Assembly (NCBI GenBank): GCA_037043015.1
Contig: CM073326.1
Location: forward strand, 9,246,345-9,310,344
Source of the DNA: Bryum argenteum
Taxonomy: Eukaryota > Streptophyta > Bryopsida > Bryales > Bryaceae
Direction: 5' to 3'
Length of the DNA stretch: 64,000 nucleotides
The notes under the pieces were generated by a model. That model did not search any database. It was not told the origin of the DNA and was given only the letters and a program-made list of their open reading frames with translations. Positions 1 through 64,000 of the stretch are shown here, in pieces (the stretch's first letter is position 1; each line of letters begins with the position of its first letter). The translations under genes and the position numbers were made by a program.

Positions 1-2490
1 TTGCATTTACTTTATCGATTGTGTCATGTAAGGTCACTTTTGACGTCTTCATTTCTGTCATTTTGTGTCATGTAATGTCACTTTAACACGAGGCCCTGTT
101 TCTATTGACATATAACTCGATAATGCAAATGTCACCCTACGTCTAAACACGTTATCCAAAACGCATTAAAACAAATGACATTTGTATTTAACAATGTTAA
201 ACAACGTCAAATTTAACGTTGGTGACGCATTCTAGAAACACATCACTCTGCGTCAATGTTAACACAATATAAGTATATAACGGATATCTAAATTCTAGTG
301 CAAAATTTTACGCAAAATCCAAGATCACGCCACGTGTCTAAATCTCAGCCATTAAGAATCTACCACATCAGCAAATTCTTCATCCATCCAAAACGACGGA
401 GGCGTCTGCACATCATAACCTACGTGGAAATTAAACATGAGAAATGTCATGTCATAGCCACCGTAGAAACTAAGTTACTTCGGAAGTTACTGACCCTAGG
501 TAACTTACCTGCCCTAAGATGACGCATTTTGACGTAGCACGTAATGTTATGTTAAACGGTTTAACACGTTTAGACGTGCAACGTCAAGCCCAAAAGACGA
601 CCGTGACGTAGTGCGCATTTTTGCGTCAACAAAATTGACCCTGTTAAACCGCGTTAAATTGCGTTAAAACGCACGTTAAACTGTGTCCCTCCAGACACTA
701 TTTTCCTCTAGTGTTGAGAATTCTAGTAGTCAGAGTAACCTTTTGATAAAGTGCATTTGCAAAAGAAGAAGCTAGCAACGGTCAGGTTAGGCTGGAAAGT
801 TGTAGCTTTTACTACAACCAACTTATGATATGATATTATGTTATACTATATAATTAATAACTCACACAAATTACAACTATCCAAAATAAAATTGAATATA
901 GGAATGATTTAAAATAAAATAAAATAAAATAAAAAAATCCTCTAAAGCTAGTATGTACAGCACGGTGACATTCAAATTGGCGCTTTGGTGATTTTAGAGA
1001 TAGTGTCTTACACTCCTGCAAACTTTGACACCCTATCGAGGGCTGCAAAATTGTTATATTCATATGATTCTTTGGGGACAACATTATCTTTATGGTGAAA
1101 ACATGTGTATCAAATTTCAAGTCGAGAAGATTTATACAAAAAAAAGTTATGCCAAATTTACCAACATGGGGCAGATGTGAGAAAAGCTTCACAGCTACCA
1201 ACTTTGACACCCTTCCATGTTGGTAGATTTGGAATATGTTTTTTTGTGTGGATCTGGAATTTTCCACACTTGTAGTCAATGTGGAGGTGGTTTCATGTCC
1301 AAAATTTCATGTTTTTTTTTTTTTTTAAATTCTTGGGAGGGTGTCAAAATGGGTAGTTGTGAAACTTCTCTCACAACTTACCCCTATGTTGGTAGATTTT
1401 GAATATCTTCTTTTGAATACATTTCCTGGCCTTGAAGATAGTGGAGATAAGTTAGTGTTTGGGATAGTGTTTCAACCCCATTTTGCACTAAGGTTGCGTT
1501 TGATGCCGTGGCTGCTTACCGTGCTCAGGTGGCGATTCCGGGTTGAACGACCTTAGTTTCTGGATTTCTCTGCTTCCCTTCCAGTGATCCGAACCAAGTG
1601 AATTATTTTCTAGTTTGACGTTTCACTTTCCGGGAGACGATCTTGTAGTCGCTGGCAAAGAGGCGTTCTTCTCTCATCAAGGTGCCTTCTGCTTGGCTCT
1701 GAAAAGCTGCTGGAATCCAGTATCACAGGTAATGCTTTAGAGGGAATACGTGTGTTGTTTGTGATAACGAGAACGGCATGATTGGAATCGCTCCCGTGAC
1801 CGACTGTTCCAGATTTTATTTACATTCATACTGAGTTGATAAATCGGTGTCCCCGGTTGACCGTGTAGGATTCACTGGACCATTCATGCTTTTGGCAATC
1901 GGTCAGTTATCCTTCTGTTGTGGAGAATGATAGAATAAAAGTGCTACATGCCTCATGGAGGATTAATCGAGCCAGGTTCTCGATGTGTGGCTGTTTCGGT
2001 ATTAGTGATGAATTACTGATCGTACCACATATACTGTGATGTAATTAGAAGGTAAGCGCCAGAGGAACATGAAGCTCTGTACAGGGACACTATTTTCATA
2101 TTAACGAGCAGATGTAGATGTCGACGCTGTTGCAATGAAAAGTCTGTGCTGACGATAAGTCTTGATATCGAAACCCGAATCAAGGCATTGTGTACAGTTA
2201 AACCTGAACTCTTAAAACTCAATTTGCTCAGTCATGCACTAACGTCAGAGAAAAAGTTGGAACGATTGCTTCACATCTTGATGACCCAAACCTTCCAAAT
2301 TCAAATCAAAGAAGTAGAATAGCGTCCACAGAAGATTCCAAAAAAAGCCGCACCCACTGCCTGGCATTAAAGATTAAGAAGAATGTCTTCATTCACGATG
2401 TAGGAAAATCATGTTCGTCATTGCCTACACACTAACATAGACGAATACGCTAAACAGTCTTTGTAACTCATTATTGTTGTTATAGCAGCA
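1..2490. other. Intergenic, repeat-rich, no gene supported
   Basis: No open frame here has recognisable protein content. The first 700 bases repeat short motifs such as GTTAAA, AACGTCAAA and TGTCATGTAA many times, which looks like old transposon sequence. An inverted repeat lies at 1141-1410 and is listed separately. From about 1500 to 2490 I see nothing beyond ordinary intergenic sequence. Confidence 0.5.
1141..1410. repeat. Imperfect inverted repeat
   Basis: The segment 1141-1212 read on the minus strand matches 1339-1410 on the plus strand: both carry GGGTGTCAAA, a shared GTGAA.CTTxTCTCACA block and ATGTTGGTA. The arms are about 70 bases with several mismatches around a T-rich spacer near 1312-1326. 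This is typical of an old foldback element. No target duplication is clear. Confidence 0.5.
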
Positions 2491-2497
2491 GTGATGC

Positions 2498-3617
2498 TCA
2501 AGCCTTGTGGTAGTTTTGCCTGGAGATGGGGTTCATGACCACTGGACCTGCGGCCTCGCGTGGCCACGCATCCAGCCTCCTGTTCGTCTCCTTCTCCCAC
2601 TCGCTGCCCTGAATCGTGTGAGGCACCGTTCCTGCCACGCAAAACGCTTCCATTTCAAAAGGGAGACAAGAAAGAACAAAAAACTCCAAGCCTTCACACT
2701 AGTATAAGGTTGGCTTATTATTGATGCTTATGCCGACAAGTCATCCCACCGATGAAGACCTGTTCTTAATGTATACTCTCCAGATGGCATGACACCATTG
2801 AAGAAGGACTAACAACCCCTTCCAGAGCGAATACTACTTGAGTTCTAACAAACAACTCTAAGCCTGATATCGAGACTTCGAAATAGTACGAGTTCGACTT
2901 CTCGTTATGTTTCACAAGTCGTACCCTGATGAAAGCTTTACTTAATATTGTTTGAGAAAGACTACTAAAATTGAATACTATTGTAGATCTTACAAAGTCA
3001 CTACTGTTTAACATTTATCATGTCCCACGAAGGGTAAAGGGAAGACACATGTGCAAATATCGTGTGGCAGCATTGTAATCTCGCCAAATTTTTCATTGCG
3101 GTACCAGATGCAAAGAGAAAGCTACGAAACCCTAAGTATACAAGTGGCGTTGACCGGAAAGTCGACAAAATCAATTCTTCGTTACGTGCCGATACTGGAG
3201 AAAAGCAAACAAAGAAGAAATGTGGGCTACGATAGTAGGGAGACAAAGTAGTAAAGAAAAATCCTCGCTACCCGACTCACTCTCATTCACAAAATCTTCC
3301 TTACGTGCCAAATCAAGATGCTCCAAGAAACAAAAATGAATATCGAGACCTAAAATCTTTGTTGCTTGCCAAATCAAGATGCTCCGAGTAACGGATATAA
3401 AATCGCGACCTAGAACCCGCTCAACATTTCGACTGAGCCCGATTTGACCTAAATCGGCACAATGCGGGGATTGCAGAAGAAAAGGAGAGAGGGCGGAGAA
3501 GGGCACGGTACCTCCGAAGATCTTGCGGTTCCTGGCGAGGTCCCAGAAGGCGTAAGAGACGACGCAGGTGCCGGCGAAGAAGGGCAAGATGACCTTGGTC
3601 ATCGATACCATCCCCAT
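2498..3617 (-). CDS. Small conserved single-pass membrane protein, two exons
   Basis: Exon 1 is 3617 down to 3512 and exon 2 is 2631 down to 2498 (stop TGA); the intron is GT-AG and splits a Gly codon in phase 1. The joined frame gives about 79 aa. The N-terminal third is hydrophobic (VILPFFAGTCVVSYAFWDLA) and is followed by RNRKIFGGTVP. The C-terminal half is soluble and charged, with an EW..E motif, AWPRE and the ending VVMNPISRQNYHKA. I recall a similar ending in short uncharacterised plant proteins, but I cannot name a family. A longer start at 3740 would add 41 residues; I prefer the Met at 3617 because it places the membrane segment near the N terminus. Function unknown; an organelle inner-membrane location is only a guess. 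Confidence 0.65.
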
Positions 3618-3740
3618 TGCGACAGGCCCGATGAGCTTTCGAGGGAGCTTGAGGTTCTTGAGAGTGATGGTGACAACGAAGACGATTGCGGAATGGAGCC
3701 GAATGCGTGAAAGGCGAGAAAGAAGAAGAAGGTGCTCCAC

Positions 3741-4504
3741 TCAGTTGCAACAAACTGCTCGCCGGAGCGGAGCACTTTGATCAGTCCTGTTCATCCGTTG
3801 ACGGAGCCTTTCGTTCATCTGGTGACGGAGTCGTTCGTTTAAGATTCGACGGAGGCGTTCGTTCAACTAACTGCGTTTCCTATAACCGTAGCCCCAGCCC
3901 TTATGGTGGACGGCATCGATTTATAAATACCTGTACCCGTGACCGTATATTCACATTTTTCACATACATTTTATCTTGATATCTTTCCAAATTAAAAATA
4001 GATTAAAAAATATGCTCTTCATGAGAACCATAACTTCAAAAAAAACGTTTCAAGGGTTCATGATGCAATACTGTGTCCACCGTATCAGGGGTTAGTAATC
4101 CTGTATCATCAAAGGTAGGTCAAACGGACACTATATTCACACCAACCCAAATGAGTCTTTTATAATGCGATTTGCACACATTATAATTCGGCATCATACG
4201 GTATCTTGATACAGCTTCCAAAATTCTTCTGTACATGCCACTGTGAGTATTATGGGGAACGGCGTTGTGGGGAACGACGTTATCATCCATGATTCACCAC
4301 GTACCATTCATCCAATCGACGCACAGAACCATCTCATCCTCGAGGGGTGGCAATCAGCAGGAAGAACGACCAAGAGTAACGGTTGTCGCAAATCCTCTTG
4401 GAACGTACTCAATTTGCGACAAGAATCATTCGCAAGAATTTCTTTCGAGTAAGTGCAAGTTCGGATTTGAGCTCGAGCTTATCGAATTTGAGCTGAATTT
4501 CAGA
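3741..4504. other. Intergenic between divergent genes, with a dispersed repeat
   Basis: This interval separates the minus-strand small membrane protein from the plus-strand YGGT gene and should hold both promoters. It carries one copy of the dispersed repeat at 4066-4165. TATA-like stretches occur near 3920 (TTTATAAATA), but their use cannot be shown. Confidence 0.4.
4066..4165 (+). repeat. Dispersed repeat R1, copy 1
   Basis: The block shares GTGTCCACC, GGGGTTAGTA, TATCATCAA.GGTAGGTC and ACACTATATTCAC.CCAACCC, in the same order, with the inverted arms at 13.5-14.4 kb. It is probably one terminus of a mobile element whose other parts are not here. Confidence 0.55.
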
Positions 4505-5987
4505 ATGCAAGCCTTGCTGTCTGCGAGCAGGTCTCCGGCAGGATTGTTGCCGCCGTGCGTCGGTGGAGTCACCCATTTCGCCCGAGGTGGAGTTTCGAGG
4601 TTGGTTGTCAATGGGCGGACGACAGGGAAGAAGACCCTCGTGACGATGGCCGCAGAGTCGCAGACCGAGGAGCTCAATCCGGAACGGCCCGCGCTCCTCT
4701 CCAAAGGCAGGGTAACTGCAGCATTGAATTGCTCCCTGCACCCTGTCCTTCACTCCCTCTTGCTCAATCTCTCGAATCTCCCTGTGCACTAGCTCACTAG
4801 CCCTGTTTGCCGTCATCGCGACAGCAATTTGAGTTTCTCGCTCATTCAAAAGCTATAGATCTGTTTAGGTTATCAAGAATCCTCTTAATTATTATAAACA
4901 ACATTTCGTGCCAAGCTCATATTCTTGTTCTCGTAAGTAGGCTTGTAATAGAGTTGATTCATCACTCCTTTTGCCGTTGTCCACTTCTTCAATCCATTGT
5001 CTAAGCTAAAAAGGGCAATGACTATGGTTCAATTCTTGGAGGTTACAATGGCTTTCACGCTTTCATTTGCTTTGCTTATTCTGTGGTGATTTCGCAGTTA
5101 CAATACTTCGAATGTCAGGTGCTGAATATGATTTTGGATAGAGGATTCAATGCTTGGTCGTGGAGGTTACGTTGCAATGGTCTGAAGTGGCAATGGTGTT
5201 GAGCAGGTTGAGGATGCAAGTGAGGAGAGGCAATTAGACATGCGGTTGGCCACGGTATGTTCAGTTACAGTGACCTCATCTCATTTGAGATGTATTCTTG
5301 TCAGGATGTTACATGTGCACTTTGAATCTCAAGTCAAATCCAAATCCTACCATGGGAATGACATTCTTAGTATAGTGTTCACCCTGGGAGGAGTGATATA
5401 GTCTATCATCATTGTCGTTGTGTGTGCTTTGGGTATAAACATCCAGGATGAGTCAAATGAATACTCGCTTCAGGTGTCTCAAGAAGATACCTGGTTATGA
5501 GCTAGAGGATTTGTGGAGTTTATGGTGCTGATGGGTTTGCAATGGTGGTGAGCAGGATGCAAGTGAGGAGAGGCAATGGGAGGGGCTGGCAATAGCCATG
5601 GCGATAGCAACTCCAGCGCTACTCCTGATGTTACCACAGGAAGCGTCAGCAATGGAGGAGGTACTGCAGCTGGCAGCAGCGGAGCTGGACCCAAGCACAG
5701 CGAAGATAGCCATCAACATCTTAGGGCCGCTGTTCGCAGCATTCAATCTCCTCTTCATCGTGCGCATCGTCATGTCGTGGTACCCGCAGTTGCCCGTGGG
5801 CAAGTTCCCATTCTCCCTGGCATACGCGCCCACGGAGCCCGTGCTCGGCCCCACGCGGCGCCTCATCCCGCCCGTGGGCGGCGTGGATGTGGCGCCCGTC
5901 ATCTGGGTGGCGCTCATGAGCTTCCTCAATGAGATCCTGCTGGGGCAGCAAGGCCTCCTCGTGCTCCTCTCGCAGCAGCAACCTTGA
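4505..5987 (+). CDS. YGGT/YlmG-family chloroplast membrane protein
   Basis: Exon 1 is 4505-4711 (69 codons) and the last exon is 5556-5987; both junctions are phase 0 with GT-AG borders, giving about 212 aa. Exon 1 is rich in Ser, Arg and Gly with few acids at its start (MQALLSASRSPAGLLPP), like a chloroplast transit peptide. The last exon has a hydrophobic segment (ALLLMLPQEASA) and then a YGGT-type domain: a first membrane segment before VRIVMSWYPQLPVGKFP, the signature EPVLGPTRRLIPPVGGVD, and a second hydrophobic segment. Plant YlmG proteins of this family act in plastid nucleoid or thylakoid membrane organisation and possibly in cofactor assembly; here that is inference from family. A duplicated mini-exon-like sequence lies in the intron at 5207-5254. 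Confidence 0.8.
5207..5254 (+). other. Possible in-phase mini-exon duplicating the YGGT exon 2 start
   Basis: Within the intron of the YGGT gene, GCAATGG.GxTGAGCAG followed by GATGCAAGTGAGGAGAGGCA is repeated, matching the acceptor and first codons of the exon at 5556. The copy is open, is 48 nt (16 codons) long, has AG before it and GTATGT after it, and would insert in phase 0. It may be a real alternative exon or an inert duplication. Confidence 0.4.
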
Positions 5988-7147
5988 TCCACCTCTCCCC
6001 CAACAGATTGATCGTTGGAAAAAAGCGATCGATCGATAGAGGAAAGCTTCCATTGTGAGATCGTGCAGGTCTGTGAGTGTTGCGAGATGTACATTCCTTT
6101 GAAGAGATCTTTGGATTCAAGAGACTAGCTTGTTTGTGTACACTGAATTTATGTTTAAATTCACCGGATCTTATTCTGTTGTGTCTACCATGTCTCACTC
6201 TTATGTCGTTTTTCCTTTTTCCTTGTATAAAAGATTGCTATGACAAGTGCAGAGTTATTTAAACCATGTTGAGATGAAATTGGAGGGTGTTTGGTGATGC
6301 ATGCTTGAAGAGTCGAAGAACAAGTGGGGATGCTTCAGAGGTACAAGTTTACTGTGTTTCTTATATTTTATACATCATCAATCTACAATTTATGAGTTTG
6401 TCGATCAAAAGTGTTTAAAAATTACAATGTGCAGTGAATAGTTGGCCAATCAACGATAAGAACTCTGGAGACCAGCGGGATATTAGCAAAATTTTGGTCT
6501 AACCAAGGCCATGTCAATGTTTGAGGAGGTTTGAAGAGTGCTCAGTAAAGCCCACCCTTCTAATAAACCAAATCCTTTGTGGCTTTTAACAAACTAATTT
6601 GCAACAGTAGTTACTTCTTTACTCTATATTGTAGTCTCTACCGGTTCCCCTTGTCCGGTGGCCATCGGGATATTAGCATTACGAACAGACACTTCATTCA
6701 CGCCGGCCCCTTGGAAAGGACCGGAGTTTCTATCTATCTAGTCTCTACCGGATTTCGGCAATAAATGATTAATTATTTCAAAAAAATAATAAAAATAAAA
6801 ATAAATAAATCGGCCAATAAAAACAAAATCTTTCAAAATTACATGTAATTAAATTTTTATCATTTAAATATATATATATATACATATATAATTTTTTAAT
6901 TCCATATTTTGAAATTTTGAAGTATAAACCCAAATAATTATAAAGTCTAAGAACACGGTGATGAAATTTATATGTGAATATTAATAATTAATTTGTTTTG
7001 ACAAAAGCAAAATCTGGTAGAGGCTACGGCTTTGCAAACCAAATTGTTAATATAGCAAATAATAGTGTACTCAAAATTATTAAAACTGTCAGCGTTCAAG
7101 TATTTAACATATAGGTGTTTAGGGATTAAAAATATGTTGAATCTATC
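5988..7147. other. 3' flank of YGGT gene and AT-rich intergenic DNA
   Basis: The first few hundred bases are likely the 3' UTR. A diverged piece resembling repeat R1 lies near 6630-6720 (GTCTCTACC, ATTCACGCC). From 6770 to 7000 the sequence is very AT-rich with a TA run near 6870. No gene is supported. Confidence 0.45.
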
Positions 7148-7151
7148 TTAA

Positions 7152-8125
7152 CCCTTAAACGCCCACGATGTCGAAAAACGACATTGTGGATGTACATCCA
7201 GAAACTTTGAAGAGCCATATTTTCTTCATCCGAGGTCCGTTTTGGATGAAATCACTTGGGTTAGGTTCCAAATCAAGTCTAGTTTGTGTTGTAAAATTTG
7301 CAAGCCCATACAATAAAGTATAAATTAATGGAATGCACTTTAGTGAAGACAGCTCTTGTTTTTGGGTTTCCAAGCATGGGGCATGTATTACCATTGCAAG
7401 CCAATTATGTGAAATTAAAAATAGTTTTTCATGATTATTTTTTTCATGGTCATGATCTTAAGGTGATTCTCGACAAATTTTTAGTGAGAAGTTTTTTGAT
7501 CCAAATGATTTTGCTACTGGATTTGCAATGATGTTTTGTCAACAGAAAAAGTGAGAAAATGGATGATATTTGAGGAGCTATATCTCCCTCATCCACCGTT
7601 GGATTTCAACTTAATTTTTTGGGATGGCCTCCAATTAGAGTCTAGTCTAAGTGGTAGAAAACTTAACAAGATCGAAGATGTTTTGAAGATAAGGCATGAA
7701 ATTGAATGCAAAGGGTCTAGTTTTGGACTATATTTCCTTTGTAAAATGTTCAGTAGTTTTTACCATTGCATGGCTTTTATTTGAGCCAAGAAATTTTTTT
7801 GATGAATTTTTGTTGGGTAAAGGACTTATTGAGATGAAGGTGAACATCTTTCTAGTTGGTGATTTTTTCATTGCAATAGGTATATTGGTAGCATTTCCAC
7901 CTCAAAGTGAAAATGATGAAATTTTGCAGTTTGTTTCTGATATTAATATGTTATGATCTCCCGATCTATAAGGCCTCATGACTCAAATTTTGGTCCACAT
8001 GATCTTCGATAAGTCTATTACAAGTTTGTAAGGTTGAAATCTTAATAGCTTCTCTTGATTTTCATCTATGATGATTTCTATGGAAATGTGCTTTTCTGCT
8101 AAAAATAGGCTCGGGCGTTTAGGGG
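7152..8125. mobile_element. TTAA-site element A, 974 bp, TIR CCCTTAAACGCCC
   Basis: The ends are CCCTTAAACGCCC at 7152 and GGGCGTTTAGGGG at 8113-8125, which are inverted repeats of 13 bases with one mismatch. TTAA stands directly outside both ends (7148-7151 and 8126-8129). The interior is AT-rich with only short open frames and no transposase I can recognise, so it looks non-autonomous. TTAA duplication is the hallmark of piggyBac-type elements; a TA duplication within TTAA is the alternative reading. Confidence 0.75.
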
Positions 8126-8129
8126 TTAA

Positions 8130-11100
8130 CTCATAAAGGTCTGAGCATGTGGATGTGGCATTCATATTGGGATTTTTTTGCGTATTTGCATGTCTTCCGG
8201 TCTATACCTTGGAGTTTACCTTGAAAGGAACTTTGTATTTAAACAAATGACCTTATATTGATACATTACTCGCCTCATTCGGTCACATACCTTGTGATCT
8301 GGAAGGACTTTAGTGTGAAATTAGATACGCGTATAGAAATACATATGAGAAGCCAAACCTGAATTGCAATCAATTGGCTCAAAGATTTGTTGTGCATTTT
8401 TTTGAGGCACGCACATGACATATACACTTTTGAACAGTGTTGGGATTGAATTGTGGTGTCACTGACATCTACCTAGAAATATCAAGATCCTCTAGCTAAT
8501 ATAAACTCATTGTCTTGTGATTTATTTTGTGCAATCTTACCAAAATCGTACAATTGATCACTCCCTAAAAAAATTCTCTAGACATGGTGCACATTAATTG
8601 TCACATTCAAATGGTTGGATTTTTGAAACATGCCTTAAATAATCCAGCTAAATTTGAAGAAAAGAACGTATACTAGTATACAATCACTGATTCAAACCTC
8701 TTATAGAATGTTCAAGGCTGAATTTAAGCAAAAACCGTTCCAATGTATTCATAGGTTTCCTAACCTGTTGTATGGGGGTTCCCTTTCCTTGGTAGCATCA
8801 TGTAATGTACAGTTAATTCTAGAACAACAACTGAATATAAATGCCTTGTGATTTTACGGCTATATTAACACCATTGAAAAATAAACAAAGGTTGATGAAC
8901 GTCACCTTGCCACTATTGAACCCCAAACCTTAATTGCTGGAGTCTTACGTTAACAACCTCCTCTTCTCTCATCTTTAGTCTCTCACCCTATCCAAATAGG
9001 TATGAACACACATAGCCGTATTTCAATATACCTTACCCTAGATAGCAAAAGTGAGGCATTTAACATAACCTTATCCAAACGAGAACCGTACCACCATAGC
9101 ATGTTAAGTCATAAATAATTCTATCTTTAAAAAACAAAAATTTCTAGAAATCACAAGTCGCGAGGAACAAAAAGTTGGAAATTATATTATTTCCAAAAAC
9201 CACTTTATTGTGAGGAAAGGGTATCTAAAAGTTCGGAAATTATATCCAAAAAAAAAAATTAACTAATTTCAAAAAATCTATTTTTGGCAGACGAACCTTA
9301 TTTTTTCAAAAAAAAAACAAAAAAAAAATTGTTTGTTGAGGGCCGAACATGCTATGGTGGTACGGTTTGATCACTAATAAAAAAATGACAGAAAAGTGAT
9401 GTACGTAGTGACTTGTCTCAAAAAACATCCATAATAACTTGTCCCTAGTGACAAAAGAGCACATGTTTAAAGTGTGCTTCTTGCGACATTAAAATAAATT
9501 GTTATATTTCTCACTTTTACTTGAATTTTTTGCTAGTCTAGTAGGCTATGATATAGCTTATCACACCGTTTAAAATCTAGAAATAAGTGACAAAATTAAT
9601 AATTTACTTTGATTTTTTTAGAAGCACTGTAAAACAAACTCTCTTGCGTCACTAGGGATGTCACTTTTTGTGCAATAGTAAATACAACCATCCAAATATG
9701 TGTGAAGACATCAATAAATAGGTTAAATTTGAAGGAAAGGAAAAAAAAAGAAAAAAAAAACACTCCATCCATATACTTAGGCTTTGAACACATAAATAAG
9801 TAGGTCATTAAACATTGCCAAAAATTAATAAAACTACATATGAAATAGTTGGCAGGGCAAGGGTCCAAAAGATTCCCAAGAGCAACTTCAAGATTATATT
9901 CAACCTCTTTGTAAACTCTATGGAAAAAAACTATGTTTTTGAAATCAATTTCACCTATGATGTGAATATTACATACACACATTTTAGGACTCCAAATAGC
10001 AAACTTAATTGTGCAAACTCCAAGTGACTCTAAGACTAACACAATTGATTAGTTGAAAATAACATTGAATATACTTAAATAAAATAAAATGAAAAAGTAC
10101 TAGAAAATAAAAATAAAAAAACAAAGTTCGAGAAGCGTCGTCACTGCCGCCGTTGAACCCTAAACCCTAATCACCAGAACCCTACATTAGCAGCCCTCTC
10201 CGTCATCTTCTTCATTCACATCTAGTCCTCCCCACCTCTCCTCCATAGCTCATTTGTCGCTTAGGTTTCATGTATGCTTTACTTTCTTTGGGCAGCATTG
10301 CTGAGTGCACCACACCGGCTCACTCCTGTGTGTCGGATATGGTGTCCTCCTCCTTCCCTGTTGCCCACACGAACTTAGTCTCTACCCCAACTCCGCACTT
10401 CTATGCGGCCTACTCGGGCCCTGGGACTCGACACCCCAGAGGAGACTTACATACTTTGCACGTAGCGGCAAGTGATGAAACACTTTCGAATGGGTAATTT
10501 GCGCCTGATTTCTGTGATGCGAAACACCTTGGAGAACTGATGCCCACTAGGGTTTTGAGTCTATTCTGCCAACCTGCCACGAAGGGGGTAGCATCTGCTG
10601 TGACCTCACATTCGACCAGGGTTAGGCAGAGATTGCTTTTCGTTTCTCGATAGGAAGCCACGTGCATGTACAGTTGCATAGTGGTGCCATTTAGGGCGAT
10701 TATATTCTTTTCTCTTACCCAAGGACGACAATCTCCCAAGATAGGAAGTGCCGTATGACATCCAAAGCCAATGCTCTGTATCTAACCCTAACCCTTATCT
10801 CTGTATTGGGGGTCTTCCTCGAAGGCTTGGTATTGGGTTTGTTGTTAGATTTGTGCATTGGTGAATGATTTGACACGGGTTTCGGAGGGTTTTTTATTAT
10901 CTTTGTGAGGCGCACCTTTACCAATACCAAGAGTAATTACCGTACTTTATGGTTTAATGGCGGTTGCGCGAAATTCTAAACCGTGGTTATACTGGATTAT
11001 TGGGTTCTTGTTGGTCTCTTTAAAGCCGGGAAACCCACGGGAAATTCAGATTAACGTTCTTACACACATTGTCGGTCTTGGTCCTTGAAGGCCACTACTT

Positions 11101-12845
11101 CATAGTAATCTTCGTTACAGAGGTGGTTGAATCAGTCTGTAATATGAAATCGCTCATCGAAAAGTTCGACCTAAATCATCTGCTGGAATGCAGTTGAAGA
11201 GCTTACTTGGAGAAGTCTCAGCGCAAGCCCTGTCCAGAGTCTGACACCAGAGGCTTGTGATTTGTTACGTAACACGAATCCGTATGGGCCGAACATCCTC
11301 ACCCCGACACGAAAGTTTGTCCTCGGCATCATTCAGTTTCTCCGAACGAACACAGCCACATCGCAGGAAAGAAATTTATCTTAGTATCGTAGCTATATTG
11401 TATTAGAATCAGAAGCGTAGCTGAGACTCTGCATAACGTGGAAAGAACATGCCAAACACTCATCAGATTTGCATACTATCGGCGACCTCGTCGAGCTTCT
11501 ACAATGAAACTATAATTTCACAGGAGTGCATCATCTCTTCGACCTCTTAGAATTTTTACGTATCCGTGGGTAACGCAATCCAGCAGACGGTGAATAAACG
11601 CAATCTAGGTTGGTGAAGAATGTATGCGTTAGAAGGTTTGTGAAGTCTTCCCCAACAGAACAAGTCAATGACAGCATTGTCATGTTGGTGAGCATTACCA
11701 TGTTGGTGACCGGAGAACAGATTGTTTGTTCAACCTATCCTTGGATGTCTGGAGGAAGGTCATCACACCAACATGTTTGTTCAACCTATCCTTGGATGTC
11801 TGGAGGAAGGTCATCACACCAACAACAAGACTATTGACCTCTATTGAGGTGAACACTACGCTAGTTCCTCCAGAACCACTACACTACAAAAGTACCCGAC
11901 ATGGTATCCCCCAAAGGGCTTTGCGGTACCTGTAAAACAAGGTCCAGGAACCTCTCAACATAGTTGGGTGGAGGAAGATGGTGAAGTCCATGCCAGCATG
12001 GGGAGAAGAACCTATGATCTCCTCATTGGGGGCCACGTGAGCTAACACTACGTGAAAGCTTATTGTGCCTATATTTTACTATTCCTTCCACTCGGATCAT
12101 ATATTTACCAAAAAACTTACATTTTTACATTGGATCATATATTTATCAAAACATTATATTTTTAGATTGGATCATATATCTATAAAAAAGACTGACCACT
12201 TCACTTCCATTTCAGACTTATAATTTCAAACGACCACCTCAAGTGTAAGAATGAACACCTATTTTCATGCATTCAAGGAATTCATTATTATTACTTCCAG
12301 AGATACAGTGGTAGAATGAGTGGCTTACTATTTTCAGCGATTAGCAAATACGAAGACAAAGTCTCCCTATTTTTACGACACTTCTAATCACTTAGAATAA
12401 TAACTACAATTTTAGAAGTGACCAATCTAGTTTAACCTATAATTGGACACCATAGTGTATGTACACATTGGGTACATTGAGGGTCATCAAATCTTCATCC
12501 AAGCAAGATTCTGACATACATTCTTACGGTGTGCCTGCCTGCCTTTAGGTGCTCATACATCCATCCCGCCAACACATTCATCCCACTAACTTGTCACTCT
12601 TGGACAAATTTGAAAAACAGTCTCACTCTGACTTTTAGAAAAGTACAGAGAGTTTCTAATTATCTCACTATGTATATTTTTAGAATGCTCCCGCTTTTAC
12701 AGGAAATTATATAAGCCTATGATATATTAAGTAAATCACATACTAATATTAAACTTATTTTCACACGTGCTCATTAGAAAATTGTCATTTCTTTTAATTT
12801 ATTTCTACACGTTTTTCCAATAACTATATATTTTCAATTGCAATT
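8130..12845. other. Gene-poor intergenic region
   Basis: This 4.7 kb stretch has no gene I can support. A segment at about 8930-9010 (TTGAACCCCAAACCTTAAT onward) is repeated in diverged form at 10145-10240, where it contains the telomere-like CCCTAAACCCTAA. A 51-bp tandem duplication lies at 11723-11824. A degenerate tandem repeat built on GGATCATATAT lies at about 12086-12190. Confidence 0.5.
11723..11824. repeat. 51-bp perfect tandem duplication
   Basis: The 51-base unit starting TGTTTGTTCAACCTATCC and ending ATCACACCAACA occurs twice with no mismatch that I can see. The unit length is a multiple of three, but I see no coding function. Confidence 0.85.
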
Positions 12846-13403
12846 ATGGGTCGTGCTAAAATCGACACTAATGTTAGAGTGCACGAGAAGAAGATAAACT
12901 CAACATTCAACAAGAGAAAAGAGGGGTTGATAAAGAAGGTGAAAGAGTTGGGAGTGTTGTGTGATTGTGATGTTGCTCTAATAGCATTTCATCCCAATAA
13001 TTCCGTGGTGTTCGATGTTTCGTATGGCGGATCAATCGAAGATTTGTATCGGAAATATGTTCATTTCAAACAAACTCGTCGGGATCCTTACAAACAAACT
13101 TACGTACAATATAGACCCCGACTAGAATCTCAACCTCAAGGCGTAGAAAATTTGAATGTAGGAACACAACAACAACAACAACCAACTTGGGCTCCTATGA
13201 TTCCGGTGCCGGAGTTGCAAAATGTAGCACCAAGTTATGAAGGACTAGGAGGAGTAGTACCTCAAGAGCAACCGGAATTAGGTGAAGAGAATTTGGATTT
13301 GCTACAAGCACAAGATCAACAACATCTCTTGAATAGTATGATTGCGGGTCCTCCGAGTGGGTTCGAGGACCAAGGACAAGATTTCAACGTTCACAATCCG
13401 TAA
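12846..13403 (+). CDS. Intronless MADS-box transcription factor (MIKC*/type I-like)
   Basis: The single open frame encodes 185 aa. Residues 1-60 form a MADS DNA-binding domain: MGRAKIDTN, then NKRKEGLIKKVKELGVLCDCDVALI in adjoining pieces, and AFHPNNSVVFD in place of the more usual F.P.G. A short segment follows (SIEDLYRKYVHFKQTRRDP) that recalls the I region of MIKC*-type proteins. The rest is Gln- and Pro-rich without a clear K-domain coiled coil, as in a truncated MIKC* or type I protein. MADS proteins act as dimers in the nucleus on CArG boxes. The gene has no introns, AT-rich codon use, and a 38-A run 48 bases after the stop. That makes a retrocopy possible, though type I MADS genes are also normally intronless. 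Confidence 0.8.
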   Translation: MGRAKIDTNVRVHEKKINSTFNKRKEGLIKKVKELGVLCDCDVALIAFHPNNSVVFDVSYGGSIEDLYRKYVHFKQTRRDPYKQTYVQYRPRLESQPQGVENLNVGTQQQQQPTWAPMIPVPELQNVAPSYEGLGGVVPQEQPELGEENLDLLQAQDQQHLLNSMIAGPPSGFEDQGQDFNVHNP

Positions 13404-13450
13404 TTGGTTTTGTGAACGTTGGGAAAGATCAAAGTTGGAAATTATTGCGT

Positions 13451-13451
<1 letters not shown>

Positions 13452-13489
<38 letters not shown>
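13452..13489 (+). repeat. A38 homopolymer after the MADS gene
   Basis: A run of 38 A lies 48 bases downstream of the MADS stop codon. It could be an inserted poly(A) tail or a simple repeat. The sequence GGAAATTATTGCG before it and TTTCCAAGCAATAATCC after it share complementary pieces, so the run may lie in a foldback. Confidence 0.8.
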
Positions 13490-13491
<2 letters not shown>

Positions 13492-13539
13492 ACGAAAAAA
13501 ATTTCCAAGCAATAATCCTTTTGGAGGATTGTATGTCAT

Positions 13540-14415
13540 AGGCTAGTTCCTATACCACTGTTGTTAGGTCCTGTGGGCATATCATCAAGGGTAGGTCGAA
13601 CGGGCACTTTATTCACGCCAACCCTATGGATCTGGTGTTCTTCTTCTTCTTCTTCTTCTTCTTCTTCATAGGCTAGTTCAATATAAAAAACTTATGTTAT
13701 GAGGGCATATCATCAAGGGTAGGTCAGAGAAACATATTAGACATGTAGTTGGATTAAGCATTTCTTTTATTGGCTCATGTACATAATTTTATATAAATTG
13801 GTATTCAAAAATATAAATCATCAAGAGAAGTAAAAATATTCAATATATTCTCCTTTGGGTGAAGTTTAAGTGTTGTTTTTTATGTTCACTTCTTTGTTAG
13901 GTTTAGTTCTTCGACACCATAAGTTAGAAAATATGAATGTATGGAGGTATTTTGATAGGTGGCTTGAATATTACGGATGATGTAAGTATGATGCAAATCC
14001 AACAAATATGAAAAATGATACTTGGATCTTAAGGAGGCTTTTGGCTCCCCTCATTAGATTTGAATTTCATTTGTTGAGTTGGATATGGATTTGAGTCAAG
14101 TTTTAGTGGTAGAAATCTTATATCATTCTAAGATGTGATGAAAATATGATGCTCTTTTTTATGCAAGGGGTTTAATTTCATTGAATCACTTTTTCTTGTA
14201 AAATTCGGAAGTTTAGTAGTTCTACCATCAAATAAGTTTAGTCAATACATTTGTTTCATGTTTTTTCAATAGAAAGGATTGATACATGAAGAAGAAGAAT
14301 GCTGGACACGGATGGGTTGGGGTGAATATGGTGTCTGCTCACCCTACCCTTGATGATATGCCCACTAGTCATAACAACAGTGGTAGAGACTACTAACCCC
14401 TCTGAGGGTGGACAC
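13540..14415. mobile_element. Possible element bounded by inverted copies of repeat R1
   Basis: The arm at about 13545-13670 contains CCACTGTTGTTA, then GGGCATATCATCAAGGGTAG and TTCACGCCAACCC, then CTT repeats. The arm at about 14290-14415 carries the same blocks on the other strand, including the AAGAAGAAG run. A third partial copy is at 13700-13725. The arms are about 100 bases, and the enclosed 0.65 kb is AT-rich without a gene. No target duplication was identified. Confidence 0.5.
13638..13667. repeat. (TTC)10 microsatellite
   Basis: Ten TTC units in a row lie within the left R1 arm. The right arm has a shorter AAG run in the mirrored place. Confidence 0.85.
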
Positions 14416-14765
14416 TGTATAACAAAACCGAGATCCACGAAAGTGTAAAGTGGTTGTTTGGGGCTGTATTATGTTGTATAAAAGTAGAAGGTTGGTTTTG
14501 TTGCCGTCACATTGTTGACATACCAGGTTGTTTGGAAAGGACAGGTTAGGACATGGTCCAAATTCGATTCTCGTTGATTCTGTTTAAGTATCGTTAAAAT
14601 CGTTCGGTGCCACCAAGCTAGGGGGGCATGAAATTACATTGATACATGCACTACTAGAGAGAGCGTCAACTTTCACAAGGATTTCCACCAAGCTTGATAA
14701 AATGAGATACACATGTTGAAAAATCAGGAGGTGGCCTTGGTGGAAAACTAACACTCTTTCCAGCA

Positions 14766-14925
14766 CTGATGATTCTTTTTATACACTACACTACGAGTTA
14801 TGTTCAGTGTGACCAACACTAATTGATATTACCTTTTTTAATCAAAAGCTTCACCTAATATTTCACTATGTTGCCATCTTGAAAGTGGTATAAATAGAAA
14901 TTCTTTTCATAAAAAGAATCATCAG
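14766..14925. mobile_element. 160-bp foldback (MITE-like)
   Basis: CTGATGATTCTTTTTAT at 14766-14782 is repeated as a perfect 17-base inverted copy at 14909-14925. The short AT-rich interior has no open frame. No target duplication is obvious. Confidence 0.6.
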
Positions 14926-14938
14926 GAATGAAAAGTTA

Positions 14939-15080
14939 CAGTGATACCTGTATAAGATCAACTTCGTTAAGATCAACGTTTACTTAAGAACCTGTTCCTT
15001 GATTATGCAAAAAGGCATTGTTTTGTTGTGGTCAACGCTTGGATAAGATCAACGTGTTTGTTTGTCCGAAAACCTTTATC
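14939..15080. repeat. Possible pogo/Tc1-like transposon end
   Basis: After a TA dinucleotide the sequence CAGTGATACCTGTATAAG begins and is followed by repeated AAGATCAAC and GGTCAACG words. Pogo-type elements start with CAGT after TA and carry such subterminal repeats. I find no matching second end before 16 kb, so this would be a remnant. Confidence 0.3.
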
Positions 15081-15744
15081 TAATCCAAGCACCACTTCAT
15101 AGTGAACCCAAATTTCCAACACTAAACATTGAACATTAGTGCAGTCAAAATCCATACCAACACTAAAATAGTGTGGCAACAAATTAAAGAATCAAGTTCA
15201 AATTCCACTAATCACTTTACTCTTTAGTTCACAAAGAAAGTTTCTTTTGTGTCTTTTGCCAATTCAAACTTTCAAGAATAATGCTGACCAAGAAGACATA
15301 GCTGGCTAGCCAAGTGTTGAAAAATAGAAGAGGAATCATTTAAGATTATTCCTACGTGGCAATAAAACGTCACCGACGGGGACTTTAATATTGCCACGTG
15401 TACTGGGTGCCGTTCACACTACCCCGTTTTTTCCCTGTCCGATTGTCGTCTCCTTCTGCCGACCTCGCTCTGTCTCCACAATCTTGCTCCGTCAATTTGA
15501 ATTCGACCCGACTCCCATCAGTCCAGTTCCGATTTCTCGATCGAAGGAGATGCGTGGAGGATTGGGTTCCTATCAGAATCGTTATTGATGGTGCCAATTC
15601 ATGGCGCTTTGGAACCCTAAATCGTAGTAGTAACTCTTCTAAATTGGAGCTGGGGAGAGACGGCGGAATTATTGCACTGTTATTAAGTCGGTTCTGGGAA
15701 GGAGGGAATTTAGGGTTCCCGGAATTGATGTAATTTCTGTGCGG
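15081..15744. promoter_or_regulatory. Upstream region and probable 5' UTR of the PH/SMP gene
   Basis: From about 15400 the base composition changes to C/T-rich and GC-richer sequence, typical of a plant 5' UTR. It contains ACGTGTAC-type words near 15395. No distinct TATA box can be fixed. Confidence 0.35.
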
Positions 15745-18700
15745 ATGTTTGTGTCATATCGGGGAGTGGAAAGCTTCGTGCACATGGACGACATGGGGCT
15801 ACTGGCGGTGCTGCCCAAGGCTACGACTACTACTACCAATTGTTGCACCACATTTAGTTGCTTACCTTCTTTCTTTGGAGGAGTTTTTGTTTTGGCTCTT
15901 GTGGAGATTCTTTGTTTGGTTTATTTCGTCCACCGATTGTTGAAGAGGAAACCCAGTCATCCGAGTTCTACTTCTTCTTTGGAATTTGCAACTGAAGCTG
16001 GCTCCATCAGTTTCAGCCTTCAGGTTTGAACTTCTGATTATCGCGGTTAATTGTTGTTCTCGAATTTACAGTATGTATTGTATGCTACGATTCAAACTCT
16101 GTCATACTTTGGAGATTGATTGTTTACATTTAAGTCAATCTCTTCACAGCTGCATTTCTGATTCATTAGAACATGAATTGTTGTTGTAGACATTGTTGAG
16201 CTTGTTGACAAAAATTGCTGTGTGGTTCTTTCCTGTTTTGAGTTATGTTATTGTGTCTGGTGCAAGGTGTAGTGTGAAGGTCTAACGAGTGTTGATCATT
16301 TAACAGGGAAATCTATGGGTTGCACCACTTCCTGAGGGAGACTGGACCAAAGCCGTGTTGCAAAAGCAAGGAAAAGACAAGAAGAAAGAGAAAGAGGGAG
16401 AGAAAGATGGATCGACGAAAGATGGCTCGAAACGGGGGGAGTCAGTCCATCACGATGCAGTTGAGATTGCTCCTATGTGGAGGCATGTCATTCTGAAGGA
16501 AGGGAGTTTAGTTCTGAAGGGATCTGATGGTATTGAAGAGCACATTTCACTTGAAGGCTGCGAAGTCGTAGCCGTCTCGGCTGGTGCTTCTGAAGGTGGC
16601 AAATGGTACGTACCATTGAACTTTGTGGACTCTATTTTACAGTATCTATTCTGCCTTGATGATGTTGAAGGCCTCCTCTCATTTCTATTTTACATATGCG
16701 AGTATGGCTCTCATTTCTATTTTACATATGCGAGTATGGCTGTCTCATACTATTGTGGAGCAAAGGATTGAGTATCGAAACTTGTGAACAGGGGTAGAAA
16801 GTCTCCTATTAGGTTGCAACATCCTTCCCGTGTGCTGTATCGAGATTGCAAGGCCTGTCTGTTCTATGTTGAATCGGGGTACGAGAAGGAAGCCTGGTGT
16901 GAAGTACTTCGTGCAACCGCAAAAACGAACGATTGGTGTACCAAACTGAAGCAGGAGTTTCGAGAGTACACCGATGGAGTCGAGAAGCACTTGCCATTTG
17001 TGAGCAGGTTCCATTCAGCCAAAGAAGCCAATCACTTCATCGCCGCAGGCAAGGATGAGAAGTCAGACGAAGAGAAGAACTCAGAGGAGAATGTCTCGAA
17101 GAAACAAAGGTTCCTAAACAAATTGTTGCGACGCAACTCCAAGGGCAAGAATAATAATAAAGAGAAAGAGAACACTAGATCACCGAATGCAATAGAGGAG
17201 CTCGGGAACTTCACCCGCAGATTCTCGCAAGTGCAGAACGAAGGCAGCAGCAGGAAGGGCAGGACAAGCTCGGTCTCTGAGGAACCTGAGGATAGTAAGA
17301 ATGGATCCCGTGCAAGTATATCTCGAAGTGAATCTACTTCCAGTGACAGTGATGGAGAGAAGTCTCATCATCTTGGTTTGACTCAGAAGGACAGAAAAGA
17401 CTCTGATGAAGTCCTACCTGCTGTTCTGATGCACGGCCCTGAGAATGAGATCGTTGAGAAGGAGATTGATCAAGGACTGCTCTGTTTGAACATGATTGTT
17501 GGTAGAATGTTCTTCGACTTTTACCATAGCGAAGCCCGGGTGGGGTGGATACAGAACCACTTTCAGGCAAGTTATTCTTCTCATAAACGTGCACTTCATG
17601 CACATGGATAGCCTCGACCTTACCCTGTTGTGTGCAATTTTTTCAGAGGTTGTTATCAAAAATAAAGACTCCCAACTACATCAAATCGATAACAATCAAA
17701 GAGCTTGATCTTGGAAGAGATCCTCCATTCGCAACGGCCCTCCGCATGCTGCCCGCGGACTCTGCAGGGGCTTTAGCTTTGGAAGTTGACCTGGAATGGT
17801 ATAGTGGTGGCTTCATTACAATAGAGACGCGAGTTGATGTGCGAGATCAAATTGCACAAGAGAAAGTGGCTTCGCAAATGTCAGAGCCAGGGTCTGCAGG
17901 GGCTGCTGCTGCGGCGATTGTTTCAGGCATTGGGGAGGATCTGGAGACGGCAGATGTGAATGCCGTGCTGGATGCTAGACAAGCAGCTGTTACCAAGAAG
18001 CCTGGACCAGGTATTGAGGTTTTCACAGTTTTCGAGAAGGCTCTTACATTGTGTTTCCGAAGCTCCTTTAGTGAAGACAGTGGTGGTGCAATCTTGCTTG
18101 AAGGCCCGTAATTGACTGAATCATGACGGTTGCAGGTGATGATAGTAGTAGGAAGACGAGGTGGATAAACTCAGTGAAGTCTATGGTGTCTCGTGTTGCT
18201 GATCAGGTGTCACAGGTATGTGGGAGCTATCATGATACACACCTTCTCATCTGCTAGTGTTGTGGATATTGCTGTATTAGCATTTGAATTCATGAAGGAC
18301 CGAAGATTTTATCTTTTGGAAGCATGCTGGAGATTGGGTATAAAATGGATATGAATAAAGTGAGGTAGTGGTATTAGATCGATTATAATGTTCATCAAAG
18401 CTATGCTATGAGAGTTTACATTGCTTTTTTGATTGTGTGGACAAGCAGGTGCCTCTTCTTTTAAAAATCAGGTTGGGCAAGGTGAAGGGAACAATCATCA
18501 TAAGCCTGAGAGCACCACCTTCTGATCGTATATGGTTCACTTTTAAGGGGATGCCGGAGATCGATATGGCACCCGAACCATGTATTGGTGATCATCGTAT
18601 CAGCAGCGGGCCTTTACATAACTTCATTGCCAATCAAATCAAGGTACTACTGGTGTCTCTTTATTTGCATTGTCACAGTAAGCCAACTCCTGTGCTATCA

Positions 18701-20143
18701 CTTCACAAACTGGAACATGTATAAATTTCTAGACCAGAGCATGTAGCGAACTTCTTGAACATGATAGGCTCGGGGGTAGATCGATTTTTGATTGGGACAA
18801 TTTCTGCAGGTGCAAATTCGGGAGTCAATAGTTACTCCATATTGCCAAGATCTGTTTCTCCATTGGATGATGGCTGAGAAGGATGACTGGATACCAACAA
18901 CCGACATCCCTGTTTCGTTTTCAGCTGCACAAGGCTCTGAACCGAAACCCAACTCTGAGGCACAGCCTAAACCCGTCGAGGAGAAGGACAAAAGTGACCA
19001 GAGTAAGGCTCAGATTCAACAGATTACAGACTCTCCAGCTCAGAGCATCGGCCATGGCTCTCCAGCTCAGAGCATTGGCTATGGTTCTCCGGCTCCATCA
19101 CCTGTTCAATCAACTAGGTCTGGCCCGCCGGCAGCACCACCACCACCTCCTCCTCCTCCCTCCCAACCGCAAAGCGGCGGCCCCCAAGTTAGCAGGAATC
19201 AATCACGGTTTGCTCCGACCTTCGAGCAGGAGCACTCGGTCCCGTCACGAGCCTCCGCACCTCCGTCATTGCGGGAGGGCAATGAGTCGGACTTGACAAT
19301 GCCGTTGCTTGAGGATGAGAACTACAGCAGGGACTCGAGTATTGACTTGGATTCGGATCGAGCGACGGCCAGACCCATTGACCTCTCGCAACTTTCGGAT
19401 GGATCAGCTTCACTCAGCGAGTCAGAGCTTCCGTCTCAGCAGGTTCGTGTCGCATCCTCACTGAATCAGCACATCAAAATAGGGTCCGTCGTCCACCACT
19501 TGCCTCTTAAGCTCTTTCACATATTGAAGTTCGTTCGTTGGTCTGAGATCCACTCTTGAAAACATCAACAAGCGAACAAGCTAAGAGTATGCACGTACGG
19601 TGAGATAATAAGCTCAACGTCTGGCACCTTACGAGGTAGCATCGTTCAGTGCATGTACCCTACGACAATATTCACGCCATGTTATCTTATTTTTTATGCT
19701 CAATATCTGTCAACTTTAAGCAATCACTGGATTGTTTGTTACATGAATCGTTGAACCTGGAACGTGATGAGGTCTTGCACCTACTATGGTGTATGCTTTC
19801 AAGTGTGGCTATTGCTTCATCTTTGGAGCCTATGCTTTTTAGATTGGTTCGTGACACTCATACTGTGTCTCGGGAATGGTGGCAGGTTGCCAACCCGGAA
19901 CAGAGCAGAGCAGATTTATCGAAGGACTCTGAAGCAAGTGCATCATCACGCCGCACCAAGATGCTCACTCTCGGGAAGAAGGGGATCAGCCGGCTTGAGG
20001 AAAAGCGCCGCATTGTTTTGGAGAAATTGCGGGAGAAGCGAGCTGAGGCTGCTGAAGGTGGCTCTTCTCATCATGGCTCATCTCATCATGGCTCATCTGG
20101 TCACTTTGGCTCATCTGGTCACTTTGGATCACTCCACAGATAA
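15745..20143 (+). CDS. PH and SMP domain (TEX2-like) lipid-transfer protein
   Basis: Eight exons were set by splice consensus and phase: 15745-16023, 16307-16605, 16792-17566, 17647-18010, 18136-18215, 18449-18643, 18810-19442 and 19886-20143, giving about 960 aa. Residues 43-63 are a membrane anchor followed by HRLLKRK. A PH-like region covers about 148-240 (HVILKEGSLVLKGSDGIEEH, then CLFYVESGYEKEAWCEVLRA). A charged low-complexity linker follows. The SMP domain covers about 410-690 (FFDFYHSEA, YIKSITIKELDLG, ALEVDLEWYSGG, APPSDRIWFTFKGMPEID, AEKDDWIP). The tail has a poly-Pro run near 775 and SSHHGSS repeats at the end. SMP proteins of the TEX2/Nvj2 type move lipids at ER contact sites; this role is inferred. 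The third intron uses a GC-AG pair. The start could also be Met14 or Met17. Confidence 0.85.
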
Positions 20144-21335
20144 ATGGACGTTGGCATATTCCAGGAAATCACACTACCCGGTTCATCCCATATACGTGGT
20201 CGTCAAGTCTAAATAGAGAGCAAGATTTAGAGCTTCAAGTAGCTATTGTAAGATATGCAATATTCAATAGTGAGAGCATTGTTTTCGGAAGACATTTTAG
20301 CAATATACTTGGTTCCAAATTCGTTAGAGCAGAGTTAGGTCTCATTGAGCTGGTCCACCATTGACAAGTACTCTTGTTCCCATGTTTCAGAAGCATGTCT
20401 ATCTGATTGCAAATGTGGTCAACTCGTCTTCTTGTAATGTGATGTTTGACCACGGTTGATGATCTTGTTAAAACAGGTCATGAAAGTAACCTGATTCGTG
20501 TAGTACGCGTTCACTAAATTTACCTTCGGAATTGCACATGGCGTTGTGTGTATGTCGCCTTTATGAATATGGTGTTGACGAGCTTGTCAATCTGAGGTTT
20601 GCTGCTGTCGAGCATCTCACCTGAACCCATTTACGCCACAGGTTTGTAAATCGATCAAATGCAAAATTGATCCAGATTCGACCCTGCCGGTGTTAAGTCG
20701 TTGGACTATTGAATGTTTGACCCTATATGCATGTATGGGCAATTTCATTAACATCATTAGTTTCAAGCTCCAATTTATCGTATCAGGAATTATGGTTCAC
20801 CCACTTCTTCCCAAAATGGCCATTATTCACATTTTTGGGCACTTTTATGAAAGAATTTCACCACCTAAATCCGCGTTACCTGCGTTGTATGCTTGCTTAA
20901 TTGGTAAAAGAACTCAACCACCTAAATCCGCGTTACCAGCCATGTATGGCTTAATTGGTACACATCTCATCCATGCCAAAAATAGACCAGAAGGTTGCAT
21001 ACCGTACCAAATACCGTAGGTGCAGACTTGTATGCCTTCACTTCTTCGAGATTTTGTGTCATATCGACGTCTACATTATCGACGGCGGTCAAATCTTCAT
21101 CAGCAATTTACTAGCAATCGTGCCTTTAAAGCCTGCAGCCAAATTTGTCTGCCGACTGCATGTATAACACCCTTCTGAAACGCCCATCCCATTCAAGCGG
21201 TTCCTGATTTCAGTTGTCAAGCTTGCCTGCTCTTGCATTGCTACAAACGTTCGAGCGCACTTCATTTGACGATTCCCAGGCGCAGTTGCGGACGTATCCC
21301 CTTCAACTACCGCCGTATCCCTTCCAGCTACAAGT
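20144..21335. other. 3' flank and promoter side of family copy 1
   Basis: After the PH/SMP gene there is no further gene. CACCTAAATCCGCGTTACC is repeated at about 20870 and 20921. From about 21100 the sequence matches the leader of copy 3 at 25140-25384, so it is the duplicated 5' region of the small-protein family. Confidence 0.5.
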
Positions 21336-21797
21336 ATGGTTAGTACCAAGGTGACCACAGTGATTGTCAACGCCTCTAAGCACGGACTCACCATGAAGGT
21401 GGGGAGCCGGAATTGCTACGCCAAGCTGACCAGCTTCAAGCATGGCTCCGAGTATCGGTTGAAGCTCGATGTCAACTGGACGTATCAGGAGTTTCTTGTG
21501 CTAGACAAGTGCAACTCAGCCAATCGGTTGTATCTCAGTTCAGATGACTGCTGCGACTGCGAGCGCATCACCATCGAGGAAAACTCCGACGGCAAGCTCG
21601 CCATGCACACTCTCTTGCGAAGGCAGTTCCGCATCAAGGAGCCTTGCAGCGCCATCGTGGAGGAGGACAAGGAACCTAATCAGGATAGCCATCAAAAGGA
21701 TAGCGTGGCGAATGATAGCCAGCAGAAGGCAGGAAGTGTGATGAGCAGCTGCAAGGCGTGGGTGTGCAGATTCTGTAGTACTTATTTCCTAGCTTAG
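21336..21797 (+). CDS. Tandem Cys-rich small protein family, copy 1
   Basis: A single exon encodes 153 aa. The family core runs over residues 1-112: VSTKVTTVIVNA, then MKVG..NCYAKLTSFK, EYRLKLDVNWTYQEFLV, SSDDCCDCERITIEE and KLAMHTLLRRQF. An acidic, polar linker of variable length follows (EEDKEPNQDSHQKDS). The end is CKAWVCRFC plus a short hydrophobic tail (STYFLA). I see no signal peptide or membrane segment, and the alternation of polar and hydrophobic residues suggests a beta-rich core. From memory the family resembles Pfam DUF7748, known mainly in non-seed plants; this is unverified. The conserved Cys residues (CCDC, C.....C..C) could bind metal or form disulfides, but no function is known. 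Copy 3 is nearly identical, and both have the same copia remnant downstream. Confidence 0.8.
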   Translation: MVSTKVTTVIVNASKHGLTMKVGSRNCYAKLTSFKHGSEYRLKLDVNWTYQEFLVLDKCNSANRLYLSSDDCCDCERITIEENSDGKLAMHTLLRRQFRIKEPCSAIVEEDKEPNQDSHQKDSVANDSQQKAGSVMSSCKAWVCRFCSTYFLA

Positions 21798-23049
21798 AGA
21801 TGGATCCAATTTGAGTTCAGGAGATCACGTTGTATAGAATATTTATGCAGCACAGCGGTCAATGTTGACAATTGTCATCCATCCTGCTATGCTGCATCCA
21901 CCCTTCCTCATCATTAGTCGCGATGTTCAATCACAGAAATAGTGCATGCTTCGTGATTCACGGATCTCAGATCTAAGTCACAAATCAGCGTATGAATGGT
22001 TCGTATAAATGTTACTGTGTCAAATGACGCACTTTGTAAATCTTATAAAGTTAGCTTTTGGAAGCTTTCTCATGTAATAATAATAAAGGTTTTGTGTTTT
22101 ACAAACACTCGTTTGTGCTAATAGGGTATGAATGCTACTATGGGACAACCACATGGTTTGTTGTACCAAGAGTTTTTAGTTCGATCAAATCTAGTGAGTT
22201 GGAAGCTTTGCTTGTTCTATAAAGGAGTTCTAGAATCGCTTAGCATACCCAAGCAAGATGGATTCTTTGCCAAGAGAAATCCCAGAGACCATGAAGTTAG
22301 AGGCTCTTGAAAACTACTTGTTATGGAGTCATAGAGTAATGGGGTTATGTTATTTCAATGAAATATCTTAATGTGTACAAATCAAAAGCATGGAATGTAG
22401 TTAATAATACGAAGTGGCCCCATGGCCTTGTTTTTCCTTCTTCAAATGAGCTCCAAGGGCTTTACACATGGGGGAATTGGCACACACTTTATTAATTGTT
22501 TAATGTGTTCTTGAGGTGGCCCATGGAGCCAATTGGGCTTAGAATGTGGATGAATTGGCTTAGAAATTTGTTGGCCTTCACCTCCCATGTAAAGTGTCCC
22601 TCAGTAACTTGTTTGGAAACATCCATCTCATTTCATCCTTGTCTACACTCTATGTACAATAGAAAAGGACGTTACCGACTTAATATGAAATAGCCCGACA
22701 AATATTTATATAGGGTGGCCTTGCTTAACGATGGTATTGACTGCCGCCAATGCCCCCTGCTTCGGCGCTCGGCTCCTCACAACGTTCGCAATTCAACGGT
22801 CATCAGCGGGGCCGATGCCAGCATTTCTACGCACACGCAGTCTGCGCGGAGAACCAAGACCATCTAGTCGGTTGCAGGCAAAAGTTTCTGATACATATCG
22901 ATCACACTTCTAGGGTGACCATCTCCATTCAACCGTTACGTTGATTCCCACTTCAGTTTGTCAAAGCTTGCCTACTCTTCCATTGCGACATATTTTTTTG
23001 TGGGGGCTTTGATTGTCGATTCCACGAAGCAGTTGTCGATAGATCCATT
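21798..23049. other. Intergenic: copia remnant, then promoter of copy 2
   Basis: A Ty1/copia remnant occupies about 22040-22340. From 22606 the sequence is the start of the large inverted duplication. TATTTATATAGGGTGG at about 22702 is the likely TATA region of copy 2; the same sequence lies upstream of copy 5 on the other strand near 40360. Confidence 0.5.
22040..22340 (+). mobile_element. Ty1/copia LTR-end and gag-start remnant
   Basis: The sequence ending TTTGTGCTAATA followed by a decayed primer-site region is a diverged copy of 26050-26360, where TGGTATCAG is intact. The part at 22288-22340 reads as a start of copia Gag (TMKLEALENYLLWSHRVMG). It is truncated after about 300 bases. Its presence behind both copies 1 and 3 shows it was there before that duplication. 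Confidence 0.55.
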
Positions 23050-23484
23050 ATGTTGGACACCAGAGTGACCACTGTGATTGTCAACGCCACACAGCAGGCC
23101 CTTACGATGAAAGTAGGTGGCCGGCACTGCTATGCCAAGCTCACCAGCTTCAAAGTTGGCGACGAGTATCGCTTGAAGCTCGATGTCAACTGGACGTACC
23201 AGGAGTTTCTTGTGCAGGACAAGAGCGACGCCGCTAACAGGCTGTTCCTCAGCTCCGATGACTGCTGTGACTGTGAGCGCATTACTATCGAGGAAAAGCT
23301 CGTCGGCAAGCTTGCCATACATACTCTATTGCGAAGCCAGTTCCGCAGTCAGGTGCCTTGTAGCGCCATTTTGGAGGAAGACAAGGAATCAGCTGAGGAG
23401 AGCCAGCGGAAGCAAGTAAGTATGATCGTGAGCAACTGCAAGGCTTGGGTTTGCAGATTCTGTAGAACTCACTTCCTAGCGTAG
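23050..23484 (+). CDS. Tandem Cys-rich small protein family, copy 2
   Basis: A single exon encodes 144 aa, starting MLDTRVTTVIVNATQQALTM. It has all family landmarks: HCYAKLTSFKVG, NWTYQEFLVQDK, SSDDCCDCERITIEEK and CKAWVCRFCRTHFLA. The linker is short (EEDKESAEESQRKQ). It differs from its inverted-repeat partner copy 5 by a few residues, for example LVGKL here where copy 5 has PDGKL. The reading frame is intact and the promoter-side TATA region is kept, so it is probably functional. Confidence 0.8.
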   Translation: MLDTRVTTVIVNATQQALTMKVGGRHCYAKLTSFKVGDEYRLKLDVNWTYQEFLVQDKSDAANRLFLSSDDCCDCERITIEEKLVGKLAIHTLLRSQFRSQVPCSAILEEDKESAEESQRKQVSMIVSNCKAWVCRFCRTHFLA

Positions 23485-23575
23485 TGATGGATACTGCCAA
23501 TTGACCCTTACACATTGTGAGGAGAATTGATATATATTGATCGACGTCTGTGAAGTTGTATAGAAAATTGATACC

Positions 23576-23604
23576 CCACTGCGATCTCCATTCTGATCGA
23601 CAGT
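23576..23604 (+). other. Conserved downstream hairpin of copy 2
   Basis: CACTGCGATC, an 8-base loop TCCATTCT, and GATCGACAGTG can form a 10-bp stem with one bulged A. The same hairpin occurs downstream of copies 5, 8, 9 and 12, about 90-130 bases after the stop codon, so it probably lies in the 3' UTR. Confidence 0.6.
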
Positions 23605-25384
23605 GCAGCTGTAATTAGATATCCGGTGAACAACTTTTTAAAGTTCGAAGGCTATGCTTCATTCTTTTGCTGCAATTCTTGATCAGTGTGACTGTGTGAG
23701 ACCTCGAACGAATTCAACACTTCCGTTTCGGAGCTCAACTTCATAGATGGAAACACCCAATTCTGTCTTAACGTACACATGATTCTGATCGTGAATTATA
23801 TCAAGTGAACAGTTCATAATGGTAAAGATGTCATCCACATAGTTGAGCTTCTAAATGGAAGTATTGAAAAGTCCTTTTTGGGTACATTAAGGTGGTGAGC
23901 ACCACATTGACATGGAAAAGGAAATCCACAATCCTGTACAAAACACGACCGTCTCAATGCTTCTCAACCATGAGCCCCAGCCATCAAGCAAAGATTTGTG
24001 GTGTGCATGTAACTCCTTGCACAAACTGTCTTTAGTGTGGTTTGCACAGGTTTGCAATTGCAATCTCTGATCACTAGCAAGAGCTACATAACTTAGAAAC
24101 GGTCAAACTGTTTGGAGTTCTTGTGTCTTTCGTCAATACCTTTAAGAGATCAAAATCTAACCTATGATTGACTGATTTAAATCTTCAAACAGTGGTAGTC
24201 GAACAAAAAGAATGTTGTAGAGAAAATATAAATTGAGAGCTACACCCTTAATAAGAGGTGTTCGATTAGAAATAGGTGAAGCACCTTGTAGAATTATTGA
24301 CAAGAGTTGTTCTTAAGCATAACTTTTGAGATGGATTGGAAGGTCAAGAGATGTACTTAAGCATAATTTTAAGATGGATTGGAAGGTGGCAAAATCAGTA
24401 AGCAATAGCATGGTGGCCTAACACGTTTGGTAAACTACTCTTAAATCTATAAAAAATGAACATTCTTGCATATGGACAGAAATGCGTTGTTGACTTCATT
24501 GATCCTACTTACCATTACTTGTTTAATTGGTACTTAAGACCCATTTTCATGTAGTCCTTGTCAACAAATGATTAAACCGTTGCCTTAAAAACATTCTCGG
24601 CACCAACATGTGGTCAAGGTTGTTTTATAGGACAAAATTCCTACTCATTTACAGTCAGACACAGACTAGATGAGATGTACATCGAAAACATTTTCAATGT
24701 ATCAGATGAACATCTCATCCAAATTGTACACGAGAAATGAATAGGAATTTTGTCCGATAAGAAAACACTGCGTGCGTGTGGCCGACAGTGCGTGCGTGTG
24801 GCCGTTGATGCCGACAACGTGTTGTGATACTCGACCATCGCAAAAAGTCCTATCTCCTTTAGGGCTGACAGCCCCGTCTGCATTTTGTATGCGCCAGCAA
24901 GTTCGAGGAGCAAGTCTGCGCAAGCAACACCATCCATTTTTATGTAGGCAAGTCTTTCTGATTACATATCACACTTCTGCAGTGACGATCTCCATTCACT
25001 CGATCGATACTACTTCGTTCCCCATTTTAGTTCTCAAGCTTGCCTGCTCTTCCATTGCTGCAGACTTTTGGGTTTGCTTTACTCAGCGATCGCTGGACGC
25101 ATTTGTTGGTAGATTCATTTCAAGTTACGCTCTATCCAGCAATTTACTAGCATTCGTGCCTTCAAAGCCTGCAGCCAAATTCGTCTGCCTACTGCATATA
25201 TGTATATACCACCCTTCTGAAACGCCCATCTTCATTCAAGCGGTTCCTGATTTCAATTCTCAAGCTTGCCTGCTCTTGCATTGCTACAAACGTTCGAGCG
25301 CACTTCATTTGGCGATTCCCACACGCAGTTGCCGACGTATCCCATTCAACTACCGCCGTATACCTTCCAGCTCCAGCTACAAGT
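23605..25384. other. Noncoding spacer between copies 2 and 3
   Basis: The sequence to 25137 belongs to the left inverted-duplication arm and contains no gene. A foldback lies at 24625-24760 and a 20-bp tandem repeat of GCGTGCGTGTGGCCG lies near 24770-24805. Between 24880 and 25137 lies a family-type upstream region that in the other arm immediately precedes the ATG of copy 4, but here it is joined to a second leader belonging to copy 3. Confidence 0.55.
24625..24760. mobile_element. 136-bp foldback (MITE-like)
   Basis: The arms 24625-24650 and 24735-24760 are inverted repeats of 26 bases with two mismatches (GGACAAAATTCCTA in both). The matching place in the other duplication arm, near 38285, lacks it. 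This favours an insertion in this arm; no clear target duplication is visible. Confidence 0.6.
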
Positions 25385-25846
25385 ATGGTTAGTACCAAGG
25401 TGACCACAGTGATTGTCAATGCCACTAAGCACGGACTCACCATGAAGGTGGGGAGCCAGAATTGCTACGCCAAGCTGACCAGCTTCAAGCTGGGCTCCGA
25501 GTACCGCTTGAAGCTCGATGTCAACTGGACGTATCAGGAGTTTCTTGTGCTAGACAAGTGCAACTCAGCCAATCGGCTGTATCTCAGTTCAGATGACTGC
25601 TGCGACTGCGAGCGCATCACCATCGAGGAAAATTCTGACGGCAAGCTCGCCATGCACACTCTCTTGCGAAAGCAGTTCCGCATTAAGGAGCCTTGCAGCG
25701 CCATCGTGGAGGAGGACAAGGAACCTAATCAGGATAGCCATCAAAAGGATAGCGTGGCGAATGATAGCCAGCAGAAGGCAGGAAGTGTGATGAGCAGCTG
25801 CAAGGCGTGGGTGTGCAGATTCTGCCGAACTTACTTTCTAACGTAG
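25385..25846 (+). CDS. Tandem Cys-rich small protein family, copy 3
   Basis: A single exon encodes 153 aa and differs from copy 1 at only about seven positions (for example NATKHG for NASKHG, GSQN for GSRN, KLGSE for KHGSE, CRTYFLT for CSTYFLA). All family landmarks are present: NCYAKLTSFK, NWTYQEFLV, SSDDCCDCERI and CKAWVCRFC. The high identity, including the 5' leader and the downstream copia remnant, marks a recent direct duplication of a block of about 1.3 kb. The upstream region is composite, as described for 24880-25384. Confidence 0.8.
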   Translation: MVSTKVTTVIVNATKHGLTMKVGSQNCYAKLTSFKLGSEYRLKLDVNWTYQEFLVLDKCNSANRLYLSSDDCCDCERITIEENSDGKLAMHTLLRKQFRIKEPCSAIVEEDKEPNQDSHQKDSVANDSQQKAGSVMSSCKAWVCRFCRTYFLT

Positions 25847-26049
25847 AGATGGATCGAATTCCAGTTCAGGAGATCACGTTGTATAGAATATTGATGCAGC
25901 ACAGCGGTCAATGTTGACAAGTGTCATCCATCCTACTATGTTGCATCCACCCTTCCCCATCATTAGTGTCTAACAGAAATAGTGCATGCTTCGTGATTCA
26001 CAGATCTCATATATCTAATTCCCAAATTAGCGTATGCATGGTTTGTATA

Positions 26050-27440
26050 AATGTTTCTGTGTCAAGGGACACACTTTGTAACTCCTGTAGATAAGAAAGC
26101 TTCTCAAATATTTCTCATGTGATAATACTAAAGGATTTGTGTTTCACAAACAAGTGTTTGTGCTAATATGGTATCAGCGCATGGGATAATCACATAGTTT
26201 GTTGTACCAGGAGCTCTTAGTTTGATGAGATCTGGTGAGTTGGAAGCTGTGCTTGTTCTATAAGGGAGTTTAGCATACCCAAGCAAGATGGATTCTTCCT
26301 CAAGAGAAATTCTCAAGAGAGACCATGAAGCTAGAAGGTTCTGACATCTACCTTGTTAATATGGAGTTATAGTGTTAGGAACGTTCTTGAAGTGTAGTAG
26401 TATGTGTAGTAAGAAAATTTGTCATCGTCAAGAAACCGAATTGTATGTACGGATGCAAATGACCTTAATACTTTAATAATACAACACCACCACCGAGACA
26501 ACTATTAATGAATTCTCACAATGTGAGGTACTTTGCCACCATTTGAAATCATTACCTCCAATTTGAAAGCAAAGATGTTGATGAGTATTCTACACTTGAT
26601 AGATCCTGGTGATATTTGGGAAGAGTTAATAGTTTTATGTCAATCTAGAGGGATAACTTATAGGCTAGCTCTCAAAGAGCAATAGTATTCCCCTAAATTG
26701 CATGAAGAAAAAGCTGTGACAATTTATCTTTATGATATCGATGCGATCATCACTGAAGCGGCCAAAATCATCACGATCATCTTGGATGAAGACTTGGTTG
26801 AAATACCGCTAAGGGGTTGTCGTGAAGCTGATCCACCTTCAAAGTTAATCCAACGTTTAAAAGAGCAAAACCCAAGTTTTTACAATCTGAAGAGTTTCTT
26901 ACTTCAAGGAGAAAGAACGCCCAAGTACGAGAGCAAGACTGCTCACTCAGATGTCGATTTATATGCTCACGAGGAGCACAATAGCAACTATTGAGGGCGA
27001 GGATGAAGGCGCTGAAACACGTAATTTGTTATAATGATAACATTCACTGATCTTGAGAAATGGGCGTTTAGCTCGAGTCGAGCTAAATTTACCCAGAGAG
27101 TACATTTGACTCAATTTGAGCTCAATTGTCATCGATTTGATAATTTGAATATTCCCATTATAACGAATTACGTGTTCTGAGATCGATGTGGTTGTGGACT
27201 ATCCACCTACGTATAACAACCAAAGACAATCTAATTACACTTATGATCAAACATAGTGGAAATTCACGCTCCCGAGGAAATAATCATAACAATAGTAACA
27301 AAACAACCAACCTCTGGAGGCGAGCACTATTCGAAAATTTACCTAGCTACTTTTGTCTGAGAGATGATAGACATACAATCCTTCCATATGGCTCTGAGGA
27401 TCATGATACCTTACTATTATTGGGTGAACAACAGTTGTAA
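26050..27440 (+). mobile_element. Degenerate Ty1/copia gag remnant, interrupted by a MITE
   Basis: An LTR-like end (TTTGTGTTTCACAAACAAG, then TTTGTGCTAATA) precedes a primer-site-like TGGTATCAGCGC at 26169-26180. Gag-like coding follows in broken frames: at about 26575-26995 it reads ITYRLALKEQ, stop, YSPKLHEEKAVTIYLYDID, and later LLQGERTPKYESK and HSDVDLYAHEEH. A further piece after the MITE (27240-27310) reads SRSRGNNHNNSNKTTN. Stops and frameshifts make it a pseudogene. No LTR pair, protease, integrase or RT was found. Confidence 0.6.
27016..27176. mobile_element. MITE family M, copy 1 (161 bp), TSD CTGA
   Basis: The ends are AACACGTAATTTGTTATAAT and its inverted copy finishing ATTACGTGTT; the arms continue with mismatches for about 30 bases. 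CTGA flanks both sides (27012-27015 and 27177-27180). The second copy, at 43769-43922, is in the opposite orientation with ATTA on both sides. The element has no coding capacity and sits inside the copia gag remnant. Confidence 0.8.
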
Positions 27441-28609
27441 GCACAAAGCTGATATGGTATAAGGATGGAAACTCAAAACTTTATCATCACTACCATGTGC
27501 TCCATTATACTTATATACTTGCATACTCATATTTCAAAAAGGTAAATGACCATTTAAACTATAAAAGATGTAGGAAATAATTATTGTCATATTGTATATT
27601 ATGATTTTATCAAAATTATCCAATGTACAAGATAAGATATGCAAAAGAAAATTCCAAAATTATATGAAGATTATCATTAAAAACTACATGGTGAACTGAA
27701 TAATATGAACAAACATTTCCAAATATCAGCCAATATTTGAGTTGAGGAGTTGAAGTATAGCAAAAAAATCTCGACCGAGCCGATTGAGTATTTCACTTAT
27801 AAGCATGAAGTTTTGGGAAAACCAAGTAGGGTATCTAGGAAGAAGGTTGACCTCCAATTGAGTCAGAAGGTTTTTGAGATACACTCATTGAAAGGGAGTA
27901 TCTGCCTAAGTCACCCAAAACACAACATGGTCATATTTTTCATACTTTGTGTCTTGAAATGACTCAAAACACAACAATGGTGAATTCTTTCCACTACAAT
28001 AGTCATGTTGCATCCTTTGTATGTTACATTTACAATTGACTATTTAACACTAAAATCAAATTCTGATGTTGAATAGTATCACAAGAAGACATGCCCACCT
28101 ATATTGGGACCTCAACTTTGAGCTTCCCTACATCATGCTCTAATAGGACTATTGAAGCGGTTTTCACCTTCTGGCATTCCACAGAAAAGCCACGTTTGAA
28201 TGTAATACAATTTACAGAAGCCAGATTCACTCATATGTAGAATTTTCCTCAAAGTAGGGGTAAACCCAACTTCTTGACTAGAATATTGGGTATTAATAAA
28301 ATGCCAAAAATAGTTCTTAAAGCTTGATCAATTGCTTGACACCAATGTGCGAACCCTACCCTACACATGCACATCGTACTGTATATGGTGTCGGTAGCCA
28401 GCTCGAACCTGTACATGGTGATCATAGGTTCTGAAAGGGAGTCGAGAGAAATTAGCTCATTCGGGCTCCTCGCTTGTTCTTGATTTGGGAAGGGTTTCTT
28501 GATTTTCGGGCGATTTGTCACTGATATGCTATTTGCAGATTTTCAGTGTCACCACGCTGAACAATTTCGTTAACGTCTCGGCGAAATTTGGGGTCGAAGG
28601 GTCTCAACG
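27441..28609. other. Intergenic upstream of DBR1
   Basis: The sequence is AT-rich with no supported gene. The last 150 bases are GC-richer and probably contain the DBR1 promoter and 5' UTR. Confidence 0.45.
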
Positions 28610-31465
28610 ATGAAGGTAACAATTCCATCTCTCGCTTATCGTTTATATTTATTAATTTTCGATTGCTGATCTCAATTTTTGACTCTCAGATTGCCGTGGA
28701 GGGTTGTGCACATGGCGACTTGGACAACATCTATGCCACTCTGCAGCACCTGGAAGCTGTGGAGAATGTCAAGATCGACCTCTTCATCTGCTGCGGTGAT
28801 TTCCAGGTTCACGCCATGTCTCTTCTTTAACTCGTTATTTCAATGTGATGGAATTTGTTGTTTGGAATCACTTAAGCTTTTTAATCTCGACCTATAAACG
28901 CCACATTGCAATTTCGTTGCAGTCGAGGTCAGGTCCAGGGTTTAGGGTTTAGGAACCAGAAGCACAATGTACTCTAATGATATTTTCTCAATCTTGGATA
29001 GTGATGGCAATAATGTCTGAGAGGGATTCATGTCTGCAATCTGGGGTTTAGGGTTTAGGGTCGCGTTTCTTGACTTGAGGTTTGTCATTTTCATTGTCAG
29101 GCGGTGAGAAATGAAGAAGATCTTCTGTCACTGAGTTGTCCGCCGAAGTTTCGTGCGATGAACAGCTTCTGGAAGTACTACTCCGGAGAGGAACGTGCTC
29201 CATATCCCACTTTGTTCGTGGGCGGCAACCACGAAGCCTCAAATTACCTGTGGGAGCTGTAAGTTAACATGCCAACAATCAATGCCAGCAGTCTTTTTCT
29301 TGGCCTGTGTGAGAATTTTGATCGCGGGGTGGGGTTTCATTTACGGGCCAGGTCAGATACTACGGAGGATTTGTAGCGCCGAATATCTATTTCATGGGAT
29401 TTGCAGGAGTTGTTCAATTTGGAGGTATTCGAATCGGTGGACTCTCAGGCATCTACAAACAGGGTGACTACCGCAAAGGTACAATACCAATCGAGGTTGA
29501 TTTTGAATTTTTGGTTTCCAATTGAGGATGGATGAATGATAGTGTTTGTCAAGCAGGTCACTTCGAGCGGGTTCCATACAACGACAGCGACTTACGATCA
29601 GTCTATCATGTGAGAGAGTACGATGTCAAGAAGCTGTTGCAACTGGAAGGAGCAATCGATGTCTTTGTTTCGCACGACTGGCCCGAAGGAATCACACAAT
29701 ATGGTAACGTCAAGCAACTTCTTCGGCATAAGCCTTATTTTGAGCAGGAGGTACGCTCGCTCGCTCGCTCGCTCTATTAATCCGCTTTGAGCCTCGAGGT
29801 ACTGGACCAGCCTGCTGTAATAACACCGCAAACGCCTAGAGAAGATATAGCAAATAGATAAAGTATACCTACATTGAGATCTGACATCAACATATCATAG
29901 AGATTTCCCCGTCCTCCGCCACTGATTTACTGAAGCACATCAACAAAAATATACTCTTGACGCTCTTTACGAGGTAGAAGAATTCATACGGACCCAATGG
30001 ATCATCAGAGCCATGTTGATGTAGTGCACCGAGATGAATAATAGCGGCTGCAGCTATTATGGAAGGAAGTTAGTAATGAAGGCCAAAAAAACGATTGACC
30101 ACGCTCGGTGCTTTGCAGATCCAGGAGAACAGATTGGGGAGCAACGCCAACAAGGAACTGCTTCACAAGCTGAAGCCCGATTACTGGTTTTCGGCCCATC
30201 TTCACACAAAATTTGCTGCCGTTGTTCAACATCCCGAAAGCAACAAGATGACTAGGTTTCTGGCTCTCGACAAGTGCCTTCAAGGTCGCAATTTCTTGCA
30301 GGTGCTCTCACATTTACCTCCTTTTTCCTATTCCTTCTACCCTTACGCTACTTTCCTGTTCCTTCTACGCTTACGTTCCTTATGTCACTGCTTGCTGAGC
30401 TCATTCATGGTTTATGGTTTGGTCCAAACTATGCTGCTTCTTTCAGATGGTTGACATACCAGCAGCGGCGGGACCGATGGAATTCATGCACGATGAGGAG
30501 TGGTTGGCGATTACTCGGGCTTATCACCCATATTTTCCTTTGACTCGGCAGCCGATGCAATTGTAAGTGACAAAAGCCACTCCAGCCCTCGAGCCTTATT
30601 TCTTCACCATGATATTGAGAGCTTTGCTTCCGAACCACAAATTTTGATGTTGTTGCCCTGTGGTTTACGACAGGCGAAATCCTTTGAACCTGGATGCACA
30701 ACGTCAGTGGGTGCAGAACCGGCTGGCTGAGAGAGGATCATCCATTTCGACAAATTTCACCATGACTGCTCCCCCTCATCAAGCAAATCAACCTCGAGGC
30801 CGAGTTAGTCAAGCCCCAGGTAACTTTCTTTAACACGATGCTGAACCGTAGTGGCCGCAGCTTTTGAATACCCTTCTTGAAGCAATTTAATCTTGCTTTT
30901 GAAAACGCCAATCCTGAACCCTTGTTATCGGTGATTTTTGTTTCTGATGGCTTGACTGTTGACGGTCCTTTTTCAGGTCATGTGCGCAATCCACAAACGG
31001 AGGCCTTTCTAGAACTCCTTGAGCTACCTTACCTCCTTGATCACGCTTCGAAACCGGCGCCCGTTGCTCTACCAGGTACATATCAGCTCCTTGTTGACGA
31101 TTGAGCAGTTCAGATCATACTACATATGGGTATCAAATGTTATAAACGCTTCAACTTATTCTTTTCGATGAATGTTTTCACCATCTTCGGAGGTTTCGGT
31201 TGTTGGCACCTCAAATGAAATCTTGGGACTTTCTCAAGAAGTTCATTCGGGGTTTTTTATAATTCTTTTTGTAAAAGTGGTAATCTTACAAGCGGGTTCG
31301 TTTGTAGGACCGGTGGAGTCTGATCCAAATGAAATTGCACTTGAAGACGAGCCAGAAAACGGAGGTGATTCCATTGCTGATGATATAGATGAGTTGGAAT
31401 CTAGTCGATCTAGAGGTCATGCAACAGACCCAGATGAAATAGTGCTCTGTGAAGATGATGAGTGA
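28610..31465 (+). CDS. DBR1: RNA lariat debranching enzyme
   Basis: Ten exons join in phase to 432 aa: 28610-28615, 28690-28806, 29101-29258, 29357-29478, 29557-29750, 30119-30301, 30447-30562, 30674-30819, 30977-31075 and 31308-31465. The metallophosphoesterase motifs are in order: GCAHGDLD near residue 7, ICCGDFQ near 35, [15 protein letters not shown], and SAHLHTKF. The block [17 protein letters not shown] is typical of DBR1, and the Cys in GCAHG matches the characteristic active-site Cys. The enzyme hydrolyses the 2'-5' branch of excised intron lariats in the nucleus and is essential in plants. The C-terminal third is the usual less conserved, acidic tail. The first exon is only six bases (Met-Lys). 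Intron 2 contains TTTAGGGTTTAGG repeats. Confidence 0.92.
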
Positions 31466-33733
31466 TTGTCTTGTATCTTATTTCAAACAAGTATAGCGAG
31501 AAACTCTTGAACAATTTCATAATCTTTTCTTTGTTTTGAAAACCACTTCAGAAGTTTACAGTTTGATTCGATGGATGAAGTAATGCCTTCAATAATGTAG
31601 GATGTTTTGCAGCAATATTTTGTACTTCTTGTGCAGGAATAATTGTGGAAGGAAGTGGACAATGTATTGATTGATGTGTGGGATGCTGGAGTAAGTGTTG
31701 TCAAATAAATAATGCTAAGAAGTGGACCAAGAATTGATGTGTGATGCTGGAGCAACTCTGTATTATTGTGTGAGGGATGCATCATCTGTCTAAATCACTA
31801 CTTGCTTGTCACCTCTAGTACATTTCAGGCGTGCTTTCAACTTATGCATTTTGTATATGGAAATTGTGAAGCGAAGCTCAAAAATAATTGTGATAATAAA
31901 TGGAATACTAATTGAGTACTAAGGACTGTCTTGACTTAGCTACTGCAATGCCTCCTCTTTTCTCCCATTTGGTCTGAGTTAAACTTACAAATAATACTTT
32001 TGCAAGAGCTGTAAAGGACATGGTGATCACTGAGAGGAGTTGTGTACGTACAGGGAGTACTGGATTCGGCAGGTGTGTACTATGGTCAGAGTACCCAGGA
32101 TTTGGTCAGCCTCATTCAATATTCTCAGAAGAAGTCAATTGACGCTTGTAACCAACGCACTCATTTCTCAATTTTGGTTTTTTTTAATTTGCCGTACATT
32201 CATATGCAAGTTTCTAGTAACTAAAAATGACTTCTCATACTTTTTAAGGAAAAATGCTAAAAATTACAGTAAGATACCGTTTTATGATGTAATTGAAGAT
32301 TTTGTGGCTCCTAAAATTTTTTGAACATATTTTCAGTGACTTAAAGAACGTCTCCTAGATTGAAGCATTTAATGGACCTTATTTGCAATAACATGTAATT
32401 GGTATTTTTGTAACTAAAATATGGAGGAAGTATAGTTAGTGGCTCTTAAGCTGCTTGATTTTAGACTAGCAAGATTAGGAAGTGCAGTTAGTGGCTTAGA
32501 AGCGACTTGATTTTTAGACTAGCAAGCTCATTGGCAAGTGGCAGAGATAACATATTTGCCAGGCTGAAAGTTGCACCTGTTTTGATCAGGTTACATTAAC
32601 CCTTAAACGCCCATGGGGTCTAAAATAGGCACCCCAAAACTGGACTTGGGCATCACGAATAGTGCACTTTTTGAACTTGGGCATATTGAATGAACCAATC
32701 AATGATGGGCTTGTACAACCCCAACCTACCTACCACAATCCTTTCAAAGCACAAAATTATTCATACAAATTGTGGTTTGAAATGTAAAGTTTCACTTTTT
32801 GAATGCATCATAAGAAGGTGACCAGTAGATTGTGGTTTGAAATGTAAAATCTCACTTTTTGAATGCATCATAAAAAGGTGACTAGTTTGACATCAAAATA
32901 TACGTGAAAAGTTGAGTATAGTGAGAGCTACAGAGCAGATTCGATTCTGTAGGAATAATAAGCCCCTCCGCTTCCTGGGGCGTTTAAGGGTTATCATAAT
33001 TTTTGCATCCTTGAAAAAGGCCATTGTTCACAAAAAGATTGAGAGAATCATGAATTAAAAATATCCAGAGGGGGCGGCTCGAGTCACAACAGTCTTAACT
33101 CCACTCCCACAAGGACAGAAGGCGTACTTCCCGGACAGTGAGCTATAACGTGTACACACCTCCATCATAGGGATTGAACCGTTCCATGCTCCAAACTGGC
33201 AGTACCCAACCAGCTCCTACTATGCGGCCACATAATCACAATCGACCTGCAGTCCCTGACGGAAACAACAATGAAGTATGCATGTACAGCAACACCAGCA
33301 TCCCCGCCGAAGTTATTGCAGCCAAAGTATGTGACCGAATGCAAAATTTGCCATAACTCTGACCACCTCCGGCCATTGCAGAGCCAAAGCCAAGTTCAAT
33401 CCATCATTGTACGTAGTAATTCAAGCTCCTGCCACTCTCTGCCACTCCGGCCCACCCTCGCCATGCCGGCTCCTTGCATTGGCTCGCTCATTCAACGCTC
33501 AGATTGTGTACAGATCGCCACTGGCAGTTTTCTCACGTGAGAGTCCTCCTTTCTCGCTGCAGTTTGCCACCATTTTGCATGCAGATCGATGAGAGTGATT
33601 CAATCTCCACCATTTGCAGACAGGTCAATGAGAGACGTACAGTGGGTTTTGTTGTTGCTAGCTAGCTGCGGACATGGTACAAGCAATAGCTTTTGATCGA
33701 TGGTAGGGAGAGTGGAGGTTGCAGTAGTCAAGG
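31466..33733. other. Intergenic between DBR1 and the GT47 gene
   Basis: This stretch contains element B (32600-32990) and otherwise AT-rich DNA. From about 33060 to 33730 the sequence becomes GC-richer and is probably the promoter and leader of the GT47 gene. The short open frames here have no recognisable content. Confidence 0.5.
32600..32990. mobile_element. TTAA-site element B, 391 bp
   Basis: The ends are CCCTTAAACGCCC at 32600 and GGGGCGTTTAAGGG at 32977-32990, perfect inverted repeats over 13 bases. The left flank is TTAA (32596-32599) and the right flank TTAT (32991-32994), so either one base mutated or the duplication is only TA. The interior has a near-perfect tandem repeat of about 60 bases (32770-32890, GTGGTTTGAAATGTAAA and so on). 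No open frame of note. Confidence 0.7.
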
Positions 33734-36590
33734 ATGATGGGGGAGAAGTTTGCGATGCGAGGGACGAAAAACAAGTTGAGGATCGTCATTTTCTTCTCTT
33801 TCATGCTGGTGTTGCTCTTGTGGAGCTCAGCGCCGTTCGGGAGAATCAGCAGCATTGGCAGTAGCAGCCCCAGTGGTTTACCAGCTGATCATGTCACTGA
33901 AGTCGATTACTCGATCGAGGTAGGTACTGGTTTTCATTTATTGGGTCCATGCACAGTTGTAATTAGTAGTGTTTTCGACTGCATTCAAGTTCTCATGATT
34001 GAAAAAGCAACAGTGGCTCTGATGATCCCTCTTCGGACACTGTGCAGGACAGTCTTGATGATTCACTTCCGCTTCCGGAGGTGGTGATACAGGCATTGGA
34101 GGAGCCTCAATCAGAGAGTCAAACCCTAAGAGAGGTGAATGAGGTGCTATAAACCACCACTTTTGGGGTTTGCGATTCAGCTTCTGCCCCCGTTTTCTGA
34201 CTTATGATGAGTGCAGGAGCTTCAAAGTTCGGGCGTGCCAGGGGAGTCGCATCAAACCCTAAAGGAGGACGAGGAGTCTGAGGGGATTGAGGAAGATGGG
34301 AATCTGCGTTCGAAGGGCAATATTATGAGGAGGCAGATCTTCGATGAGATGAGAGCCCAGTCACTGGATTACACAGCGGTTCGCGAGTCGAGGAACACGT
34401 CGAGCTGTGAAGGGAGGTGGGTGTACGTCTACGATCTGCCTTCGGAGTTCAATGTCGACCTCGCTGCGTTGTGCGATTCCCTGTTCCCGGCTTTCAATCT
34501 GTGCGACTTCTTCGAAGACTCGGGGATCGGGAAGCCCGTGAACACCAGAGAGAATGGCTCCCAAATCTTCGTGCCGCCCGATCGGTGGTTCAATACGCAT
34601 CAGTACGCGCTGGAGCTCATCTCGCACGCGCGCGTGGTGCGTTACAAGTGCCGCACTCTGGATCCCGAGCGCGCGTCTCTGTTCTACATTCCTTTTTATG
34701 GAGGTCAGTCGGTGACGCTATACCCCTTTCCTATCTTTCATGCTTTCATGTTCTCATGTTTCCGGGTTTTCAAGTATTTAGGTTTTTGGGATACTAGGTT
34801 TTAGGTTCATGTTCATTTGCTAATCTCAAAATTGATTGTTTTGATCTCCTTAAATACTTTTGATAGGCGTTACTAATCTTGGTCAATGTAGAATGTAAGA
34901 TGAATGGGGTCCTTCTATGCAAGATATGACATATAAATGATAAGTAGAAGAATTATTCTAGTTTAGAGATTTATCTTGATAGACTGTTATTATTCAACAT
35001 TGATTGAAACATATGAACATAGACTAGAATTGTGCATAAAAATTTCTTGACCTACTTCAAATAACCATTTTTCTGTTGAATGGTGAATGTGTTGGTAGAG
35101 GTATATCTTTGCTTCTTATTTACATACACGACCTTTTTTTTTCTTTAGTTACTAATGACTTGTAATGTTTTAGGTCTTGATGTGATCCGATGGAACTTTG
35201 CTAGGAATGCAACAAGAGAAAATCATGATGCATTGAGTATGAAGCTCTTGCAATGGTTGAAGAACCAACCATGGTGGGAGCGACATAAAGGGCGTGACCA
35301 TGTGTTGGTATTGGGAAAAATTTCATGGGATTTCCGGCGCCAAGCAGACGGTGAAGGGTGGGGGAGCCGCTTGCTAGAGCTCCCGGAAACACAAGAGGTG
35401 AGTCATTTCAGCAAAGTGCTTGTTGCAATAACATTAAACATGCTATTATAGGTAAAACAAGGGTCACATACACATACACAATTTTTCTCACAGCCAACAA
35501 CTTGAGAGTTGTCACCTATTACTCATTTTGTATCAAAAGAATCCTTTGCTTACTTCTCATACATATTGAATTCAGAATTTGAGCATCAAAATACCTCGTT
35601 AAAATTGATCTAAACAATGAAACACAAAAAACAAACTAAAAAATTCCCAAACACTTCCCTAACTTGTTACAAACCAACCTCACTTTTGTTAAAATGACAA
35701 TATTCACAAATTACAAGTTAGAATTCGGGTGATATTTCAAGGATAGTGAGATACTGCCAGGTGGTCTATAATGTCTATCAAGATTCCATTTGAAAACATA
35801 ACCAGATATGCCAGCTCTTTGAAACAGATGTGCAATTTCAGTATGTCAAAATGGCACTTGAGATGTTGTCTTATCAATGGAATTGCGCATACAACTGCAG
35901 ATGACGAAGGTGCTGATAGAGCGAAATCCATGGGCGAAGAACGACATAGGCGTCCCCCACCCAACGTTCTTCCACCCCCGCTCAGCGAGCGACATCGACA
36001 CATGGTTGTCGCACATCGGGTCGCAACACCGGACCTCTCTGGTGGCCTTCGTAGGCAAGGAGCGACCAGGGACAACGAACGTACGCGGAGAGCTTGTAAA
36101 ACAATGTAGGAACGCAACATCAACATCCTCATGCCGATTCGTGGAATGTGTGCACAACGCGTGCCAGGTCCCGGCGTTCGTGATCCAAGCCTTTCTCACA
36201 ACCCACTTCTGCATGCAACCCGTGGGTGACTCGCCCACTCGGCGCTCCGTCTTCGACTCGCTCATCGCCGGATGCATCCCCGTGCTGTTCCACCCCTGCA
36301 CTGCGTACGTGCAGTACCCCTGGCACCTCCCCCGAAACGAAAGCTCATGGTCCGTGTACATATCCGAGGATGAGGTGAAGCGTGGGGAGAAGAATGTGAT
36401 CGATGTACTGAACAAGATCCCTGTCGCGGTTCGAGATTCCATGCGGACCACCATCATTAAGAGCATCGTTCCTGGATTGTTGTATAGTGCTCCTGGTAGC
36501 GATGTCTTTCCGTATAGAGACGCTTTTGATATCACCATTGATCAGCTCTTGCACCGTGTCTCGAAAATTGAGCGCGGTGTTAGTGTATAG
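33734..36590 (+). CDS. GT47 exostosin-family glycosyltransferase (MUR3-like)
   Basis: Five exons join in phase to 557 aa: 33734-33919, 34048-34134, 34217-34703, 35174-35397 and 35901-36590. Residues 16-31 are a signal anchor (LRIVIFFSFMLVLLLW) after a basic N terminus, giving a type II Golgi protein. An acidic stem runs to about 150. The exostosin domain begins with CEGRWVYVYDLPSEFN near 155 and continues with WFNTHQYALELISHARV, ASLFYIPFYGG, GRDHVLVLGKISWDFRR and the block VPHPTFFHPRSASDI. It ends with QPVGDSPTRRSVFDSLIAGC and IPVLFHP, the nucleotide-sugar-binding part. This matches MUR3/KATAMARI1-type xyloglucan galactosyltransferases. GT47 clade A has several sugar specificities, so the exact substrate is not settled. 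Intron 4 is about 500 bases. Confidence 0.88.
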
Positions 36591-37471
36591 GAATTTTGAA
36601 ATTGGTGTAAATCTTGTTGTCATCGTTTCGATGTTCACAGTGGCATTATTTCTGGATGGAGATTCGGGTTCAACTAACTATGGTGGACGTAACTACTCCT
36701 GTCAGAACATGATTGCAATCCTTATATAGAAGGAGTTCATAAAGCAAAACACATGTATACGTTATGCTAGTACGGAGGTTCGAAATATTTATTGCGCTTG
36801 TTTACATCTTCAAAAAATGTGTTTGTTCAGTCTCACATCGAAACTACATGAAAATAAGGGAGTTTGGCCTTGTTGAGCTATGTAACGTATGTAGATAGCA
36901 GGTTCGGCAAAGATTATCACTGTTTTGAGGAAGCCAGAATTTCTCGGAACTTCCTTCATAGTGAAAATTCTGCCCCTTTGTACTCTAAAAAGCCGAATTA
37001 TGTAGATTTGTCGACTGGAAACTTTCAAGTAAATCGACCTTTGACTTAAAAAGTTATTAACCTGCCGGGAAAATCTTCTTCGGGTATTTTTACTTATTTT
37101 ACTTAGTACCATGTAACATTATAGAGTGTCAAGTTAACGCATGATTTTAGAAACACCTACGACTCCACCTTTAAATATTCATAAGAATTTGTAAAAAAGT
37201 TCAAAAATGATGGATCCACTTGAAGTATCCTTCCACTTACTTTGTCTCTGCACAAAAAAATTGCTTGCACTATTAATTTCACTCACTGCAAATTTGTCAT
37301 ACTGAACTGTAAGCCATTGTTGAGCACTCTCACTTAGTTACAACATTGCCAATGCGAGTGGAGCTCGCAGTGCGGTCTCACTTTTTTTTACTGTACAAAT
37401 TGACCGCTGTGAGGCATCAATTTTCAATACAATCTAATCTGTGCTGGGATTGAATGGCAATAACTCCATTT
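36591..37471. other. 3' flank of GT47 gene; tail of family copy 4
   Basis: The GT47 3' UTR probably occupies the first 150 bases. From about 37350 the sequence is the downstream region of copy 4 on the minus strand, with a weak form of the family hairpin (GAGCTCGCAGTG) near 37360. Nothing else is recognised. Confidence 0.45.
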
Positions 37472-37954
37472 CTAGGCTAGAAGATAATTTTTACAGAATC
37501 TATACACCCACGCCTTGCTGCTGCTCCCCATACTTTCTGCCTTCTCCTCGCTCCCTTTTTGCTGGCTCTCCTCGGCTGATTCCTCCTCCTCAGCTGGTTC
37601 CTCTTCCTCCTCGGATTCCTTGTCCTCCTCCACAATGTCGCTGCAAGGCTCCTGAATGCGGAACTGTCTTCGCAATAGAGTGTGCATGGCGAGCTTGCCG
37701 TCGGACTTTTCCTCAATAGTAATGCGCTCACAGTCACAGCAGTCATCGGAGCTGAGAAACAGCCGGTTAGCGGCGTCGCTCTTGTCCTGCACCAGATATT
37801 CCTGATACGTCCAGTTGACATCGAGCTTCAAGCGGTACTCGTCGCCAACTTTGAAGCTGGTGAGCTTGCCGTAACAGTGCCCGCAACCTACTTTCATTGT
37901 AAGCGCGTGGTTAGTGGCGTTGACAATCACTGAGGTAACCTTGGTGTCCAACAT
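37472..37954 (-). CDS. Tandem Cys-rich small protein family, copy 4
   Basis: A single exon encodes 160 aa from MLDTKVTSVIVNATNHALTM; an in-frame upstream Met at 38047 is rejected because the paralogs all begin at M(L/I/M)DTK. Landmarks are HCYGKLTSFKVG, NWTYQEYLVQDK, SSDDCCDCERITIEEK and, at the end, SKAWVYRFCKNYLLA. Two of the C-terminal Cys residues are replaced (S for the first, Y for the second). The linker is the longest and most acidic of the family (EEDKESEEEEEPAEEEESAEE in sequence). Confidence 0.78.
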   Translation of the reverse strand: MLDTKVTSVIVNATNHALTMKVGCGHCYGKLTSFKVGDEYRLKLDVNWTYQEYLVQDKSDAANRLFLSSDDCCDCERITIEEKSDGKLAMHTLLRRQFRIQEPCSDIVEEDKESEEEEEPAEEEESAEESQQKGSEEKAESMGSSSKAWVYRFCKNYLLA

Positions 37955-38422
37955 ACCCGTAACTTGAAATGAATCTACTAACATATGCGTCCAGGGATCG
38001 CTGAGTAAAGTAAATCCAAAAGTCTGTAGCAATGGAAGACCAGGCAAGCTTGAGAACTGAAATTAATGGGGATCGAAGTAGTATCGAGTGAATGGAGATC
38101 GTCACTGCAGAAGTGTGATATGTAATCAGAAAGATTTGCCTACATGAAACTGGATGGTGTTGCTTGCGCAGACTTGCTCGTCGAACTTGCTGGTGCATAC
38201 AAAATGCAGACGTTCGCTGTCGGGCCTAAAGGAAAAAGGACTTTTGCGATGGTCGAGCACCACCAGACGTTGTCGGCACCAACGGCCACACGGTCATCTT
38301 AATCATTTGTTGACAAGGACGACTAGATGAAAACGGGTCTTACCAATTAAACAAGCAATGGCAAATAGGATCAACCAAGGCAACAACATATTTCTGACAA
38401 TATGCAAGAATGTTCATTTTAA

Positions 38423-38656
38423 CCCTTAAACGTCATATGCTTTCCTGATACCACACCCAAAATCTCTTTTAAACTCCATTTTTAGCATCATTCTACTTTT
38501 TGTTTGCTTGAGCTCTATTCTAAGAAAGTATAGATCTCTTTAAGGTGCTCAGTTTGGAATTCTAAAAATTCCATTTGGTATAATGGAGTGTAAGTTATGA
38601 GCAAGATTCTCTCAAAAAAAAACCCAACCCCTCGGGCTGGGTCTGACATTTAAGGG
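38423..38656. mobile_element. TTAA-site element C, 234 bp
   Basis: The ends are CCCTTAAACGTCA and its inverted partner TGACATTTAAGGG, with one mismatch in 13 bases. TTAA flanks both sides (38419-38422 and 38657-38660). The paralogous place in the other duplication arm (about 24450) has no element: TCTATAAAAAATGAACATTC runs straight through. Too short to code for anything. Confidence 0.8.
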
Positions 38657-39466
38657 TTAAGAGTGATTTATAAATTCAAGAGTAGTTCACTAAATGTCTG
38701 AGGCCAACATGCTATTGCTAACTAATTTTGACAATAGCGTGAAAATGTGATTTTGGATACCTTCCAAAAGATCCCAAAAATTATGCATACAACTCTTGTC
38801 AATAATCGTACATGATGCTTCACCTCTTAACAAGTATGTATCTCTCAAACGATATTTTCTCTACAATATTTTTTTTGGGTTCAACTACCACTAATTAAGG
38901 ATTAATACAAAGCAGTTATAGGTTGGGTTATAATCTCTTAAAGGTACTGATGAAAGAATTCCAAATAATTTGACGGTTTCTAACTTATGTGGCTCTAGCT
39001 AGCGATGAGAGATTGCAACTGGAAATTGGTGCAAACCACACTAAATACACAATTTGTGTAAGGAGTTACATGTATACACAGTCACCACAAATCTTTGCTT
39101 GATGGTTGGAGCTCATGGCTTGCATTGAGAAGGTTGTGATTTGTACAGGATTGTGGATTTCATTTTCCATGTCAATGTGGTGCTCACCACCTTCAATGTA
39201 CCCAAAAAGAACTTTCAATATTTTCATTTAGAAGCTCAACTTTGTGATTGACCATTATGAACTGTTCACTTGATATAATTCACGATCAGAATCATGTGAA
39301 AAGACGGAGTTCGGTGCTTCCATCTAAGAAGTTCAGCTGCGAAACGGAATTGTTAGATTCCTTTTGATCTGTTTGTTCGAGGTCTCACATCAAAAATTGC
39401 AGCAAAAGAATGAAGCATAGCCTTCGAATTATGAAAAGTTGTTCACAGTCAGGATAATTACAGCTG

Positions 39467-39495
39467 CACTGTCGATCAGAATGGAGATCGCAGTG
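39467..39495 (-). other. Conserved downstream hairpin of copy 5
   Basis: On the minus strand the sequence is the same as at 23576-23604: CACTGCGATC, loop TCCATTCT, GATCGACAGTG. It lies about 95 bases after the stop codon of copy 5. Confidence 0.6.
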
Positions 39496-39588
39496 GGGTA
39501 TCAATTTTCTATACAACTACACAGATGTGGGATCATTATATATCAATTTTCCTCACAATGTGTAAGGATCAATTGGCAGTATCCATCT

Positions 39589-40023
39589 CTACGCTAGAAA
39601 GTGAGTTCTACAGAATCTGCAAACCCAAGCCTTGCAGTTGCTCACGATCATACTTACTGGCTTCCGCTGGCTCTCCTCAGCTGGCTCCTTGTCTTCCTCC
39701 GAAATGGCGCTGCAAGGCACCTTATTGCGGAACTGGCTTCGCAATAGAGTATGTATGGCAAGCTTGCCATCGGGCTTTTCCTCGATAGTAATGCGCTCAC
39801 AGTCACAGCAGTCATCGGAGCTGAGGAATAGCCTGTTAGCGGCGTCGCTCTTGTCCTGCAGCAGAAACTCCTGGTACGTCCAGTTGACATCGAGCTTCAA
39901 GCGATACTCGCCGCTGACTTTGAAGCTGGTGAGCTTGGCATAGCAGTGCCGGCCACCTACTTTCATTGTAAGGGCCTGCTGAGTGGCGTTGACAATTACT
40001 GTGGTCACTCTGGTGTCCAACAT
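39589..40023 (-). CDS. Tandem Cys-rich small protein family, copy 5
   Basis: A single exon encodes 144 aa, the inverted-arm partner of copy 2. The start is the Met of MLDTRVTTVIVNATQQALTM; an upstream in-frame Met at 40104 lies in leader sequence. Differences from copy 2 include KVSGEY for KVGDEY, FLLQDK for FLVQDK, and FRNKVPCSAISEEDKEPAE in the linker region. SSDDCCDCERI and CKAWVCRFCRTHFLA are intact. The TATA-like CTATATAAATTC near 40360 reads toward the gene on the minus strand. Confidence 0.8.
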   Translation of the reverse strand: MLDTRVTTVIVNATQQALTMKVGGRHCYAKLTSFKVSGEYRLKLDVNWTYQEFLLQDKSDAANRLFLSSDDCCDCERITIEEKPDGKLAIHTLLRSQFRNKVPCSAISEEDKEPAEESQRKPVSMIVSNCKAWVCRFCRTHFLA

Positions 40024-40472
40024 AATAGGTCTAACGACGTGGAATCGACAATCAAAGCGCGCACAAAAAATATGTCGCAATGAAGAGCAGGCAACCTTCG
40101 ACAACTGAAATGGGGATCAACGTAGCGCTTGAATGGAGATGGTCACCCTAGAAGTATGATCGATATGTATCAGAAACTTTTGCCTGCAACCGACTAGATG
40201 GGTCTTGATTCTCCGCGCAGGCTGCTTCTGCATACAAATGCAGACATCGACCCAGCTAGTGACCGTTGAATTGCGAACGTTGTGTAGAGCCGAGCGCCAC
40301 TCCGTGTCGAAACAGGGGGGCATTGGCGGCAGTCGGTACTATCGGTACCCAAGGCCACCCTATATAAATTCTTGTCGGGCTATTCCATGCTTAGTAGGTA
40401 ACGGCCTTTTCTACTGTAGAGTGTAGACAAAGGTGGAATGAGATGAATGTTTCCAAACAAGTCACTGATTCT

Positions 40473-42188
40473 AGTAATACTCCCGAATACTATTCTTCAC
40501 CTTTCACCTCTGAAGATGTTTATCATTTATATATAGGTGCAAGAGTAGTACATCAACTTTATATTACGGTGAAGGAGGTGTTTTCTCAATTTCTGTGAGT
40601 TTTCGATGTCTTGAGTCAATCTGTGATTTCGAATCTGTTTGACTACACCTTTTTTATGATTGTAGTTCAATTTTATCTCACAAACAGTATGAAGTCTGAA
40701 ACTTTGTAACACTACAAGTCCATGATTGTCTACAATGCCACACTTCCTACTGAGTGTTTTACCTACTTAGTATTAATACCTTCGTGACAGGGTAAACTTG
40801 CCATATATGATCCTTCATCAGTATTCATAAATGAGGTAAATTTTTCTTATTACTATCAGTTCCAACATGAGGATTTCAAAGAAGTGGCATCTTCTGGGCA
40901 GCCAAAATCATACTTAGGGCAGTTGGGTGTTCTCGTTGGAGTCGTTCTTCTCCGTTGAAAATATTGGAATCAAGAAGTCAATGGATAAAATTTACTCGTG
41001 AGATTGGAGATTTAAGCATTCTGCTTCAATCTGATTTAAGCCCTCACCTCCAACATTCACGGAGAGGTAGGAGCCTTGTCCCTTCCAAGGAGCCTCTTAG
41101 AGTACGTGGACTACGACCCGGTTCACAATCTTCAAATGGTTCAACATTCTCAACCTGTAGACACCACCGTCACTGAGACGGGAGTTCCGATTCCGAGAAC
41201 AACATGTAATAGATCAATCTCGAACCAGGAGCTTGGTCCACTACCATGTGCATGAGTACAAGATGTCGGCGATGCAGAAAATGTAAGGGCTTCTTCTACT
41301 TGATGAGTGAAAGATGCGAGGTCGAGAGAAAGTTCCACAAAAATCCCCTGAGGCAATCCTTGATCCTTGATGGCAGGTTGTAGCCTAACTATAAGTCTAA
41401 CTTCTAAATCATAGAATATTGTAGCTGAGTCCAGAAGTGGTGATTCCACTTGATATAGTCTTTCACATCGCCCATGTAAAGAAATTGTTTACACTGTTAA
41501 CGAGAGATTTCCATATTGAAACGCCATCATTTAGAAGTCCACCTTACAGCCGAAAATACCGTAGCATTATATATGAAGTGGACTACAAGTAGTCAATCCC
41601 CTGTTTTGGGTTCGGGCGGAATCTGCAATCGTCTGCACTAAAAACCCGTCGAGCCGACGAGCGTTCATTGCAGTCACAAACCATCATGAAGGGTACTAAT
41701 CGAGAAATTCCTGGAGGCTTCTCACTGGGAAGTTGTTCCGATTCCAAATATGTTTGATTTCAAGGAGTGACAAACTCATCCAATTGTTTCTTCAGTGGTC
41801 AAACTCATACAAATTTGCGAGTGCCTCATTCAGTGTAGTCATTAAGATAACTGCTTGTGAATCAGGCTTCCTTCCAGATTACAACTATGTTGGAATTAGG
41901 TAAGCATGGAATCAGGTATGGTTGTGAATTTTCCTCTTTTTGGACGACAAGTACCAGATCTGAAAGAGAAGATTGACTTGCAAAATTTGATTATCAATTC
42001 AAACAATTGTTAATGTGCATATTAAAGAATAGACCTAAAGTTACATCATTTACAGCACCGCCGATCCACATGGAGTTAGTAGCGAGGTCTCACTGTTGAT
42101 GCAATTTCACTGCTGAGAGGTATCAATCTTTTCTCCTCCACTTTAACTGTGCTGCTATTTGTATGGCAATGGCTTTGACAGCTCCAGG
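40473..42188. other. Decayed duplicated segment
   Basis: Position 41040-41350 resembles 59075-59340 (GGAGCC.TGTCCCTTCCAAGG and GCTTGGTCCACTACCAT shared), and 41550-41880 resembles 59880-60165, the leader of copy 13. Thus a family copy with its upstream region once lay here and has decayed past recognition. No intact gene remains. Confidence 0.5.
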
Positions 42189-42420
42189 CTAGAAAGTAAG
42201 TTCTACAAAATTTGCACACCCACCCGTGCAGATGCTCAACACATTTCCAACCTTTTGCTGGAATTGCTGGATGTTCTCAGCTGGTTCCTTATCCCCCTCC
42301 AGAATGACGCTGCAAGACTGCGGAACTGCGGAACTGCTGGCGCAGAAGAGTGTGCAGGGCGAGCTTAAGCTTGCAGTCGGGCTTTTCCTCGAAGATGATG
42401 CGCTCGCAATCGCTGGAAGC
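42189..42420 (-). pseudogene. Family pseudogene fragment (3' half)
   Basis: The minus strand reads the second half of the family in broken frames: CERIIFEEKPD, LALHTLLRQQFR, CSVILEGDKEPAEN and then a decayed C terminus. A short duplication around CAGTTCCGCAGTTCCGCAG shifts the frame, and an extra CTTAAG lies before the LALHTLL part. The N-terminal half is missing. It lies directly downstream of copy 7. Confidence 0.65.
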
Positions 42421-42516
42421 CAATGTAAGTGGTCTCGCTTATCTACACATGTTGACGTCTGTGAGGCATCAACTTTCAACACAATCTGATCTCCTGAACT
42501 GGAATTGAATCCATCT

Positions 42517-42963
42517 CTACGCAAGGAAGTAAGTTGCACAGAATCTGCACACCCACGCCTTGCAGCTGCTCATCACACTTCCTGCCTTCTGCTGGCTATC
42601 ATTCTCCTGGCTATCCTCAGGTTCCTTTTCCTCCTCCAGAATGACGTTGCAAGGCTTTTGAGAGCGGAATTGCTGGCGCAGAAGAGTGTGCAGTGCCAGC
42701 TTGCCGTTTGGCATTTCTTCGATGATGATGCGCTCGCAGTCGCAGCAGTCGTCCGAACTGAGATACAGCCGGTTGGTGGCGTCGTTCTTGTCCTGCACTA
42801 GAAACTCCTGGTACGTCCAGTTGACGTCGAGCTTCAAGCGATACTCGTCGCCCACTTTGAAGCTGGTCAGCTTCGCGTAGCAGCTTCGCGTAGCCCCCAC
42901 TTTCATGGTGAGCCTGTGCCCAGTGGCGTTGACAATCACTGTGGTAACCTTGGTGTTCAACAT
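42517..42963 (-). CDS. Tandem Cys-rich small protein family, copy 7
   Basis: A single exon encodes 148 aa, starting MLNTKVTTVIVNATGHRLTM. It has one extra residue near position 25 (GATRSCYAKL) beside a 13-base tandem repeat (AGCTTCGCGTAGC) that looks like slippage. NWTYQEFLVQDK, SSDDCCDCERI and CKAWVCRFC are kept, and the tail is ATYFLA. The linker is EEEKEPEDSQENDSQQK. The frame is intact. Confidence 0.8.
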   Translation of the reverse strand: MLNTKVTTVIVNATGHRLTMKVGATRSCYAKLTSFKVGDEYRLKLDVNWTYQEFLVQDKNDATNRLYLSSDDCCDCERIIIEEMPNGKLALHTLLRQQFRSQKPCNVILEEEKEPEDSQENDSQQKAGSVMSSCKAWVCRFCATYFLA

Positions 42964-43768
42964 ACTTGTAGCTAGCTTGGAATGGATCTAACGACAACTG
43001 CGTCCAGAAATCGACAATGAAAGCGCGCACAAAAGTATGTAGCAACGAAAGAGCAGGCAAACTTTGACAACTGAATTCAGGACCAAAGTAGTAACGCTTG
43101 AATGATTGGGAATCGTCACTGCAGAAGCGTGATATGAACATATCAGATTAGTTTGCCTGCATAAACATGGGATGGTGTTGAATTGCCCGCAGATTTGCAA
43201 GTCGGACACGCTGGTGCATACAAAAATGCGGACTGTGACAGGGTGTAATTGGTAACCGGGCTCTAGATCTTGCGAACGGTTACCGCGCCAGATCTCGAAA
43301 CAGGGGGTCCTTTGTCGGTAGCAACGTCTACAATATATGTTTGTCGGGTTAATCAACTTTTGCAAGTTAACGGCTTCATCATTTGTTGATGACAAGTTTA
43401 TAAACGCGGTACCACCGATTAAATTCTGAAGTCGATCGACCACAGCCGACCGTGCAATAGAGATGCTGTTTTTGGACAAATTTGAAACTATGATTGAATA
43501 TGATTCAAGATCGGTACCGTGAAATTCGATAAAAATCATTGGGTAGACTAGTTACACATTCAATTGTTCAACAAAGATCCTATGGTTGACTTTCCAATAG
43601 TAGCGATTTAAAAAAGTTTGTTCACATCTTTAAGATATGGCCGTTTAGAGATCACTGTAGAGCTTCTCCTGTAGGGGTTAAAAGCACTAGCAAATACGAT
43701 AAGATAAGAAACTCAACAACGTAATCAATTTTTATTAGCACAACCTGTATGTAAGGATGTTCATTAAA

Positions 43769-43922
43769 CACGTAATTCGTTATAATGAGAATATTCAAAT
43801 TATCGAATCAATGACAATTGAGCTTGAGTTGGGCCAAATGTACTCCGTAGGTACATTTAGCTCGAGCTAAACCCCCATTTCTCAAAATCAGTGAATGTTA
43901 CCATTATAACGAGGTACGTGTT
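43769..43922. mobile_element. MITE family M, copy 2 (154 bp), TSD ATTA
   Basis: The left end is AACACGTAATTCGTTATAAT and the right end is the inverted partner finishing TACGTGTT. ATTA stands on both sides (43765-43768 and 43923-43926). It is about 85 percent similar to copy 1 at 27016 by eye, in the opposite orientation. No coding capacity. Confidence 0.8.
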
Positions 43923-45077
43923 ATTATCCATCAATTCAGAAGTTTACGTGTAATAATGTTCATCTCTTATATACGGTACTCAAAAGTAATCTACCATTGA
44001 TACCTCCTAGGCCAGCACTCCACTGCTAAAGAATTTTGATAATTTTAAAAATCTGGAAATGAGATTTTAGTTATGTGCCAATTGGTCCCTATATACATAC
44101 TAATAAGTATGTTTTTGAGTAAATATATATCTAGTTCTTTTTTGACATTTTAAGAACGGTTCCAAACCTCAAATCTATTAAAATTGCACTACGCCCAAGT
44201 GTCATTTTGTCACACCAAAACTTGCATTTGAGTGCCTAAATACTAGTGTACTATGCAGTATCACACATGTTTTGTAAAATCACTTGTACTTTCATTGATA
44301 TTTTGTAATATCATCTTCATAATCTATGATATCACATGTGGTTTCTCGACAACCGTTTCCAAAGTTGAGGTGTGCCATTTTAGTAACATGACGCCATTTA
44401 GCAACTAAATTGAGGTTCCTAACTCTTGTCAATGGTTGTAAAGGATGCTTCACCTCTTACTAACTCAATATCCTCAATCAAAAAGTCACTTGTCTAAGTT
44501 TAAGTGTCACTTTTTCGGGATTTGTACTTAATCTCTTAAGTTGGATCAAAATGCCTTTTTAATATGGATCAAAACACAAGGATGCTAAAAATTGAACATC
44601 ATCTAAGTTACTAAAAATGTGGCCGTCTTGAACAATGTTAAGAGAATGCAACTCCAAATCAGTGCAACAAAGCTAAGATCAATTTGTTTAGGAAGTTATA
44701 GACACCACAAATCTTGGCTCATGGCTCTCAATAAGGAGATTGTGGATTTTATTCCACATGGTGCTCACCACCTTAGCACCCGCTTCAAAGCTCAACTCCG
44801 TGCATGAAATCTTTAGCATTATGAACTACTTGTAATTCACGATCAGAATCATGTGCTAAAACAGATGTACTAGGTGCTTTTATCTACTCGAACCCTAATC
44901 TCAGAATCGTGTCCTTGCTAACGTCGGGAGAATCATGTGCTAAAGTACACATAAGACGAGCTTATAAACGGAAACAATAAATCCCTTTTTGATCTGTTTC
45001 TTCAGGGTACCTCATAAGGCAGAACAAGAAGGCATGGCCTTTAAATTATGTTATAGTTGTTCACATGATAGTTACAG

Positions 45078-45106
45078 CACTGTCGATCAGAATGGAGCTC
45101 GCAGTG
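45078..45106 (-). other. Conserved downstream hairpin of copy 8
   Basis: The same hairpin as at 23576 with one change in the stem (GAGCTCGCAGTG on the plus strand where others have GAGATCGCAGTG). It lies about 95 bases downstream of the stop codon of copy 8. Confidence 0.55.
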
Positions 45107-45202
45107 GGGTATCAATTTTCTATACAGCTTCACAGGTGTGGGTCATCATGTATCAATTCTCTTCACAATATATGTGTAAGGATTGAATGGCAGTATCCAT
45201 CT

Positions 45203-45670
45203 CTAAGCTAGAAAGTGGGTACTACAGAATCTGCAAACCCAAGCCTTGCAGATGCTCATCATACTTACTGGCTTCTTCTGGCTCTCCTCGCCTGATTCCT
45301 TCTCCTCAGCTGGTTCCACCTCCTCCTCGGATTCCTTGTCCTCCTCCACAATGGCGCTGCACGGCTCCTTAATGCGGAACTGTCTTCGCAATAAGGTGTG
45401 CATGGCGAGCTTGCCGTCGGGCTTTTCTCTAATAGTAATGCGCTCACAGTCACAGCAGTCATCGGAGTTGAGAAACAGCCGGTTAGCGGCGTCGCTCTTG
45501 TCCTGCACCAGATATTCCTGATACGTCCAGTTGACATCGAGCTTCAAGCGATACTCGGAGCCCACTTTGAAGCTGGTGAGCTTGGCGTAACAGTGCCCAC
45601 AACCTACTTTCATTGTAAGCGCCTGGTTAGTGGCGTTGACAATCACTGTGGTAACCTTGGTGTCCAACAT
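45203..45670 (-). CDS. Tandem Cys-rich small protein family, copy 8
   Basis: A single exon encodes 155 aa, starting MLDTKVTTVIVNATNQALTM. Landmarks are GHCYAKLTSFKVG, NWTYQEYLVQDK, NSDDCCDCERITIREK and CKAWVCRFCSTHFLA. The linker is long and acidic (EEDKESEEEVEPAEEKESG). It is closest to copy 12, with which it also shares the upstream region (45.7-46.0 versus 58.4-58.8 kb). A longer in-frame start at 45883 runs through leader sequence and is rejected. Confidence 0.8.
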   Translation of the reverse strand: MLDTKVTTVIVNATNQALTMKVGCGHCYAKLTSFKVGSEYRLKLDVNWTYQEYLVQDKSDAANRLFLNSDDCCDCERITIREKPDGKLAMHTLLRRQFRIKEPCSAIVEEDKESEEEVEPAEEKESGEESQKKPVSMMSICKAWVCRFCSTHFLA

Positions 45671-46811
45671 ACTTGAAGCTTGAAATGGGTTTAATGAGAA
45701 ATGCTTCCAGGAATCGACAATCAAAGCGCGCACAAAAGTATGTAGCAATGGAAGAACAAGCAAGATTTGACAACTTAAATGGAGATCGATCGAAGGAGCG
45801 CTAGATCGGATGAAGAGCTGGTCACTCCAGAAGTGTATTACAAGCTTATATATATCAGAAACATCTGCCAGCACAGCCTGCATACAAAATGCAGACTTCG
45901 GTAACGGCTCAACCGGTGGGCGGAAATGTGCGATTATTGGTATAGACTACAGGCGAAAGTCACCTCGTCTCGCAGTATGGCAGTCGGCATCACCGCCATC
46001 ACCCTGTTACCGAGCCACCCTGTATACTGTATGTACACTGTAGGTCAATCTATATTTGGCGGTCAATGGCCTACGCTATTACCGTAAAGACATGGATGAA
46101 ATGAAATATGGTCAAATTAATTTCGTCCAAACAAGCACATCGGATCAATGATCATAAACAGCGTAGTAATTTTAATTTCCCCCACCACTGAAAATGTTCA
46201 TCATATATGATTGCGAAAGTAGTTCTGTCGCTTTTGGATGTGACAGCTACTTTTCTAGTATGGTGGAGGTGTTTCCAATTTCCTCAATACCAGCACGTTT
46301 TCAATTTCTATGGGGCCATTCCCAAAGTCAGTATGTGGTTCTAATTCATCTTTATTGCAAATTACATCTTTTGTAGATGATATTTAGACTTCATCAGACA
46401 AACAATATGTTAGTAATGTGAAACTTTCTAATTTCTGACCGTTGAATAGTATGGAATGGCCCCACTTCTTTCTAAATGTGTACCAAATATTCGATCCTTC
46501 ATTCTAGTGTAGTATGCCATTTCAAAGTTCAAAGTGCTAAGTGTACAAAGTATTCTTGAGTGAAGTTAGAATATCTACAGAAGTGCTAATTGAAACATGA
46601 GAATTAGTGGTTTACAAAAGAATAAAATAAAAGAGACCCTTTAATGCAATGAGAAAATACAAGAGCCAAAGAGCTTCCTCCGCCATGTCGAAGGTTTGGA
46701 GCATGGAAAACTGTGCCCTCCAGAATAAATTTTCCAATAGAAGCAAGATCAATTTACAGATATGGCACGAGCTCGTAAACGACCACATACGTTGGTACGT
46801 TGGTCATCCTA
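45671..46811. other. Upstream region of copy 8 and spacer
   Basis: The first 400 bases match 58440-58830 upstream of copy 12. The part at 46180-46300 resembles 40510-40600 and 58900-59020. No gene is supported. Confidence 0.5.
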
Positions 46812-46932
46812 CAGTCCCTTGCACGCCCAGAATCTTGCTGGGACACTCCAGTCCCTTGCACGCCCAGAATCTTGCTGGGACACTCCAGTCCCTTGCACGC
46901 CCAGAATTTTGCTGGGACACTCCAGTCCATTG
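46812..46932. repeat. 37-bp minisatellite followed by poly-C
   Basis: The unit beginning CAGTCCCTTGCACGCCCAGA recurs at 46812, 46849 and 46886, with a partial fourth copy at 46923. A run of about 17 C follows. It ends shortly before the start of the duplicated unit at 46960. Confidence 0.85.
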
Positions 46933-46959
46933 CCCCCCCCCCCCCCCCTCCGGATAATC

Positions 46960-47900
46960 GGACACCCTACGGTCCCTAGCGGCCCGGAACCCTGCACGAG
47001 AAAACCTGCAAGGCCCCCCTCACGCTCCTGCTCCAAAACACTACATATTGACCATAACCCTCCACAACCATACTTTACCAATTGCAAGCTAAGTTCACTG
47101 CAGATTGCGTCCATCAGCCATCACTACACTGTCACTTGCAACCGGCCGGTGTTGGGAGCTTCAGCTGGCAACCATAGCAGCAATAGCAGCAGCGGCTCGA
47201 GAGGAGGAACTCGAAGCCAACAGCGCTACTCATCGCCTGTAATTTCTTCATTACTACCAGATCACTAGATCAGTTGTATTTCTTGCTATTGTTATGTATT
47301 CATTTGACTGAGAGTGTTCATTGATAATCGATCAGTTTGAACTGTACATGCATTCTCTTGAATTTCGGATCGAGAGGATACTAACTGTCTTCGGACAAAT
47401 TCAGCGAAAAGGTCTGTGAGTTTAGTGGATGACCATGAGGATTATTGTGCGACTTTGATAAGGGCCACAACTTTTGATTTCTGATTCTAAATGTAGTGAC
47501 AATATCAAGCAATGAATACATTATTAGCGCAGTGCCTGATCGAGTAAATATTCAATGGATGCGATATTTTCAGGAACAATGGGAACGACAACAACATCGC
47601 ACAGCCGCCACCACCACCGCAGCCAAATCCTCAACAAGTGAACTTGAACGTACAAGCTCCTGTGGCTGAAGAGGATCTCGTGTCGAGCTGGTTGATGGAT
47701 CTCCCCAACATTCCAGAGGCAATGATATGGCCCAAACTTCAGTAGCTGCGATCCTGACAAGACGATTTGGAAGCTACCATTGCAGAATAGAATGATCCAA
47801 ACTTGTGTGTTGAGGAGAGGAGTACCATGTCCATTGTACATCAGGTTTTGATGGAATATTTAATATACTACTCGAGCGACTAAGGATTTGTGTACAGTAC
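46960..47900. repeat. Duplicated segment S, copy 1 (uninterrupted)
   Basis: This segment matches 53820-54540 plus 56979-57600. It contains the conserved pieces AACCTGCAAGGC, ACTACATATTGACCATAA, a Gly/Ser-coding stretch near 47160-47230, and a short Pro-rich open stretch near 47590-47790 (QPPPPPQPNPQQVNLNVQAP, then SSWLMDLPNI). The pieces hint at an old gene, but frames and splice sites do not join convincingly. It provides the empty site for the 2.4-kb insertion at 54541. Confidence 0.6.
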
Positions 47901-48802
47901 CCTGGTGTTTTCACGACTCTCAATTGTGGAGTGGAGAAATTTTGAAATCAGAGTGATGTTCTTTATTCCTAGTGTTGATTTTGATTTCAATCTGCTGTAA
48001 CGCGTGCAAATTCAAGCATTTCTGAACCAAGCATTTTTGAACCTCTGAAACCGAAACATGCAATTTCTACCACCTTATTGAAATTGACTGGTCAAATGTT
48101 TGAACATTTTCTTGGACTTTCAATTGCAGGATCTCAAACCTAGTTAACAGCTTAAATACTTTATAAAATTGACATTGGTAGTTTGGTCTATACCATTTGT
48201 GAGTTCAAAGTTGATATGAAACTTTTTTTGGCCATTGTTTGGGAGACATAGTCTACTCTCTGCAAAGGGTGACTTGCAAAGGGTGACTTGATGTTACCCC
48301 CAAAAGTTATGCTCATCAGTTGACCCTAAAAATCGAAGAAAGCTAAAATAACTTTTTTTGCTATAATTTCAGGAAACCTTTATGAAAAAATTATAAGTAA
48401 TTGTTTTCGTACTCAAATTTATAGTCGGTGTTCCTTACACAACAAGGTGTATATGGTAAAATTTCAATCTTTGAACCTTCGTCTAGAAATTTTGCTTCCT
48501 CATACAAATGCACACATCGGCCCAGCTAGTGACTGTCGAATTGCGAACGTTGTGTAGAGCCGAGCGCCACTCCGTGTCGAGACACGGGGGCATTGTCTGT
48601 TTGTTCGAGGTCTCACATCAATAATTGCAGCAATAGAATGAAGCATAGCCTTCGAACTATAAAAAGTTGTTCACAGGATAATTACAGCACTGTCGATCAG
48701 AATGGAGCTGGCAGTGGGGTATCAATTTTCTGTGCAACTTCACGGATGTAGATCATTATATATCAATTTTCCTCACAATGTGTAAGGATCGATTGGCAGT
48801 AT
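47901..48802. other. Spacer and downstream region of copy 9
   Basis: No gene is supported. From 48490 to 48600 there is a copy of the upstream region of copy 5 (GGCCCAGCTAGTGAC, GTTGTGTAGAGCCGAGCGCC), joined directly to the downstream part of copy 9. The same junction occurs at 57650-57760, which marks both as duplicates of one rearranged ancestor. Confidence 0.5.
48688..48716 (-). other. Conserved downstream hairpin of copy 9
   Basis: This is the family hairpin with a weakened stem: on the plus strand GAGCTGGCAGTG replaces GAGATCGCAGTG. It lies about 90 bases after the stop of copy 9. Confidence 0.5.
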
Positions 48803-49246
48803 CTATCTCGAGGCTAGAAAGTGGGTTCTACAAAATCTGCAAACCCAAGCCTTGCAGATGCTCATGATCATACTTACTGACATCTGCTGCTGGCTCTCCT
48901 CAGCTGGTTCCTTGTCTTCCTCCAAAATGGCGCTGCAAGGCACCCGACTGCGGAACTGGCTTCGCAATGGAGTATGTATGGCAAGCTTGCCGTCGGGCTT
49001 TTCCTCGATAGTAATGCGCTCACAGTCGCAGCAGTCATCGGACCTGAGGAACAGCCTGTTAGCGGCGTCACTCTTGTCGTGCACCAGAAAATCCTGGTAC
49101 GTCCAGTTGACATCGATCTTCAATCCGTACTGGGAGCCCACTGTGAAGCTGGTCAGCTTAGCGTAGCAGTGCTGGCTGCCCACTTTCATGGTGAGCCTGT
49201 GCTCAGTGGCGTTGACAATCACTGTGGTCACCTTGGTGTCGATCAT
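48803..49246 (-). CDS. Tandem Cys-rich small protein family, copy 9
   Basis: A single exon encodes 147 aa, starting MIDTKVTTVIVNATEHRLTM. Distinct residues include FTVGSQYGLKIDVNWTYQDF, VHDKSDAANRLF and RSDDCCDCERI. The C terminus is CKAWVCRFCRTHFLASR, two residues longer than its relatives. The linker is EEDKEPAEESQQQM. The frame is intact. Confidence 0.8.
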   Translation of the reverse strand: MIDTKVTTVIVNATEHRLTMKVGSQHCYAKLTSFTVGSQYGLKIDVNWTYQDFLVHDKSDAANRLFLRSDDCCDCERITIEEKPDGKLAIHTPLRSQFRSRVPCSAILEEDKEPAEESQQQMSVSMIMSICKAWVCRFCRTHFLASR

Positions 49247-50339
49247 ACTTGTACATAGCTTGAAACGAAGCCCGTGACAAATACACTGGGATGTCTGAAT
49301 GCACCCTCACGACTGTACCGAACAAGGCACCCGCGAGTTTGTCTGGATTCGACTAGGCACTGGAGTTGAATGAGATTGGTACTCTAAGAAATCTATTATG
49401 TAGTCGAAATCACTTGGTGGTGAAACATTTGTAAGCTTCCACGAGGAGGTTCGCCTGCGACGGAAACGCTCGTCGGCCCCGACTTTTAAATAGTCTGTGC
49501 ACACGGGTGCGGACACAACAGGAGTGGACCCCACATGGAAGTTATTCTATGTTCATGCTTATGCTAGGCTGGTGCCGGATTCACTGTGCAAATCAATCAC
49601 CTCATTTGACGAAAGAATATTGAAGTAGAAGGTGGGAATATCTGTAATACCTCGCAAAGAAAAAAATGATTTCTAATTCCTATGTGAGTTGAAATTGAGC
49701 TTTCAGTGGAGGAAATAAATGAGAGTTTTCAGTACGATACTTGAATAGTTTCATTGCTTTCAATTAGACTATTCTGAGCAGTTTATTCTTTTGCAATTGG
49801 TGGTAATTTGTAGGGGTATATGTGTGATCCGTCCGACACTTCTGGAGCAGAAGTGCATGATATTCATAGTATATATAATGAGAGAATCTCATGAAAAGTC
49901 AGATAAAGTTGACTCAGTGTGGTATGACGACTACATACCGATTAATTTTCGATAGGTAGACTGTCAGTCACCTCCAAAACGTGATATACCAACACTGAAT
50001 ATAAATGAGAAATGTCTCCACCTATTTAAGATCCGGTCAATTGTAAGAAAAGAACAATTTTAAGATCAGCAAGGTACCCCTGCCTAAACCTCAATGCTTC
50101 AATGGAGCATGTATGTCTAGCAGGAGGAGATAGTGCGAGGCAACGGACACGATGTAGAGGTTTCTGAAACCCTCTACATTGTGTCAATTGGTGTCGAATA
50201 ATACATGAATAATCTACAGCACTGCTCGATCGTCCAATCGGACCTAGCAGTTGCATGGCTCTCTCTTTTCTATACAACTTTGACAGCAGAAAGGTATCAA
50301 TCTTCTATACAATGTGGGATCGAATGGCAGTGCCCACCT
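49247..50339. other. Upstream region of copy 9 and spacer
   Basis: The leader of copy 9 resembles that of copy 10 (AGCTTGAAA.GAAGCCCGTG shared). The rest has no supported gene. Near 50218-50300 lies the downstream region of copy 10 with a diverged hairpin. Confidence 0.5.
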
Positions 50340-51705
50340 CTAAGCTAGAAAGTAAGTTCTACAGAATTTGCACGCCCACGCCCTGCAGATGCTCATCAAA
50401 TTTTCTACCTTCTGCTGGCTCTCCTCAGTTGGTTCCTTCTTCTCCTCCACAATGACACTGCAAGGCTGCTGACTGCGGAACTGATGGAGCAGCAGAGTGT
50501 TGACGGTCAGCTTGCCGGTTTCGGGGTTTTCCTCGATGGTGATGCGCTCACAGTCGCAGCAGTCGTCAGAAATAAGGATTACCTGGTTGGCGGTGTTGCC
50601 CTTGTCTTGCACCAGAAATTCCTGATACGTCCAGTTCACGTCGAGCTTCAACCGATACTCGGAGCCCACTTTGAAGCTGGTCAGCTTGGCGTAGCAGTTT
50701 CGGTTGCCCACTCTCATGACGAGTCCCTGCTTGGTGGCGTTAACCCCTAAAAATCCAGGAAAACCGATTCGGTTTTCTGAGATTTCGGGCAGCTCATTTT
50801 AAGCATATAAATTGATATTTTTGCCTAAGATTTTTATTGGGTGCTCCCCATACAGTAATGTGTATGTGGTAAAATTTTCAAAGTCAAATTTTAATTTTAT
50901 AACCTTCACCTCAAAATTTTAGGTTTCAAGTCCAAAACGGGCAGTTTAAAATAATTTTTTTTATTTAATTTTTTTTTAGAAATATGTTCATTACCAAATT
51001 ACTATTCAAATTCCGAAGTGCCCAAAGTCAAAAAGTTTACCAATTTTACAAGGGCAGCCTCCAAAACTTTCAAAAACAATCTTCACAATTTCTAGTAATT
51101 TTACAATTTTTTCTTTCAAAAATTGCCAAAATTCGAGATTTTGGATTTTTTCCAAGATTTTTTTTTTCAAAATTCACATTATCATAAATGCACCTTCTCA
51201 CCGTCAAGATTTTTCTCAAACTAAATATATCATACGTGGTGCTTGTTTTACTATATGGTTGTTTTTAGACCTTCTTTCATAAAATATTTTACATTAAGGT
51301 CAAAAAGTGGAATCGGTCTCTAAAATTTTTCATGAGCATACCCAACTTGATTACCTACATGAAAAAAAATGAGGGAAAAATATTTGGAATAACAATCATC
51401 AAGTTGCCCTTGGCACCATTTAGACAATGCCTCTCACGCAACGGCAAAAAAAAGTGTTGGTCAAACTTTGATTGTTATGATCTCACAAATGACAAACATC
51501 CAACGGTTGAAATTTTGACCAGTCCTTTGTATACAAGTTAAGTACAAGATCTTACGGTTCAAAGTCTTAAACCGGAAAAAAAAGTTTCTCCATTTCCCCA
51601 TTTCCCAACGAAGGTGAAAAATGGCAGTTTTTGGTTCTGGAGGTCGAGGAAACCCCTGGATTTTTAGGGGTTAACGATCACTGTGGTCACCTTGGTATCA
51701 ATCAT
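50340..51705 (-). pseudogene. Family copy 10, coding sequence split by element D
   Basis: The start codon and first 12 codons lie at 51705-51671 (MIDTKVTTVIVN); the remainder, from ATKQGLVM onward, lies at 50743-50340. Between them sits the 927-bp element D plus a duplicated TTAA. The remainder keeps NCYAKLTSFKVG, NWTYQEFLVQDK, SDDCCDCERITIEENPETG, TVNTLL and CRAWACKFCRTYFLA with no further damage. An internal Met at 50717 could start a protein lacking about 20 N-terminal residues. Unless the element is spliced out, the gene is broken. It groups with copy 11 by the (E/D)TGKLTVNTLL block. Confidence 0.8.
50744..51670. mobile_element. TTAA-site element D, 927 bp, inside family copy 10
   Basis: The ends are CCCCTAAAAATCCAGG at 50744-50759 and the exact inverted copy CCTGGATTTTTAGGGG at 51655-51670, a 16-bp perfect TIR. 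TTAA lies on both sides (50740-50743 and 51671-51674). Every intact paralog runs GTGGCGTT.ACxATCACTG through this place with no insert, so both the insertion and its borders are clear. The interior is AT-rich with no transposase recognised. Confidence 0.9.
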
Positions 51706-52915
51706 ACTTGTAGCTTGAAAGGAAGCCCGTGCCAATATAGGAATGTCTGAACTACACTCAAGGGACTCTGTTCTGTGAGGCACCCGGAAATTTGTAAGAA
51801 CTCGAGTACAGAAGTAACGATTGAATTTGAGATAGTGACTACGAAGAATGTTTTTGTAGTCAGGTCCACTTGCTTGGAAGGATAGTCGGTGAGGAATCGC
51901 GACTGCAGGGAACTTATGCTAATCGGTCAGACTGGTAGACAGAGCAGACTATTGCAGACACCTTCCCGACCTTGAGACTTTGACTTAGTCCACCGCATAT
52001 GAATTGTTACTCTGTTTTCGGCAGAGGTACTATAGCCGGGATGCTGGATCCACTGTTGGAATCGGAGGATATAACCTAATTTGCGTCTATCAATAGTGAT
52101 TGAAGTGAGAAATATAATAAAGAGTTATCAAGCACATCAAGGGTTTCTCTTTAGAAAAGTAATGCTATAGCAGTTCAAGCACTAGAGATCTAAGGAATTT
52201 GTTATATTGGACTCGTGTTTCGGAGATTATGAATTGGTTGTTTCAAAGTTTCAAATTCGTAGAAGAGGTTCATGGTCCTTCTTAGCCTATACTTGCCTTT
52301 TCAGAGAAGAAATTCGGTCACATCAACAGTTGCCGAAACTGAGATACATTTACATGGTGCGGGAGTCGCAAGATTCCTGATATGTTTCCAAAAACTCTTC
52401 ACAGTTGGAGGCATCGCAATTGTTTCACAAAGAGTGATCTTTGCAGTGATAATTGCACAGTTGAGAGTACAGAAATACGGTATTCAAAGGCCGAGTTTTA
52501 AAAAGCGCATGTGATTATACCAATATTTGAAATGGTAGTACTGGCTGGATTCGTATAACGACTTCGAGCCATTTCGAAACCGGTGAATTAACTTGCTCGA
52601 AACCAAGAATATTAAACGCTTACGAAAAGCCTCCAGCAAACATGGCCACCCAAAAACCTCAAAGCCTTGGTTGAGCATGACTGCCAAGCAGGAGTCAGAT
52701 AATGAGAGACAACAGACACAATGAAAGAGCTAATTACAGACCAGAGTTTTTGGGTAAAATTTGATACAAGATTGATTTACAGAGCGCGCTGGTGATCCCA
52801 TGGGGACTCGGAGTGTGAATATCTTTACAACTATCTCTACAATTGTGCGGTATCATTTTTCTATACAATGTGATCGTATGCACAGGGATCAACAAAGTGG
52901 GCACTTTGTCCACCT
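51706..52915. other. Upstream region of copy 10 and spacer
   Basis: After the copy 10 leader I see AT-rich DNA with no supported gene. The final 100 bases are the downstream region of copy 11 (GTATCATTTTTCTATACAAT). Confidence 0.45.
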
Positions 52916-53341
52916 CTAGACGAGAAAGTAAGTTCTACAAAATTTGAACACCCAAGCCTTGCAGCTTCTCATCACATTTGATGCCATCTCCTCAGGAGGT
53001 TCCTTGTCTTCCTCTAGAATGGTGCTGCAAGGCTCTTGGCTGCGGAACTGATGGCGCAGCAAAGTGTTAACGGTCAGCTTGCCGGTGTCGGGGTTTTCCT
53101 GGATGGTGATGCGCTCACAGTCGCAGCAGTCGTCAGAGTTGAGAAACACTCGGTTGGCGTGGTCGCTCTTGTCCTGCACCAGAAACTCCTGGTACGTCCA
53201 GTTGATATCAAGCTGCATGTGGTACTCGGCGCCCACTTTGACGCTGGTGAGCTTGGCATAGCAGTGCCGATTGCCCGCTTTCATTGTGATCCCTTGCTTG
53301 GTGGCGTTCACGATCACTGTGGTCACCTTGGTATCCATCAT
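52916..53341 (-). CDS. Tandem Cys-rich small protein family, copy 11
   Basis: A single exon encodes 141 aa, starting MMDTKVTTVIVNATKQGITM. It has AGNRHCYAKLTSVKVGAEY, DINWTYQEFLVQDKSDHANR, NSDDCCDCERITIQENPDTG and TVNTLLRHQF. The C terminus is CKAWVFKFCRTYFLV, so one of the conserved Cys residues is Phe. The linker is the shortest of the intact copies (EEDKEPPEEMASN). It forms a subgroup with copy 10. Confidence 0.8.
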   Translation of the reverse strand: MMDTKVTTVIVNATKQGITMKAGNRHCYAKLTSVKVGAEYHMQLDINWTYQEFLVQDKSDHANRVFLNSDDCCDCERITIQENPDTGKLTVNTLLRHQFRSQEPCSTILEEDKEPPEEMASNVMRSCKAWVFKFCRTYFLV

Positions 53342-53819
53342 CGTTGTAGCTTGCAGTAAATCCCCACCAGGTAATTGTGTGCCTGAACCGCGAATCGATT
53401 GAAGCAACCTGGCTCAGTAGGGTTTGAGGCTTGATTGTATGAAATTCGAGAAGAGCAGTAGCGCTGGAATGAGATTTTCACTTCTAAGATTCTGGATGTG
53501 ATTGAGCTACTAGTCTGGTCGATTTATATAACTTCAAGCAGATGACTTGTTTGTGTGGGTAAGCTTGTCGGCAAGGATCGGAGCAGACGCGCGTAACTAC
53601 TGATTTGCCGACTTCACCAAATCGTAGAAACAGGGGTTCTGGATGAATGTCGGACCAAGGGATGTGGCTGAATGTCGGACCAAGGCGGGGATGTGGCTGA
53701 ATGTCGGACCAAAGGATGTGGATGAATGTCGGACCATTAGTCTCGAATGAATGTCGAACCAAGGGTTTTGGATGATCGTTAATTGTTTAACTCCGTCTGT
53801 AACGTCGGAGCCCATCACT
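53342..53819. other. Upstream region of copy 11 with a simple repeat
   Basis: The leader of copy 11 is followed from about 53640 to 53776 by five imperfect repeats of a unit containing GAATGTCGGACCAAGG. Confidence 0.55.
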
Positions 53820-53950
53820 AGCGGCCCCGAACTTTGCAGGGCACGACTCCGAACATTGCAGGGACCGGCCCCGAACTTTGCAGGGACCGGCCCCGAACTT
53901 TGCATGGAGCCGCCCCGAACTTTGCAGGGACCGGCCCCGAACTTTGCAGG
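53820..53950. repeat. About 20-bp minisatellite
   Basis: The unit CGGCCCCGAACTTTGCAGGG recurs about six times with small changes. It sits at the start of duplicated segment S copy 2, where copy 1 has GCGGCCCGGAACCCTGCACG, so a single ancestral unit has expanded here. Confidence 0.8.
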
Positions 53951-54938
53951 GGAACCTGCAAGGCTCCCCACGCTCCTGCTCCTAACACTACATATTGACC
54001 ATAATCATATCATCGACTGCCTCCACAAGCACACTTTACCAAGCTAAGTTCACTGCAGATTGCGTCCATCAGCCATCACTACACTAACTTTCACTTGCAA
54101 CCGGCCTGTGTTGAGAGCTTCAGCTGGCAACCATGGCAGCAATAGCAGCATCGGCTCGAGAGGAGGAACTCGAAGCCAACAGTTCTACTTATCGCCTGTA
54201 ATTTCTTCATTACTACTAGATCACTAGATCAGTTGTATTTCTTGCTAAATATTAGTACGTATTGACTGAGAGTGTTCAGTGACAATCGATCAGTTTGAAC
54301 TGTACTGTACATTTATTCTCTTGAATTTCGGAGAGGATACTGACTTCGGACAAAGTCAGTGAAATTAAAGGTCTGTGAGTTTCGTGGATGACCATGAGAA
54401 TTGTTGTGCGACTGTGATACGGGCCACAACCTTTGATTTCTGATTCTAAATGTAGTGACAGTATCAAGCAAGTCATTACTAGTGCCAAGTCATTACTAGT
54501 GCCTGATCGAGTAAATATTCAATAGATGCGATGTTTTCAGGATCCTACAAGTATTCAACCCCCATAACAACGTTTGAGGAACAACGTTTGAACAACGTTT
54601 GGCATTCTTAAGTACTTTTGAGTACTTGATGAACGAACCCTCATATTTACAACGTTTGTGAGAAACATTGTGTTCCCAGAGGTAGGCTCCTTGTTCCCCA
54701 CGAGAGAACAAGGAGGAGTAAAAGAATTATGACATTCTGGCGGAGTCTGGAAGTCTGATAAATTTCGAGAAGCGTCGATGACTTCGACTTCGACCAGGAC
54801 CTTAACCCTAAGTGTCGAGAAGCCTCGATGACTTCGACTTCGACCAGGAAGTCCCGAGGTTAGGGTTTGGATCTGCTAGAGATCGCTCGCAATTTCATCG
54901 TCCTTTGAATCTGCAGGAGCCTGAGCTTCTGAGAGTCT

Positions 54939-55821
54939 ATGGCGAGCGAATCTGACGGCAGATGCAAGAAGTGGCTGTCGGACATTATCGAGCTTAATTT
55001 CATCACTGGGGCGGATGCGGTCCAAAATATCACACACGAAATTACCGCTGTGGACGAGCATTTGAAAACTCTGGTAAGTACAGCGATTGTAGAGTGAACA
55101 TTTTGCAAGCTTCTTGTACTTAATCGATCTAATTTACAAAGTACGACCTGCATTTAGCCTCTAGAATGGACTTGATTACTTTGGTAGTATCAGAATACTT
55201 GTTTGCGCAATTGTAATGCAATCAGTGGCTGAGGTTTTGTTGTCTTACTCTGCCAAGATTGCAGAGATTCCGAAGCTCATCACCGGCTGCAATGAATTCA
55301 TGGAAGATGCACAGCAGATATTGGAGAAGCGACAGCTTAATCGAACTTTGCTCGCGAATCATAGCTCGCTTTTGGATTTATTGGAGATTCCACAACTCAT
55401 GGACACGTGAGTGAATGTGTGAAGGTTGCAGTGTAGAAAAACACTTCCGAGTTCCTTTAGTTCGGAGATCGTAGAGTGAGATTTCTTCTACGTTCTTCGG
55501 AATTTGGTGATTGGCCTGGTATGTTAGTATTTTAGACTCAAGAGCATTCTTTGATCGTGCAGATGTGTTTGAAATGGAAATTATGACGAAGCTCTTGATC
55601 TTGAAGCGTTTGTCCCAAAATTGGCAACGATGCATTCAAGGTATGTATCGTATCACGTGTGTTACCACATCAGTAACAACGTTTGCGGCGACCTGATTTT
55701 TAAACTCTCGTTTTTTATGAGATGCAGACTTCCTGTTATTCAATCTCTAGAGGCGGATGTAAGGCAGAGAACTCAATCATTGCTTGCTCAAATTCTGCAA
55801 CGCTTGAGATCAAACATTCCG
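54939..55821 (+). pseudogene. COG8: COG8 gene fragment with in-frame stop
   Basis: Four exons keep correct splice sites and phase: 54939-55073, 55258-55406, 55563-55640 and 55728-55821. They encode the N-terminal part of conserved oligomeric Golgi complex subunit 8: FITGADAV, the block LANHSSLLDLLEIPQLMDTC, then [14 protein letters not shown], then [20 protein letters not shown] and LRSNIP. COG8 belongs to the lobe B of the Golgi tethering complex. TGA at 55570-55572 stands where an Arg codon is expected, between TCV and NGNYDE, one C-to-T change from CGA. The conserved exons after LRSNI are absent, and the N-terminal helix region is shortened. It lies within the 2.4-kb insertion, so it is a captured fragment rather than the native gene. 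Confidence 0.85.
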
Positions 55822-56003
55822 GTGAGTTTCATATCAAATCCACGTGTGTAGTGACAGTTTGGCATCAGGTTAAGTGCCATTTGGTGATCTTCTGTTAAGA
55901 GTGCAGGCGCACCTCATAAACGGCTAACTTCGATCATTCTTGTAACTTTGCGTGTAGTTGACATAATGTTAACCCTAAGGAAGCACTGTACGCGTCTCAG
56001 GCA

Positions 56004-56429
56004 ATGCAACGGATTGCAACGGAACGAACTAATGAGCAGTATGGGAAATTTCAGGTGAAGCCAGATGAGAGTGTGCTTCTCGTGGTCTTGCTGTCGGCAG
56101 TCATTTCGATCTCTCTTGTGGACATGCTGGGTAAATGCCCGCCTCAAATGTTCAAACCTGGACGTAGCAAAGTACGACCGAGTGGGACTAAGTGGGGTAT
56201 GGGTCTATCCTTCTTCTATATCATGTTATGCAATTTCGTACAATGTTAATCTGGTGTATATAATCAGCCTGAATATGCAGCTACGTTTCAGACTTGTTTT
56301 GTTGCGTCGTTTCATTTTAAAGTGTTTTGACGACTCACAGCTGCTGTAATCTTCGAGAGACAAGCCAACGAAAAGAGCGACATTGCAAGGAAGTTGGCAC
56401 TATACGACTTGCACTATACGACTCGGTGA
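56004..56429 (+). pseudogene. Second captured fragment: small membrane-protein gene
   Basis: Two exons (56004-56196 and 56341-56429) join in phase 1 to 93 aa. There is one hydrophobic segment (VLLVVLLSAVISISLVDML), then PPQMFKPGRSKVRPSGTKWG and AAVIFERQANEKSDIARKLA, ending LYDLHYTTR. I do not recognise the family. The end of the last exon has a 14-base tandem duplication (GCACTATACGACT twice, 56397-56424), which probably altered the C terminus. It may lack upstream exons, since AG stands just before the first codons. Its position in the insertion beside COG8 suggests capture. Confidence 0.5.
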
Positions 56430-57600
56430 ATTACTAAGTCTATTCAGAGAGTGCGAAGGTTTTGGGAAGCTGATTTGTGCTGGGCACGGCAGAGAAGCAA
56501 AACACTTCAGCTAGTTTAGCTAGTTTAGTGTCACAGGAAGGCCATGTCTATAAATGTAGAAAGCCTATTTTGTTATAATTAGCAGTGGAATCTAGAAAGC
56601 AACGCCACGTGCTATATTGCAGGCTTACTGGCAAGGTCAGAAGAGGATTAGATTATAGATTAGTGCAATATTATCAAAGTATTTGTACCACTGATATATA
56701 CAAGTTTACATATTTACAAATATACAAATTTTCACGTCCACTTTCACCACGAAATTTACAATGGGCCCACAAAACGAAATTTACAATGGGCCCACAAAAT
56801 TGAGTTCCCAAAGAAAATGAGGAAGTTCTCACAATGTTGTTAAAACACCTTCCTAGACGTTGTTCTTCTCCTAGCACTTGCATGGGTGTTGTTTTTACAA
56901 CGCTTGAGAGGCACTCCACTTGCTCTCATCCTTTGTATTTAACAACGTCTGAAGCGTTGTAATAGGGGTGAAATCCCGGAACAATGGGAACGACAACCAT
57001 CGCACAGCCGCCACCACCACCGCAGCCAAATCCTCAACAAGTGAACTTGAACGTACAAGCTCCTGTGGCTGAAGAGGATCTCGTGTCGAGCTGGTTGATG
57101 GATCTCCCCAACATTCGATCGAGAGGCAGTGATATGGCCCAAACTTCAGTAGCTGCGATCCTGACAAGACGATTTGGAAGCTACCATCGCAAATAGAATG
57201 GAAGATGAGTAATATCATGTAGTGGGACAGCATTTGTGTGCTGGACTCATGCTTCTACGGTCGGTATATATATTTGTGTTTTGGTCACTAGGTCCAAGGT
57301 GGGAGATCGCGGTCATAGGATTGGGTTCCGATGACCATGTGAGCTGTGGTGAGTTCCGTGTTTGTCCCGTGGTCACAGGCTCCATGGGCACTCCCGTGGT
57401 CATAGGCTCCACAGATGTTCTGGTCACGCTAGACCTTTCAGGGACCAGCGTTTGCTTTAGTATTTCTGTTTTTGTGATCCAAACTTGTGTGTTGAGGAGA
57501 GGAGGACTTACCATGTCCATAGGAATATTGTACATCAGGTTTTGATGGAATAATATACTACTCGACTAAGGATTTGTGTACGGTACCCTGGTGTATGCAG

Positions 57601-57969
57601 TGGAGTAATTTTGAAATTAGGAATTGTCTAGAGATTGTCTAGAAATTTTGCTTCAGCATACAAATGCAGACATCGGCCCAGCTAGTGACCGTTGAATTGC
57701 GAACGCTGTGTAGAGCCGAGCGCCACTCCGTGTCGAAACAGGAGGGCATTGTCTGTTTGTTCGAGGTCTCACATCAAGAATTGCAGCAAAAGAATGAAGC
57801 ATAGCCTTCGAACTATAAAAAGTTGTTCACCGGATAATTACAGCTGCACTGTCGATCAAAATGGAGATCGCAGTGGGGTATAAATTTTCTATACAACTTC
57901 ACGGATGTGGATCATTATATATCAATTCCCCGTGCATTACGTGTTAGGATCAATTGGCAGTATCCATCT
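57601..57969. other. Rearranged junction and downstream region of copy 12
   Basis: Positions 57650-57750 repeat the upstream region of copy 5, joined to the downstream region of copy 12, as at 48490-48600. The hairpin of copy 12 is at 57847-57875. No gene is supported. Confidence 0.5.
57847..57875 (-). other. Conserved downstream hairpin of copy 12
   Basis: This is the family hairpin with the stem intact and one loop change (CAAAATGG in place of CAGAATGG on the plus strand). It lies about 95 bases after the stop codon. Confidence 0.6.
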
Positions 57970-58437
57970 CTAGACTAGAAAGTGGGTTCTACAAAATCTG
58001 CAAACCCAAGCCTTGCAGATGCTCATCATACTTTCTGGCTTCTGCTGGCTCTCCTCGGCTGATTCCTTCTCCTCAGCTAGTTCCTCCTCCTCCTCGGATT
58101 CCTTGTCCTCCTCCACAATGGCGCTGCACGGCTCCTTAATGCGGAACTGTCTTCGCAATAGAGTGTGCATGGCGAGCTTGCCGTCGGGCTTTTCCTCGAT
58201 AGTAATGCGCTCACAATCACAGCAGTCATCGGAGCTGAGAAACAGCCGGTTAGCGGCGTCGCTCTTGTCCTGCACCAGATATTCCTGATACGTCCAGTTG
58301 ACATCGATCTTCAAACGGTACTCGGAGCCCACTTTGAAGCTGGTGAGCTTGGCGTAACAGTGCCCGCTACCTACTTTCATTGTAAGCGCCTGGTTAGTGG
58401 CGTTGACAATCACTGTGGTAACCTTGGTGTCCAACAT
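57970..58437 (-). CDS. Tandem Cys-rich small protein family, copy 12
   Basis: A single exon encodes 155 aa, starting MLDTKVTTVIVNATNQALTM. It is closest to copy 8; differences include GSGHCYAK for GCGHCYAK, KIDVNW for KLDVNW, SSDDCCDCERITIEEK for the NSDD/REK form, and the linker EEDKESEEEEELAEEKESA. The end is CKAWVCRFCRTHFLV. The frame is intact, and the leader is shared with copy 8. Confidence 0.8.
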   Translation of the reverse strand: MLDTKVTTVIVNATNQALTMKVGSGHCYAKLTSFKVGSEYRLKIDVNWTYQEYLVQDKSDAANRLFLSSDDCCDCERITIEEKPDGKLAMHTLLRRQFRIKEPCSAIVEEDKESEEEEELAEEKESAEESQQKPESMMSICKAWVCRFCRTHFLV

Positions 58438-59344
58438 ACTTGAAGCTTGATACTTAACGACAACTGCGTCCAGGAAACGACAATTAAAGCGCTCACAGAA
58501 GTATGTAGCAATGGAAGAGCAGGCAAGCTTTGACAACTGAAGTGGTGATCGATCGAAGGAGCGGTCGGATGAAGAGATGGTCACACCAGAAGTGTGTTAC
58601 AAGCTTATATCAGAAACATCTGCCTGCACAAACTGCATACAAAATGCAGACTTCGGTAACGGCCTAACGGGTGGGCGGAAATCTACGATTATTGGTATAG
58701 ACTACAGGCGAAACAGGGCAGTCGGCATCACCGCCATCACCAGTTACCAAGTCCACCCTGTATACCGTATACCCTTGTGGGGTCAATCTATATTTGGCAG
58801 TCAATGGCCTACTCTATTACCGTATGACAGGGATGAAATGAAAATTGGTAGAATCGTCCAAACAAGCACATAGGATCAATGATCACAACTTAGTAATTTT
58901 AATTTTCCCCACCACTGAAATTGTTCATCATTTATGATTGCGAAAGTAGTTCTGTAGCTTTTGGATGTGACCTGTCAGGGTGGTATATAAGTAGTTCTGT
59001 AGCTTTTGGATGTAGTTACTTTTCTAATATGCTTCAATTTGCAATGAGACATCCAAATTTTTGATTTCAGAATATTCACGGGAGGCAGGAGCCCTGTCCC
59101 TTCCAAGGAGCCTCTTGAAGTACGTGCACTGCGACCCAGTTTACAATTTTCAAATAGTACTCACTCAAAGTCTGCCACTTCCGAAAACCACATGTATGTA
59201 CATGACCAATATCGAATCAGAAGCTTGGTCCACTACCATATGCATGACTACAACGGTAATGCAAGAAGGATTCTTGAAGCTCCTTCCATTGGTAAGCGCG
59301 AGGCCCAGAGTAAGTTCCAGACAAGCCCTTGATCACTTTTCCTG
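58438..59344. other. Upstream region of copy 12 and decayed duplicate
   Basis: The promoter side of copy 12 matches that of copy 8. Positions 59075-59340 match 41040-41350 and are of unknown origin. No gene is supported. Confidence 0.45.
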
Positions 59345-59580
59345 ACTTCGTCTCCTCTTCCTCCGAATTAGCCACTGCTGAATTGCTTGCGCACCGCCAG
59401 CTTGCCCTCGACGCCCTTTCCGACGATGGATTACCGATGCGCTCTAAGTCGCCACAGTCTTAGGGGTCAAGGAACAGTCGGTTGCTGGGGTTGCTCTTGT
59501 TGAAGTCCTCGGGTACACGGCGTCCACTTTGAAGCTGGTCAGCTTGGTGCAGCAGTGCCCCTTTCATGAGCCCCTATCAG
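59345..59580 (-). pseudogene. Decayed family copy, minus strand
   Basis: On the minus strand the order of family blocks is still visible: a GGGC.CTGCTGCACCAAGCTGA piece matching CYAKL, ACCAGCTTCAAAGTGGACG, then CCAGCAACCGACTGTTCCT (NRLFL), GACTGTGGCGACTTAGAGCG (weak match to DCCDCER), and GGCAAGCTGGCGGTGCGCAA. The frame is lost and several pieces are deleted. It lies back to back with copy 13. Confidence 0.6.
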
Positions 59581-60175
59581 TGTCCACTTGGAGCATGAAA
59601 GAGATCCTTTGACAAACTTATGACGTACGAAAAGTGGAGTACTGCAAACTACCTCTGCACTGAGGCTTCCTCGACCTTGCATGAAATTCGACAGCGACAT
59701 TCGACTCTTGTTTGAATTGGTCGCTTTAAGAAGCCGACAACGTGCCAGAGAAGATTCACGGAGAGGAAACGCGTGAGCGATGCCTGGATGAGCAATAGGA
59801 ATGCCCCCACAGGGCTGAAACAGAGTGTATAGATCCGGTATTCCAGCAGCAGCACGGCAATAGGACGTACAGCCGAAAATGTTGCAATATTATATATGAA
59901 GTGGACTCAGTCAATCCTCTGTTTCGAGATCTGCGGTATCTACAATCGTCTGCACTACTTACCCATCGGGCCGACGAGCGTTGTCTGCAGTTACGATTCC
60001 TCCTGCGAGCTTCTCACTGGCAAGAAGTTCCGGCAAGTAGTTCCGACAAATACATTTCGAGAAACTCAATCAAGTGTTCCTCAGTGGTCATATTCATACA
60101 AATTTGCGGGTGCCTCCTTTGGTGAAGTCATTGAAAAGACAGCTTTCGGAAGAGGCTTCCTTTGAAGCTACAAGT

Positions 60176-60565
60176 ATGATGGATACCAAGGTCACCACAG
60201 AGATCGTCAAAGCCTCTAAGCACGGGCTCATCATGCAACCCTGCACTGCTATGCCAAGCTCACCAACTTCAAAGTGGGCGACGAGTACCGCATGCAGCAT
60301 GATGTAAACTGGACGTATGCAGGACAAGTGCAACCGACTCTTAATCAGTTCCGACGACTGCTGCCACTGCGAGCGCATCATCGTCGGCAAGCTGGCCCTG
60401 CACACTCTAATGCGCCACCAATTCCGCACTCAGGAGCCTTGCAGCTCCATTTTGGAAAAGAAAAAGGAACCTGTCAATGACGATAGCCCGCAGATGGCAG
60501 GAGATGTGATGAGCAGCTGCAGGGCGTGGGTGTTCAGATTCTGTGGAACTTACTTCATAGTTTAG
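60176..60565 (+). pseudogene. Tandem family copy 13, frameshifted
   Basis: The start MMDTKVTTEIVKASKHGLIM is intact, then small deletions shift the frame: the GNxH codons before CYAKL are damaged, a deletion removes much of NWTYQEFLVxDK, and part of the ERI..EE region is missing. The last third is again readable (60317-60565: LISSDDCCHCERIIVG, TLMRHQFRTQEPCSSILEKK, CRAWVFRFCGTYFIV). The DCCDC motif reads DCCHC. It is therefore a decayed copy. The leader matches the remnant at 41550-41880. Confidence 0.75.
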
Positions 60566-61330
60566 CTAGGGACGAATACCTCGATATGCAATTAATCCCT
60601 GTCCAAGATTGTATTGTATACAAGATTGGTACCTCACTACCGTCAAAGTTGTATAGAAACAAAAGTGAGACATTACTGTTAGCTCCACTTGGATCAGCAA
60701 TTCTGTAAATAATTTTCATGTCATTTGACATTAGTTGTTATCCAAAAACTCGACCTCCGATTTTTAGCTCTTGTGTTGTGTCACTTATCAGTCACTATCT
60801 CCTTGAAGGCAGATAAACCCCAAAAGTCAAAGACTCTGTCACCTTTATGTAACTCAATTGCAAAGAGGAATCGGCCTGAATTCGTATGTCATAGTTACGT
60901 CCTCACATATTCTTCAAATCCACCGGTGTTGACTTCTGGCGTGGGTACGGATGATTTATAATGAAATGGTTTCAGATGCTACGACAGAGATGATCTCCAT
61001 ACGTGCGAGATCTCTCGACTGAATTTGAGCCTCGTCAGCGAATTAATGGGTTGAAGCGGGGAGGTGGCAGGAGGCTCGGGAGCGACTGAACGTGGTGGTG
61101 GGGCAGTAGCAGCTTGTGAAAGATCTTATTGAAGAAAGAGACGTGAGCGTCATGGCCATCGCCGATCGGTCACGAGGTTTCTCCACACGGCCCTGTTTCC
61201 GGGAGTACAGTATACTAGTTTAGAGGGATACCTTTCTGGTTTGATCAGGTTGACTGGAGTTGGGCAACACCACTTCGATGGCTTTATTAAAATATGAATG
61301 GGTGCAGATATGGTTGTGTTTCTTTTCTAC
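60566..61330. other. Intergenic between copy 13 and the copia element
   Basis: A family-like downstream piece (AGTTGTATAGAAAC, reading GGTACCTCACTACCG) lies near 60630-60660. The rest has no recognised gene. Confidence 0.45.
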
Positions 61331-61596
61331 TGTTGGGTGATAAATGTTGTTGCTGTAACTGCCAAAGCGACTAACTTAGAAAAGCTGTCTCGGCAGTCAG
61401 TAGGAAAAGCTGTCTCGGCAGTCAGTTAGAAACAGTATCCGCAGTAACTAGCCGAATAGTCATTCCTATTAAGAAAGTACAGAGTGGCATACTCTAGCTA
61501 ATCCCAGCATGGTGGGGCCTCGGCCATGGGTATATAAGGATTAGCTAGCCTCACTTTGAAATCATCTGTTTCTGTCTAATATATCGATTCTCTACA
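61331..61596 (+). repeat. 5' LTR of Ty1/copia element
   Basis: The LTR starts TGTTGGGTGATAAATG and ends TCTCTACA, just before the primer binding site, about 266 bp. It contains a tandem repeat of GAAAAGCTGTCTCGGCAGTC (61378-61428) and a TATA box, TATATAAG, at 61531. The start is inferred from the TG...CA rule; the 3' LTR lies beyond the window, so the border cannot be confirmed. Confidence 0.65.
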
Positions 61597-61609
61597 TGGT
61601 ATCAGAGCC
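61597..61609 (+). other. Primer binding site (initiator Met tRNA type)
   Basis: TGGTATCAGAGCC directly follows the LTR end. It is the common plant copia primer site, complementary to the 3' end of initiator Met tRNA. Confidence 0.85.
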
Positions 61610-61717
61610 CGGTTGTAAGAGTCCAGCTTGCTTCACTATCACAGAATAGTCCAAGGAGCTGCAGTGTTTAGACAGTAGAAATAGTTCAAGTGGTGAGAGA
61701 GTCTAGAGCAGGTTGAG

Positions 61718-64000
61718 ATGGCTTTCAGGGATTCCTCTTTGGGAGATGCTTCTAAACTAGAAGGGAACCCAAACTATAGCGTTTGGAGTTTCAAGATTAG
61801 AAACATGATGTATAGAGAGGATACCTGGAAGCTTGTAGAACCTCCAGCAGGCACGATAGCTCCCACTGATCCAGCCGAAATTGCGGCTTTTCGAATCCAG
61901 AAAAATAAAGCGTTGACAATGATAGCTCTTTCCGTTCATGACAACGTCATACCGCATATAGTCAATATCACCGAACCAGATGAGTGTTGGGCCGTTTTGA
62001 AAAACCTATACGCTAGCAATACTAACTCCAGAAAGCTCATGTTACGCAGGAAACTGCCAACCTTAAGATGGAGGAAGGCACATCGATGTCAAGTTTTTTG
62101 CAGGTCCTAAAGGAGCTGATCAACGAATTTGCGTGCATCGGTCAGAACATTTGTGACTCACAAATTGTTGAGCACGTGCTCATGGCACTCCCGGAGTGTT
62201 ACGAAGGTCTTGTCAATACCCTCATGTATCGACCTGCGCTTCCTACAGTAGCAGAACTCATGACTATTCTCATGCAAGACGAACTTCGACGCGAGATAAA
62301 AGGCAAGCGCAACAACGGAGAAGTACTCCTCGTCAAAGGAGGAACAAAGAAGAACTTTGCCAACAAAAGAGAAGATGGACGACCCAAACAGAAGAAAGTC
62401 GGCAGCGAGTGTCATTTCTGCGGCAGCAAAGAGCATTGGATGCGAGCATGCCCAGAACTAGCTGCTGAGCTCAAGAAGCGGAAGGCGGAGAGATCAACGG
62501 TAAACTTAATCGATAACTTCGAAGGCGAGGATTTCGACTCCGGCGACTCAGAGACCGAACTTGCAGTTAACTGCACCGAAGTGCATCTTGCAAATGGAAA
62601 CGGACACCACACAAGCAGTGACTGGTACTTAGATAGTGGGGCCACGAAGCACGTAACAGGCCTGAAGGACGCCTTAGAAACCTTAGAATTCGGTAGTCAA
62701 TCAAAAGTGAGCACAGCCGGAGGCGAAACGCTCAACGTAGCAGGCGAAGGAGAAGTGGAACTTTCCACTAGCTCTGGAAAAATAAAATTTGATAACATTT
62801 TGTACGTGCCTGGCATTACCAAGAACTTGCTATCTGTAGGAACTATAGCTGATAGAAAGGAAAACTTCAAAATCCTTTTCGACTCTGGACAAGCGTGGAT
62901 ACTCAAAGATTTTCCAATCCCTAGAGATCATCAAGTAGTGGCTACAGGAAGACGCAACAAGCGAAATGGTCTCTACAGATTTCGATCATCAATACTAGAA
63001 TCTTGTGTGAACAACGTCATCAACCGTGAAGGTGACTCTTCAAGAGATTCCATGATCCTATGGCACAAGAGACTAGGCCACGCAAACATGATGACAATTT
63101 TTTTCATGGCCCAAAAGGCCAAAGCAGTAGGTCTACCACTTTTCAAACTCTCAAGTTTTGTATTCCAGGCTTGTCAATTGGGCAAACAATGCCGAACACG
63201 AATACCTACGGGAGCATCTCGGCAGAGTGCCACAACCTCAACAAGTGCGTGCGCAAGCAGGGCCTCTTTGCCGTCACCACCTCAAGTCACTGTAGCCGAC
63301 ACTGCTCGACGTGCCACCACACCACTTGCCCTTCTACATTCGGATCTTTGCGGCCCACTTGCTGTTCCCTCACCGTCAGGCTCCAGGTATATCCTTACAA
63401 TTACCGATGACTTCAGCAGATATACTTGGATCTACTTTCTCAAGAAGAAAAGCGACACCTTGTCTAGATTTCTGTCTTTCAAAACCATGATAGAGCTGCA
63501 GGAAGGTTTCAAGATCAAAGCCATACGCTCTGACAGGGGAGGTGAGTACACAGCCTTAAGCTTTGCAAAATTCTAAGAAGATTCCGGAATTGTGAGGCAG
63601 TTCACTCAGTCCTATACGCCACACCAAAACGGAGTGGCTGAACGTAAGAACAGGAGCTTACTGGAAAAGGCCAGGAGCATGGCGTTTGACAGCCATCTTC
63701 CCGTTCATCTTTGGACCGAGGCTGTCTCAACTGCAAATTACTTAATCAATCGAACGGCAACAAGAGCAAATGGAGGTGCTTCACCATATGAGCAGCTGAC
63801 AAGCTCGAAGCCTTCACTATCCCACCTCAAGGTATTCGCGTGTCGCACGTTTGTCCTGGACACATTACCGACCCGCAAGAAATGGGCACCACGTGCTACT
63901 GCATGCATTTTCTTGGGATATGATCATGAATCGAAAGGCTTCCGCAACTACCATCAGAGTACTGGAAGGATTCTTATTTCCAAAGATGTAAAATTTGACG
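61718..64000 (+). pseudogene. Ty1/copia gag-pol, degenerate, runs off the window
   Basis: Gag begins at 61718 (MAFRDSSLGDASKLEGNPNY, WSFKIRNMMYRED) and shifts frame by one base near 62060. The second frame carries the rest of Gag, a zinc knuckle C-x2-C-x4-H-x4-C (CHFCGSKEHWMRAC), the protease motif WYLDSGATKHVTG, a GAG-preintegrase region (WHKRLGHAN, CQLGKQC) and the integrase core (LLHSDLCGP, DDFSRYTW, IRSDRGGEY). A TAA at 63574-63576 interrupts the integrase; the frame then continues with TPHQNGVAERKNRSLLEKAR, whose Glu completes the D-D-E triad, and WTEAVSTANYLINR. RT and RNase H would lie downstream of the window. The order protease-integrase identifies Ty1/copia. The frameshift and stop make this copy non-autonomous. 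Confidence 0.9.

Follow-up and report, generated by a model that had tools for sequence, protein, structure and literature searches.

What protein is encoded by a dense array of small, cysteine-rich genes in the moss Bryum argenteum, and why are so many copies of it kept? The array lies in a window of 64,000 nucleotides, the whole stretch of DNA analysed here (C6:9246345-9310344 of the 258.8 Mb genome). Between positions 21336 and 60565 of the window, 11 main copies and 3 remnants were found (14 in total; Table 1), and the frame from ATG to stop is intact in 10 of the 11 main copies, the start being missing in c50. These counts agree with the initial annotation, which had noted about fourteen copies or remnants, at least ten of them intact or nearly so. 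Three main copies are encoded on the plus strand (21-26 kb) and eight on the minus strand (37-58 kb), the two sets being separated by exostosin GT47 frames. When c42 was used as the query, the remaining copies matched at E-values down to 4e-71, which is far beyond chance. The array extends ∼6 kb beyond the right end of the window, where three further copies are located; Copia-type frames adjoin it at 62068-63576. Three motifs had been said to be shared by all copies. In the alignment, DDCCDCERI is indeed present in 11/11 main copies, whereas NWTYQEF occurs in its exact form in only 7/11 and CKAWVCRFC in 8/11; the relaxed motif NWTYQ[ED][FY] is present in all 11.

Table 1. Members of the C6 array, with positions counted from the first nucleotide of the window.
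Feature	Position	Strand	State
c21	21336..21797	+	intact, 153 aa
c23	23050..23484	+	intact, 144 aa; 95% DNA identity to c39
c25	25385..25846	+	intact, 153 aa; 96% DNA identity to c21
c37	37472..37954	-	intact, 160 aa counted from the conserved Met; second in-frame ATG at 37984
c39	39589..40023	-	intact, 144 aa
remnant	42187..42414	-	3′ part only, internal stops
c42	42517..42963	-	intact, 148 aa; long identical runs in common with c21 and c25
c45	45203..45670	-	intact, 155 aa counted from the conserved Met
c48	48803..49246	-	intact, 147 aa
c50	50340..50744	-	5′ end lost; first ten codons replaced, without an ATG there
c52	52916..53341	-	intact, 141 aa; 99.8% DNA identity to the copy at 69475-69900
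c57	57970..58437	-	intact, 155 aa
remnant	59436..59560	-	two short pieces
remnant	60176..60565	+	broken frame, one internal stop
copy outside window	66821-67249		frame broken, internal stop
copy outside window	68056-68268		truncated
copy outside window	69475-69900		intact; differs from c52 by one amino acid

The coding frame of the array genes is uninterrupted, and in this sense the proposed lack of introns is correct. Upstream of the coding region, ten aligned copies have short blocks in common, separated by frame-breaking gaps (judged by eye). Because these gaps disrupt the reading frames, coding seems to begin at the conserved ATG. In c45, the frame can be extended upstream to position 45883 (226 aa), and this extension does not look conserved by eye; in c50, the first in-frame Met is found about ten codons further in. 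A signal peptide seems to be absent from the copies, again judged by eye.

The resemblance to Pfam DUF7748 suggested in the initial annotation was confirmed by a Pfam search: PF24928 (DUF7748) matches 11/11 main copies at E ≤ 0.001, and all 11 exceed the curated cut-off. Six copies scored individually reached 97-112 bits (E 6e-28 to 1e-32; Pfam cut-off, 25 bits), and in each of the six the match covers positions 1-90 or 1-91 of the 92 positions of the profile. The start-less c50 covers positions 6-87. When the aligned family members were scanned at E ≤ 0.001, PF24928 was the sole Pfam match in 39/39. The PF24928 entry gives no function, and a literature search found no paper naming either DUF7748 or PF24928; the acidic linker and the Cys/Trp tail of the array copies lie outside the Pfam model.

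Members of the family are widespread in this genome. The PF24928 profile matched at least 81 stretches on contigs C2-C11, 74 of the 81 without an internal stop; three genes are apparently split over two rows. The search returned no match in the control genomes (0/14). Relatives outside the genome were sought by pattern as well, and none of the 19 matches in viral contigs or of the 53 in contigs of other genomes was confirmed. From the 66 matched frames, 21 were set aside as partial, leaving 45. Of these, 44 were combined with 12 array copies for a midpoint-rooted tree of 56 sequences (L009 omitted; a kinase described below trimmed to 90 residues). All 12 array copies form a single clade (ultrafast bootstrap 93), as expected from the locus-specific expansion that had been proposed, and the remnants standing beside intact copies support the birth and death proposed along with it. 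In the same tree, the seven members of a second array (C10, 12.3 Mb) form a clade with a support of 94, and small clusters on C8 and on C6 at 10 Mb do so with a support of 100 (3/3 members each). The members on C3 at 19.4 Mb do not form a clade of their own, four of them being placed inside a group of seven, and the C6 and C10 arrays together do not stand apart from all other members (19 in 21; support 60). Local expansion occurred more than once, and the C6 array is one of several.

The array genes are constrained. The one-ratio maximum-likelihood estimate of dN/dS (omega) was 0.222 (11 copies, 147 codons), and under model M1a, 78% of the sites have an omega of 0.12 and the remainder an omega of 1. 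For this set, codon columns with gaps in >50% of the copies were removed (147 of 164 kept); our own M0 likelihood was identical to that of IQ-TREE (-2292.56). Adding a class of positively selected sites did not improve the fit (M2a versus M1a, 2ΔlnL ∼0; 11 copies, 147 codons), in a test whose power is limited at 11 sequences and which is confounded by gene conversion. Pooled over 12 copies, pN/pS was 0.31, with 0.25 for the domain, 0.61 for the linker and 0.25 for the tail; constraint on the tail thus equals that on the domain, and the acidic linker is looser. The 69475 copy was excluded from the likelihood and conversion tests, and c50, despite its missing start, was included in both selection sets. 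The array genes are kept by purifying selection, and positive selection is not detectable. The initial annotation had listed a known transposon-encoded protein, or a dN/dS near 1 for all copies with no expression, as outcomes that would refute its proposal; Pfam and the flanking sequences do not point to a known transposon protein, and omega is far from 1.

Signs of homogenisation were found among the copies. The gene of c52 is 99.8% identical to that of the 69475 copy, without a synonymous difference, whereas the aligned flanks are 92.5% identical, and a tract of ∼0.9 kb stands out in this pair. In the pairs c23/c39, c45/c57 and c21/c25, the genes are 95-96% and the flanks 86-89% identical, an excess that selection alone could explain. 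The opposite pattern was observed for c48 and the broken copy at 66821 (gene, 84%; flank, 91%). A fragment test on 191 variable sites exceeded 400/400 permutations; the signal came mainly from c42 paired with c21 and c25, whose longest runs were 30 and 29 (permutation mean, 11), values uncorrected for the 55 pairs. At least one pair therefore looks homogenised by gene conversion.

Each array protein is laid out as the domain (residues 6-95), an acidic linker and a C-terminal tail. The majority consensus of the 39 aligned members reads N.T...L..K.GN ... D.N.TYQEY ... SSDDCCD...I.I.E.DG.L. For the tails, 56 family proteins were compared, which are related and not independent: 43 of the 45 frames (the duplicate L009 and the kinase omitted), one restored L036 protein and 12 array copies. 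Some C-termini may be wrong because the frames were read without introns. In the last 22 residues, W accounts for 6.2%, F for 7.4%, K+R for 16.7% and D+E for 4.2%; between residue 100 and the tail of the same proteins, the corresponding values are 0.6%, 0.6%, 10.2% and 18.1%. Trp is present in 45/56 tails and missing from 11. Three of the 56 proteins end in a CaaX-type sequence (CIIL, CHIL and CSIM) and one in CC, and the array tails (KAWVCRFC) resemble those of the C10 array (KAWLCNFL, KTWLQQFL). This aromatic, basic and partly CaaX-ended tail is a new observation for the family. Together, the constrained aromatic/basic tail and the CaaX-type ends suggest a membrane-tethered intracellular protein. 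An amphipathic tail helix was not demonstrated, the hydrophobic moment being not clearly higher than that of shuffled tails (p < 0.1 in 16/56; median p, 0.24).

Structure prediction from the window copies alone (11 rows) gave a pLDDT of 37 for the whole protein and of 51 for the domain alone, both too low for a reliable fold; the domain model consists of strands and one short helix. When this domain model was used for a fold search, only mixed matches at noise level were obtained among solved structures. They included HGSNAT residues 78-186, the PepT1 extracellular domain, transthyretin, Ig and cytolysin domains and an actinoporin (E 0.82), and none of them was reliable. A profile of the 39 members found no relative among solved structures either (best E 1.1). 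The fold of the domain is thus described as probably mostly beta, and nothing further is taken from the fold matches.

Elsewhere in the genome, the domain is part of larger proteins. On C9 (locus L058), a single open frame of 787 codons carries DUF7748 (E 2.5e-15) N-terminal to a protein kinase. The domain is the same as in the array proteins, whereas the kinase and the middle region preceding it are absent from them. This middle region comprises ∼250 residues, is without a Pfam match and appears helical by eye; comparison with plant MLKL-type kinases in mind gave no match for it (none in Pfam; PDB search, E 0.7 and worse). A paralogue on C7 contains an internal stop, and its N-terminus is similar but degraded: there is no PF24928 match, and its score with the family profile was marginal (8.2 bits; highest of 1000 shuffles, 8.0). 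A kinase on C4 has a related middle region and no DUF7748 in its frame, and a protein on C5 contains three DUF7748 stretches. Neither NB-ARC nor LRR was matched in the scanned DUF7748 frames.

What, then, might the array be for? Our preferred reading, held tentatively and at slightly less than an even chance, is that the array proteins work in signalling, as adaptors or sensors attached peripherally to a membrane, and were amplified for dosage. Repeated local duplication in both orientations created the array, purifying selection keeps it, and some copies have apparently been homogenised by gene conversion. Each protein would combine an intracellular, beta-rich domain of ∼90 residues with an acidic, flexible linker and a short C-terminal tail that attaches to the membrane; in the array, most tails resemble SCKAWVCRFC and contain Trp/Phe as well as cysteines that could be S-acylated. 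The domain, which is also the N-terminal module of one kinase, would act as an adaptor or sensor at the membrane surface, and the copies would provide dosage and minor variants for a single biochemical task rather than a recognition repertoire. A more specific proposal, which we consider improbable, is that plants have in DUF7748 a signalling domain, intracellular and tethered to the membrane, that has so far gone unrecognised, and that the array copies serve as decoys, competitors or partners of the DUF7748-kinase, in a paired system kept uniform by gene conversion. Closer in probability to the preferred reading, yet still unlikely, is a dosage family serving stress responses or development (desiccation or reproductive tissue, for example), whose soluble product was expanded for amount. 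The low dN/dS and the homogenisation fit selection for amount, and the conserved upstream blocks fit shared regulation, but such a family leaves the constrained aromatic-cysteine tail and the CaaX-type ends unexplained.

The initial annotation had regarded the diversification of the copies as typical of defence or recognition genes. In a family of this kind, differences between the copies would serve to bind or block pathogen molecules that themselves change. A birth-and-death array with short variable patches, and the occurrence of DUF7748 on a kinase, are what such a family could look like. The domain and the tail are nevertheless conserved, variation is strongest in the acidic linker, homogenisation is indicated, and no class of positively selected sites was found (11 sequences, with confounding by conversion). 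Since such sites were not found, the diversifying-recognition idea is unsupported, and we rate it as a little less likely still than the soluble dosage family. The cysteines themselves could point to a metal-binding protein, in which the CC.C of the domain and the tail cysteines would bind the metal: the array copies have eight recurrent cysteine positions, of which six are kept in 11/11 copies. In the majority consensus of the wider family, however, only the CC of SSDDCC is kept, and the C10 tails retain at most one cysteine, which makes metal binding very improbable. Least credible, with next to no probability, is a mobile-element protein or a set of dying repeats. The neighbouring Copia-type frames and the remnants among the copies would suit it, but the low dN/dS does not, DUF7748 is the sole Pfam family in 11/11 copies, and in the five longest gene-bearing pairs the shared sequence extends over 1.25-2.1 kb and takes in the flanks.

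These results connect a Pfam domain that has no proper name with a large family whose genes duplicate locally within a plant genome. They also offer two handles on function: the constrained, possibly membrane-binding tail, and the kinase fusion, a hint of signalling. Should both links be borne out, land plants would have a new signalling module in DUF7748. The kinase-NLRs and integrated-domain NLRs of non-flowering plants (PMC11218826) provide a loose analogy, namely a kinase combined with an accessory domain in mosses; the DUF7748 proteins are not counted among them, neither NB-ARC nor LRR having been matched in the frames scanned. A MADS-box gene, the GT47 frames and two snoRNAs of plant families, which an Rfam search found elsewhere in the window, fit a land plant.

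Two copies of DUF7748 (Pfam PF24928), one inside the window and one beyond its right end, are closely alike, and their truncations are complementary (see the table), resembling the outcome of an unequal exchange. At the right edge of the window lie frames of a Copia-type retrotransposon, in which gag, integrase and related domains were found in the scanned frame. The stretch containing these frames is flanked by direct repeats of 252 bases (99% identical), which are possibly the two LTRs of a single recent insertion. Of the small nucleolar RNA matches in the window, that to snoR80 barely exceeds its threshold.

Elsewhere in the genome, two DUF7748 genes on contig C3, oppositely oriented and separated by ∼8 kb, are identical in their C-terminal sequence and equal in profile score. 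Another locus carries three DUF7748 stretches in one frame of 330 amino acids, ending in LKGWSLW. On contig C4 (∼23.307 Mb), a single open frame combines a region related to the middle of the DUF7748-containing kinase on contig C9 with a protein kinase and a partial class I chitinase (GH19) domain.

Locations of the features (window numbering unless a locus is named)
Feature	Location	Remark
snoZ101 and snoR80 matches	10463-10548 and 10920-11047	
DUF7748 copy	50340-50744	without 5′ end
DUF7748 copy	68056-68268 (in L009)	without 3′ half
Direct repeats	61345-61596 and 66353-66604 (latter in L009)	
Copia-type frames	61718-63576	
DUF7748 gene pair	L015:6628-7056 and L016:1359-1787	
Triple DUF7748 frame	L055:5377-6366	minus strand
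Kinase-chitinase frame	L062:1261-3480
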